Part shown: piece after piece, positions 1-64,000 of the stretch | Layout: the number at the start of each line of letters is the position of its first letter | How positions within the stretch are numbered: the first letter of the stretch is position 1 | Assembly: GCA_036785705.1 (NCBI GenBank) | Contig: JAWUZG010000337.1 | Coordinates: 434,001-498,000 of the forward strand | Length of the DNA: 64,000 bases | Source: Acanthornis magna | Lineage: Eukaryota > Chordata > Aves > Passeriformes > Acanthizidae | Direction of reading: 5' to 3' | Program-made: the position numbers and the translations under genes | Notes under the pieces: model-generated | The model's input: only the letters and a program-made list of their open reading frames with translations | Told to the model about the DNA's origin: nothing | Databases searched by the model: none

Positions 1-3000
1 TTGAGGAGTTTTTATGTGTCAAACCTTGTAAAGTACTGATTGTGAAAGAACCATGAAAGAGAAAGCCACAGAATCCCTTTAAAATATGTCAAACAAATCA
101 AGCAAGGACAAAAATCAGGTGACAGAAGTTGCATTTCTTTTTGTGAACAGGAAAAAAGGAATTTTGCTGTAAGCTAGGCCATGCTTTTCCATCACTTAGC
201 ACCATTAATGCTGCACTAACATAGCCTAATCCTTTTTGTCAATGTATTTCTGTTAATTTGACAGCCTTTGGTAACATTCACATCTCTCTTGGGATGTTAA
301 TATATCCTGGGTTGAAGTGAATAGAGTGTGAAATCATGGTTTATAGCTCATTTTGAAATTATTTTCTTCTTCAGAAGATTAGAGAAACCCATATGCATGG
401 TTCAAACTCTCCCCTACCCATGTGATGGGGAATGGAATAAACAAATAAATATTGGTCAGCGTCCTTGCAGCACGCTGTTGCACTATGTCTGGCCTTGGGA
501 GAGCTGTATTAATTCCACTGCAGTGCTCTGTCAGAGGAGTAATCCTCCACTCAGAGTCAGGTGAAGTTTCCCTAGAGCTGTGGCACAGTGGATCTGCCAC
601 CTACCTGTGGATGTTGGCGAGCTCCCAAATACTTTGGAGTTGAGTATGTGTGTCTAAGAGCCACTTTGAAAACATCAGGGCTAAAGATGTGGACAAGTCA
701 TTGTGCTTTTAAATAAGACATTATGGTCAGTGGTTTTTTTGTCTTCCATGTGATAATCATGGTCTTGTTAGATTTCCACATTCCCATGGGAATGAAGTTA
801 GGATGTGCACAGAAATACTGCCGTTCATTTTGTATTCTTTCCAGTGCGCTTTTCATCTACACATCATGGAGCAGAAAATGAGAGGCTTGCACTCCCCTAA
901 TTCTCACAGGGGATCATTAGGATTCCCCACTGTTGTCTAATCATGTGCTGTCCCATTGATGTGTAGTCAATTGCTGGGTAATTGTGTTTTGTGGAGTAGA
1001 TCTCGCTTGAGTAAAGCAGTGTGTTGGCTTTAGTTCCGGGAAACTGGTATGGATTTTTAAGCTCTTAAATGAACAACAGATCATTCTGTGCTCCACAATG
1101 TATAAGCACAAAGTATGGAGGGAATAAGTAATGGAGAAAGGAACATTTAAAATTTATGTTTGCAGGTGGACTTGTGTGTGGAAGAAGTATCTCACATGCA
1201 TGGCAAATCAGCTTATTTTTAATTTTTGAAATGCTGGAAGGAGTTTGTGAATAAGACTGCCAGTGGGGCTGCCTTAGCCACTGGAATATGCCTGTCATAA
1301 CACACTGGGTTGAAGTTCCTGCTGTGAACTGGGGAGCTGTGAGGCCTGAGCAACACCAGGGAGAGTAAATGAGTGGTGTGGAGGAAAAAAGTTGTCTTCA
1401 AACTCTTTTTTTATTGTGTGCTCCTCATGCTCTGAGCTGCAGTCGTTAGCCCACTGTGGGTGAATGGAGTAGAGTTCCAGCTGAAGCCGTGCTGTGTACC
1501 CAAGCTTCTTTGGTCTGGATAATATTGCTGAGTGTTTTCTGCAAGTTGAGGGAATGCAGGGCCCTGCAGTCTAATATTCAGGTATATATTAGGAAAAGAA
1601 TCCCTTGGCACCAGGGCAGTTATGGCGAGCCCCATGATGTCTCATGGGCATAGGCCATTATTTATGAAACAAAACTTATAAATCAAAATCTCTTCCCCAC
1701 AAAGTTATAGATGGGCAGGGTGGAGGGAAAACTGACTCCTTTCACAGAAGTACCAAATTCACTGAATTCACCACATCAACTTCATTTTGTACGGTCTAGC
1801 TGGTTGGCCCAGAAAGTGCTTCTGTCTTTGAGGGTTTCTGCAGGTGGGGGTCGTGCCTGTCCCAGGCAGCCAGTGGGGTCATCTGCTGGGGGGGACACTT
1901 TGGGCTGTCTGGCCTGGCTTGGCTTTTGCTTTGTTGCCACCTCTGTGGGGTACACTAGGCTATTTTCAAGCTAGTGGTATTATTAGGCTAAATGACTTTA
2001 AACCAGGAACCTTCATGAGTGTGTGGGTGCTGCAGGGCAGTGTTGATCAGCCTCGGTGTGAAACTGAGAGCAGCAGCACAGGAAAGGTTACTTAATGTTA
2101 TTTTATGGCAGCACATACGTTTTGCAAATGGCTGTTTTGAAGGTCAGCCTTTTGCACGTGCTGCTTTTCGCAGTTCCCTGTCTGCCTTCAGCTCACAGCC
2201 AGGCTGGCCATGGTTATTACCTTAGAGTCATTTTTTGAGTTGCATTTGAGATGAAGATAAGAGGTAGGGCAGATTATCGGTGATAGCTGATGAGGTTGTT
2301 ATGATGAGACATTAGCTAGGGATGGGAGAAAAGGGAGAAAATAATAATGTGTTCGCTTTCCTGTGTGATAATGGTGTGGCAGTTTCTGTGCACATACAAC
2401 GCCAGTAACTCCGTGTGTTGAGAACCACGAACAGAAGGTTATAAAGGCTGCAGAGCAGTTCCAGCTGCTGTTTTATGCAGATGCACCACAGTATGAAATG
2501 ATGACATTTGCTTGTAGCAAGTTTTGCTTCCTCTTATTTTATTACATTTTGTATACTTTTTATACTGTATTTTGTATACTTTTTTATACTGTATTTTGTG
2601 TTCTATCATAAAACTCCATTTTCACTGACCCATAGATTTTTTGAATATGCACCAGCTCTCTCAGACAAGGCAGACGCAATTTTTCTTAACATATTTTTCA
2701 GCAAGACCAAGGAAAAAGAGTGAATTATGATGAATTTTGTATAAAAAGGTACATCAGAAAATAATCTGAATTAAGACTAAATGCTTGGGTTTATATTTTT
2801 CTTACTTTTCTTTCTTATTTAACTGCTCTATCCTTTTTCCCTAGTCCTTGTCTAAAGATTGAAAAATTCATAGTAAAAGAAGTATGTGATCACAATCCGA
2901 TCTTTACTGTGCAGACAAATGCAGAATTCCTTCAGTTTAATGACTCCACTGATTAAAAAACTCATAGGAAAGACTGGGAGGAACTGTAAAAGTTCAGTAA

Positions 3001-6000
3001 AATTAAGAAGTCCTGGGGGTTTTTGTTTTGTTTTGTTTTGTGAATATAATTACTGAATAAGCAGGTCCCAAGAAAATGTTGAGCTGAAACCAAATCCTTA
3101 ATTTGGCCATTGAAGTTGAATTCATAATTCCTCAGTGAAGTTATTTTTACTGCTTAAGGTAAAGAAGTTCTAAATATTACTGTAATATCACCGATTCTTA
3201 AACATGGAGGTAAAAGCTGAGTATTTATGCTTTATGAGAAGGTAGAGGAGTGGTACAAGACATCATGACTATTGTTATATTTTTATTCCTTGACAGACAG
3301 CTACTAACACCTTGTACTATAAAATATGGGCATATATGCCAAATAACATTGGTTACACATTGTTCTTTGTGGCATTTTCAACACATCCACTAAGTCTCTG
3401 TTCTACTCACCACTCTCTTATTGCCTGCAGAGAGCTTTGCCAATACTTGATGAGTCATCACATGATTTCTGAATTTAAGGAAAATAAATGCTCATTTGAT
3501 ATGAACAGGGCTGATGCCACTAAGAGGACTTTGGGGTTTGCAGGTTTATCACAAGTTGCATGTGTGTTACCTTCACAATAAGGCTTTAGGTGTTAGAAGG
3601 ATGAAGAATGCAGTCTATTACCACCTCTTAACAGATATCAGGACTATCCTGTTCACAGGGATGGATGTGTACTTGAGGCAGCCACCATGCTAATTACCAC
3701 TTCCTCAACTTGGGAATCCCAGTTTGTTCATCAAACATGAAATATCAAAGTCAACAACAGTCTGGCATTTAGTATTTTCATATTCACATCTTCACTGTTA
3801 CTGGTATGTTTTTTTAAGTCATATTTTACGCATCCAGTTGCAAACACGAGTTGGTTTTCAGTGTAAGGACAGCTGGTAAGGGCAGATTGGGAATGCAGGA
3901 AAACAAGAATTAATTGCCCAGGCCTATCAGTTGTGCAGCAGAGGGATATAGGAATTGAAATGTCAGTGTTTTGGAGAGGGGGTGATCAATGTGAATTTGA
4001 AGCTTGTTTCTGCCTCACTTCAAGTGACAAAGTATTCCTGACATCAGCTTTAGGAAAGAGACTTATATTACCTGTGAATTGGTTAGGGACTGCCTTGCAA
4101 GGAGAACTTTGTATATATTATCAATTGCAGTATTTTTGAAACAAACACAACCAAGACTCATAATTTCACAGCAAGGACAAGAAAACAAATCTCAGTGGCA
4201 GGCTCACACTGAAGGAAAGTAACTAAAAGGTACCAAGCCTACCTCACTCCAAAGATAAAGGTTATAAGAGCAGCTCTTATACACCTCAGTGCAGAAGCTT
4301 GCATCCACTAAATGGCCATCTGCTGAGTAGAAAAAATAAATGGAAGTGTGAAGGGTTTTTCTTGGCATAGTATAATGTCAGATACCCATATCTGCAATTT
4401 AAGATTATACTACACAGGGAAGTAAAGCAAAAATAACCCTAAAAAATCTCCAGCCTTTTCCAGCTGATTGTTGCCTAGGATAATTCAATTACATATTATA
4501 CATGTAGAATGAATTATTTAAAAATCCAGTATTAAAAGACTTAAAAAGCAGCAATTCTTTTATTTCCCTGCTAAATGTAACCACCAAGACTTTGTCCTTC
4601 TGTAAGTAAAATCAGAAATATCTAAACTTTTGCCAGGGTGTGTGTCCTGTTGGATCTATATATTCACTAGAAACACAAGGGTGCTAGGGTAGGAATCACC
4701 AACCTGTTCTATGCATATCATTGAATATTCCTTGTAGATGATAGCTGTGAGTCTTTTGTGAGTTGCTGTGCCTATCAGTACCACTGGATCCTCTAGGGCT
4801 TGTGCTCAGGCTGGAGAGATGTCCTGAAACACCTTGTGCACAGCCATGGATAAAGGCCCAAATATGGATTTGCACATAGAGTGCAAATCTCAAAAGCAGG
4901 GCAGAAACACAACCATGTATAAAGATTTGATTTTATCAGTAACCTGGCAAGCAGAGTCTAGAAAAAGAAAGAGGCCTCTGTTCAGCATATTGCCAGCTTT
5001 TCTGTTGTGTCCTAAATTTTTTGTACCAGTAACATTTCTCAAGGTGTTGGTAGGAATTTCTGCATGAGCAAGGCTGCAAGATATGGTTCTACTAATGCCA
5101 ATATCTTTTGAGGTGTATGGCTGCTCCATTCGGTGGGGATTTGTACTGATGGGTAGCTCTCTAGAAGCCAGCTGAAATATGTACCCATATGAATTTATGT
5201 TGGTTGTAAAATTACATGACAGAAGTGCAGTATTTCCTGCGAATTATTGCTGTATGCCTTCCTAAGTCTCTCATCTTACATTACATTTCCTAAACTCAGG
5301 GCTAAAATACTGTACTTTTTAGGCATGTATTTCAAAGGTCAGCATGGAGTTATATCTCAATTCATATATAAGAAAGAAAAATAATAATTGCAAGGAAGTG
5401 TTACTATTCATTGGCTTTTCCATCAATCTCCTTCTTGTTTTTACTTCATTTGCAGCATATGATTTCAGGGCATGAAGCCAAAGTGGACTTTTGCGTCAGC
5501 TAGTCTCACTTGCATATAGCAACTCCTCAATTATCACTTAGCTTCTCCTTTGTTATGCTCTGTGCTCCTTAGTTTATAAGGATTACTTTCAGTAAGACAG
5601 TTAAACTCAATATAAATGTGCTTTGAGATTAATACCTTGCCTGTTAATTTGTTCCCAGCTTCTCATCTTCATGGTTAAAAATATACATCAGGTAGGAATC
5701 TGAATGCACTTAGTTTTGGCTTTTAGCTGACTGTTCTTGCTGCCTACCAAGAGTGTTAAGTCATTACAGACATCTGGCTATATATAGAGAGGAAAAAACT
5801 GTAAATATTATTTGAATGCTAAGTGTACTTCAGGATTTTTAAGACATCTCACTATAAGCCTTATTAGTCTTTTATGTTCTTGCATTTCCGGGCTGGTATG
5901 ACCTGAACAGAGAGAATGAGATTGTCATTTCCCTTCTGCTAGGGGCGAATATAATTTATTTTTCTTCTTCTTATTGGACTCTCTTAACAGGAATTAAGGC

Positions 6001-7193
6001 TCATTGCTTTAAAGACACATGTGTTTAATAACAGGGATTTGATGTGTGCTGATCTCAGTGCCTATATGAAGTCTCCTGCAGATCAGAAGCAGTGCACAGC
6101 TGCAGATATTTGTGCACATGAAGTGCCTTAGAGGACCACTGCCTAACTGCATGCATTTTACATGCTTTTCTTCTGATATGGATCTAAAGCTGCCAACAAC
6201 AGCGTGGGAGCAGCAAAACTTGAAAGGAAAGGAAGGAATGTTTCCAATAAAATTTGCCTCCCTTGCATAGTCTAACTGACAGCAAGCATTCCAGCTTTGA
6301 GGGCTTCCAGTTGGCATTGTATGAAAATATATTTCAAAGTGGGGAGAAAATATGAATATAAAGAGGAGGAAGAATGAACTGCGGCACCACTGGGCTTCAT
6401 TCACAGCCAAGGCTGTGGAGAGGGAAGTGGTGACAACTTTGGAGTTATATGTGCGTAAGAGCAAAGTTTCCCACATGTGTTCTCATCAGTATCACAGTTT
6501 GGGGTGCTTGGTAATGGAGGTTTGGGCTTCAGCCAGTGGGAGGCAAGGCCAACCACAAAGTTCAGATCTGGATCCAAATGCCTGCGTGTTTGGGAGTAGT
6601 TATCCCTCTGGTTCGAGATTTTACTCATCTTAGCCATGCACAAAAATAAGTAACAAACATGAAAAAAGATGATTTTCAAGTTGGAGCTGTAATACTTTAA
6701 GTATTTAAGCCCTTTAGCAGTTTTGATTAACCAGGGGATTACATGAGATTTTGTGTGCCATTTACTTTATTTCATTTTAGCAAATTTATATATGACAAAT
6801 ACTTTGTCATTTGTACTGCAGATCAATCTTAAATGAGCCTGAAATGAGGTTTGGAGTAAATACCACTTGTGCCTCCATATCAGATCTTGTGCTTTAGGGA
6901 GCACTTGGTTATCTGCAGGAGAGAGAGTGAGCTCCTCCCATACTCTAAAACCAGCTCTTCAGCTGTACTAAGGGAGAAGAGATGGAGGCCACTGTGCTGG
7001 CAGTGACGTGGCAGCCACTTGCCAATGTCACAAAGCCATGGGCAGAAATGGCTGCTGTGAGTTGCACTTGCTGTAGAACATTGCTGCATTTTGCTAAATA
7101 TCCTCATTTTCTGCTTGGAAGATCTGATTTTTTCCCCATTTCGGGGGACTCTGCTTCTACAAGCATAAATGTGGACATTTTGTGCTTCTACTT

Positions 7194-7247
7194 ATTCTAC
7201 ACCCTGCAATTAGGTCATCTTCCTGACCTAATTGCATGGGGTAGAAT
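7194..7247. repeat. Short near-perfect hairpin (left arm)
   Basis: A 24 bp segment (7194-7217) is followed by a 6 base loop (7218-7223) and its inverted copy (7224-7247). The core of the stem is the palindromic pair around GCAATTAGGTCA / TGACCTAATTGC. Two mismatches lie near the base. It could extrude as a cruciform or be a fold-back remnant of a small DNA element. No target duplication was seen. Confidence 0.75.
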
Positions 7248-7413
7248 ATACAGAAGATGCTGGAGAGTGCTTAATTTATTTGGAGTTGAGGAGATGGCTT
7301 CAGTTGCCGGAGTTGGCACAGCAGCAGCCTACAACCATTGCTCTTGCACTTCTGTTGTGGCAGGAGCTCCTTGGTTCTTGGAGGTGCTAGAAAATCCCTG
7401 CTTCTTGTAAGAA

Positions 7414-7467
7414 GAATTCTTTGCTACAATTTCACCCCCTGAATTCTTTGCTACAATTTCACCCCCT
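7414..7467. repeat. 27 bp perfect tandem duplication (left arm)
   Basis: Two consecutive identical 27 bp units, each starting GAATTCTTTGC and ending ACCCCCT, followed by a partial third unit (GAAACCCCCT). Present in both arms, so older than the arm duplication or homogenised since. Confidence 0.85.
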
Positions 7468-9567
7468 GAAACCCCCTGAAACTCTGCCTGAGTTGGGGTC
7501 AAAAGCACATCCAGCAGCTCCTTTGGAATAAGAGGCAATGGAATTGTGACAATCATTTTCCATTTTATTCCATTTCAACCACAGATAAAACTAACACCAA
7601 TTTAATTAAACGATCTTGCATATATTGATCAGATTCTGAAATTTGCATTTAATACTAATAGCTGCAGTGGCTCGTAACATATTATATAGAATAAACAGGT
7701 TTTGAAGAGATTATTTGCTATGTTGGTGGTGGTTTTGTAAGAAAAGAAGCTAGTGGCCCTTTCTAAAAGCTTTGTAACTCAGGGTCTCCTAAATAATAAA
7801 TGTCTGCCTTGAAAATAAGGCTGTCCCATGTTCCCTTGTGTCCTGGTGGTTAGGTCACACGAAGCAAACAATTGAGCAAGCACACTGCATAAGTCTGACA
7901 ATAGATAGGTCCTTGGGAGCAGTTGTTCACGCTTTAGCTGTTCTTTTAAAAGAGCATGATCATTCTAATGTAAACCAAAGGTGTTTCTTTTTTCCTGGTC
8001 ATACAAAAAAAACCACATCTGAGTAGTCCTCATGCTCCTTCTAATTATACGACCTACTGATTTTGGGTTAATGTTCTTCGTTCCAATTCAGACTGTTCCT
8101 GTTAAGATGCAGCTGGCGTCAAAATGATCCTATCTTATGACTACTACTGTATATGATATAATTAAGGAGTAATCCCTTTCAAAATTGGTCATTAGCATTA
8201 GCTAGCAATTTGCTAAATTTGCTTCAAAAGGTTAATGCTACAGCTATGGTAAACAATAACTAATTTCATGGGGATTTATTGCTGTTAAAAAGTATAATCA
8301 GTTTCTAATAGCAATACTTAATTTTTAAAAAAAACTGTAGATTGGTTGACTGCACTCGGATTGCTTACAATGGATATTTTCCTGGCAGATGGGTAATCCT
8401 CTGTTAGTAATTTCAATTCTGAGTTCTCAGATTTAGCACTTCAATTATGCATTCTTCGTTTGTTTTATTAATTGGTTATATTTGACAATGCTGAACTATA
8501 CATGCATGCATAATATATGACATATTATTCATGAAATTTTGCAATGTGACAGGCTCTGGTTACTCATGAGTAATACAGCAACCGTCACATAATAAATAAA
8601 GTAAAGTGACTTTATGTAAGCTTGTTCTAAGTCCTTAAACATAATTATCTGAATTGTTGAAAGGAAATAAGTGTTGAAATTACTCTGATGCGTGATGTAG
8701 TAATTTGAGGAAATAAATTCTTATGCAATAGGTAGAACTCTTCTAAAGATGTTTATGAAAGGAACAAATGAGATAAATGGAGATATTCTGTGCTTAATAC
8801 CAAGGCTGAAGGTGGCTGAGATTGGTGTGCTAACCCTTGCTGTAAATTTCTGCCGCTTTATTAACTGCAGCAGAACTGGATATAATTACATAGGCATAGA
8901 ATTTAGCCGGGAGGGAATATTGCTACTGTGTGGAGCTGAAGTTCTTGCAGGGTAGGAAACACATGACTGATGAATTCTGTGAGTTGCTGGAGAGCCTCAT
9001 TCATGTCTCTGGTTTCATGTCTCTTCTGGTCATAAAACCCAATAACCTCAGCTCCCTCTCAGTGCCTTCAGATGCAAATATTCTGCCATGGAAATCTAAA
9101 GTAAACCTTTAGTTTGAATCAAACAAAATGAAAACAGTTTGCTGAGTTGCGGAGTCTCATTTCAGGTGACTTTGAGGTGTGTGTGGCAGGTGTGTGCTGC
9201 TCTGGTGCCTCGTGGGAGCTGTGTGTGGGTGCGTTCTTCCCTCATTCTTCACTCCTCCTGTACTGCCTGACCCCCAGATCTCTGTGTGCAGAGATATTCT
9301 GAATTTGGCAAAAGGCTGAGTCTGACCACAGAGTTTGCAGGTGACGGAGAAGGTGAAGTGACAGTCGCTGGAACTACAGCTCCCACAGTTCTCCAGGGCT
9401 TGAGGATTGCAGGTTTTGCACTGAAGTTGTCTTTTTTGAAAAGTAACATTACATAAGGACTCAGGGAAATATATTCCAGTGCTTGCATTAAATGTTTTGA
9501 GGCTTTTGTTCCAAAGTACTTTTGTTTGTATTGAAAGTACCAGGAAAACACTTATATTTTCAAAATT

Positions 9568-9591
9568 AAAAAAAAAAAAAAAAAAAAAAAA
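9568..9591. repeat. Poly-A run, 24 bases
   Basis: Uninterrupted A-run on the + strand. The right-arm partner at 51902-51928 is 27 T, so the arms differ by 3 at this homopolymer. It has no retroposon body that I recognise next to it. Confidence 0.85.
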
Positions 9592-11995
9592 TCCAGAACA
9601 TTTCATTCTGTAAAGCATTTTGATGTATAAAAACTCCACAATTTTTCCTTAGGCTGCATGATATTACACTAGTCTTGTTTTTAGTAAAATATTTTTCAGT
9701 GATTTCTCACATTATATAGGGGTTCTGTATACAAAGAAGAAGAAATAATGGTTGCAGATAATTTTTTCGCTTACTGAATTCCATAAAATGCATACTCACC
9801 TTCTTTGCACTTACAGAGTAAAATTATTTTTAAAATTTCCAAATATTTTGTTAAATCTTCCTTCTTGTTGCTTTTTTCTTCCCCTCTAAAGCCCATATTA
9901 GCATTCCTACTTTAGGACTTTTACCAATTGTTTAAATTACAATACAATTTTGAGATAATTCAACCTCTAAATAGCAGAATTTAGTAGCAAATTATCACCT
10001 TAAGTGAAATCACAGAAATCATTGATGCAATAATCCATTACACTTTTGTTACCAGTTTCTTGTTGGTTGTTATTCACCTGCATTACAGTCAGTAACTTCA
10101 CAGGAGAAAAGCAGACCTCAGTAGAAAGAACATCAACCAACCTGGTCAAGACTACCACCTCCAAATTTACAGTTTTTATTATATTTTTATATTTATATTA
10201 TATTCATATGCTCTGGACAGTTCCTCCAGCTTCATTTAGACAGGGTCAATAGAACCTAACCGTTCTTTTCTGGGTTTCTAGAGAGAATTAGAAAATAGTA
10301 TCTGTTCATTTCCTTGCAAATCTCAACATTTTATCAAGACAGGAATGCATTACTGCAAAGAGTTCATTTGTGAAGCAGGTTCCACAGATTAAAGATTTAA
10401 ATAGGTATTTTTTTTGTGATTGTCATTTTTGTTTCCCTTTTGAATTGTCTTTAAAGACAAACTGGCAGCCTTGTAAATTAAATAGAAATTGTTATGTCTG
10501 AAATTCATGTGCATTCATTAATATTGGAAGTTAATGTTATAAAAATCTTCAGCCATATCATAATCTCTTTAAGTGCTACTAATGCATACTCATACTTTTC
10601 TTATGTTGTCTTCTGTCACTAAAAAGTAGATTCTGCTTTCATTTACTGTAGCTACAAACTACTGACAGCATAGCTCATTTCCGAGCATGTAAAACTGTAA
10701 TTAAGATTGTGGCATGCAGTTTTGCCTCCCTGGTGCACTACAAAAAGAAAACTGACTTTCCCCAAAATTTCTTATCTGCAAAAGGAATTTTGGGACACTT
10801 TAAGAGAGTGCATTCAGTGACTTTTTATAATCTTTATTTCCTACTCCATTACAGAATTGCATAGACTAATAGCACTATTTTTTTTAAGCAGAACTAGATT
10901 CAGCTTGTGAGCGGTAAACCACAATTCAGTAGAAAAAGGTCTATGTGAAAATTCATTGCAAACATAAACAAGAATATCTCTGTTGACTGCACTGGCCTTG
11001 TGCATTTCAGGAGACAGAGTAGTCTAAGAAGTCAGTACCTCAGTCAGGACAGATGGATGTATTTTACTCTCTTTTAGTCTCGTTCTATCAGCTGTGTGAT
11101 TCAGCTGGCATCTGTGCTTTGGTTTTCATGCTACAGATCCTGTTATATCAGTTCCAGTGACACAGAAGTAGTAATTCATCTGTATGCTGACTTTTCTGAC
11201 ACAGGTATGTTTGAGATCATGGAGGTGTTATTTTAAAGAGCACATTGTTACATTGGTCATGGAGTTACACAGCAGTGTCTGTTTTACAGAGAAGTGTGTA
11301 TGAATGAAATGCACTGTTACTACTGAATAATTAAGCTTCATTGTGGCAATTTTTACGTATGAAGAGTAGGAGAGGAGATCTGTCAGTAGCATCTGAATAA
11401 TAAGTCTGAGATGTACCAAATGCCTTGTGGAAATGTGGTTCCTAGAGCTGTTCTCCCATGCTGAATTCTAAATATAGGCTTCTGAGATGGAGTAAAATCA
11501 GCATTCAAAGCATATTTGTGTTAGGGCTGTTAAAGGATTTACTTCCCATTCACTACCAGCATTTTTGCTCTCACATTTCTCATCCGTTTACCTACAGACT
11601 TACCACAGGGCTTCATTGTGTGCCCTCTTCTGTCACACAAATGTGCTGGCTAGCAGAAAACCAACCATTACTGTATTGATTTTCTTTCATGCCTGCAAGT
11701 CATGAAGGTTTTGTGATTAATATAAATCAATATTTGTGGTGGAGCAGAAAGTGATTTGCGTAACTGCTGATGAAAAAGAGAACACTGAAACTTTCATTCA
11801 ACATCATTTTTATCTGTAAATATTTGTCTTAATAGGATTTCCACTGTACCAGGCTTCATACTGTGAAGCAGGAAGTTTTTGGTGTGATATTGGCAGAATT
11901 TCCTCAGCTGTGACCCCCTACAATTTTAACACAATTTTAAAAAGAGCTAGAATCTAAGCTAGATACCCTGCTTCCTTATTACTTGTTAGAGGAGA

Positions 11996-12249
11996 GATGG
12001 GATGGGATGGGATGGGATGGGATGGGATGGGATGGGATGGGATGGGATGGGATGGGATAGGGATAGAATAGAATAGAATAGAATAGAATAGAATAGAATA
12101 GAATAGAATAGAATAGAATAGAATAGAATAGAATAGAATAGAATAGAATAGATTATTTCAGTTGAAGTGCAATAATCACCTAGTCCACCCACCTGACCAA
12201 GGACCAACCAAGTCAAAGCTTGTACGTAAGGGTCTTGTCGAAATGCCTC
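11996..12249 (-). mobile_element. CR1-type LINE 3' end, distal part with pentanucleotide tail (left arm)
   Basis: Read on the minus strand this is the 3' untranslated end of a CR1 retrotransposon: a region containing GGTGGACTAGGTGATTAT, then a tail of ATTCT repeats that turns into ATCCC repeats. On the plus strand the tail is GGGAT repeats (11996-12057) followed by GAATA repeats (about 12065-12150). Family knowledge: bird CR1s end in a short tandem repeat and are usually 5'-truncated. The element is split by the solo LTR at 12250-13641 and continues at 13647. Confidence 0.8.
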
Positions 12250-13641
12250 TGTGGTAGTTTTGCCTGGCCCAGTTTTTGCCAGTGGATAGGGTGGGGTACA
12301 AAGATGGCTCCTGCATGTCCTGAGTAAAGATTCTGGACATTTCTCCACCATGTCCAGCAGAGCCAATCTCTGATGGCTCTGAAGATGATGGACATGCTGC
12401 TGGCCAAACCTGGGCCAATTAGAGATGTTAGTTACGCCTCTGTGAAAACATATTTAAGAAGAAATCAAAACAAGGTAAGCACGCACTTCTTTGTAGCCAG
12501 GGAAGGAGGAGGAGGAGGTAAAAATATGTGAGGGAGAACAACATGGAGGCACCAAGGTCAGTGGAGAAGGTGTGGGAGGAGGTGCTCCAGGCGCCGGAGC
12601 TGAAAACCCTCTGCCAGCCGTGGTGAAGACCATGGGGGAGCAGGTGGTCCCCCTGCAGCCCATGGGGTCCAGGGGGATGCAGAGAACCCCCCACAGCCTG
12701 TGGGGAGGTGCCCACGCCAGAGGAGCAGGTGGAAGCCTGCAGGAAGCTGTGATCCAGTGGGAGTCCCAGAGACTGAGAGTTGCAAAAGCCTTGCAGGAGA
12801 GAGAAAGGCCTTGCTCCCGGGATGGAAACAGCCTGGCCTCGGCTTGGAAGTCTGCAGCCTGGAGAGAATCTCGGACAGCAGCAATCGGGCGGGGCTGCTC
12901 GTGAGATTGGACCCACGCCAAAGAAGTTCGCAGAGGACTGTCTCTCGTGGGAGGGACCCCCATGGCTAAGTAGAGGATTCTTTTCCCCTGATGGACTGAC
13001 CCTGACCAAAGGAAAACCCCCATGCCCTGCCCCCACCCCGGAGCTGTTGGTTAGAAGGAAGGAGGGAGGGGGTGAGCTGAGAAACGGCCTTAATAGGGAG
13101 AGGGGTGAGCAGAACAACAGTGTTTGTAGCAGAAGAATTGTGGCGTTGGACTGACTAAGAAAAGCCACATATCTTGCCCCAACCCGGATCTGCTGGTTGA
13201 ATGGAAGGAGGGGGCGAATAGAGAAACAGTGTCTGTAGTAGAAGAATTGTGATGGACTGACTTAAAGAAAAAACCCCACACCCTGCCCCTGCCTGGGAGT
13301 TGTTGGTTAGTTAGAAAGGTGGGAGGGGGTGAGCTGGGAAGCGGTGCCTTAAGAGGGAAGGGGGGTCAGTGAAGAAACGGTGTCTTGAGAGCTTATTTTT
13401 ATCTCTGATTTATCCTCCGACTCTGTTAGACTAATAAATCACTTTTTTTTTGCAACTTTAAGTTTCCCCGCCTGCTTTTGCCCTGAATCTAGTGCGTCCC
13501 CTTATCAGTGGTCTTATCTCAACTCATAAGTCCAGTGTTTTGTGTTAATTTTCCCTCTCCTCTGCATAGCTGCAGCAGGAGAGAGCATAGAGAGCAAACG
13601 TCGTAGGTGCCTGGCATTTAGCCAGGGTCAAACCCACGACA
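12250..13641 (+). mobile_element. Solo LTR of an endogenous retrovirus inserted in CR1 (left arm)
   Basis: A 1392 bp element begins TGTGGTAGTTTTGCC and ends AACCCACGACA, the canonical TG...CA form. It is flanked by a 5 bp direct repeat GCCTC (12245-12249 and 13642-13646), and the flanks are two halves of one CR1. A TATA-like TATTTAAG lies near 12450 and a polyadenylation signal AATAAA at 13433-13438, fixing plus orientation. There is no internal retroviral sequence, so it is a solo LTR left by LTR-LTR recombination. The 246-codon minus-strand open frame and 100-190 codon frames in it are incidental to its GC-rich middle. Class II (ERVK-like) assignment is from its end sequence and length and is tentative. 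Confidence 0.9.
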
Positions 13642-13800
13642 GCCTCTTAAACCCTGACAGGCTTGGGACCTCACTACCTCTCTAGGAAAGGCTGTTCCAG
13701 TGTTTGACCCCCCTTTCAGTTAAAAAATGCTTGCTACAGTCCAGTCTAAAGCTCCAGATGAAGGGCATTAAATTGTTCCTTGAAAACTGAAAGAGTTGTA
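13642..13800 (-). mobile_element. CR1-type LINE 3' fragment, proximal part (left arm)
   Basis: Continuation of the CR1 at 11996-12249 on the far side of the solo LTR. It contains the CR1-like stretch GACCTCACTACCTCTCTAGG and a TGTTCCAGTGTTTGACC motif, in minus orientation. Joining the two parts across the LTR, with one GCCTC copy removed, restores a continuous CR1 3' region. The upstream end fades into unrecognised sequence near 13800. Confidence 0.75.
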
Positions 13801-15869
13801 CATAGTGTACAGGTGCGAGGTGAAAGAGTGTGCATAGTGATAATGCTGGGCTTTTTGCAGGCTAGAAAATTGCAGTCTTAGCTATATAGCTTATCTGCTC
13901 TTCTCTGTAATAGCAGGAGGAGAGCAGATAAGTATTTATACACCTATTTTATATAAGTTCACCAGTATTTCCCTTTTGCTTTCCTCATGCGGGATTCATT
14001 TCAGTCTCTTTTTTACCAACCCTCTATAAAGAGATCAAAAAACAACAACTGTAAACTTTGAAATTGTAATTAATAACTTAATCTATTAAAGGTATGTGTT
14101 CATATGCTACATGCATACAAGTATAGTATAAGAGTATTATGCAAGTGATGGGGAAATGATTTTCACATAAAGTCTTTGTAGATATTACGGATGTGATTCA
14201 TAGGTCAAATTGCAGCTAGAAATTATATTCTTCCTGTGCTCTTTTTTTCAAGAAAAAAATAAGCTATTGCTGTGGACTTGGTATATAATCATTTTAAGGC
14301 ATAAAAGGATGTGTATGGATTTTGAAAACTTAGTTACTGGTTTTCAAAATGGAAGAAATCCAGAGCATGATCCTCTTCCACACTTTTTTCAGCTGTTTGT
14401 ACAAATTCTGCACAGAAAACTGGCCTGCCACACATGTTGTAAAATATATATATATATTAGAAAACAGTTTTGCAATACTTCATTTTTCTCACTGTTATGA
14501 CTGGATTTGTATCAACAAATCCACCTTTTAAAAGCTTCACATTGTAAGTATGTGAGTAGCTCAGGGAAAACAGGTCTCTGATATGGGCTAGTAACTGAAT
14601 GTACTGAAGTAAATGGTGGTTCTGTATCCCTTTAAAGTTTAAAATTACTTAAAACTGTATTACAGCTAAATTAGCTATGCTTTCGGGGCTACATATGTTT
14701 TTATATTTCTAAGGAACACAGCATAGCAAATGGTCTAATCTGACTGCCACCGCCTGTCTTTGGACCTGAGTATGTGAAATGTCAGTGATCACAGTCATAG
14801 ACTTTGGCAGTTTGTTGTCGATAAAAGATGTACAGTCCTAAACAGACATCAGTATTGTAACACACTGTAGAAAATCCCCATTTCAGTGTTGAGATATACA
14901 ATTTTCAAAGTAAAGAAATCAAAAGGGGGAATGCTTCCATCCAGCCTGTCTACAGCATGAACTGAGAAAGGGAAAAAATAAGTGATTAAATTTTGATCAA
15001 CTTTATGCAGATGTTTGTATCAAAGAACTCTTTTTGAATCTTTGTTTCTTGGTATTAGAAATGGATGTTTGGCACAAGCTGGATGCATAGAAGTCAGACT
15101 GCTTGTATTTTTTGGTAGAATTAAGGCTGAGAAATGCAGGTGAATCCTTGGAAGTTAACATTGCATACACTGATGAGAATTGTAGAATGTGCAAATTATA
15201 TGTTACACTAGATAGAGATTTCCTTTTAATGCTAAAGAGTTTTCTCTGGTGGTTCTTGTATTTATGTCATTTGTGTGAGTGTTGTGTCATTTGTATGAGT
15301 GTTGTAACAACTAGTGTGGCAACAATTTTGCTTGTGCATGATTGCTGTCAAACTCAGTGTCCCAGAACCAAGGAATTTGCCTGATATTGACATGAGTCAC
15401 TGGTTATCTGATGCAGAAACAAGGTTTGCATAAGTCCCAGCACTTTACATCACTAGTTTGACCAGTAAATCATGTGTAGTTTCATTACTCTTGTTTTGTA
15501 CTTGTTTTTGGAGACACTGGTATTCATCCCTGCCAACTGCTTGTCAGTCTGGTACTTTCTGAATGACTGCCTTGTCTCCTACTTCTGAATAACAGCAGGG
15601 GCAGGTGGCTGCGTAGTTTCCAATCAAGAAGGAATGCTAATGAATTATAAAGAACTTCTGACTTGCATTTAATAGCACCATGACATGTTATAACAGCCTG
15701 CCAAACACAACATTTCTTATAAATCACACTTCAAGGGACAAAAGTATCCACCTCTCATATCTGAGGCCTCTGCAAAAGTCAGTGTTTGAAGATGACACAA
15801 TTTGCTCCACCTTGTAAAGTACCCTCTTATGAGAAATGTTTCTTTCTTTCATGCACAAAATAAGATAAT
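13801..15869. other. Stretch without recognised features (left arm)
   Basis: AT-rich sequence with open frames under 100 codons and no repeat that I recognise, apart from the stem at 13890-13932 and a short TA run near 14444-14458. The right-arm copy is at about 45650-47720. Confidence 0.6.
13890..13932. repeat. 12 bp perfect stem with 19-base loop (left arm)
   Basis: CTTATCTGCTCT (13890-13901) is matched by its exact reverse complement AGAGCAGATAAG (13921-13932). Right-arm copy at 47590-47632. No U-run follows and no function is evident. Confidence 0.6.
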
Positions 15870-16628
15870 TTAACATTTTCTCGCTTCTCCCCAACCACAA
15901 CGGCACTGAGCACTTTGTCTCATTTTAGGAAACACTCTATTGTTCTTTTGCAGGAAGAAAATCCATTTCAGGGATGGTGTTTGAATAATAATTGGCAGCA
16001 TGCCTGAAGTATTGACATTGACATATTGACATTGACTCATTGGAGGCCAAATCTGAGTCGGGGTTAGCAGCTGTGCAGATAACAGGCACGGATAAGGGAA
16101 CCATTGAAATGGCCCCATCTTGATTTGTATCCGCTTTTGTCTTCTAGCTGTTTCAGAAGCACAGGTGTTCTTCACTCTGGAGCAGTGAATTGCGGGTCCT
16201 CTGGCCGTAACCTCGCCTTCAGTGAGGGTCATCGGGACTTGGAACGGTGCTCTGGACTTGGTTGGTAAAGTGCCTGTTTTTCCATGGAGCACAGCTTCAG
16301 TCTCCAGGCAGGAAGAGGTGGGCAGGTGCGTGTGGAGAAGATGACGAATGTGCAGAGTTTCGGCAAAGTGGAACTTCCAAGCTGTTCGATACCTTGGCAA
16401 GGTAAGCTGCTTTCTCATCTCGCCATTTTTCTTGCCCGAGACTTCACTTGCTATGGCCTGCCACGCAATATTTCCTAAATATTTCCTCCTGTTGTCTCTC
16501 TCCGCCGGGGTTGTACGCGGACTCTCTGGAAGGCTTGAGGCCAGGCCTGAACCTATGTCTTGGATGTTTTTGACCACTTGGAGTCCTCTGTGTTTTGAGG
16601 CTTCCATTGACACGTTCAGCCTTAGCAC
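15870..16628 (-). CDS. Unrecognised 252-codon open frame (left arm); coding status doubtful
   Basis: An ATG-initiated frame of 252 codons on the minus strand, which I do not recognise. It is basic in its first half and has no signal peptide or clear membrane segment. A C-terminal patch reads GPFQWFPYPC. It begins just beside the polypurine/polypyrimidine tract, whose composition lowers stop frequency there, but most of the frame lies outside that tract. The right-arm copy (44902-45597) diverges at the end: an 8 bp length difference near 15935 changes the frame, giving 231 codons. One indel between otherwise near-identical arms argues against strong coding constraint. It may be chance or the remnant of an old element. 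Confidence 0.15.
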   Translation of the reverse strand: MLRLNVSMEASKHRGLQVVKNIQDIGSGLASSLPESPRTTPAERDNRRKYLGNIAWQAIASEVSGKKNGEMRKQLTLPRYRTAWKFHFAETLHIRHLLHTHLPTSSCLETEAVLHGKTGTLPTKSRAPFQVPMTLTEGEVTARGPAIHCSRVKNTCASETARRQKRIQIKMGPFQWFPYPCLLSAQLLTPTQIWPPMSQCQYVNVNTSGMLPIIIQTPSLKWIFFLQKNNRVFPKMRQSAQCRCGWGEARKC

Positions 16629-17281
16629 CTTCCTTTCTTTCTCTCTTTTTCTTTCTCACTTTCTTTCTTTCTCTCTCTCTCTTTGTCTCTCTCTCTCTTT
16701 TTTCTTTCATTCTTTTCCTCTTTCTTTCTTGCTTTCTTTATCTCTCTCTTTCTCTCTATCTTTCCCTTTCTTTCTTTCTTTCCCTCATTCTCTCTTTCTC
16801 TCTTTCAATCTTTATCACTCTCTTAATCTCTCTTTCTATCTTTCTCTCCTTTTTTCATTCCCTCTTTCTCTCTTTCTCTCTCTCTTTCTTTCTCTCTTCC
16901 CCTCTTTCTTTCTTAATTCCTCTCTTTCTCTCTTTCTTTCTCTCTATCATTCTCCCTTTCTTTCTCTCTCTCTTTCATTCTTTCTTTTCCTTCCTTCCTT
17001 CCTTCCTTCCTTCCTTCCTTCCTTCCTTCCTTCCTTCCTTCCTTCCTTCCTTCCTTCCTTCCTTCCTTCCTTCCTTCCTTCCTTCCTTCCTTCCTTCCTT
17101 CCTTCCTTCCTTCTTTCCTTCCTCCCTCCCTCCCTCCCTCCCTCCCTCCCTTCCTTCCTTCCTTCCTTCCTTCCTTCCGCACCCTTCCTTCCTTCCTTCC
17201 GCACCCTTCCTTCCTTCCTTCCGCACCCTTCCTTCCTCTCTTTCTTTCTCTCTTTCTTTCTCTCTTTCTTTTCCTCTCTTG
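16629..17281. repeat. Polypyrimidine tract (CTTT/CTCT then CCTT then CCCT), left arm
   Basis: About 650 bp in which the plus strand is almost only C and T. Imperfect CTTT/CTCT sequence (16629-16985) is followed by a long CCTT array (about 16988-17118), a CCCT block (about 17120-17152), more CCTT with three GCACC interruptions (17178-17229), then CTTT again. Open frames of 160-339 codons crossing it are low-complexity artefacts. Mirror-symmetric homopurine-homopyrimidine DNA can form triplex (H-DNA) structure. Confidence 0.95.
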
Positions 17282-18230
17282 TTTTCTGCCGTCTCCACAC
17301 TTCCCTGAGGCACCGTGGTGCCACAGGGGAGCCTGGCTTCCAATAACATTCCACGGCGTCAACACAGCCAGCATCTCCAGGGTGCCTGCCTGTGACACGG
17401 TGACAACACCGCCGTGTCACAATGGCCCCTGGCTTGGGCAAGATCCAGGGTGCCAGTTGGCCCTTGGCTGTGGGAGCGGCTGGCTGGCTGGCTGGGAGCT
17501 CCTGCCTGGCCAGAGGCTGGGGGAGAAGCGGCAGGGGCAGGGCGCACACAGTATTGTGGCCCCTTCCTCGTGTGCCCACGAGGCCCGAGGCTGGCCCTGC
17601 CGCAGGCCTGGTGGTACACAAGGCCCGCTGCTGTGAGGCCTTGGCTGTGCAGGTGACAGCGGTGTCCTGGCGTGGAGCATGGCTGCTCCAGGCCGGGGGG
17701 GTGGGGAGTGGGGGCCGCCTGGGGTGGGAAAGCGGCAGGGATGAGCCCTTGGCCTGCACACTGTGCTGCAGCTGCCCGTGCCGCGGGAGACTGAGTCCCT
17801 GTGCGAGCGAGCGAAGGCAGGCAGCCCTCTCCAGCAAACAGCCAGGGCCCTGCCACCCCCTCAGCTCCCTGCAAAGGCCAGCTTGGGCAGCTTGGAGGCC
17901 AAAAGGGCAGTGGCAGGCAGTCTGCCGCTCCGACTTGTGTCTAGAGGTGAGGCAGAAATGTGCCATTTGGAGGGGGTGGGTGCCCCTTTCCTGCAGTCAC
18001 AGCCACCCCGGGAGCACAGCCGGAGTTGGGCAGGGCACGGGGGGAGGGAAAGCTGGGGGGGTGGGAAGGAGCAGGTTGCGCAGCAAAGCCCCGCCCCCGC
18101 CAAGAGGGCAGAATCATTGGCAAGTCACTCCTGGAGGCGCTTGAAAGCCCAGGGGGGTGCTTCCCGATGGAGGGAAGCAGGAGCCCGAGCACTGCCAGGG
18201 TGGCAGCACATAGGCTGGCGAGAGAAAGCG
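17282..18230. other. GC-rich block with G-quadruplex-capable runs (left arm)
   Basis: About 950 bp with far higher GC than the surroundings and open frames in several phases on both strands (up to 240 codons). None is recognisable, which is what GC-rich non-coding DNA looks like. Two G clusters fit a four-run quadruplex pattern: 17695-17728 and 18039-18065. The block is bounded by the polypyrimidine tract and the satellite-like units. It could be a CpG-rich element, a divergent LTR or part of a satellite; the sequence does not decide. Confidence 0.6.
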
Positions 18231-18613
18231 CGAGAAAGAAGCGGGCGGCTCTCTGCGGTCCGAAAGATGCAAACAGAAGAGGCTATGTGGAGAACACATT
18301 CTCCACGCACGCTACCTTCTCCGGGAGCTGCAACTGCACGAGTTTTGTAAGACTAAAGCTGGGGAAAAGTGTTTCTCTCTCTCTCTCGCTCCCTCTCTCT
18401 CTGCACATTGTCCCCGTGTCCCGGTGCTGCCAGAACATCGTAGCAGCGAGAAACATCCTTTGGAGATGAGCCTGCATGCTGCTATGCCTGCCGGTGCAGT
18501 TTGGATGTGAAATGCAGGGTGCACAGCAGCTCCGCGTTCTCCGGCACCTCGCTTCGGCTTGTAGCCGCCTAAGACGCACCTTCGCCGGCTAGGCGTTCTT
18601 AGCTCGCAAAGCA
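18231..18613 (+). repeat. Satellite-like unit 1, full (left arm)
   Basis: First copy of a unit with about 383-385 bp spacing. Landmarks: CGAGAAAGAAGCGG at the start, GAAGAGGCT at 18276, a short CT-repeat near 18375-18405, and a CTTTGGAGATGAGCC motif near 18459. The second half (about 18493-18613) is missing from unit 2. No coding potential that I believe, although a 60-codon frame recurs in each unit. Confidence 0.85.
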
Positions 18614-18895
18614 CGAGAAAGAAGCGGACGGCTCTCTGCGGTCCGGCACAGATGCGAACAGAAGAGGCTACGTGGAGAATACATTCTCCACGCACGCTAC
18701 CTTCTCTGGGAGCTGCAACTGCACGAGTTTTGTAAGACTAAAGCTGGGGAAAAGTGTTTCTCTCTCTCTCTCGCTCCCTCTCTCTCTGCACATTGTCCCC
18801 GTGTCCCGGTGCTGCCAGACCTTCGTAGCAGCGAGAAACATCCTTTGGAGATGAGCCTGCATGATGCTATGCCTGCCCCAGGCTTTAGTCTTACA
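18614..18895 (+). repeat. Satellite-like unit 2, truncated (left arm)
   Basis: Second direct copy, offset 385 bp from unit 1 (GAAGAGGCT at 18661). It stops after the first ~280 bp, where the sequence turns back on itself. Confidence 0.85.
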
Positions 18896-19379
18896 GAACT
18901 CGTGCAGTGGAAGCTCCCAGAGAAGGTGGCGTGCGTGGAGAATGTATTCTCCATGTAGCCTCTTCTGTTCACGTCTTTGCAGGACTGCAGAGAGCCGTCC
19001 GCTTCTTTCTCGCGCTTTGTGAGCCAAGGGTGCCTAGCCGGCAAAGGTGCGTCTTTGGCGGCTACAAGCCGAAGCGAGGTGCCGGAGAACGCGGAGCTGC
19101 TGTGCACCCTGCATTTCACATCCAAACTGCACCGGCAGGCATAGCAGCATGCAGGCTCATCTCCAAAGGATGTTTCTCGCTGCTACGATGTTCTGGCAGC
19201 ACCGGGACACGGGGACAATGTGCAGAGAGAGAGGGAGCGAGAGAGAGAGAGAAACACTTTTCCCCAGCTTTAGTCTTACAAAACTCTTGCAGTTGCAGCT
19301 CCCAGAGAAGGTAGCGTGCGTGGAGAATGTGTTCTGCACATGGCCTCTTCTGTTTGCTTCTTTGCTGGACCACAGAGAG
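18877..19379 (-). repeat. Inverted copy of the satellite-like units (left arm only)
   Basis: This 503 bp stretch is the reverse complement of 18247-18749 with a constant coordinate sum of 37626. The two together form a hairpin with a 127 bp loop (18750-18876). There are no large indels between the two arms, but clear substitutions (for example the GAAGAGGC complement reads GGCCTCTTC at 19342-19350). The right palindrome arm lacks this inverted copy. Confidence 0.88.
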
Positions 19380-19404
19380 TGAAGAGAGGGTGACCAAGTG
19401 AATT

Positions 19405-19548
19405 AAGCAGGTAGCTGCTCTGGGAGACGCTGTTCCATGTGAGTGTGTGGCATATGGAAGGTCGAGAGTTTGTCCAGGTGTCCGGCTGTATGTCGGTACT
19501 TAATGGTGTTTTTCTGTGTCTGTGATGTGACTGGTGCCATACACTTGT
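19405..19548 (+). repeat. Short inverted repeat pair, copy A (left arm)
   Basis: Matches the reverse complement of 21466-21622 at roughly 85-90% (shared CAGGTAGCTGC, GTGTGTGGCATATGG, GGTGTTTTTCTGTG). The two copies face each other about 1.9 kb apart inside the left arm. In the right arm only about 50 bp of this copy remains (43104-43153), cut by the same deletion that removed the inverted satellite copy. Confidence 0.8.
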
Positions 19549-19770
19549 TGTTGCACAGTGTTTGCATTGTAATCCTCTATTTACAGGTCCGTTAGAAAAA
19601 GCTTTTCAGGCCTTTGTGTTTGTGGTATCACTGGAGAATACCCGTAGAAGAAAATCTTTGCTATTTCTGCTGCTGTGACCACGTCGTAGTGCATTAGTAG
19701 AGATATTCTGTAAGAAGGAACCTCAGGCTGTGAGTCTGCCAGTGAAGCAACTTGAGTGGATGCAGGAACC

Positions 19771-20106
19771 ATGGAGCACATTGTGGGGCAAGCTGGAAAC
19801 TTGTACAAGTATTGGGCCCAAACCACAGGAGGCTGAAGACACCACTGGAGTGCTAAAAGACTGTTGTGGATTTTGTGCCAACTCCTCAGACACGCTCTGA
19901 AGAGCGTCTTCTTATTCATGCTGGATGCCAGGGTGAATGTCTGTTATTTGCGTACAAAGTAGCAGCTGAAAAGAACACAGAGCTTTGAAAAGCAGTTAGT
20001 GGAACGAGACAAGGCCATAGAACAGCTGAGGACTGATATGATGTTGCAAAGGCAGGCATTTGTGGCTGCTGCCACCACACTGCAATCTGAGATCTCAGAA
20101 AGTTAG
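19771..20106 (+). pseudogene. Degenerate 112-codon frame, unrecognised (left arm)
   Basis: One phase runs from ATG at 19771 to TAG at 20104-20106 with two internal stops, TGA at 19834-19836 and TAG at 19960-19962, and no frameshift needed. The last ~45 codons are charged and helix-prone with a heptad-like look (KQLVERDKAIEQLRTD), suggesting a short coiled coil. The first half is aromatic/leucine-rich. GTAAGT follows the terminal stop at 20111, resembling a splice donor. I do not recognise the family. A retroviral gag fragment or a decayed exon are both possible. The same frame and stops are in the right arm. Confidence 0.35.
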
Positions 20107-20262
20107 GCCTGTAAGTGAGGTTCTGTCCTAAGTTACAAGTGAAGTTAAATAGAAGTCTTGTTCCTTTGTTAAATGTTTAAGTTTTAAGTAGAAGTAAAGT
20201 GAAAGTGCTGGTAAACTTTTAAGCCATGTTCCTTTTTATCCTTACCTCACTGTCCTTTTGTC

Positions 20263-20271
20263 ACATGCACA

Positions 20272-20313
<42 letters not shown>
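20263..20313. repeat. (CA)n(GA)n microsatellite (left arm)
   Basis: A CA run passes directly into a GA run. The right-arm partner at about 42345-42392 has slightly fewer units. Confidence 0.9.
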
Positions 20314-21465
20314 TAGTTCCTGGTTCATTTTTCTTTTGATTTCCTGGACTTTATTTGCTTTGTTGTTGCTTGTTTTTCCTTGGTGTGCCTTAACTGCTCG
20401 TTAAGCAACAGTTCATTGAATGTTGTCAATGAACTGTGTTGTGCTGTCGCTTGATATTCAGTCTGGTTTTTGCTGATACTCCTGCTGATGATTTTGAAAG
20501 TGATCTCAAACTCAGTAACCCTCAGTTACAACCTTGGATGCAGGAAATTCAAAGAAATTCTTGGTGCTGCAGCCAAATTCTTTTGAGCAGAATGCACTTG
20601 AAATTAATGCACAGGGTACAAATTTGCTCGCCTTGGCTGCTCAGGGATGTGGTGCTAAATACCCCGCAGGAAATAATTAACCATGCTCTGAGCGCCTGGG
20701 GTGTGACCTGTGAAATCGTACACAGTGAATGAAAGAAAAAGGGATGGAAACAGCGATTTTTATCGGGAACATCCATTACTATGAGAAATAGACTGATTGA
20801 GACTACTCCCCAAGCATGCACAAATGTGATAATGAGCCTTTTAATTAATAAAACAGGAAATCCTCTGGATGAGATAATTGAAAATATACAAGGCTAGGTG
20901 ACCTTGGGGAGTGGAACGCCCAGAATCGAGATAAGAATCAAGAAAACCTGCCTATTAGCCTTTTGATACCACACGGTGGCTACATGCCAGACTTAAAATT
21001 CCAGGAGGAGATGCAGAAATCCAAGCAACTATTAATGATTTGTTACCAGCAAGTCATTTTCTGTTTTGTTTTCAGCCCTGCTCTAGTAGCAAGTGAATTT
21101 GTGGTGTTAAATTCTGTACACCCACAGTATGGAGTGGCCTTACAAGTTGCTGGTTTTAACGTTTATCCAAGCAAAATGGATTATCTAATTTGTGATTCAG
21201 TCTTCTAGACTGGAGATTTCATTCTATGAATTTTCAAAGTATGTGCTGCAAGTTTTGGGGATGACAGAAAGCAAAAAGGTTGTTTGCAATAGTGTTGGAA
21301 AACTGCAGTAAGCAGAACCTCCAGAGCGCAGGCTGGTGTGTGCTGTCTTTGGAGAAGAGCTGTTAGTGAGCGATGGGCAGAGCTAGCTGATTTCCTTCAA
21401 GGGAAAACTGGAGAGCAAAGTAACCAGGTGACCTCGACCTGGGAGATTGTCAAGCCGCGCCACTA
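20314..21465. other. Unrecognised sequence with short decayed frames (left arm)
   Basis: Open frames under 100 codons (for example 20436-20732 and 20963-21208), none recognised. An 8 bp length difference between arms near 20513 (left has an extra CTCAGTAA-like segment) breaks the frame of 20436-20732 in one arm, arguing against coding. A polypyrimidine stretch plus CAG at about 21058-21075 looks like a splice acceptor but has no convincing exon. Confidence 0.45.
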
Positions 21466-21622
21466 CAAGTGTATGGTACCAGTCACATCACAGACACAGA
21501 AAAACACCATTAAGTTCCCACATACAGCCGGGCACCTGGACTAAATCTTGACCTTCCATATGCCACACACTCACACAGAACAGCATCTCTCAGTGCAGCT
21601 ACCTGCTTCACTCTCCTGGTGC
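21466..21622 (-). repeat. Short inverted repeat pair, copy B (left arm)
   Basis: Inverted partner of 19405-19548. The right-arm equivalent is 41048-41204. It abuts degenerate ~26 bp repeats at 21588-21766. Confidence 0.8.
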
Positions 21623-21766
21623 AGCCCTGCGCTTAGCTGATTGAGCCCTGCTCTTTTCACACACCCATCCACGCACCCACCCACCCACACACCCACACCC
21701 ACACCCACCAGCCTCTCTTGGTGCAGCTATGCGTTTCACTCTCTTGGTGCAACTACGCGCTCCACT
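21588..21766. repeat. Degenerate ~26 bp repeats and C/A-rich run (left arm)
   Basis: Four imperfect units of the form CTCTTGGTGCAGCTA...TTCACT begin near 21588, 21614, 21713 and 21740. Between them lies a CCCAC/CACACC simple repeat at about 21658-21710. Right-arm copy at about 40904-41082. Confidence 0.65.
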
Positions 21767-22449
21767 GCCCAAGCCCTGTCTGGTCTTTGCGTCAATTTTT
21801 GTGCTCTGGGCATCCCATCATGCTCATTGCCATTAATGTTAATGTTCTGGAGGATGCCTGTGCACAAAAAATCTGAAACACAGTTGTGATTGGAAAGCAA
21901 CTTAATCTTCTTAGTTGCTGTAGCCAATAGTACATACCAGCTCCTGGATTCTTGAAAAGCCACTGAGCAGGAGAAAGAGATGGAGCATGGTGCTCAGGGG
22001 GGAGGGGGAGGTCGGCTGTGCACCTTCAGGGTGTCCCCTGGACCCAAGAGGAATGCTTCATGTCCTCCTCTCCCCCTCCACCCCAGAACCCCACCTTATC
22101 TGTCCTCCTCCTGGAATGGTGGAATTTTTTCCAGTTACCATGTCATCTCACGCTTGGCCAGAGGGTGAGATGGGGCCACAATGGCTCGTGATAGCACCTC
22201 CATGCTAACAACAGCTCCGTTATGCATTGTACCACTTCCACAGGTTAACTTCCCATCGACTGCCAACACATTCTTTTTCTTTAGGGTCAAGTTCCAAGCA
22301 GTTAAACAAGAAAGTTTTCTTCATTGTCTTTTCTTCATTATCTCGTGAACGTGCACAACAGCACAGGACCAAATATGGCAGGGCTTTCGACATGAATTCA
22401 GTCCCAGACACAAGCAGTAAGCAGGTCTAGGTTACGGAATGGGCATGAA

Positions 22450-23060
22450 AGGGAATGCACAGCAAGGATGGTTTAGCAAGGCAAGACAAGCGAGGGGTAC
22501 GCTCATGGATTACTGGCAGATGGAAGCAGCCAGGAAAGACTGATTTGACTGGCCTTGGTCTCACCTGCACCAGCTCTAATCTGCACCTAAAACACTGGGA
22601 CTACCTGCTTTCCTTGCAATGCAGAAGAAGTGTCATCTTGGTCCCAGAGCCCAGAAGAGAAATGTGAATTGCCTGTCCAAAATGCCATCCATGCAAGAAT
22701 TGGTGCCAGACAAAAGCTGCCGGGACAGACGGGTCTGGCTTCACATGACCTCCTATGAGCTTCCTCTTACATGCTCCTGAAACACTGCGGGTATGTGAAG
22801 GCCTTGAAGGCTTCCTCAGGGAAGCAGGCAGGGCAAGACAAGTTGAAGAAATGCCCTGAAAAGAGGGGTCTTGAATTCCAGGTGGGGGAGGGGTGAGCAA
22901 GGTCCTGCAAGGCAAGTGAGGGCTTCGAGGGCAACACAAGGCAACTGCTGCATTTACAGGGCAAGGCAAGGCAAGGGAGAGGTAGGCAAGGCAATGAGAG
23001 TCCTAGAAGGAGAAGGGAAGGCAAGGCTGGAAGTTTGCAGGGTGTAAAGCGAAGGAAGCT
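22450..23060. repeat. Degenerate GGCAAG/GACAAG-rich stretch (left arm)
   Basis: Repeated short motifs GGCAAGGCAAG, GGGCAAGACAAG and GCAAGGCAATG are scattered through about 600 bp, densest at 22960-23025. This looks like a decayed low-complexity expansion. Right-arm copy at about 39610-40220. Confidence 0.5.
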
Positions 23061-23815
23061 CTCATTTGATTGTGGAGCGAATGGACCTTTTCTAACTTAA
23101 GCACCAAGGTCTGAGCAACCTTTTCCTCCTGGCACATCTGTGCATGCGAGGTGCAGCCAGAAACTTCTCAGTTTAGATTCAGACTGCAAGCGGGACAGAG
23201 AACGTGACAGTGCAAATAGCTGGGAAGGAGAGCGCGTGGCATTGGCACGTTTTGACAGAAGCACTCGTCTGTGCGAGAAGGAGATGGACGTATGGGACTC
23301 TGGCAATGTGACAATACACTCAGCTGAGAAGCAAAGTGCAGAGCCTCAGTGCGTGCTCTGGAGAGGAAATGCTGCAAGGAAAGGGCAAGGGGGCGGGTCA
23401 GAGAAAGTGTTCTCTCGTGGCCCATTGAGCTGTTTGCAGTGGAACTGCTCTTCACTTTAAGGACTCTGCCATCCTGAGAGCCTGTGCTCACGTGTAGCTG
23501 AGAAGCGAAGTGAGAATCACCCGTATGTCTGGCAGAGTTTGTAAGCTGCAAGGGGAAACCAGGCCTGGCTCTTGGCTGTGGCACTTGTTGCAAGGAAGCA
23601 GCTGCTGGATGTTTTAAGCTTTTTGGGATCTGTGAGAGTGAAAAACTACGCTGCTACCTAATGAAACGAATGATTGTTGACCATCTGGCAGATTCTAATT
23701 ACATAAAGCAGGATGCGGACTTTCCCCCTTTCACCCCAGTAGTTTTGCCTTTTCATTGAGCAATCTTTTTGGAGGATACTGTGAGATGCCTTGCCTTGAA
23801 AACTGGAAGTGCCCT
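23061..23815. other. Inner end of left arm, no recognised gene
   Basis: It contains loosely repeated AGCTGAGAAGC(A/G)AAGTG motifs (23322 and 23498) and a 141-codon minus-strand open frame (23168-23593) that I do not recognise. That frame is unchanged in the right arm (39077-39502), but at this arm identity that is not evidence of selection. Confidence 0.4.
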
Positions 23816-24247
23816 CAGTTCACCCTCTAAGAAACATGGAAAACAACTCAAGTCAATTTCAGAATTGCCCTGAGCAGAGCTGCTGTTTCAGTACTTGAAA
23901 TTGCCATTGAAAAGATTTGCAAGAACCACCATTTTATTATGCAAATATGTGAAATACAGCAGCAGCTTCATCTTATTCTCACCGGCGTCATTGGAAGTTT
24001 TGCTGTTTGCTGAAACCCGAAACAGATCAAACACGAGACGCTTCATAGGCCAAGCTCACTGACCTTCATGCAAATAGCACTCGATTACTTCAACGTACCA
24101 TTGCAACATACAGGAAAATGGAAGTGTCTGCGCAGGAAAATGGAAGTCTTGTTCTTCACAGGGGCACAAAACCTTTCCAGCACAGAAAGTCTGGGAGTAA
24201 TCCATCACACCTCAGCATACCACTGCTGGCCAAAGAGCTACACCATG
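23816..24247. other. Left-only segment at the inner edge of the palindrome
   Basis: About 434 bp with no partner on the right, lying between the end of the near-identical arm (23815) and the diverged inverted segment starting at 24248. Either deleted from the right arm or inserted in the left. A shared CT at the junctions (23814-23815 and 24248-24249) fits microhomology-mediated deletion. Confidence 0.7.
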
Positions 24248-24330
24248 CTTGTGTTCATGATACTCTCAGGGCTCAAAGTCCCAGAGAACTCTCCACCTTA
24301 CAGACACACAAGGAAAGCCCACTGAAAGTA
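24248..24330 (+). repeat. Diverged extension of the palindrome, left side
   Basis: 83 bp aligning without gaps to the reverse complement of 38774-38856, with about 11 mismatches (about 87%) against over 99% in the arms. It includes the motif CATGATACTCTCAGGGCTCA. It shows that the inverted homology once extended past the present edge. Confidence 0.85.
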
Positions 24331-26559
24331 CAGTCCTCCTGACAGCTCACTGAAACCAGTGACTCTCGACAGCTAGGAGTTCACAGCATCAGGCCGGCCA
24401 ATTCTGTCCACAGACACGTTTAGTTTTAATGAATCCAGAACAAAGTAGCATTTCTATCGTCTTTGGCTCTACTAAGATGTTTTATGTAACAGCAAGAATG
24501 AATTTCCTTAGACAATGATAAGTAATGGTGGCGATAATGTACATTTTGCTGCTATCTTCTGTCAAAGTAATGCTAGTCAAATACCTCATCAACTCTTACT
24601 GTGAAAACACACTGCCGGAATGGTAGAGCCATTTTGAATCTCTACAAGACACTTCAACCATGTGTCTTGCTCAATCTATCTGCGGCTCCTTTCCTTCGGC
24701 AGAACTTTTTGGCACCATTAGCCCACATTGCTGAACTGAATTCAGTACAAAAGCAGTGAAGACAGGAAAGGATCCCTTTCAATTTGAATGGTGATAAAAA
24801 AGCAAATCAAATAAAAGCATTTTACAGCAGCAGCAAGATTTTATATGTCGCTAGCAAACCATACAAAAAATGCATATTTACAGGGGTTTTAAAAAAATTT
24901 CAGAGAGTTACAGAGAAAAAGTATAGTTGATTAAAATGCAGATCTAAATCTAAACCACACAGTATCTTGAAAGGCGACATGCAAAAGAACAAGAGGAAGT
25001 AAAAAAAGAAAGAAAACTAAAGGAAGTCAGAAATAAGACACAACCTCTCCTCCTTTTCATCTTCCTACAGTATCTTAGAAGTACCCGATGGTGTCTTAAA
25101 AGTCATGGAAGTAGAAGACTGTGCCAAGAACAAGTGTGGAAAACTGTGGAAAACTGTGCTCTCCAAACATAAAAATCAGGTTTGTTTTTATGACAATTGA
25201 AGCTGCATGCAGTGCATAAGGTAAGTGTATGTTTTGTATATTCAAAAAACAACTTAAAAATATTTCCCAGCTGAAGGAACTACTAGTTCTTTGTTTTCAG
25301 TTACTTGTCTAAACATGGTGTACATTAGAAGACTGCAGACATGTCGTTCATGGCATAGTTACCAACTGCAAATGAAGCAAGCATTTTGTGTGCTTCAAAA
25401 AGGAAAATATTTTAGAGTGCATTTGTTACTAGTTTAAAAGCTTAGAATATGCGTCAAATATGCAAGCTGGGGACTGAATGGATTATTTGCTGGAATTAGG
25501 CCAAATGACATGAGCTTTCAAAGAGAAAAAGTATTCTATTCTCCCACATGACAATTCTCAAGTAGACTCATAACCCTTAAGCACAATATGCAACAGGGAT
25601 ACAACAGAAAAGCTTAAGCAACACTGTTGACCTCAAAAGGCTTCACCTGCTTCACACAAATACAGGAGATGAATTACCAGTTTTAGATAAACATAGCTAT
25701 TTGGAGCTTTCCGTGAAAAATTTAAATGACAGTCATGACAGTCAAATTCTGAGCAAACGTGAGCTAAGTACCTGAAGTATCTCAAGCACTACTTCTATTT
25801 TATGCAAAAAATGCCACTTGGCCTCTGTTTATCGCATCGACTCCATCCCAAAGCTTGCTCTGCCTCAGATTCCTTCTCAGGGATACCAACTCAGGCTGTG
25901 AAATGGCATTAAAATGATGACTGAAAGAGTGATCCATTTGAAGAATGGAAGAATGGTTAATTTTCTTTTACTTTCAACTGCTTCTTTTTGGTTTGCCCTT
26001 TTTAATCTTTTCAGTTCTTTCTATCTTTACCATGGCAGCACTGCAGCAAGCATTCCATTCTAAGCTGTCCATGTTGCCAACTTCCTGACTACCTTCAGAA
26101 AACTTCCCACCAGTTTCTTATCGAGATCACACAGAGTAGACTGCAGTAAGACTGCAAAAATCTTCTCATCTAAGCCACTCTCCTGCCAGAGCAGGAGCAC
26201 GTCTATTGACCCCCTCTGAACTAGGCAACTTACATCAATCTTGAGGGAGTCTCACATTCAGCAGCTAAGCAATGACAGCTGGAAATGACAGATGGAAATG
26301 ACAAAAACTACATGGAAATTCTCTTTGGACTCCAGTGTACATAAATAAAGGAGGTTGAATTCACCTTGCTGGCAAGGTTTTAAAACACACTTTAACTTTA
26401 GTTCTCGAGCTAAACCATCCTAGCCTTTGTTGTGTATGTCTGCGTAGACAGCCGCAGAGTTTCCAGCACAGCAGAAGGAATGACATTTAACCCACGTTAC
26501 CATCACCAGAAGCTAAGCTGCAGTTACCGCACACTGTCAGCAACACATTGTACAGGGTG
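24331..26559. other. Spacer stretch without recognised features
   Basis: AT-rich single-copy sequence. No open frame of note, no transposon or RNA gene that I recognise. It carries only a small tandem duplication of GTGGAAAACT near 25136-25157. Confidence 0.55.
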
Positions 26560-26800
26560 GCCTTTTAAACTCTGAGTAACATTTCAGACAGACTTCTTTT
26601 GTGGGGGAGAGAGAGACAGAGGGAGCGAGCAAGAAAGAGAGAGAGAGAGAAGCACTTTGCCCCAGCGTCAGGCTTGCAGAACTTGAGCAGCTGGAGCTGC
26701 CAGAGGAGGTAGCATGCGTGGAGAATGTACTCTCCGAGTAGCCCCTTCTGTTGGCAGCCTTGCCACGCTGCAAAGAGCCGTTCGCTCAGCCCTCCGATTC
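26560..26800 (-). repeat. Divergent dispersed copy of the satellite-like unit (spacer)
   Basis: Shares the order and spacing of landmarks with the 18.2-19.4 kb units in minus orientation: a GA-rich run near 26607-26650, GCACTTTGCCCCAGCGT, GCATGCGTGGAGAATGTA, then CCTTCTGTTGGCA and a GCAAAGAGCCGTTCGC end. Clearly diverged from the arm copies, so older, and not homogenised with them. Confidence 0.75.
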
Positions 26801-28159
26801 TTTGCCCCTTGAATGGTTATGCTCCTTGGCAACTGGCGTTTGTAAGTGCCTGAAACGATGCAGAATTTGCGCTAGTAATGGATACCAAATGAGTCCCACT
26901 GGCTGGTAGACTAGGGCACCCAAAGCAGAGAGGGGGGAATGAGCATACCAGAAGAGAATACAATCTGCTTTTTTAGATTCTTAAGCAACAGTGAAGCCAG
27001 CAACAGGGCCAACAGCTTAGAAATCAAAATGAACACAAGTCCTCCTAGGGGGAATTCTTGCAAAAGGCAAAGACTGCCTTTTGTCTTCAAAGGCCTGCAA
27101 CACGTAGCTTTGGAAAATCAACTCTTTTCCAAATGTAACTGCAGGTGTGAGCCACCAATATTAGAATTAACCTTATAACCTTGAGTGGGGATGCATCCTC
27201 AGGATGCACACTTCAGACTCATTTGATAAGAAAAGAGACATTGATGAGTGGCTTCAGTGAAAAAAATCCTACATGTACTCTGAATAGAATTAGGATCCAA
27301 AAGAGCAAGTCTTACAGGCAAGCATGAGATATTGCCTGTGATGAGATCCCAGGTTCCAACAGGTTCACTTTCCGTACTAAATGCTCCATCCAAATACTGG
27401 CACATTAGTCAGAGGAGAAAAGCAATCTTTCTTAATGGTCCTTTGGGAAGACAGGCCTTGCAGGGAATGTGGTGCTTTCTGCTAGATTGTCTACATTCCA
27501 AGGAAGGGCATTCAATCCTGAAACGACCTATGGAAGATGAAGTCCTGGTGACTTATAGAGCAGTGCATGGCAGTCTCTGAAAGGAAGCCATCCAAGCCCT
27601 TTAAATCCCACCATACGAGTTGTGAGTTGGGATGCCAGATTTGACCAAATCACAGCAAAATGCTGATCACCAAAAGAGGCCACTAGGTCAGAAACAAGCA
27701 GTAGGAAAGAGGAAAGCACTCAAGAGCATCAACCCTGTTAAGTGGTATAAGAAACGCTAGAATTCTTATCGACTTTAGCAGAAATTTGCAGTGAGTCTAT
27801 GAAAATGACAAATGAGGCAAAAGAAAAGGGGAGTGATGACTAGTCCAAGATAGTGTTTTCTAACAGGGATTTTCAAAAGAGAAAGAGTATATCATCCTTT
27901 GATCAGAAGCAAGGTATGAAAATGACAGCAAAGAAACAGCATCAAATACTAGAAAGACTCTGGGCAGCATACTTCTAGCTAGAAATGCCACTGATACATT
28001 GAGAAAACTGACACCAAGGCAGCAACATTGTGCTCAACCCCAGAAATGTCCACTGCTTCACTGCCTGGCATCCCATTAATAGGCACATAGCAGCTCTGTA
28101 GCATTTCTACTTCTCATCTTCCTGGCAAACCACTAGTTTCTTCAGTGCCAAGATTTTAG
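26801..28159. other. Spacer stretch without recognised features
   Basis: Single-copy sequence with only short open frames (up to 82 codons) that I cannot assign. Confidence 0.55.
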
Positions 28160-28165
28160 GTAGAT

Positions 28166-28586
28166 TGTCACTTCTCGAGACTGACAACGACACACACGCT
28201 TCTTGTAATCCAAAGCCAGAAGAAGTTTTTTATTATTCTCTGCTGCTGCTGCTCTTACACCTTTTCATAATTACTGTGGCACATGAAGATTGGCGGCTAG
28301 CAAACAATGACAAGGCTGTCTAACAAACAATGGCAATTCAAGCAGTAATACAATGAGCTATACAAGCAAAAGTAGAGTTGGTTACAAATTCTGGGCAAGT
28401 TCCTTCTTGTACACACTTCATGCTCCATAACAAGAACATCTCTTTGTGTCCAGAGCGTTTTCTTTCACTGATTATCTTCTTGGCTTTTGCTCTGGCTTTC
28501 ACTGGGGCTGCAAAATCTCACGGGTAAATTCTGACTGCATTTAGGTCCAACTCTGTGAGGCCTCAGACCAGCTGTCGGCCTCATCA
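28166..28586 (-). mobile_element. Solo LTR of a class II-like endogenous retrovirus
   Basis: A 421 bp element starting TGTCACTTCTCGAGACTG and ending GGCCTCATCA on the plus strand. It is flanked by a perfect 6 bp direct repeat GTAGAT (28160-28165 and 28587-28592). The complement of AATAAA (TTTATT, about 28228) lies near the plus-strand start, so the LTR reads on the minus strand. TG...CA ends plus a 6 bp duplication are typical of a retroviral LTR. No internal region is attached, hence a solo LTR. Confidence 0.85.
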
Positions 28587-28740
28587 GTAGATGATCTTAG
28601 AGATATAAATATATGCCCTTCAAGTGAAATGTCTTCTGGAGAGAAATTCTTGTCTGAGATGTTCAAGTCATTCCATTTGCAAGACAGACCAACTAAAAAG
28701 AAAAGCAGGCTAGAGAGATGTGTACTTGCTATTCCGAAAC

Positions 28741-29053
28741 TGTCGTTATTGAGACGGACATGGCACGTAAAAAAACTCACCACAACAGCTTCTGGTCAAA
28801 GAAAGGAACTACTCTTTATTTTACAAGGCCTCTTTTCTACTTTTTCTAACATTTATGTCTCCTATCCATTGGCTCCCAATTCACCACCCCACAATGTCAT
28901 TGGCTACCTAGAGTTAGCGTAACATCTTGCAATAACACCAGCTGCCAGTCTCTTCTTATCGCTACTTGTGGTTCTTGCTTGTTTTGAGCTAGAATTGATG
29001 CCTGTGAACCGAGGCAAGCTAACAGTTCCCACTGCAAGTTAGTTCTCACTACT
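28741..29053 (-). mobile_element. Solo LTR related to the provirus at 31.79 kb
   Basis: About 313 bp, minus strand. The plus strand starts TGTCGTTATTGAGACGG. The last ~60 bp of the LTR (28741-28808 reversed) matches 31786-31845, just upstream of a tRNA-Trp-type primer-binding site, which identifies it as LTR U5. TTTATT at 28815-28820 is the reversed polyadenylation signal, and two ATTGGCT boxes at about 28868 and 28899 are CCAAT elements on the minus strand. A 5 bp repeat GAAAC (28736-28740 and 29054-29058) flanks it if the far end is ACTACT, which departs from canonical TG and may be mutated. Confidence 0.75.
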
Positions 29054-30748
29054 GAAACACCTGTCTGAAAATAAACTAGCAGAAAATCAGCATAAATGAG
29101 ACCTCAGGCAAACAACCCTTGGAAGAGAATAATGATGTGATAAATAAAAATAACCCCACATTTCCAGGCTATCGAGGTACTTCAAATGTGAGAAAGGGAT
29201 TGAGAGCCGACACTGAACTAATGGGGAAAGATTGAAAGAATCCCAGGAAAAACATGACCAAAAATTCTGAAAGATATGGGCAACTGACCGCCTTAAATCT
29301 ACAGGAAATCAATGACTAGTGATTTAGATAGATGATTGAAATAATTTACAGATACACTTTCTTGCACCTTTCTCACGTGCCAACGTCACAGGGGGAATTG
29401 TGACCATGGAATCAAGACTATTTGGATTCTATTTTTAGCTTTAGGAGAGGTGTACAGCAGCTGAAGTACCTCATACTGATGTGATAGCCAGGAACACAGA
29501 TTTGACACATTTCATTCAAATCCAATGCCCAAGAGTAATACTAAGAGGATAGGATTGGTCTTCTTCATGACGCTCTTCTGCTTTTACAGCCTGCTCTGAT
29601 CCTTTTCATGAGCTTCTTTCTAAGAAGGAGGAAGCCAAATTCAATTTCCCTCCCTGTTGAGGGAGGTTGAACATTCTGTTTGTTGAGTCTAAAAATGGAA
29701 CTGAAACTAGCAAGAATTACTGTCTTTTAAGTTCCAGTCCTTGAAGACCATCTCCGTTTGATAAAAGCCTACATGCAATTGACTAAAGAATATTCTCTTT
29801 CCCCCAAGACCACATGCACGCAATTTCATCCAACCTTCTGTAATAAACACCAGTCACGCAAAACAGTCACAAATAGCAGGAAGAATTATCTCACCATTTA
29901 GGGAACCAACCTTCTCACCCTCTTTTGGAGTGGGCATAATCAGCTAGCTGAAGTCACAAACTTGAGAACATCAATCTCTTACTATTGAGAAGCTGCTGAC
30001 ACACCAACCAGCTAAGCTCTCAGACTTTTCCCTTTACATTCATTACTCAAGCTTAGTAGCTGAAAACTTGCTGGGTCAATCCAAGACTAACACTAGCCTA
30101 GTCAGAGGTCTATGAAAAGTCCAAAAAGAATTAGACTTCTTCTTAGACAATGAGAAATGGAACTGGAACTACCAATCTGCTTACTTGCAGCATATCTCTA
30201 AAACTTATTCCTTTCTATTCATAACCAATGTATAGCCACCAGCACAACCAGGAAAACACAAAAGCTACTGATGTCAGCAAGGGAAGGACTATAAAGAACT
30301 ATTCTCATGAAGCATCAAATAGACACTAACTCTATCATTAAAATGATGGCTAGTATTTAGTTTCGTTTTAGTTTAGTATCACCACCTGGAAATTTAGTAT
30401 GAAATCACATTCATAAATACTCTTTGAATATATAGATGAATTCACATCTGCTTTAAAGCATATCTGCCTGGAAAAACACAGATGTTTCCATTTTTTGTGC
30501 ATCTTAGTGAGACTCTTCTCCAACAGAGAGGACACCTAAGAGTTACATTCCCATTCCCTATGCACCTTGTGGAATAGAATGATTCTTGTCTGAAAGCACT
30601 GTAATGCAGTAATAGAAGTAAGATTACCTAAGATTCTGCAATGGAGGTAGTCAGAAACATTTTGGGAAGACTTCTGTCTTCTGTCAACTGAAACTCTTTT
30701 TTGCCAAAATCTATCTTTTCTGCCTCTCCCTTTGCCTCTCATGCCCAG
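29054..30748. other. Spacer stretch without recognised features
   Basis: AT-rich, no open frame above 60 codons of note and no element that I recognise. Confidence 0.55.
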
Positions 30749-30976
30749 AAACAAAAACCAAAAACACCACAAACAAACAAAAAAACACCCCAAAACCAAA
30801 AAAACCCCAAAATTAAAAAAAAAAAACCACAAAAACAAAACAAAAAAAAAAAAAAAAAAAAAAACAAAAAAACCCCAACAAAAAGCACCCAAAACCAAAC
30901 AAAAAACCAAACAAAACAAACCACAAACAAAAAACCAAAAAAAAAACCAAAAAAAACCCCCCAAAACCACCAAAGT
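30749..30976. repeat. A/C-only low-complexity tract
   Basis: About 228 bp in which the plus strand is almost only A and C (runs of A separated by CC, CCC or CCCC), with a 20+ A-run at about 30842-30864. Open frames of 83-156 codons across it encode poly-K/N/Q/T or, on the other strand, poly-F/W/G, and are artefacts. Similar T/G-rich tracts are common in bird genomes. Confidence 0.9.
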
Positions 30977-31785
30977 TCTAAAAATAGCATTCTGGGTCAC
31001 AAGCATAAAGAAAAGACAAGTGTTTCGTAATTGGAACTTATTTAAAACAGTATGTCAGTTGAAGGAGCTAAACCACGAGGAGGAAAAACCACTTTGATTT
31101 TTCCCCCTTTCATACAAATGCCCCAACCTACTTCTCTCTCTCTCTCTCTGTCTCTCTGTCTCTCTCTTTTTCCTGCCTATTTTATCATCTTCCTATGTTT
31201 CTCCCAATCTTCAACTTTGTCTTTTTTCCTTACCCATAAGAAATTTCTGATCAGTTGTTTTCCCTCATTCATTACAAGGGAAACCAATGTCAAAAGGATG
31301 AATTTTTCTGTCAAACAAAATTCTTACTTTCTCAGCAGCCCATAGGAAGTCTAGACTCATTTCCATGGAGACAACGTGGTGACTTGAGTACATAATTGAT
31401 GCTCGCTCCAACCATCTTTCATTCTGCATATGAAAAGAGCAAGAAAGGTCTTCAGTCTCCCCCATATACTTCCCTTCTGGCTTCTTGGGCCATGAATTGG
31501 CACTTACTACAAAGCTGGGCAATGCCCTGCAATACATTCAGGGACATCCAGACACAAAGGTAATGCAAAGAAATGCAGATGATGCTCTGCAGCACAAACT
31601 CGTTGGTAGTAACTTGCTGAGGGGCTGGCTCTATCACAAGTTACCAAATGTACAGCAATGACTTTCAATACCTGCTTACAGGCTTTTGGAACCCTCAACC
31701 AAGTCATCTCAGATGAGCCATTTCATAGCCAATCTGATGCAAAAAAGAATTGATGAAAAGCTTATGCAGTTCAAATCTCCCAAAC
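30977..31785. other. Spacer stretch with a (CT)n run
   Basis: No gene recognised. A CTCT microsatellite lies at about 31133-31168. Confidence 0.6.
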
Positions 31786-31845
31786 TTTCTTTGACCAGAA
31801 GCTGTTGTGGTTTTTTACGTGTCACCTCCGTCTCAACAATGACAT
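31786..31845 (+). mobile_element. Terminal U5 fragment of a class II-type LTR
   Basis: About 60 bp (CTTTCTTTGACCAGAAGCTG ... CAACAATGACA) matching the 3' end of the solo LTR at 28741-29053 in opposite orientation. Sequence upstream of 31786 no longer matches, so the LTR is 5'-truncated. It lies directly before the primer-binding site. Confidence 0.75.
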
Positions 31846-32396
31846 CCGGTGACCCCGAAGTGATACAACAGCTTCGGGTAATGATCGGTGAATCGTCAGC
31901 TGCAGTGGACGGCATAGCACAAAGAGCGGTGGATGACGCACTGCGGAGATGGAGCCCAGGGAAGCGTGAGAGGGGAGGATTCTGCTCAGGTCCCAACCAG
32001 ATTTTTAGACACCTGGAATGCAGGCGAGCCGCTGGGGACACCCCAGATATGGGGTATCATTTGTCTAGCCAGGAAAAGACTGTGCTGTTTGCATGGAGGG
32101 CCTTGTTGAGGACCCTGCTGTTGTGGCATAGGAGCCTGGGCTTAGAGGTTGGCTCTGGAAATGCCTTTGCTGTGATGATCTGGAAGCGAGCGGGACAACT
32201 TATCTTTGACTCTGCTTCCTGGGGCTATGAAACTGCCAAATCTTTGACGAATAATTGGAGGGTGGTGCAGGACGCCTTAAAAAGAAGTAGAAGAAAGCGG
32301 GAAGAGAAAGGATATGCAGACTGCTTCTTTTGTCAAGTTGTGGGAGGCAGCTACAGAAAAGGGGATGAAATAACCGAAAAATTACTAATGACGTAG
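31839..32396 (+). pseudogene. 5' leader/gag-like remnant of a truncated class II provirus
   Basis: An open frame from ATG 31839 to TAG about 32394 (186 codons) follows the LTR fragment and runs through the primer-binding site. Its first residues are therefore an accident of the leader, and any real Gag start would be downstream. The C-terminal part is basic (RSRRKREEK). A proline/alanine-rich stretch continues after the stop to about 32490. I see no capsid major homology region or zinc knuckle, so the Gag call rests on position. The provirus loses recognisable order before 33 kb, where class III sequence begins. Confidence 0.5.
31847..31864 (+). promoter_or_regulatory. Primer-binding site, tRNA-Trp type
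   Basis: CGGTGACCCCGAAGTGAT is complementary to the 3' end of vertebrate tRNA-Trp except for about two mismatches. Avian alpharetroviruses and related endogenous elements use this primer. Its position just after the LTR fragment confirms the 5' end of a provirus on the plus strand. Confidence 0.8.
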
Positions 32397-33039
32397 CGCT
32401 CAGTTCAGGACTCATGTCTGCAGTTACCACCCCAACAGCCGACTCCCCCACCGCGGCTGCTTCGCCTTTGGCTTGTCCTCCCCCCGCTTGAAAGCTGCGC
32501 TCTTCCCCTGGAGGTATCCCGAAGAGTCGGTGCAGTTTCAAAGTATTGCAACACATTCTCCATATTGGAGTGCCTTTTATTATTCCTTACGGAACTTGAT
32601 TTCCTAATGAGAGAAGCCTTGATGTTAATATTTCTCCTCCCAGGGGCTACTCGGTGGCTCAGAGCCCAGATCTCCAGTCCCACATGCCTGACTCCCCTGG
32701 CCGCCAGCTCGTCCTGCTGTGCTCGGTGCTTCTCACCCCTCGGTCGGAAAGCTGACCCAGCTGCCACCAACTGGCAGAGCAGCTCTGACCGTGCAGTGTG
32801 TCCAGTGACCCTGTGTAAGAATCGGTCAAAGAATCGAGTTCTGTCTCAACATTTCTCATCAGAAACCACAGGTGCAGGACTTAGGCAAAGAATGCTGTGC
32901 CTGCTAAAGTTGGTACGGAAGGAAGGCTTTCCACCTGTCCCCAAGTCCCTACCATTGTAAAAGATCCATAGAGCACGAGACCACAGACTCTCTGCCTCCA
33001 AAGCCGACCGCGCCTCAGACACTCCTCTCTTGGCATGTG
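32397..33039. other. Decayed retroviral-looking sequence between two proviruses
   Basis: No open frame above 131 codons, and the frames at 32565-32960 and 32881-33339 (minus) are unrecognised. It probably belongs to the class II remnant or the start of the class III LTR, but the boundary cannot be placed by eye. Confidence 0.4.
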
Positions 33040-33480
33040 TGGCCTGCCAGGTAGAGTTTGGCATATCTCCACAAGAATTAAGGGGGAGCAAAGGCAGGTC
33101 ACAAGGGGGGACCAGGTGTATGGACTAACATAAAAGACAGCTCTGGAACAACTGAACTTTGAAGATCTTCGCCACCGTGAAATCACATTGACCGAAGACA
33201 GAGGCAGAGGAGCGCCTTCTGGACTGGGACCCCCAGAGATGCTGGACCTCTGTGGACCTTTTCCTTTTTCCTCCCTTTCCTTCCTATCTTTTCCTTTATT
33301 TTCTCTCTCTCTTTCTATCGCAAGCTGCTTTACGGGCACAATAGATAGAGTTTCTCTTTGGATTGAAATTTAACTCCCTTGACTTGTTGAATTACTTTTG
33401 CTATCCTATCTTTGGTTTTGCACTCTGAGATCATGGCTGAAATGAACCATCACGCATCCGCTTATGAGCGGGCCGTGACA
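33040..33480 (+). mobile_element. Probable 5' LTR of a class III (ERV-L-like) provirus
   Basis: Inferred from position: it ends in GTGACA six bases before a primer-binding-site-like sequence. It contains a TATA-like ACATAAAAGAC at about 33129 and a pyrimidine-rich stretch at 33256-33320. The 5' boundary is not determined because no 3' LTR survives for comparison. A target duplication could not be identified. Confidence 0.5.
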
Positions 33481-33486
33481 TTAAAT

Positions 33487-33504
33487 TGGCATCACGGACA
33501 GGAT
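33487..33504 (+). promoter_or_regulatory. Primer-binding-site-like sequence of the class III provirus
   Basis: TGGCATCACGGACAGGAT starts with the TGG that pairs with a tRNA CCA end and lies right after the probable LTR. I cannot name the tRNA with confidence. Confidence 0.55.
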
Positions 33505-33660
33505 CCTGATAGAACCAGAGGGGTAAAAGCCCTCCAAACTCCTTTTTTGAGGACTCTATTGGGACTCTGGCTATTGGAATGTAAAATGAAAAAAAAAAAA
33601 AAGGGAGTTGAATTTTTTTGTTAGCTACTTGAGGAAGAGTACAAGTGGCCGTTGGCAAGT

Positions 33661-33870
33661 GCCTAACTTTCTCAAGTAATTTTGTGTTGGTTCTTTTTTC
33701 TTGTTGTTTCTGAGGTTGTTTTTGAGGCCTGACTTTCTCAAGTGGAGATTGTTTTTGGGGCCTAACTTTCTCAACTGAATTTGGGTTGCTTGTTGTTGTT
33801 TCTGAAGTTGTTTTTGAGGCCTGTCTTTCTCAAGTGAAGATTGGTTTTGGGGCCTAATTTTCTGAAGTGA
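33661..33870 (+). repeat. Tandem repeat in the provirus leader
   Basis: The motif GCCT(A/G/T)A-CTTTCTCAAGTG recurs at 33661, 33727, 33760, 33819 and 33852 with alternating spacing of about 60 and 33, that is a higher-order period of about 92-99 bp. The spacers are rich in GTTGTTTCTGAGG. It lies between primer-binding site and gag. Confidence 0.8.
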
Positions 33871-33945
33871 ATTTGAGGTACTTGTTGTTGTTGTTTCTGA
33901 GACTGTTTTTGGAGAATGTTTTGTTTCTGAGTCAGCATAGGGAAA

Positions 33946-35460
33946 ATGATGACTGAAAAACAGGAGAATAGAGATTCTCAGTTGATTAATGATAGAGATT
34001 TATTTTTTGCATTTTTGGCTAAATATGGTGCTCCACCCTCTCCTATTGGGGAAGACTGGGCTCGAGACAATTGGAAAAATTTGCAGAGTATAATGGACTG
34101 AATTTCTTGATGGCAAAATGAGGCTAAGGTTAAGTTTTTAGTGCCAGGAAAAGCCAGGGCAATAGTCTGCTGTGTTTTGGGTGCCAGCGTGGTTGCAGCT
34201 GTTCAAGACCATCTTAGGCAGCGTAGTAATGAAGAAAAAACCATGGAATCCCTAGAAAACCTGGTGTACTGTCACCAAGCAACAATTTCCAATCTAGAAA
34301 AGGAATTGAAGTGCGAGGAGGAAGAAATCCATCCATTAAGAGTTGCTCTTGAAGTAAATTGTATTACCAGTACCACTAATTCACAGAACACTAGTTCACA
34401 GGATATAGTATCATCAGAACCTGAGGAAAGGCTTACCCGCCAAATTAACCTGATGTATCCACAAAGGGAATTGGAAGAGATGAGAAAACTTGATAAAAAT
34501 CTCCCTCATTTAGGACCCTTAACCAAAACAGAATTTTCTTCTCTTAATGATGAAGATACAGACCCCCATATGAGTACCAAGGAAACGCCCTCTTCTGCCA
34601 TGCAACTGGCAAAGTTAAGAAAGGAATATGGCCGTCTTATCAAAGAATCTGAAACAGAATGTGTGTGGCGTGTGTCTTTAACTGGGGATGACTAAATTCA
34701 ACGGAGCGAAAAGGAAGCTGAGGGTTGCTGGGGCCACGGACTTTTCTTACCACCAGGCGATTGCTGGGGCCCATGGTCCTTAACTCGGCGTGCTGCTTAC
34801 TGGGCTGGAGGGTTAAACCCTCTGGATAGGGGAGACCCCTTGGCAATAAGAGGCACAGTTGACCAATTACTAGGAAGTATACACAAAGCTGCTTGCCTAC
34901 AAATGATACATGAGAGAAAATTAATTCCCGGATGCGAATCAACAATGCTGTTGCCTGTTAACCCTGAAATGATGACTCCCTTAATAAGGGGGCTCCCCAA
35001 GTCACTTAAAGCCACAGGGATAAGTCTCCAGAGAACCACAGCATCAATAAGTCCTGTGGAAAAGTTGGAGAATTTTATGCGCGGAAGTGATAATAGCAAA
35101 AATACAGGCAGTACTGTTACAGACTCTTAGGGAAATTCCTCTGACTTTTCAACACCAGCCCCACTAGGTAACAGACCTCACCCTAGAGCTAAAGTCTGGA
35201 CATGGGGGGAGGTAGCACAAGAATTAATTGATTAAGGTAGAAAATACTATCTTGTCAAGCCTTTAGAAGAAAGATCAAGTGGCATCCAACATGTAGGAGT
35301 TCAAAATGCACTCCCCCATCCCAGTAGAACTGCAGATGTTGCCAAAGAGCAGTCACAACGTAAATCGCTTTTGGTCCAGCTTGATTGGTGGTGTTTAGGC
35401 TTAAAAAAGGAATTCCTAAAGATTTAATGGATGGCTTACCTTGAGATCAATTGAGCAAAC
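33946..35460 (+). pseudogene. Class III endogenous retrovirus gag remnant
   Basis: One reading phase starts at ATG 33946 and remains aligned through gag into protease. It is interrupted by stops at 34099, 34108, 34693, 35128, 35233, 35425 and 35452 but by no frameshift. Segments: an acidic N-terminus, a basic patch near 34141, a probable coiled coil (about 34225-34350), and a capsid-like part (34697-35127). No zinc knuckle was seen, which suits ERV-L-type Gag. Class is assigned from the downstream RT fragment. The gag end is approximate. Non-functional. Confidence 0.65.
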
Positions 35461-36000
35461 CGGTGGTGTGCGCCAAAACCGGTGAAAGAAAGTGCACCCG
35501 CCACGGCTTCTGCCCCCCCTTTCATTGACGGTGCAGACAAAACATCAAAGCAAACTTTTCCCCCCCAAACAGGGAAACTAGACTCTCCGTTTCCTAGTGG
35601 TGGGCGGGGAAATGGAGAAAGGATTTCTATTCGACAGCTCACTAAAACAGAAAAAGGAGATGTGTTAATCACTGCTATCATGGGACCTAAACAAGCACCA
35701 GTGACCTTTTGAATTGATACAGGTACACAGATTTCTGCCCGGACTGAGGAGGATGCCAAGAAGTATGGAGTTGCTCCCTTAAAGCAAAATCTATCCGTGC
35801 TAAACGCTTTGGGATCAACAGAAGTCATGAATGTTGCTGCAGTAAAATTAACCCTGCCGGGGGAAGAGAGCTCAATTACTCTTGTAATGGTGATTGGCAA
35901 TATTCCTTTGAACTTGTTAAGGATAGATGTCCTGAAGGGAAGACAGTGGGAGGATACAGAAGGACTACTGTGGTCTTTTGGGATACCCCAACTGTGCATC
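35461..36000 (+). pseudogene. Retroviral protease remnant (same provirus)
   Basis: In the same phase as gag. The aspartic protease active-site triplet D-T-G is at 35716-35724, directly after a TGA stop at 35710-35712. A second hydrophobic strand and an I-G/L-R-I-D-type segment lie near 35895-35930. The length between D-T-G and the RT start suits a retroviral protease domain. It is broken by the stop, so no functional enzyme is expected. Confidence 0.75.
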
Positions 36001-36318
36001 AGACTGTTACAAGAAGCTCCACCACTATCGTTTAGCAAGAACACTCATGTCAAGCAGTATCCCCCTCCTTTGGGAGCTAAGGAAGGTATAAAACCAGTTA
36101 CGCAAGAAATGAAAGAACAGGGAGTTGTGATAAATAGTCATTCTCCTTTCAACTCCCCTGGATGGCCAGTAAAAAAACCTAACGGGAAGTGGCAACTTAC
36201 AGTTGATTTTCGAAGGCTAAATGCCAATACTGACCCTCTGACTGCTGCAGTCCCCAATTTGGCAGAACTGATAACATCTATTCGAAAAAGGGCTCATCCA
36301 ATTATGATACATGGATAG
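36001..36318 (+). pseudogene. Reverse transcriptase N-terminal fragment (same provirus)
   Basis: About 105 codons match the RT fingers region, with the motif string NSPGWPVKKPNGKW and LTVDFRRLN at about 36157-36222. The phase ends at TAG 36316-36318. The catalytic Y-x-D-D, RNase H and integrase are all absent, and sequence resembling env follows within about 300 bp. Most of pol has therefore been deleted. The RT motifs are most like class III/ERV-L elements. Confidence 0.8.
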
Positions 36319-36590
36319 CCACCAATACCCCAAGAAAGGAACATAGGATTAATACCCCCTGGATTGTTCCATCATTTTAATTCCTTTTTGCCTAAAAAAG
36401 GGCAAGTTTTTAAATTTTGTTTTTGCAGAAGAACCCCATGGGACGATAAGAATTTCTACAGAAGAAAGGAATAAGAATTGAAGACTCAAATCTGAAAATG
36501 GCCTACAAAATTTTAAGTTAGTCGTACTTTTCTGCATTACAGCTCCTACCTGTAACCAAAATAAAACTGAATGGCCTTGGTCTCCAACCC
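36319..36590. other. Junction region after the pol deletion
   Basis: About 270 bp with no clear homology to RT. It probably spans the deletion scar and the upstream part of the envelope region. Only one short minus-strand open frame. Confidence 0.4.
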
Positions 36591-38500
36591 TCATAGGATA
36601 TTCTAGCTCTTTCAGAAACTATCCCAAAGACAGCCATCCAAATTTGGCTGTAGTCATAATGCATGATAACAAAGTTTACCATTCAGCTGAGTGGGTCTGG
36701 GATAAAAATGAGTCAGTTAGAACCCCAGCTGGTATCGCTGATGAAAAAATTCAAGTGGGATGCAGAAAAGTGGAATCTGGTTTTCAATATGGAAAGTCCT
36801 CTTCTATTACAGTTTTTGGCAATTTTTACATTTCAATATGACATCCAAAATTCACCCTGGCATTTTGGAAGAAGTATATCCTACTAAGGATTAGAAATGT
36901 ATTAGACAAGATACTTTGATCTTGTGTTGCCGCCAGAAATTTACTGGCAACAATACTTCTGAGAACCTGAGTGACATTAATGTAAAGGTTACCAAATCTT
37001 GTAAAAAAAAAAAAAATCAAAGCGATTGCTGGTTCAATTTTACTATAGTTAATTTTTTCTCTGTGGTGTGCAATTGGAGACCTGACCCAAAACCCCAACC
37101 AACATGATTAGGTTGAACTCAGAAATTCAAAATGAATGTGGTAACCAAACCAAGGCTTGTTGCAATACTTACACACCAAGGCAGAGAAATTTCCCTTGTT
37201 TTAAACAGTGAGAAAACAGCTTCTCTTTTTGTCTGTCGTTACTCAAGGTGACGACATTCATATCAAATGCCAAGTAATGACTGAATCCATTGTTGAACCA
37301 GCAAACAGCTATGCTATGGGACCACATGGCCCTATCCTACCGTGCAGAACCCAAAATTTGAACTGTTGGTTACATTTCACACAGTAAAATTCTCCCATAA
37401 GGTCATGTGTAAAGAAAATAACACCAGATATTAAAAAAAAAATTCATAATAGAAATTTGATACCTACAATTCCTCCCAAACTAACACTTCAACCAAGGAT
37501 TTATGAGGTTGGACCTTTTGTAATTGGAAACACTGGCCAACAACAAATGTTAATTAAACCAGAATGGCCTCTCAGAAAGGTTGAATTGCTGATGCAAAAT
37601 AATAGCTCAGAAATTCAACCTGCCTGTTCTCCCTTTTTATGCACTTCCTGTGAAGGATGGACCAGCTAGTTACGTAGATCTTCCTGGAGGCCAATATCGA
37701 GAGACCTAACTGGTGTTTTGGCAACTGGATTGGAGGTTCTAAATAGCATTGATTCAGAGGTATTATTCAACAAATTAGCTGCTACAACTTTTGATTTAGC
37801 AAAAATGCAACAGCATTTAACAAAAACCTGAAAAATCATTTAGGATAGTGCTAGCAATTTTGAAAAGAACCTCCAATCCTGGTAGAAGTTGGTAAATTTT
37901 ACCTATGATCCTGTTAATAACACTGTCACGGCTTATGTGTCAACCATTCACAATACTTCCTGTCTTTATCCTGTTTTCACATTAGGCCACAGTGAACCAC
38001 AATGGGACTATATTCTATCCTTTCCAGCATAGAGCATGGGCCCAAAAGGTGAATGATTGATGGCAAACAGTGGACCTGGAATCCTGCATTGTGTGGGAGC
38101 AACTAGGAATTGTTTGTGAAAGTAACACCATCTGGGAAAGTAACCATGATTTTTGTTTAGACACTGACCAAAAAGTTTGCCACTTTGAAGTTCATCCTGA
38201 AGTTAACCCTAAAACTGTCATAATCTATATTGGCAAAGGTTGTCTATGTTTAAAAACTGTTTGTAATAATACCAGAGTAGAAAATGTAGTAGCTTATACC
38301 AGTAATCACATGAATTTTTGTGTTGGTAATTTTACTGAAATCACACAATGTAACTTCTTTTTTTTTTTTTGCTCAGCTTCAGTTGCTTCACACCAAATTC
38401 TGAAATCTAACTTCACATTGATTCATAAACATAAAATTTTTTCTGCCTTGTTTCCTTTGCTTCTTTTCCTTCCCTCTCTCTCCCTCTCTCCCTTTTAGTG
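36591..38500 (+). pseudogene. Envelope-like remnant (same provirus)
   Basis: Only short frames survive, in different phases: 36644-36841, 36663-36887, 36916-37107, 37457-37669 and 38070-38498. Features that suggest a retroviral surface/transmembrane protein are a tryptophan/cysteine-rich part with an N-F-T sequon near 37030-37045, a region near 37740-37830 with an S-E-V-L-type helical stretch, and the 142-codon frame at 38070-38498. That frame holds several cysteines, more sequons and a hydrophobic C-terminal stretch (FPLLLFLPSLSLSPF). It is frameshifted and stopped throughout, so inactive. The env call is from position and composition. Confidence 0.45.
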
Positions 38501-38716
38501 CTACCACCATGTGGTCCCAAAGACAACTCATCCCCAAGACAACTCATCACAAGGACAAGTGATGCGGCGCAAAAGGACTGGCAACCTCATGCGGAGCTTC
38601 AGATATTTTGCAAAAACCGGTCCTCACAAACTGTAAAAACTCTAAATGACAGCAGAGTGGAGGGCTCTTGAATTGATGGCAATGCCAAGAGATTTGAAGG
38701 ACAGCCAGTGATTATT
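38501..38716. other. Non-coding tail of the provirus
   Basis: About 215 bp between the env-like remnant and the polypurine tract, with no frame of note. Confidence 0.5.
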
Positions 38717-38730
38717 AGAGGTTTAGGGGG
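38717..38730 (+). promoter_or_regulatory. 3' polypurine tract
   Basis: AGAGGTTTAGGGGGG followed by AAA has the form of a retroviral plus-strand primer, which should be followed at once by the 3' LTR. Instead only about 40 bases of unassigned sequence separate it from palindrome-extension sequence at 38774. The 3' LTR is missing. Confidence 0.6.
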
Positions 38731-38773
38731 GAAACAAACTGAAGCTTGTTGAAGCTGAAGTGCAGGAGCACTG

Positions 38774-38856
38774 CACTGTCAGTGGGCTTTCCTTGCGTGT
38801 CTGTAAACTGGGGAGTTCAGTGGGGCCTTGAGCCCTGAGAGTATCATGGACACAAG
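38774..38856 (-). repeat. Diverged extension of the palindrome, right side
   Basis: Partner of 24248-24330. It abuts the near-identical arm directly on one side and retroviral 3' sequence on the other (polypurine tract near 38717-38730). Confidence 0.85.
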
Positions 38857-41047
38857 GGCACTTCCAGTTTTCAAGGCAAGGCATCTCACAGTATCCTCCA
38901 AAAAGATTGCTCAATGAAAAGGCAAAACTACTGGGGTGAAAGGGGGAAAGTCCGCATCCTGCTTTATGTAATTAGAATCTGCCAGATGGTCAACAATCAT
39001 TCGTTTCATTAGGTAGCAGCGTAGTTTTTCACTCTCACAGATCCCAAAAAGCTTAAAACATCCAGCAGCTGCTTCCTTGCAACAAGTGCCACAGCCAAGA
39101 GCCAGGCCTGGTTTCCCCTTGCAGCTTACAAACTCTGCCAGACATACGGGTGATTCTCACTTCGCTTCTCAGCTACACGTGAGCACAGGCTCTCAGGATG
39201 GCAGAGTCCTTAAAGTGAAGAGCAGTTCCACTGCAAACAGCTCAATGGGCCACGAGAGAACACTTTCTCTGACCCGCCCCCTTGCCCTTTCCTTGCAGCA
39301 TTTCCTCTCCAGAGCACGCACTGAGGCTCTGCACTTTGCTTCTCAGCTGAGTGTATTGTCACATTGCCAGAGTCCCATACGTCCATCTCCTTCTCGCACA
39401 GACGAGTGCTTCTGTCAAAACGTGCCAATGCCACGCGCTCTCCTTCCCAGCTATTTGCACTGTCACGTTCTCTGTCCCGCTTGCAGTCTGAATCTAAACT
39501 GAGAAGTTTCTGGCTGCACCTCGCATGCACAGATGTGCCAGGAGGAAAAGGTTGCTCAGACCTTGGTGCTTAAGTTAGAAAAGGTCCATTCGCTCCACAA
39601 TCAAATGAGAGCTTCCTTCGCTTTACACCCTGCAAACTTCCAGCCTTGCCTTCCCTTCTCCTTCTAGGACTCTCATTGCCTTGCCTACCTCTCCCTTGCC
39701 TTGCCTTGCCCTGTAAATGCAGCAGTTGCCTTGTGTTGCCCTCGAAGCCCTCACTTGCCTTGCAGGACCTTGCTCACCCCTCCCCCACCTGGAATTCAAG
39801 ACCCCTCTTTTCAGGGCATTTCTTCAACTTGTCTTGCCCTGCCTGCTTCCCTGAGGAAGCCTTCAAGGCCTTCACATACCCGCAGTGTTTCAGGAGCATG
39901 TAAGAGGAAGCTCATAGGAGGTCATGTGAAGCCAGACCCGTCTGTCCCGGCAGCTTTTGTCTGGCACCAATTCTTGCATGGATGGCATTTTGGACAGGCA
40001 ATTCACATTTCTCTTCTGGGCTCTGGGACCAAGATGACACTTCTTCTGCATTGCAAGGAAAGCAGGTAGTCCCAGTGTTTTAGGTGCAGATTAGAGCTGG
40101 TGCAGGTGAGACCAAGGCCAGTCAAATCAGTCTTTCCTGGCTGCTTCCATCTGCCAGTAATCCATGAGCGTACCCCTCGCTTGTCTTGCCTTGCTAAACC
40201 ATCCTTGCTGTGCATTCCCTTTCATGCCCATTCCGTAACCTAGACCTGCTTACTGCTTGTGTCTGGGACTGAATTCATGTCGAAAGCCCTGCCATATTTG
40301 GTCCTGTGCTGTTGTGCACGTTCACGAGATAATGAAGAAAAGACAATGAAGAAAACTTTCTTGTTTAACTGCTTGGAACTTGACCCTAAAGAAAAAGAAT
40401 GTGTTGGCAGTCGATGGGAAGTTAACCTGTGGAAGTGGTACAATGCATAACGGAGCTGTTGTTAGCATGGAGGTGCTATCACGAGCCATTGTGGCCCCAT
40501 CTCACCCTCTGGCCAAGCGTGAGATGACATGGTAACTGGAAAAAATTCCACCATTCCAGGAGGAGGACAGATAAGGTGGGGTTCTGGGGTGGAGGGGGAG
40601 AGGAGGACATGAAGCATTCCTCTTGGGTCCAGGGGACACCCTGAAGGTGCACAGCCGACCTCCCCCTCCCCCCTGAGCACCATGCTCCATCTCTTTCTCC
40701 TGCTCAGTGGCTTTTCAAGAATCCAGGAGCTGGTATGTACTATTGGCTACAGCAACTAAGAAGATTAAGTTGCTTTCCAATCACAACTGTGTTTCAGATT
40801 TTTTGTGCACAGGCATCCTCCAGAACATTAACATTAATGGCAATGAGCATGATGGGATGCCCAGAGCACAAAAATTGACGCAAAGACCAGACAGGGCTTG
40901 GGCAGTGGAGCGCGTAGTTGCACCAAGAGAGTGAAACGCATAGCTGCACCAAGAGAGGCTGGTGGGTGTGGGTGTGGGTGTGTGGGTGGGTGGGTGCGTG
41001 GATGGGTGTGTGAAAAGAGCAGGGCTCAATCAGCTAAGCGCAGGGCT

Positions 41048-41204
41048 GCACCAGGAGAGTGAAGCAGGTAGCTGCACTGAGAGATGCTGTTCTGTGTGAG
41101 TGTGTGGCATATGGAAGGTCAAGATTTAGTCCAGGTGCCCGGCTGTATGTGGGAACTTAATGGTGTTTTTCTGTGTCTGTGATGTGACTGGTACCATACA
41201 CTTG
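41048..41204 (+). repeat. Short inverted repeat pair, copy B (right arm)
   Basis: Arm partner of 21466-21622, complete here. The other member of the pair is mostly deleted in this arm. Confidence 0.75.
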
Positions 41205-42344
41205 TAGTGGCGCGGCTTGACAATCTCCCAGGTCGAGGTCACCTGGTTACTTTGCTCTCCAGTTTTCCCTTGAAGGAAATCAGCTAGCTCTGCCCATCGC
41301 TCACTAACAGCTCTTCTCCAAAGACAGCACACACCAGCCTGCGCTCTGGAGGTTCTGCTTACTGCAGTTTTCCAACACTATTGCAAACAACCTTTTTGCT
41401 TTCTGTCATCCCCAAAACTTGCAGCACATACTTTGAAAATTCATAGAATGAAATCTCCAGTCTAGAAGACTGAATCACAAATTAGATAATCCATTTTGCT
41501 TGGATAAACGTTAAAACCAGCAACTTGTAAGGCCACTCCATACTGTGGGTGTACAGAATTTAACACCACAAATTCACTTGCTACTAGAGCAGGGCTGAAA
41601 ACAAAACAGAAAATGACTTGCTGGTAACAAATCATTAATAGTTGCTTGGATTTCTGCATCTCCTCCTGGAATTTTAAGTCTGGCATGTAGCCACCGTGTG
41701 GTATCAAAAGGCTAATAGGCAGGTTTTCTTGATTCTTATCTCGATTCTGGGCGTTCCACTCCCCAAGGTCACCTAGCCTTGTATATTTTCAATTATCTCA
41801 TCCAGAGGATTTCCTGTTTTATTAATTAAAAGGCTCATTATCACATTTGTGCATGCTTGGGGAGTAGTCTCAATCAGTCTATTTCTCATAGTAACAGATG
41901 TTCCCGATAAAAATCGCTGTTTCCATCCCTTTTTCTTTCATTCACTGTGTACGATTTCACAGGTCACACCCCAGGCACTCAGAGCATGGTTAATTATTTC
42001 CTGCGGGGTATTTAGCACCACATCCCTGAGCAGCCAAGGCGAGCAAATTTGTACCCTGTGCATTAATTTCAAGTGCATTCTGCTCAAAAGAATTTGGCTG
42101 CAGCACCAAGAATTTCTTTGAATTTCCTGCATCCAAGGTTGTAACTGAGGGTTTGAGATCACTTTCAAAATCATCAGCAGGAGTATCAGCAAAAACCAGA
42201 CTGAATATCAAGCGACAGCACAACACAGTTCATTGACAACATTCAATGAACTGTTGCTTAACGAGCAGTTAAGGCACACCAAGGAAAAACAAGCAACAAC
42301 AAAGCAAATAAAGTCCAGGAAATCAAAAGAAAAATGAACCAGGA

Positions 42345-42348
42345 ACTA

Positions 42349-42390
<42 letters not shown>

Positions 42391-42392
42391 CA
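42345..42392. repeat. (TC)n(TG)n microsatellite (right arm copy)
   Basis: Partner of 20263-20313, a few bases shorter. Confidence 0.85.
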
Positions 42393-42551
42393 TGTGACAA
42401 AAGGACAGTGAGGTAAGGATAAAAAGGAACATGGCTTAAAAGTTTACCAGCACTTTCACTTTACTTCTACTTAAAACTTAAACATTTAACAAAGGAACAA
42501 GACTTCTATTTAATTTCACTTGTAACTTAGGACAGAACCTCACTTACAGGC

Positions 42552-42887
42552 CTAACTTTCTGAGATCTCAGATTGCAGTGTGGTGGCAGCAGCCACAAAT
42601 GCCTGCCTTTGCAACATCATATCAGTCCTCAGCTGTTCTATGGCCTTGTCTCGTTCCACTAACTGCTTTTCAAAGCTCTGTGTTCTTTTCAGCTGCTACT
42701 TTGTACGCAAATAACAGACATTCACCCTGGCATCCAGCATGAATAAGAAGACGCTCTTCAGAGCGTGTCTGAGGAGTTGGCACAAAATCCACAACAGTCT
42801 TTTAGCACTCCAGTGGTGTCTTCAGCCTCCTGTGGTTTGGGCCCAATACTTGTACAAGTTTCCAGCTTGCCCCACAATGTGCTCCAT
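42552..42887 (-). pseudogene. Degenerate 112-codon frame, unrecognised (right arm copy)
   Basis: Reverse-complement copy of 19771-20106 carrying the same layout. Function unknown. Confidence 0.35.
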
Positions 42888-43154
42888 GGTTCCTGCATCC
42901 ACTCAAGTTGCTTCACTGGCAGACTCACAGCCTGAGGTTCCTTCTTACAGAATATCTCTACTAATGCACTACGACGTGGTCACAGCAGCAGAAATAGCAA
43001 AGATTTTCTTCTACGGGTATTCTCCAGCGATACCACAAACACAAAGGCCTGAAAAGCTTTTTCTAACGGACCTGTAAATAGAGGATTACAATGCAAACAC
43101 TGTGCAACAACAAGTGTATGGCACCAGTCACATCACAGACACAGAAAAACACCA

Positions 43155-43448
43155 TGCTAAGCCTGGGGCAGGCATAGCATCATGCAGGCTCATCTCCAAA
43201 GGATGTTTCTCACTGCTACGAAGGTCTGGCAGCACCGGGACACGGGGACAATGTGCAGAGAGAGAGGGAGCGAGAGAGAGAGAGAAACACTTTTCCCCAG
43301 CTTTAGTCTTACAAAACTCGTGCAGTTGCAGCTCCCGGAGAAGGTAGCGTGCGTGGAGAATGTGTTCTCCACATAGCCTCTTCTGTTTGCATCTTTGCCG
43401 GACCGCAGAGAGCCGCCCGCTTCTTTCTCACGCTTTCTCTCGCCAGCC
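43155..43448 (-). repeat. Single hybrid satellite-like unit (right arm)
   Basis: The right arm has only one unit. One end resembles left unit 1 (its GC-block junction and the ATGCAAACAGAAGAGGC region). The other end resembles left unit 2 (CCAGACCTTCG rather than CCAGAACATCG, and GATGCTATGCCTGCCCC). That is what recombination between units 1 and 2 would leave. It then joins directly to sequence corresponding to left position about 19503, with the inverted copy absent. Confidence 0.8.
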
Positions 43449-44353
43449 TATGTGCTGCCACCCTGGCAGTGCTCGGGCTCCTGCTTCCCTCCATCGGGAA
43501 GCACCCCCCTGGGCTTTCAAGCGCCTCCAGGAGTGACTTGCCAATGATTCTGCCCTCTTGGCGGGGGCGGGGCTTTGCTGCGCAACCTGCTCCTTCCCAC
43601 CCCCCCAGCTTTCCCTCCCCCCGTGCCCCGCCCAACTCCGGCTGTGCTCCCGGGGTGGCTGTGACTGCAGGAAAGGGGCACCCACCCCCTCCAAATGGCA
43701 CATTTCTGCCTCACCTCTAGACACAAGTCGGAGCGGCAGACTGCCTGCCACTGCCCTTTTGGCCTCCAAGCTGCCCAAGCTGGCCTTTGCAGGGAGCTGA
43801 GGGGGTGGCAGGGCCCTGGCTGTTTGCTGGAGAGGGCTGCCTGCCTTCGCTCGCTCGCACAGGGACTCAGTCTCCCGCGGCACGGGCAGCTGCAGCACAG
43901 TGTGCAGGCCAAGGGCTCATCCCTGCCGCTTTCCCACCCCAGGCGGCCCCCACTCCCCACCCCCCCGGCCTGGAGCAGCCATGCTCCACGCCAGGACACC
44001 GCTGTCACCTGCACAGCCAAGGCCTCAGAGCAGCGGGCCTTGCGTACCACCAGGCCTGCGGCAGGGCCAGCCTCGGGCCTCGTGGGCACACGAGGAAGGG
44101 GCCACAATACTGTGTGCGCCCTGCCCCTGCCCCTTCTCCCCCAGCCTCTGGCCAGGCAGGAGCTCCCAGCCAGCCAGCCAGCCGCTCCCACAGCCAAGGG
44201 CCAACTGGCACCCTGGATCTTGCCCAAGCCAGGGGCCATTGTGACACGGCGTTGTCACCGTGTCACAGGCAGGCACCCTGGAGATGCTGGCTGTGTTGAC
44301 GCCGTGGAATGTTATTGGAAGCCAGGCTCCCCTGTGGCACCACGGCGCCTCAG
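43449..44353. other. GC-rich block (right arm copy)
   Basis: Partner of 17282-18230, nearly identical. The clusters that are G-rich on the plus strand in the left arm are C-rich on the plus strand here. No gene recognised. Confidence 0.6.
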
Positions 44354-44901
44354 GGAAGGAAGGAAGGAAGGAAGGAAGGAAGGAAGGAAGGAAGGAAGGA
44401 AGGAAGGAAGGAAGGAAGGAAGGAAGGAAGGAAGGAAGGAAGGAAGGAAGGAAGGAAGGAAGGAAGGAAGGAAGGAAGGAAGGGAGGGAGGGAGGGAGGG
44501 AGGGAGGGAGGGAGGGAGGGAGGGAGGGAGGGAGGAAAAGAAAGAATGAAAGAGAGAGAAAAAGAAAGAAAGGGAGAAGGATAGAGAGAAAGAGAGAAAG
44601 AGAGGAATTAAGAAAGAAAGAGGGGAAGAGAGAAAGAAAGAGAGAGAGAGAGAAAGAGAGAAAGAGGGAAAGAAAAAAGGAGAGAAAGATAGAAAGAGAG
44701 ATTAAGAGAGTGATAAAGATTGAAAGAGAGAAAGAGAGAATGAGGGAAAGAAAGAAAGAAAGGGAAAGATAGAGAGAAAGAGAGAGATAAAGAAAGCAAG
44801 AAAGAGGAAAAGAATGAAAGAAAAAAGAGAGAGAGACAAAGAGAGAGAGAGAGAAAGAAAGAAAGTGAGAAAGAAAAAGAGAAAGAGAGAAAGAAAGGAA
44901 G
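44354..44901. repeat. Polypurine tract (GGAA, GGGA, GAAA), right arm
   Basis: Partner of the left-arm tract with purines on the plus strand: GGAA array to about 44480, GGGA block to about 44533, then imperfect GAAA/GAGA. It lacks the three GCACC-interrupted units of the left arm, and this region is about 131 bp shorter overall. The GGGA block is longer here than in the left arm. Confidence 0.95.
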
Positions 44902-45597
44902 GTGCTAAGGCTGAACGTGTCAATGGAAGCCTCAAAACACAGAGGACTCCAAGTGGTCAAAAACATCCAAGACATAGGTTCAGGCCTGGCCTCAAGCCTT
45001 CCAGAGAGTCCGCGTACAACCCCGGCGGAGAGAGACAACAGGAGGAAATATTTAGGAAATACTGCGTGGCAGGCCATAGCAAGTGAAGTCTCGGGCAAGA
45101 AAAATGGCGAGATGAGAAAGCAGCTTACCTTGCCAAGGTATCGAACAGCTTGGAAGTTCCACTTTGCCGAAACTCTGCACATTCGTCATCTTCTCCACAC
45201 GCACCTGCCCACCTCTTCCTGCCTGGAGACTGAAGCTGTGCTCCATGGAAAAACAGGCACTTTACCAACCAAGTCCAGAGCACCGTTCCAAGTCCCGATG
45301 ACCCTCACTGAAGGCGAGGTTACGGCCAGAGGACCCGCAATTCACTGCTCCAGAGTGAAGAACACCTGTGCTTCTGAAACAGCTAGAAGACAAAAGCGGA
45401 TACAAATCAAGATGGGGCCATTTCAATGGTTCCCTTATCCGTGCCTGTTATCTGCACAGCTGCTAACCCCGACTCAGATTTGGCCTCCAATGAGTCAATG
45501 TCAATATGTCAATGTCAATACTTCAGGCATGCTGCCAATTATTATTCAAACACCATCCCTGAAATGGATTTTCTTCCTGCAAAAGAATGTTTCCTAA
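44902..45597 (+). CDS. Unrecognised 231-codon open frame (right arm); coding status doubtful
   Basis: Right-arm counterpart of the minus-strand frame at 15870-16628. It is the same through about residue 229 apart from isolated changes (for example I versus T near residue 54). It then ends early because this arm lacks 8 bp present in the left arm. Product unrecognised. Confidence 0.15.
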   Translation: MLRLNVSMEASKHRGLQVVKNIQDIGSGLASSLPESPRTTPAERDNRRKYLGNTAWQAIASEVSGKKNGEMRKQLTLPRYRTAWKFHFAETLHIRHLLHTHLPTSSCLETEAVLHGKTGTLPTKSRAPFQVPMTLTEGEVTARGPAIHCSRVKNTCASETARRQKRIQIKMGPFQWFPYPCLLSAQLLTPTQIWPPMSQCQYVNVNTSGMLPIIIQTPSLKWIFFLQKNVS

Positions 45598-47589
45598 AAT
45601 GAGACAAAGTGCTCAGTGCCGTTGTGGTTGGGGAGAAGCGAGAAAATGTTAAATTATCTTATTTTGTGCATGAAAGAAAGAAACATTTCTCATAAGAGGG
45701 TACTTTACAAGGTGGAGCAAATTGTGTCATCTTCAAACACTGACTTTTGCAGAGGCCTCAGATATGAGAGGTGGATACTTTTGTCCCTTGAAGTGTGATT
45801 TATAAGAAATGTTGTGTTTGGCAGGCTGTTATAACATGTCATGGTGCTATTAAATGCAAGTCAGAAGTTCTTTATAATTCATTAGCATTCCTTCTTGATT
45901 GGAAACTACGCAGCCACCTGCCCCTGCTGTTATTCAGAAGTAGGAGACAAGGCAGTCATTCAGAAAGTACCAGACTGACAAGCAGTTGGCAGGGATGAAT
46001 ACCAGTGTCTCCAAAAACAAGTACAAAACAAGAGTAATGAAACTACACATGATTTACTGGTCAAACTAGTGATGTAAAGTGCTGGGACTTATGCAAACCT
46101 TGTTTCTGCATCAGATAACCAGTGACTCATGTCAATATCAGGCAAATTCCTTGGTTCTGGGACACTGAGTTTGACAGCAATCATGCACAAGCAAAATTGT
46201 TGCCACACTAGTTGTTACAACACTCATACAAATGACACAACACTCACACAAATGACATAAATACAAGAACCACCAGAGAAAACTCTTTAGCATTAAAAGG
46301 AAATCTCTATCTAGTGTAACATGTAATTTGCACATTCTACAATTCTCATCAGTGTATGCAATGTTAACTTCCAAGGATTCACCTGCATTTCTCAGCCTTA
46401 ATTCTACCAAAAAATACAAGCAGTCTGACTTCTATGCATCCAGCTTGTGCCAAACATCCATTTCTAATACCAAGAAACAAAGATTCAAAAAGAGTTCTTT
46501 GATACAAACATCTGCATAAAGTTGATCAAAATTTAATCACTTATTTTTTCCCTTTCTCAGTTCATGCTGTAGACAGGCTGGATGGAAGCATTCCCCCTTT
46601 TGATTTCTTTACTTTGAAAATTGTATATCTCAACACTGAAATGGGGATTTTCTACAGTGTGTTACAATACTGATGTCTGTTTAGGACTGTACATCTTTTA
46701 TCGACAACAAACTGCCAAAGTCTATGACTGTGATCACTGACATTTCACATACTCAGGTCCAAAGACAGGCGGTGGCAGTCAGATTAGACCATTTGCTATG
46801 CTGTGTTCCTTAGAAATATAAAAACATATGTAGCCCCGAAAGCATAGCTAATTTAGCTGTAATACAGTTTTAAGTAATTTTAAACTTTAAAGGGATACAG
46901 AACCACCATTTACTTCAGTACATTCAGTTACTAGCCCATATCAGAGACCTGTTTTCCCTGAGCTACTCACATACTTACAATGTGAAGCTTTTAAAAGGTG
47001 GATTTGTTGATACAAATCCAGTCATAACAGTGAGAAAAATGAAGTATTGCAAAACTGTTTTCTAATATATATATATATTTTACAACATGTGTGGCAGGCC
47101 AGTTTTCTGTGCAGAATTTGTACAAACAGCTGAAAAAAGTGTGGAAGAGGATCATGCTCTGGATTTCTTCCATTTTGAAAACCAGTAACTAAGTTTTCAA
47201 AATCCATACACATCCTTTTATGCCTTAAAATGATTATATACCAAGTCCACAGCAATAGCTTATTTTTTTCTTGAAAAAAAGAGCACAGGAAGAATATAAT
47301 TTCTAGCTGCAATTTGACCTATGAATCACATCCGTAATATCTACAAAGACTTTATGTGAAAATCATTTCCCCATCACTTGCATAATACTCTTATACTATA
47401 CTTGTATGCATGTAGCATATGAACACATACCTTTAATAGATTAAGTTATTAATTACAATTTCAAAGTTTACAGTTGTTGTTTTTTGATCTCTTTATAGAG
47501 GGTTGGTAAAAAAGAGACTGAAATGAATCCCGCATGAGGAAAGCAAAAGGGAAATACTGGTGAACTTATATAAAATAGGTGTATAAATA

Positions 47590-47632
47590 CTTATCTGCTC
47601 TCCTCCTGCTATTACAGAGAAGAGCAGATAAG
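47590..47632. repeat. 12 bp perfect stem with 19-base loop (right arm copy)
   Basis: Partner of the stem at 13890-13932, with the stem unchanged. Confidence 0.6.
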
Positions 47633-47721
47633 CTATATAGCTAAGACTGCAATTTTCTAGCCTGCAAAAAGCCCAGCATTATCACTATGCACACTCTTTC
47701 ACCTTGCACCTGTACACTATG

Positions 47722-47880
47722 TACAACTCTTTCAGTTTTCAAGGAACAATTTAATGCCCTTCATCTGGAGCTTTAGACTGGACTGTAGCAAGCATTTTTT
47801 AACTGAAAGGGGGGTCAAACACTGGAACAGCCTTTCCTAGAGAGGTAGTGAGGTCCCAAGCCTGTCAGGGTTTAAGAGGC
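47722..47880 (+). mobile_element. CR1-type LINE 3' fragment, proximal part (right arm)
   Basis: Partner of 13642-13800. It ends in GAGGC (47876-47880), one copy of the target duplication flanking the solo LTR that starts at 47881. Confidence 0.75.
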
Positions 47881-49272
47881 TGTCGTGGGTTTGACCCTGG
47901 CTAAATGCCAGGCACCTACGACGTTTGCTCTCTATGCTCTCTCCTGCTGCAGCTATGCAGAGGAGAGGGAAAATTAACACAAAACACTGGACTTATGAGT
48001 TGAGATAAGACCACTGATAAGGGGACGCACTAGATTCAGGGCAAAAGCAGGCGGGGAAACTTAAAGTTGCAAAAAAAAAGTGATTTATTAGTCTAACAGA
48101 GTCGGAGGATAAATCAGAGATAAAAATAAGCTCTCAAGACACCGTTTCTTCACTGACCCCCCTTCCCTCTTAAGGCACCGCTTCCCAGCTCACCCCCTCC
48201 CACCTTTCTAACTAACCAACAACTCCCAGGCAGGGGCAGGGTGTGGGGTTTTTTCTTTAAGTCAGTCCATCACAATTCTTCTACTACAGACACTGTTTCT
48301 CTATTCGCCCCCTCCTTCCATTCAACCAGCAGATCCGGGTTGGGGCAAGATATGTGGCTTTTCTTAGTCAGTCCAACGCCACAATTCTTCTGCTACAAAC
48401 ACTGTTGTTCTGCTCACCCCTCTCCCTATTAAGGCCGTTTCTCAGCTCACCCCCTCCCTCCTTCCTTCTAACCAACAGCTCCGGGGTGGGGGCAGGGCAT
48501 GGGGGTTTTCCTTTGGTCAGGGTCAGTCCATCAGGGGAAAAGAATCCTCTACTTAGCCATGGGGGTCCCTCCCACGAGAGACAGTCCTCTGCGAACTTCT
48601 TTGGCGTGGGTCCAATCTCACGAGCAGCCCCGCCCGATTGCTGCTGTTCGAGATTCTCTCCAGGCTGCAGACTTCCAAGCCGAGGCCAGGCTGTTTCCAT
48701 CCCGGGAGCAAGGCCTTTCTCTCTCCTGCAAGGCTTTTGCAACTCTCAGTCTCTGGGACTCCCACTGGATCACAGCTTCCTGCAGGCTTCCACCTGCTCC
48801 TCTGGCGTGGGCACCTCCCCACAGGCTGTGGGGGGTTCTCTGCATCCCCCTGGACCCCATGGGCTGCAGGGGGACCACCTGCTCCCCCATGGTCTTCACC
48901 ACGGCTGGCAGAGGGTTTTCAGCTCCGGCGCCTGGAGCACCTCCTCCCACACCTTCTCCACTGACCTTGGTGCCTCCATGTTGTTCTCCCTCACATATTT
49001 TTACCTCCTTCTCCTCCTTCCCTGGCTACAAAGAAGTGCGTGCTTACCTTGTTTTGATTTCTTCTTAAATATGTTTTCACAGAGGCGTAACTAACATCTC
49101 TAATTGGCCCAGGTTTGGCCAGCAGCATGTCCATCATCTTCAGAGCCATCAGAGATTGGCTCTGCTGGACATGGTGGAGAAATGTCCAGAATCTTTACTC
49201 AGGACATGCAGGAGCCATCTTTGTACCCCACCCTATCCACTGGCAAAAACTGGGCCAGGCAAAACTACCACA
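47881..49272 (-). mobile_element. Solo LTR of an endogenous retrovirus inserted in CR1 (right arm)
   Basis: Reverse-complement copy of the left-arm solo LTR, also 1392 bp, starting TGTCGTGGGTTTGACC and ending AAACTACCACA on the plus strand. It is flanked by GAGGC at 47876-47880 and 49273-49277. The identical insertion site shows that both copies derive from one insertion that was duplicated with the arm, or was copied to the other arm by conversion. Confidence 0.9.
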
Positions 49273-49500
49273 GAGGCATTTCGACAAGACCCTTACGTAC
49301 AAGCTTTGACTTGGTTGGTCCTTGGTCAGGTGGGTGGACTAGGTGATTATTGCACTTCAACTGAAATAATCTATTCTATTCTATTCTATTCTATTCTATT
49401 CTATTCTATTCTATTCTATTCTATTCTATTCTATTCTATTCTATTCTATTCTATCCCTATCCCATCCCATCCCATCCCATCCCATCCCATCCCATCTCTC
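49273..49500 (+). mobile_element. CR1-type LINE 3' end with pentanucleotide tail (right arm)
   Basis: Plus-strand copy of the left-arm CR1 tail. ATTCT repeats run from about 49371 to 49453 and ATCCC repeats to about 49497. The ATCCC part has fewer units than the left copy, accounting for most of the 30 bp arm difference here. Confidence 0.8.
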
Positions 49501-51898
49501 CTCTAACAAGTAATAAGGAAGCAGGGTATCTAGCTTAGATTCTAGCTCTTTTTAAAATTGTGTTAAAATTGTAGGGGGTCACAGCTGAGGAAATTCTGCC
49601 AATATCACACCAAAAACTTCCTGCTTCACAGTATGAAGCCTGGTACAGTGGAAATCCTATTAAGACAAATATTTACAGATAAAAATGATGTTGAATGAAA
49701 GTTTCAGTGTTCTCTTTTTCATCAGCAGTTACGCAAATCACTTTCTGCTCCACCACAAATATTGATTTATATTAATCACAAAACCTTCATGACTTGCAGG
49801 CATGAAAGAAAATCAATACAGTAATGGTTGGTTTTCTGCTAGCCAGCACATTTGTGTGACAGAAGAGGGCACACAATGAAGCCCTGTGGTAAGTCTGTAG
49901 GTAAACGGATGAGAAATGTGAGAGCAAAAATGCTGGTAGTGAATGGGAAGTAAATCCTTTAACAGCCCTAACACAAATATGCTTTGAATGCTGATTTTAC
50001 TCCATCTCAGAAGCCTATATTTAGAATTCAGCATGGGAGAACAGCTCTAGGAACCACATTTCCACAAGGCATTTGGTACATCTCAGACTTATTATTCAGA
50101 TGCTACTGACAGATCTCCTCTCCTACTCTTCATACGTAAAAATTGCCACAATGAAGCTTAATTATTCAGTAGTAACAGTGCATTTCATTCATACACACTT
50201 CTCTGTAAAACAGACACTGCTGTGTAACTCCATGACCAATGTAACAATGTGCTCTTTAAAATAACACCTCCATGATCTCAAACATACCTGTGTCAGAAAA
50301 GTCAGCATACAGATGAATTACTACTTCTGTGTCACTGGAACTGATATAACAGGATCTGTAGCATGAAAACCAAAGCACAGATGCCAGCTGAATCACACAG
50401 CTGATAGAACGAGACTAAAAGAGAGTAAAATACATCCATCTGTCCTGACTGAGGTACTGACTTCTTAGACTACTCTGTCTCCTGAAATGCACAAGGCCAG
50501 TGCAGTCAACAGAGATATTCTTGTTTATGTTTGCAATGAATTTTCACATAGACCTTTTTCTACTGAATTGTGGTTTACCGCTCACAAGCTGAATCTAGTT
50601 CTGCTTAAAAAAAATAGTGCTATTAGTCTATGCAATTCTGTAATGGAGTAGGAAATAAAGATTATAAAAAGTCACTGAATGCACTCTCTTAAAGTGTCCC
50701 AAAATTCCTTTTGCAGATAAGAAATTTTGGGGAAAGTCAGTTTTCTTTTTGTAGTGCACCAGGGAGGCAAAACTGCATGCCACAATCTTAATTACAGTTT
50801 TACATGCTCGGAAATGAGCTATGCTGTCAGTAGTTTGTAGCTACAGTAAATGAAAGCAGAATCTACTTTTTAGTGACAGAAGACAACATAAGAAAAGTAT
50901 GAGTATGCATTAGTAGCACTTAAAGAGATTATGATATGGCTGAAGATTTTTATAACATTAACTTCCAATATTAATGAATGCACATGAATTTCAGACATAA
51001 CAATTTCTATTTAATTTACAAGGCTGCCAGTTTGTCTTTAAAGACAATTCAAAAGGGAAACAAAAATGACAATCACAAAAAAAATACCTATTTAAATCTT
51101 TAATCTGTGGAACCTGCTTCACAAATGAACTCTTTGCAGTAATGCATTCCTGTCTTGATAAAATGTTGAGATTTGCAAGGAAATGAACAGATACTATTTT
51201 CTAATTCTCTCTAGAAACCCAGAAAAGAACGGTTAGGTTCTATTGACCCTGTCTAAATGAAGCTGGAGGAACTGTCCAGAGCATATGAATATAATATAAA
51301 TATAAAAATATAATAAAAACTGTAAATTTGGAGGTGGTAGTCTTGACCAGGTTGGTTGATGTTCTTTCTACTGAGGTCTGCTTTTCTCCTGTGAAGTTAC
51401 TGACTGTAATGCAGGTGAATAACAACCAACAAGAAACTGGTAACAAAAGTGTAATGGATTATTGCATCAATGATTTCTGTGATTTCACTTAAGGTGATAA
51501 TTTGCTACTAAATTCTGCTATTTAGAGGTTGAATTATCTCAAAATTGTATTGTAATTTAAACAATTGGTAAAAGTCCTAAAGTAGGAATGCTAATATGGG
51601 CTTTAGAGGGGAAGAAAAAAGCAACAAGAAGGAAGATTTAACAAAATATTTGGAAATTTTAAAAATAATTTTACTCTGTAAGTGCAAAGAAGGTGAGTAT
51701 GCATTTTATGGAATTCAGTAAGCGAAAAAATTTATCTGCAACCATTATTTCTCCTTCTTTGTATACAGAACCCCTATATAATGTGAGAAATCACTGAAAA
51801 ATATTTTACTAAAAACAAGACTAGTGTAATATCATGCAGCCTAAGGAAAAATTGTGGAGTTTTTATACATCAAAATGCTTTACAGAATGAAATGTTCT

Positions 51899-51901
<3 letters not shown>

Positions 51902-51928
<27 letters not shown>
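51902..51928. repeat. Poly-T run, 27 bases (right arm copy)
   Basis: Partner of the A-run at 9568-9591, 3 bases longer. Confidence 0.85.
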
Positions 51929-51935
<7 letters not shown>

Positions 51936-54034
51936 GAAAATATAAGTGTTTTCCTGGTACTTTCAATACAAACAAAAGTACTTTGGAACAAAAGCCTCAA
52001 AACATTTAATGCAAGCACTGGAATATATTTCCCTGAGTCCTTATGTAATGTTACTTTTCAAAAAAGACAACTTCAGTGCAAAACCTGCAATCCTCAAGCC
52101 CTGGAGAACTGTGGGAGCTGTAGTTCCAGTGACTGTCACTTCACCTTCTCCGTCACCTGCAAACTCTGTGGTCAGACTCAGCCTTTTGCCAAATTCAGAA
52201 TATCTCTGCACACAGAGATCTGGGGGTCAGGCAGTACAGGAGGAGTGAAGAATGAGGGAAGAACGCACCCACACACAGCTCCCACGAGGCACCAGAACAG
52301 CACACACCTGCCACACACACCTCAAAGTCACCTGAAATGAGACTCCGCAACTCAGCAAACTGTTTTCATTTTGTTTGATTCAAACTAAAGGTTTACTTTA
52401 GATTTCCATGGCAGAATATTTGCATCTGAAGGCACTGAGAGGGAGCTGAGGTTATTGGGTTTTATGACCAGAAGAGACATGAAACCAGAGACATGAATGA
52501 GGCTCTCCAGCAACTCACAGAATTCATCAGTCATGTGTTTCCTACCCTGCAAGAACTTCAGCTCCACACAGTAGCAATATTCCCTCCCGGCTAAATTCTA
52601 TGCCTATGTAATTATATCCAGTTCTGCTGCAGTTAATAAAGCGGCAGGAATTTACAGCAAGGGTTAGCACACCAATCTCAGCCACCTTCAGCCTTGGTAT
52701 TAAGCACAGAATATCTCCATTTATCTCATTTGTTCCTTTCATAAACATCTTTAGAAGAGTTCTACCTATTGCATAAGAATTTATTTCCTCAAATTACTAC
52801 ATCACGCATCAGAGTAATTTCAACACTTATTTCCTTTCAACAATTCAGATAATTATGTTTAAGGACTTAGAACAAGCTTACATAAAGTCACTTTACTTTA
52901 TTTATTATGTGACGGTTGCTGTATTACTCATGAGTAACCAGAGCCTGTCACATTGCAAAATTTCATGAATAATATGTCATATATTATGCATGCATGTATA
53001 GTTCAGCATTGTCAAATATAACCAAACAATTAATAAAACAAACGAAGAATGCATAATTGAAGTGCTAAATCTGAGAACTCAGAATTGAAATTACTAACAG
53101 AGGATTACCCATCTGCCAGGAAAATATCCATTGTAAGCAATCCGAGTGCAGTCAACCAATCTACAGTTTTTTTTTAAAAATTAAGTATTGCTATTAGAAA
53201 CTGATTATACTTTTTAACAGCAATAAATCCCCATGAAATTAGTTATTGTTTACCATAGCTGTAGCATTAACCTTTTGAAGCAAATTTAGCAAATTGCTAG
53301 CTAATGCTAATGACCAATTTTGAAAGGGATTACTCCTTAATTATATCATATACAGTAGTAGTCATAAGATAGGATCATTTTGACGCCAGCTGCATCTTAA
53401 CAGGAACAGTCTGAATTGGAACGAAGAACATTAACCCAAAATCAGTAGGTCGTATAATTAGAAGGAGCATGAGGACTACTCAGATGTGGTTTTTTTTGTA
53501 TGACCAGGAAAAAAGAAACACCTTTGGTTTACATTAGAATGATCATGCTCTTTTAAAAGAATAGCTAAAGCGTGAACAACTGCTCCCAAGGACCTATCTA
53601 TTGTCAGACTTATGCAGTGTGCTTGCTCAATTGTTTGCTTCGTGTGACCTAACCACCAGGACACAAGGGAACATGGGACAGCCTTATTTTCAAGGCAGAC
53701 ATTTATTATTTAGGAGACCCTGAGTTACAAAGCCTTTAGAAAGGGCCACTAGCTTCTTTTCTTACAAAACCACCACCAACATAGCAAATAATCTCTTCAA
53801 AACCTGTTTATTCTATATAATATGTTACGAGCCACTGCAGCTATTAGTATTAAATGCAAATTTCAGAATCTGATCAATATATGCAAGATCGTTTAATTAA
53901 ATTGGTGTTAGTTTTATCTGTGGTTGAAATGGAATAAAATGGAAAATGATTGTCACAATTCCATTGCCTCTTATTCCAAAGGAGCTGCTGGATGTGCTTT
54001 TGACCCCAACTCAGGCAGAGTTTCAGGGGGTTTC

Positions 54035-54088
54035 AGGGGGTGAAATTGTAGCAAAGAATTCAGGGGGTGAAATTGTAGCAAAGAATTC
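54035..54088. repeat. 27 bp perfect tandem duplication (right arm copy)
   Basis: Inverted-arm copy of the tandem duplication at 7414-7467, with the same two-unit state. Confidence 0.8.
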
Positions 54089-54254
54089 TTCTTACAAGAA
54101 GCAGGGATTTTCTAGCACCTCCAAGAACCAAGGAGCTCCTGCCACAACAGAAGTGCAAGAGCAATGGTTGTAGGCTGCTGCTGTGCCAACTCCGGCAACT
54201 GAAGCCATCTCCTCAACTCCAAATAAATTAAGCACTCTCCAGCATCTTCTGTAT

Positions 54255-54308
54255 ATTCTACCCCATGCAATTAGGTCAGGAAGATGACCTAATTGCAGGG
54301 TGTAGAAT
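54255..54308. repeat. Short near-perfect hairpin (right arm copy)
   Basis: Inverted-arm copy of the hairpin at 7194-7247, conserved in stem and loop. Confidence 0.75.
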
Positions 54309-57300
54309 AAGTAGAAGCACAAAATGTCCACATTTATGCTTGTAGAAGCAGAGTCCCCCGAAATGGGGAAAAAATCAGATCTTCCAAGCAGAAAATGAGG
54401 ATATTTAGCAAAATGCAGCAATGTTCTACAGCAAGTGCAACTCACAGCAGCCATTTCTGCCCATGGCTTTGTGACATTGGCAAGTGGCTGCCACGTCACT
54501 GCCAGCACAGTGGCCTCCATCTCTTCTCCCTTAGTACAGCTGAAGAGCTGGTTTTAGAGTATGGGAGGAGCTCACTCTCTCTCCTGCAGATAACCAAGTG
54601 CTCCCTAAAGCACAAGATCTGATATGGAGGCACAAGTGATATTTACTCCAAACCTCATTTCAGGCTCATTTAAGATTGATCTGCAGTACAAATGACAAAG
54701 TATTTGTCATATATAAATTTGCTAAAATGAAATAAAGTAAATGGCACACAAAATCTCATGTAATCCCCTGGTTAATCAAAACTGCTAAAGGGCTTAAATA
54801 CTTAAAGTATTACAGCTCCAACTTGAAAATAATCTTTTTTCATGTTTGTTACTTATTTTTGTGCATGGCTAAGATGAGTAAAATCTCGAACCAGAGGGAT
54901 AACTACTCCCAAACACGCAGGCATTTGGATCCAGATCTGAACTTTGTGGTTGGCCTTGCCTCCCACTGGCTGAAGCCCAAACCTCCATTACCAAGCACCC
55001 CAAACTGTGATACTGATGAGAACACATGTGGGAAACTTTGCTCTTACGCACATATAACTCCAAAGTTGTCACCACTTCCCTCTCCACAGCCTTGGCTGTG
55101 AATGAAGCCCAGTGGTGCCGCAGTTCATTCTTCCTCCTCTTTATATTCATATTTTCTCCCCACTTTGAAATATATTTTCATACAATGCCAACTGGAAGCC
55201 CTCAAAGCTGGAATGCTTGCTGTCAGTTAGACTATGCAAGGGAGGCAAATTTTATTGGAAACATTCCTTCCTTTCCTTTTAAGTTTTGCTGCTCCCACGC
55301 TATTGTTGGCAGCTTTAGATCCATATCAGAAGAAAAGCATGTAAAATGCATGCAGTTAGGCAGTGGTCCTCTAAGGCACTTCATGTGCACAAATATCTGC
55401 AGCTGTGCACTGCTTCTGATCTGCAGGAGACTTCATATGGGCACTGAGATCAGCACACATCAAATCCCTGTTATTAAACACATGTGTCTTTAAAGCAATG
55501 AGCCTTAATTCCTGTTAAGAGAGTCCAATAAGAAGAAGAAAAATAAATTATATTCGCCCCTAGCAGAAGGGAAATGACAATCTCATTCTCTCTGTTCAGG
55601 TCATACCAGCCCGGAAATGCAAGAACATAAAAGACTAATAAGGCTTATAGTGAGATGTCTTAAAAATCCTGAAGTACACTTAGCATTCAAATAATATTTA
55701 CAGTTTTTTCCTCTCTATATATAGCCAGATGTCTGTAATGACTTAACACTCTTGGTAGGCAGCAAGAACAGTCAGCTAAAAGCCAAAACTAAGTGCATTC
55801 AGATTCCTACCTGATGTATATTTTTAACCATGAAGATGAGAAGCTGGGAACAAATTAACAGGCAAGGTATTAATCTCAAAGCACATTTATATTGAGTTTA
55901 ACTGTCTTACTGAAAGTAATCCTTATAAACTAAGGAGCACAGAGCATAACAAAGGAGAAGCTAAGTGATAATTGAGGAGTTGCTATATGCAAGTGAGACT
56001 AGCTGACGCAAAAGTCCACTTTGGCTTCATGCCCTGAAATCATATGCTGCAAATGAAGTAAAAACAAGAAGGAGATTGATGGAAAAGCCAATGAATAGTA
56101 ACACTTCCTTGCAATTATTATTTTTCTTTCTTATATATGAATTGAGATATAACTCCATGCTGACCTTTGAAATACATGCCTAAAAAGTACAGCATTTTAG
56201 CCCTGAGTTTAGGAAATGTAATGTAAGATGAGAGACTTAGGAAGGCATACAGCAATAATTCGCAGGAAATACTGCACTTCTGTCATGTAATTTTACAACC
56301 AACATAAATTCATATGGGTACATATTTCAGCTGGCTTCTAGAGAGCTACCCATCAGTACAAATCCCCACCGAATGGAGCAGCCATACACCTCAAAAGATA
56401 TTGGCATTAGTAGAACCATATCTTGCAGCCTTGCTCATGCAGAAATTCCTACCAACACCTTGAGAAATGTTACTGGTACAAAAAATTTAGGACACAACAG
56501 AAAAGCTGGCAATATGCTGAACAGAGGCCTCTTTCTTTTTCTAGACTCTGCTTGCCAGGTTACTGATAAAATCAAATCTTTATACATGGTTGTGTTTCTG
56601 CCCTGCTTTTGAGATTTGCACTCTATGTGCAAATCCATATTTGGGCCTTTATCCATGGCTGTGCACAAGGTGTTTCAGGACATCTCTCCAGCCTGAGCAC
56701 AAGCCCTAGAGGATCCAGTGGTACTGATGGGCACAGCAACTCACAAAAGACTCACAGCTATCATCTACAAGGAATATTCAATGATATGCATAGAACAGGT
56801 TGGTGATTCCTACCCTAGCACCCTTGTGTTTCTAGTGAATATATAGATCCAACAGGACACACACCCTGGCAAAAGTTTAGATATTTCTGATTTTACTTAC
56901 AGAAGGACAAAGTCTTGGTGGTTACATTTAGCAGGGAAATAAAAGAATTGCTGCTTTTTAAGTCTTTTAATACTGGATTTTTAAATAATTCATTCTACAT
57001 GTATAATATGTAATTGAATTATCCTAGGCAACAATCAGCTGGAAAAGGCTGGAGATTTTTTAGGGTTATTTTTGCTTTACTTCCCAGTGTAGTATAATCT
57101 TAAATTGCAGATATGGGTATCTGACATTATACTATGCCAAGAAAAACCCTTCACACTTCCATTTATTTTTTCTACTCAGCAGATGGCCATTTAGTGGATG
57201 CAAGCTTCTGCACTGAGGTGTATAAGAGCTGCTCTTATAACCTTTATCTTTGGAGTGAGGTAGGCTTGGTACCTTTTAGTTACTTTCCTTCAGTGTGAGC

Positions 57301-60300
57301 CTGCCACTGAGATTTCTGTTTTCTTGTCCTTGCTGTGAAATTATGAGTCTTGGTTGTGTTTGTTTCAAAAATACTGCAATTGATAATATATACAAAGTTC
57401 TCCTTGCAAGGCAGTCCCTAACCAATTCACAGGTAATATAAGTCTCTTTCCTAAAGCTGATGTCAGGAATACTTTGTCACTTGAAGTGAGGCAGAAACAA
57501 GCTTCAAATTCACATTGATCACCCCCTCTCCAAAACACTGACATTTCAATTCCTATATCCCTCTGCTGCACAACTGATAGGCCTGGGCAATTCATTCTTG
57601 TTTTCCTGCATTCCCAATCTGCCCTTACCAGCTGTCCTTACACTGAAAACCAACTCGTGTTTGCAACTGGATGCGTAAAATATGACTTAAAAAAACATAC
57701 CAGTAACAGTGAAGATGTGAATATGAAAATACTAAATGCCAGACTGTTGTTGACTTTGATATTTCATGTTTGATGAACAAACTGGGATTCCCAAGTTGAG
57801 GAAGTGGTAATTAGCATGGTGGCTGCCTCAAGTACACATCCATCCCTGTGAACAGGATAGTCCTGATATCTGTTAAGAGGTGGTAATAGACTGCATTCTT
57901 CATCCTTCTAACACCTAAAGCCTTATTGTGAAGGTAACACACATGCAACTTGTGATAAACCTGCAAACCCCAAAGTCCTCTTAGTGGCATCAGCCCTGTT
58001 CATATCAAATGAGCATTTATTTTCCTTAAATTCAGAAATCATGTGATGACTCATCAAGTATTGGCAAAGCTCTCTGCAGGCAATAAGAGAGTGGTGAGTA
58101 GAACAGAGACTTAGTGGATGTGTTGAAAATGCCACAAAGAACAATGTGTAACCAATGTTATTTGGCATATATGCCCATATTTTATAGTACAAGGTGTTAG
58201 TAGCTGTCTGTCAAGGAATAAAAATATAACAATAGTCATGATGTCTTGTACCAGTCCTCTACCTTCTCATAAAGCATAAATACTCAGCTTTTACCTCCAT
58301 GTTTAAGAATCGGTGATATTACAGTAATATTTAGAACTTCTTTACCTTAAGCAGTAAAAATAACTTCACTGAGGAATTATGAATTCAACTTCAATGGCCA
58401 AATTAAGGATTTGGTTTCAGCTCAACATTTTCTTGGGACCTGCTTATTCAGTAATTATATTCACAAAACAAAACAAAACAAAAACCCCCAGGACTTCTTA
58501 ATTTTACTGAACTTTTACAGTTCCTCCCAGTCTTTCCTATGAGTTTTTTAATCAGTGGAGTCATTAAACTGAAGGAATTCTGCATTTGTCTGCACAGTAA
58601 AGATCGGATTGTGATCACATACTTCTTTTACTATGAATTTTTCAATCTTTAGACAAGGACTAGGGAAAAAGGATAGAGCAGTTAAATAAGAAAGAAAAGT
58701 AAGAAAAATATAAACCCAAGCATTTAGTCTTAATTCAGATTATTTTCTGATGTACCTTTTTATACAAAATTCATCATAATTCACTCTTTTTCCTTGGTCT
58801 TGCTGAAAAATATGTTAAGAAAAATTGCGTCTGCCTTGTCTGAGAGAGCTGGTGCATATTCAAAAAATCTATGGGTCAGTGAAAATGGAGTTTTATGATA
58901 GAACACAAAATACAGTATAAAAAAGTATACAAAATACAGTATAAAAAGTATACAAAATGTAATAAAATAAGAGGAAGCAAAACTTGCTACAAGCAAATTT
59001 CATCATTTCATACTGTGGTGCATCTGCATAAAACAGCAGCTGGAACTGCTCTGCAGCCTTTATAACCTTCTGTTCGTGGTTCTCAACACACGGAGTTACT
59101 GGCGTTGTATGTGCACAGAAACTGCCACACCATTATCACACAGGAAAGCGAACACATTATTATTTTCTCCCTTTTCTCCCATCCCTAGCTAATGTCTCAT
59201 CATAACAACCTCATCAGCTATCACCGATAATCTGCCCTACCTCTTATCTTCATCTCAAATGCAACTCAAAAAATGACTCTAAGGTAATAACCATGGCCAG
59301 CCTGGCTGTGAGCTGAAGGCAGACAGGGAACTGGGAAAAGCAGCACGTGCAAAAGGCTGACCTTCAAAACAGCCATTTGCAAAACGTATGTGCTGCCATA
59401 AAATAACATTAAGTAACCTTTCCTGTGCTGCTGCTCTCAGTTTCACACCGAGGCTGATCAACACTGCCCTGCAGCACCCACACACTCATGAAGGTTCCTG
59501 GTTTAAAGTCATTTAGCCTAATAATACCACTAGCTTGAAAATAGCCTAGTGTACCCCACAGAGGTGGCAACAAAGCAAAAGCCAAGCCAGGCCAGACAGC
59601 CCAAAGTGTCCCCCCCAGCAGATGACCCCACTGGCTGCCTGGGACAGGCACGACCCCCACCTGCAGAAACCCTCAAAGACAGAAGCACTTTCTGGGCCAA
59701 CCAGCTAGACCGTACAAAATGAAGTTGATGTGGTGAATTCAGTGAATTTGGTACTTCTGTGAAAGGAGTCAGTTTTCCCTCCACCCTGCCCATCTATAAC
59801 TTTGTGGGGAAGAGATTTTGTTTTATAAGTTTTGTTTCATAAATAATGGCCTATGCCCATGAGACATCATGGGACTCGCCATAACTGCCCTGGTGCCAAG
59901 GGATTCTTTTCCTAATATATACCTGAATATTAGACTGCGGGGCCCTGCATTCCCTCAACTTGCAGAAAACACTCAGCAATATTATCCAGACCAAAGAAGC
60001 TTGGGTACACAGCACGGCTTCAGCTGGAACTCTACTCCATTCACCCACAGTGGGCTAACGACTGCAGCTCAGAGCATGAGGAGCACACAATAAAAAAAGA
60101 GTTTGAAGACAACTTTTTTCCTCCACACCACTCATTTACTCTCCCTGGTGTTGCTCAGGCCTCACAGCTCCCCAGTTCACAGCAGGAACTTCAACCCAGT
60201 GTGTTATGACAGGCATATTCCAGTGGCTAAGGCAGCCCCACTGGCAGTCTTATTCACAAACTCCTTCCAGCATTTCAAAAATTAAAAATAAGCTGATTTG

Positions 60301-61503
60301 CCATGCATGTGCGATACTTCTTCCACACACAAGTCCACCTGCAAACATAAATTTTAAATGTTCCTTTCTCCATTACTTATTCCCTCCATACTTTGTGCTT
60401 ATACATTGTGGAGCACAGAATGATCTGTTGTTCATTTAAGAGCTTAAAAATCCATACCAGTTTCCCGGAACTAAAGCCAACACACTGCTTTACTCAAGCG
60501 AGATCTACTCCACAAAACACAATTACCCAGCAATTGACTACACATCAATGGGACAGCACATGATTAGACAACAGTGGGGAATCCTAATGATCCCCTGTGA
60601 GAATTAGGGGAGTGCAAGCCTCTCATTTTCTGCTCCATGATGTGTAGATGAAAAGCGCACTGGAAAGAATACAAAATGAACGGCAGTATTTCTGTGCACA
60701 TCCTAACTTCATTCCCATGGGAATGTGGAAATCTAACAAGACCATGATTATCACATGGAAGACAAAAAAACCACTGACCATAATGTCTTATTTAAAAGCA
60801 CAATGACTTGTCCACATCTTTAGCCCTGATGTTTTCAAAGTGGCTCTTAGACACACATACTCAACTCCAAAGTATTTGGGAGCTCGCCAACATCCACAGG
60901 TAGGTGGCAGATCCACTGTGCCACAGCTCTAGGGAAACTTCACCTGACTCTGAGTGGAGGATTACTCCTCTGACAGAGCACTGCAGTGGAATTAATACAG
61001 CTCTCCCAAGGCCAGACATAGTGCAACAGCGTGCTGCAAGGACGCTGACCAATATTTATTTGTTTATTCCATTCCCCATCACATGGGTAGGGGAGAGTTT
61101 GAACCATGCATATGGGTTTCTCTAATCTTCTGAAGAAGAAAATAATTTCAAAATGAGCTATAAACCATGATTTCACACTCTATTCACTTCAACCCAGGAT
61201 ATATTAACATCCCAAGAGAGATGTGAATGTTACCAAAGGCTGTCAAATTAACAGAAATACATTGACAAAAAGGATTAGGCTATGTTAGTGCAGCATTAAT
61301 GGTGCTAAGTGATGGAAAAGCATGGCCTAGCTTACAGCAAAATTCCTTTTTTCCTGTTCACAAAAAGAAATGCAACTTCTGTCACCTGATTTTTGTCCTT
61401 GCTTGATTTGTTTGACATATTTTAAAGGGATTCTGTGGCTTTCTCTTTCATGGTTCTTTCACAATCAGTACTTTACAAGGTTTGACACATAAAAACTCCT
61501 CAA

Positions 61504-63910
61504 CAGAGCTGATCAAATTGCTTCGCAGTTTTAGGAAATTTAGTGATGCATACGCTACAATACAAATTCAGCAATTATACAGGGAAATTAGGGCAGCAAT
61601 GTCCAGCATGTGTAATTTTAGCAAATACCTCCTGTCTGGTGTGTACTATCTTCCAGTAACTGGATTTTTGACTGCTTTAGGTCTCCTGTGTCACACAGTA
61701 AAAAAACAGTGTTTCCCTTGTTCCCTGGGCAGACAATTTTGTGGAGCACATGCCAACATTATCAATGGGATTTGCCATACTAGATTAACCTCATCGTTCA
61801 CCTTGTCCAGGACCAAGTGACTAATGTTATCCATATGGTATTTTCAAATATTACTTATTTTGCCACTCTCAGTAAGCCTAGTTTGGTTTCCTTTCTTGGC
61901 AACAGATGTGCATTGAACAGGGCTCTCAGTGAGCAATAGCTCTCTAAAATGTAGCTCAGTTTTCTCTTGTTAACTTCATCCTCTCCCAAAGCATTCTTAT
62001 CCCACTGCTCAATTGCTGTGCAATTAGTAAGCTTCCTTCTTTCTTTAGTTTTTCCTATCAATACAGTTCAGTAGAAAGCAGTATGTTTTGAAGACTGTTT
62101 GAAAGAATTAGATGGCTGATTTAGCCTGAAACTTATTTATTGTCATGTTTGGTGATGATCAACACTGAAGAAGTGACAGTAAGGTACTTTTTACACTGCT
62201 CTAAGCTATAGTCAGCAAGGGACTGGGAGAGAAATTACTGGAACATTTCTATCTTCCCAGCATGCACAAATATCTACTGTTGTTGCAAGCATCTGAGACC
62301 TGCAGGTCTGGCTCAAAGCTGTCTCTCCTTCCACTGCTCTGATTCTGTGCCGAAATATCTCAGGTAGTCAGAAGAATCTGACAGCACATCTATCTTCCTG
62401 TTATTTATACTCACCAGTGTAGTACTTGAGCAGTTAATGATAACACGCAGTGTACCAACACCAATGTCCTTTGGCAAACATCACTTAGGACACTTCTTTT
62501 GCAAGCTGTACACATGTAAAGTGAATATTTCTCTTCTACTTGAGGAAGTAATAAAGCCTTGGAGTCAGAGACATTAAATTTACTCATCTATTGGGAGAGT
62601 TAGAAGATGAAATACAAAGGCTGCTATGCTGTATTTTGGATGACCTTAGTTCTAAAGCACCCATGACTATGTGATGTTGTTTGCTCCCTGTCTCAAGTCA
62701 TTCCCTGTACATTCAATTAGCAAAAATAATTGCTTCATCACAAACTGAATAAAAATGCCAAGACCCATTTAGAGACAACAGCAATCATTAAAAAAAACCC
62801 ATCTGCAGGAGAGCTGAAGGCATTTCAAATACGCATATGAGATTTAAAAATAGAAGAACACTTCAGAGTGTTCCAACTGCAGACAAAATCCTGTTTAATT
62901 TCAAAGGTGGCAGGGTTACTAATGCATCAGCTACTTCAAAGACAACAAAATAAATTGCTTTTTTAAAACACTGGCAGTTCCTTCCAACATGATGGGAAAT
63001 GCATAAGATTTACCAAATATGAAATGTAATGTGCACAGGTTGCTCAAAAGATGCCTTAATTTGCATGAGGGAGCATTACAAAAGGCATAACTTCTCATCA
63101 CAGTTAGGCTTAGCTTTGGAAATTGCTGTTCAGTCGTGAACCTCAAATAGTCAACCCACAAGGCCATCTCTCCATTTTATTCCATAATGTTGGAAAAATA
63201 AAGTGTTGTTTATATAGCTGGAAGGCTTTGCTCTATTATAAAACACAACAGGAGAGTAATTTATTTAATATCATTATTTAGCATGTGCATGACCATAGAT
63301 AAATAGCAATCCACTGAAGAATTTAAGGCCTCCCCTGAAATATTTTTACAATCCTCTCAAAACCAATGAACTTTTGACTCGGGACTGGGTTTTGTTTTCA
63401 ACAATTATTTTTCCTAAATCTATTAGCAAGCTCTTATTAACCTTTGCACTAAATGCAATTAAAAACACAATACCATGCACACAGGAAGGGCATATGCCTG
63501 GGTACTGGGATCCTCATTCTCAAGCTGAGATGGCAAAAGTTGTTCCTCCACGTTGAGTTTTACTGGCTCCATACAGCAACTCGCCAATGAAGTTGCCAAA
63601 TAAAATATGAAAAGCTATGTTTGGTTTATGGTTGAAAAGTCTTCCTTGCATTTAGGAGCTCATATAAACACAACACCGCATGGATAACAAAGTCTGAGCC
63701 CCTAGGCTTCTAAGGCGTGCTGTGCTGTGTCCTTTGGATGATATTATCTCGATGGATCATATTGTCACCTGAAGTCTACCCATTTTAATGAAATTATAGT
63801 TTACTCTATGGATCAGGTGATCTTTTAAGATGCTTTCAGAAGATGAGCATAAGGAAATATATAATGAAAACATTCAAGTTTATCAACAAAAACCTGAAGC
63901 CTGTGTTTCC

Positions 63911-63942
<32 letters not shown>

Positions 63943-64000
63943 GAGAGGAAGCTGAGAAACTGGAGGAAACCAGAGAAACACATAATTGTTTGCAAATAGT
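61504..64000. other. Right flank; pairing status unknown, no gene recognised
   Basis: Beyond the base paired with position 1. Because the left arm is cut by the window start, this may be further right arm or unique flank. Open frames up to 112 codons (61482-61820), none recognised. A run of about 28 A lies at 63911-63938. Confidence 0.6.

Follow-up and report, generated by a model that had tools for sequence, protein, structure and literature searches.

On the W chromosome of the Pekin duck, 38 palindromes of 15.2-345.5 kb, which together account for 22% of the assembled chromosome, are described in the excerpt of PMC7787181 as composed of nested repeats and seemingly free of robustly expressed genes, and palindromes are given there as absent from the W chromosome of the emu. 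A bird palindrome was studied in 2010 (cited in PMC7787181, PMC3403216 and PMC7692361), for which gene conversion was inferred and which, according to the citing passage in PMC3403216, includes part of the CHD1W intron. On the primate X chromosome, the excerpt of PMC8981503 reports 12 conserved palindromes with an arm identity of >99%, 10 of them containing protein-coding genes, and describes the spacers as unstable, with some of their sequence able to match the arm in another species.

The window, by which the whole stretch of DNA analysed here is meant, comprises 64,000 nt from Acanthornis magna (contig JAWUZG010000337.1, positions 434,001-498,000, forward strand). Large palindromes of the sex-chromosome type have inverted arms of >8 kb with an identity of >=99% and a spacer between them. 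The arms in the window were 22.6 and at least 23.8 kb in length and 99.8% alike outside the repeats and the large indels. As far as the excerpted accounts go, the Pekin duck W palindromes resemble the present one in size range, nested repeats, lack of robustly expressed genes and avian host; they are sex-linked, whereas sex linkage of the present one is a hypothesis. The 2010 palindrome is likewise avian, with conversion inferred for it, and contains the CHD1W intron segment; none was recognised in the window in searches made without a CHD1 reference. The primate X palindromes, in the reported part, share with the present one arms >99% alike, an intervening spacer and unstable spacer sequence that may formerly have belonged to the arm (here the candidate decayed arm edge). 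Most of them are gene-bearing (10/12), whereas Pfam showed no convincing gene domain here among the scanned ORFs of >= 58 aa.

Palindrome structure and differences between the arms

The window was compared with itself by BLAST and the two arms were aligned globally. The main features are as follows.

1-23815, forward strand: left arm, inverted match to 38855-61503, outer end truncated at the window start
23816-38854: spacer (15,039 bp), in which no long repeats are seen
38855-61503, reverse strand: right arm of 22,649 bp, inverted match to the left arm
16629-17287, forward strand: CTTT/TTCC tandem repeat, differing in length between the arms (right-arm counterpart at 44354-44901)

Two inverted matches, 1-17170 with 61503-44354 (17,196 columns, 99.27%) and 19503-23815 with 43155-38855 (4,313 columns, 99.58%), were obtained by BLAST and are separated by a structurally different region. 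The global alignment contained 23,837 columns, with position 1 paired with 61503 and 23815 with 38855. An inverted match of such size far exceeds chance, and the giant inverted repeat with arms >99% alike and a spacer of about 15 kb, which the earlier note had proposed, was thereby confirmed with identical end pairs. The length of the left arm (at least 23.8 kb) is a lower bound, as the window start truncates the arm and the outer boundary lies beyond it; the flank at 61504-64000 may belong to the arm as well.

For the counting of single-nucleotide variants (SNVs), 16600-17320 (the CTTT/TTCC tract, with 40 difference rows), 12030-12070 and 18870-19505 were omitted. With the tandem repeats masked in this way, 44 SNVs were found in 22,013 aligned bases (0.20%), and with the nested repeat at 18200-19510 additionally omitted, 37 differences in 21,721 aligned bases (0.17%). 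Outside the CTTT/TTCC tract, the arms differed by nine small indels of 1-8 bp (two change a homopolymer by 1 bp, another alters the length of a poly-A run and a fourth falls within a CA repeat), by a 30 bp length change of a tandem repeat near 12.03 kb and by two large gaps of 383 and 614 bp (997 bp in sum). Apart from these two gaps, one-sided stretches outside the tract were 30 bp or shorter, and no arm-specific transposon insertion was visible there in the arm alignment. The SNVs, indels and structural difference support the claim that the arms are two real, slightly different copies.

The region of the two large gaps consists of a nested repeat.

18225-18877, forward strand: a direct repeat in two units, c1 (18225-18492) and c2 (18608-18877), for which the right arm has one chimeric unit
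43159-43436, reverse strand: the one chimeric unit found in the right arm, changing from c1-like to c2-like
18888-19501, forward strand: 614 bp segment present in the left arm only, from self-BLAST and the arm alignment

The units c1 and c2 are 95.6% alike and start 383 bp apart. Among the 25 ungapped columns informative for c1 and c2, the right unit was c1-like at the first 11 and c2-like at the next 9, and the last 5, lying outside the unit, were c2-like (1), c1-like (2) or neither (2); inside the unit proper, 7 c1-like columns were followed by 3 c2-like ones. Only one place inside the unit breaks this pattern: in the c1-like half, where c1 has a gap of 2 bp, the right unit agrees with c2. 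The left flank of the right unit is that of c1 and its right flank that of c2, and together with the change from c1-like to c2-like this suggests that 383 bp were lost through recombination between c1 and c2. Most likely, therefore, the right arm underwent a 383 bp deletion between direct units which left the chimeric unit behind, and the 2 bp loss in c1 most likely came later.

Most of the 614 bp segment is made up of an inverted copy (18876-19379) of 18249-18749, 94.6% alike, and the junction of the 614 bp gap is short and end-joining-like. The difference of about 1 kb noted earlier does exist, and is best read as two separate right-arm deletions of 383 and 614 bp instead of one event; on these readings the left arm is treated as ancestral. 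A spacer segment at 26637-26786 matches the nested repeat of the arms at five places with 78-81% identity, and the nested repeat is for this reason probably a dispersed element.

Coding content and avian origin

From the 232 listed ORFs of >= 58 aa, 228 (142 from the left arm and 86 from the spacer and flank) were scanned with Pfam; simple-composition frames were prefiltered, four low-complexity ORFs were dropped and the right-arm ORFs were left out. No convincing gene domain was obtained among these 142 and 86 ORFs at E values up to 0.01. A weak zf-HC5HC2H match (E 0.0056) occurred in one of the 142 arm ORFs, where about one is expected by chance. When 10 ORFs were considered at E values up to 0.1, four weak matches (gag-asp_proteas, Asp_protease_2, PKcGMP_CC and StcE_b-sandwich) were found in three ORFs, all under the curated cut-offs, and the retroelement frames were likewise matched by Pfam solely below the curated cut-off. 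An ORF of 277 aa in the arm gave 2 weak nameless matches. A profile of mixed spacer ORFs gave 0 hits against solved structures, which is of little meaning as the ORFs are unrelated. The description of the window as gene-free is thus borne out as far as Pfam shows for the 142 left-arm and 86 spacer and flank ORFs of >= 58 aa. Nothing points to a coding function, and the palindrome most likely arose passively, through recombination in DNA rich in repeats.

One retroelement was recognised in the spacer by its protein relatives.

34111-36315, forward strand: broken avian endogenous retrovirus fragment, with a gag-like frame and a protease-like frame that continues into the beginning of reverse transcriptase

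No pair of LTRs for this fragment was seen in the window when it was compared with itself for direct repeats. The protease/polymerase frame had 26 relatives, many of them bearing protease or reverse transcriptase Pfam domains: one is bird-named (Turdus rufiventris), another three carry the label Klebsiella pneumoniae, probably through contamination of those records, and 22 are nameless. Five of the 7 relatives of the gag-like frame are named and all of these are birds (Phaenicophaeus, Mimus, Charadrius and, twice, Balearica). Over both frames, 6 of the 33 relatives are bird-named, from five genera, 24 are nameless and no other vertebrate is named. Judged by these retroelement relatives (26 and 7, respectively), the DNA of the window is avian, in agreement with the bird-like content reported earlier and with the bird genome that an avian W palindrome presupposes. 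The CR1 end motif gave 0 matches (0.25 expected), and no Rfam family reached its gathering score. The spacer also holds a local tandem repeat at 33661-33911 with a unit of about 92 bp, and a long tract of nearly pure A and C at 30745-30969.

Inner edge of the arms

The arms end abruptly at 23815 and 38855, and inverted homology resumes on the left side beyond a one-sided segment.

23816-24247, forward strand: 432 bp segment present on the left only, either lost from the right side or inserted into the left
24248-24341, forward strand: resumed inverted homology (87%), a possible decayed former arm end, with its partner at 38763-38856
38763-38856, reverse strand: partner of 24248-24341, flush with the right-arm edge

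This pair was detected with E values of 7e-27 and 2e-26; under a looser scoring the match lengthened to about 110 bp, with an identity of 83%. In the 92 bp past the 432 bp indel, which are collinear and inverted, 12 differences were counted, a divergence of 13% (95% interval 7-22%), whereas that of the arms is 0.17% (Fisher p about 1e-18). An indel that halted conversion, with decay at the normal rate beyond it, would be expected to give such a drop in identity at the edge. The 92 bp homology suggests, from its position and divergence, a decaying former arm end, and on account of this decayed homology the palindrome may be older than its arms appear. Avian DNA changes at a rate near 2e-9 substitutions per site per year, which, very roughly, would put the age of the edge scrap at some tens of millions of years and the apparent age of the arms at about half a million. 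The pair could instead be two copies of a dispersed repeat lying by chance in order.

A second inverted pair lies deep in the spacer (28741-28805 with 31785-31844, 65 bp, 85%), is collinear with the palindrome and may likewise be a dispersed repeat. In two of three scorings, nothing in the spacer matched itself at E < 1e-10 except, at most, a local tandem repeat and two inverted pairs, both short. The possibility that the whole spacer is a decayed older inverted repeat was rejected: beyond the edge pair only the 65 bp pair passed E < 1e-10, the kilobases between hold nothing convincing, and uniform decay should have left more pairs.

Maintenance, age and chromosomal location

The distribution of the SNVs along the arms was compared in bins of 0.5, 1 and 2 kb. 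A patchy distribution, as would be left by conversion tracts, was at first indicated (p 0.0114, 0 of 5,000 shuffles and p 0.0002, respectively), and SNV spacing with the nested repeat included gave p 0.02 for the spread of gap lengths and p 0.06 for the longest gap. This argument was dropped since it was the nested repeat, chimeric unit included, that gave most of the signal. With the nested repeat omitted, the variance/mean ratios were 1.00, 1.45 and 1.08 (p 0.44, 0.05 and 0.29, respectively), the longest identical run between the arms (3,041 bp) was unremarkable (p 0.14) and no clear conversion tracts were seen in the SNV spacing. As to G+C, the 44 SNVs had no direction (17 with left AT and right GC, 20 the reverse and 7 neither), a count that is uninformative without an outgroup.

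With modest confidence, we favour a genuine gene-free bird palindrome, set among retroelement fragments and dispersed repeats, in which conversion keeps the arms alike. An inverted duplication would have set two copies head to head with the spacer in between; the arms would then pair within one chromatid or between sister chromatids, and gene conversion would rewrite one from the other and preserve a likeness of about 99.8%. Meanwhile the right arm would have shed about 1 kb by the two deletions and the inner edge would have retreated. The chimeric unit, the palindromic structure and the arm differences are read directly from the alignment; which way the changes went, and that conversion accounts for the high identity, we infer. 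Conversion between the arms, as proposed in the earlier note, is plausible from the inner-edge pattern, the drop to 87% being in its favour, and takes no support from the near-even SNV spread. The lack of a visible arm-specific transposon insertion and the order of the G+C values given below also count for the favoured reading. The near-even spread and the lack of clear tracts fit a recent segmental duplication in inverted orientation, which could lie on any chromosome and at the above rate would date back about half a million years, with arms alike through recency and no need for gene conversion. The abrupt arm ends at 23815 and 38855 also suit such an origin, as do the 44 SNVs, of which 32 are transitions and 12 transversions, a proportion usual for neutral change. 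It would, however, require the flush and collinear 87% edge pair to be chance or a repeat, and two sizeable deletions in one arm are, in our judgement, somewhat many for so short a time. This origin is considered possible but less likely. The stronger version of the conversion reading, in which an old gene-free palindrome had its arms kept together for tens of millions of years with no gene to preserve, is considered unlikely.

An assembly artefact, in which both haplotypes of a single locus were joined head to head or a chimeric read folded back on itself, is quite improbable. The arm divergence of 0.17% does fall inside ordinary bird heterozygosity, which is the point in its favour. A fold-back read, however, would show neither a unique spacer of 15 kb nor structural differences, and the indels (nine small ones, with two 1 bp homopolymer changes and one of poly-A length) are fewer than raw-read error would be expected to leave. 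The right-arm chimeric unit has the form that a natural deletion would produce, and the deletion pattern, which looks like natural mutation, argues against a fold-back and less so against two haplotypes, in which a deletion would look identical; haplotypes 0.17% apart would nevertheless leave the 87% homology past the edge unexplained.

The favoured palindrome is thus taken as real and possibly long-lived, and of a kind already well described, for example on the duck W. Gene-free palindromes offer a test of whether arm-to-arm conversion is selected via genes or is passive, and an old one, if truly so, would mean that persistence can be a passive outcome of recombination and not just gene protection. 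Given its readable deletion history and possible fossil arm edge, the palindrome could be dated by comparison with related birds, and the detail most worth following is the inner edge, which, if it has decayed as supposed, could supply the age.

Location on the W or on another sex-limited or germline-restricted chromosome, which is compatible with conversion as well as with youth, is a reasonable prior rather than a result and, by analogy, is rated just short of probable; sequence alone does not separate W, Z and autosome. Size, repeats and lack of genes fit the duck W palindromes. The W chromosome of the emu, however, is reported without palindromes in the excerpt of PMC7787181, and among the papers listed in a literature search none paired the germline-restricted chromosome with a palindrome in its title or abstract. 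Besides the non-recombining sex chromosomes named in the earlier note, palindromes with arms >99% alike also occur on the X chromosomes of primates (PMC8981503, as excerpted). With these the present palindrome has in common, in the reported part, the G+C order arm > spacer > flank: the arms have 43.1% and 42.5%, the spacer 41.8% and the 61504-64000 flank, which may itself be arm, 37.5%, the left arm without its tandem and nested repeats (42.4%) hardly exceeding the spacer.
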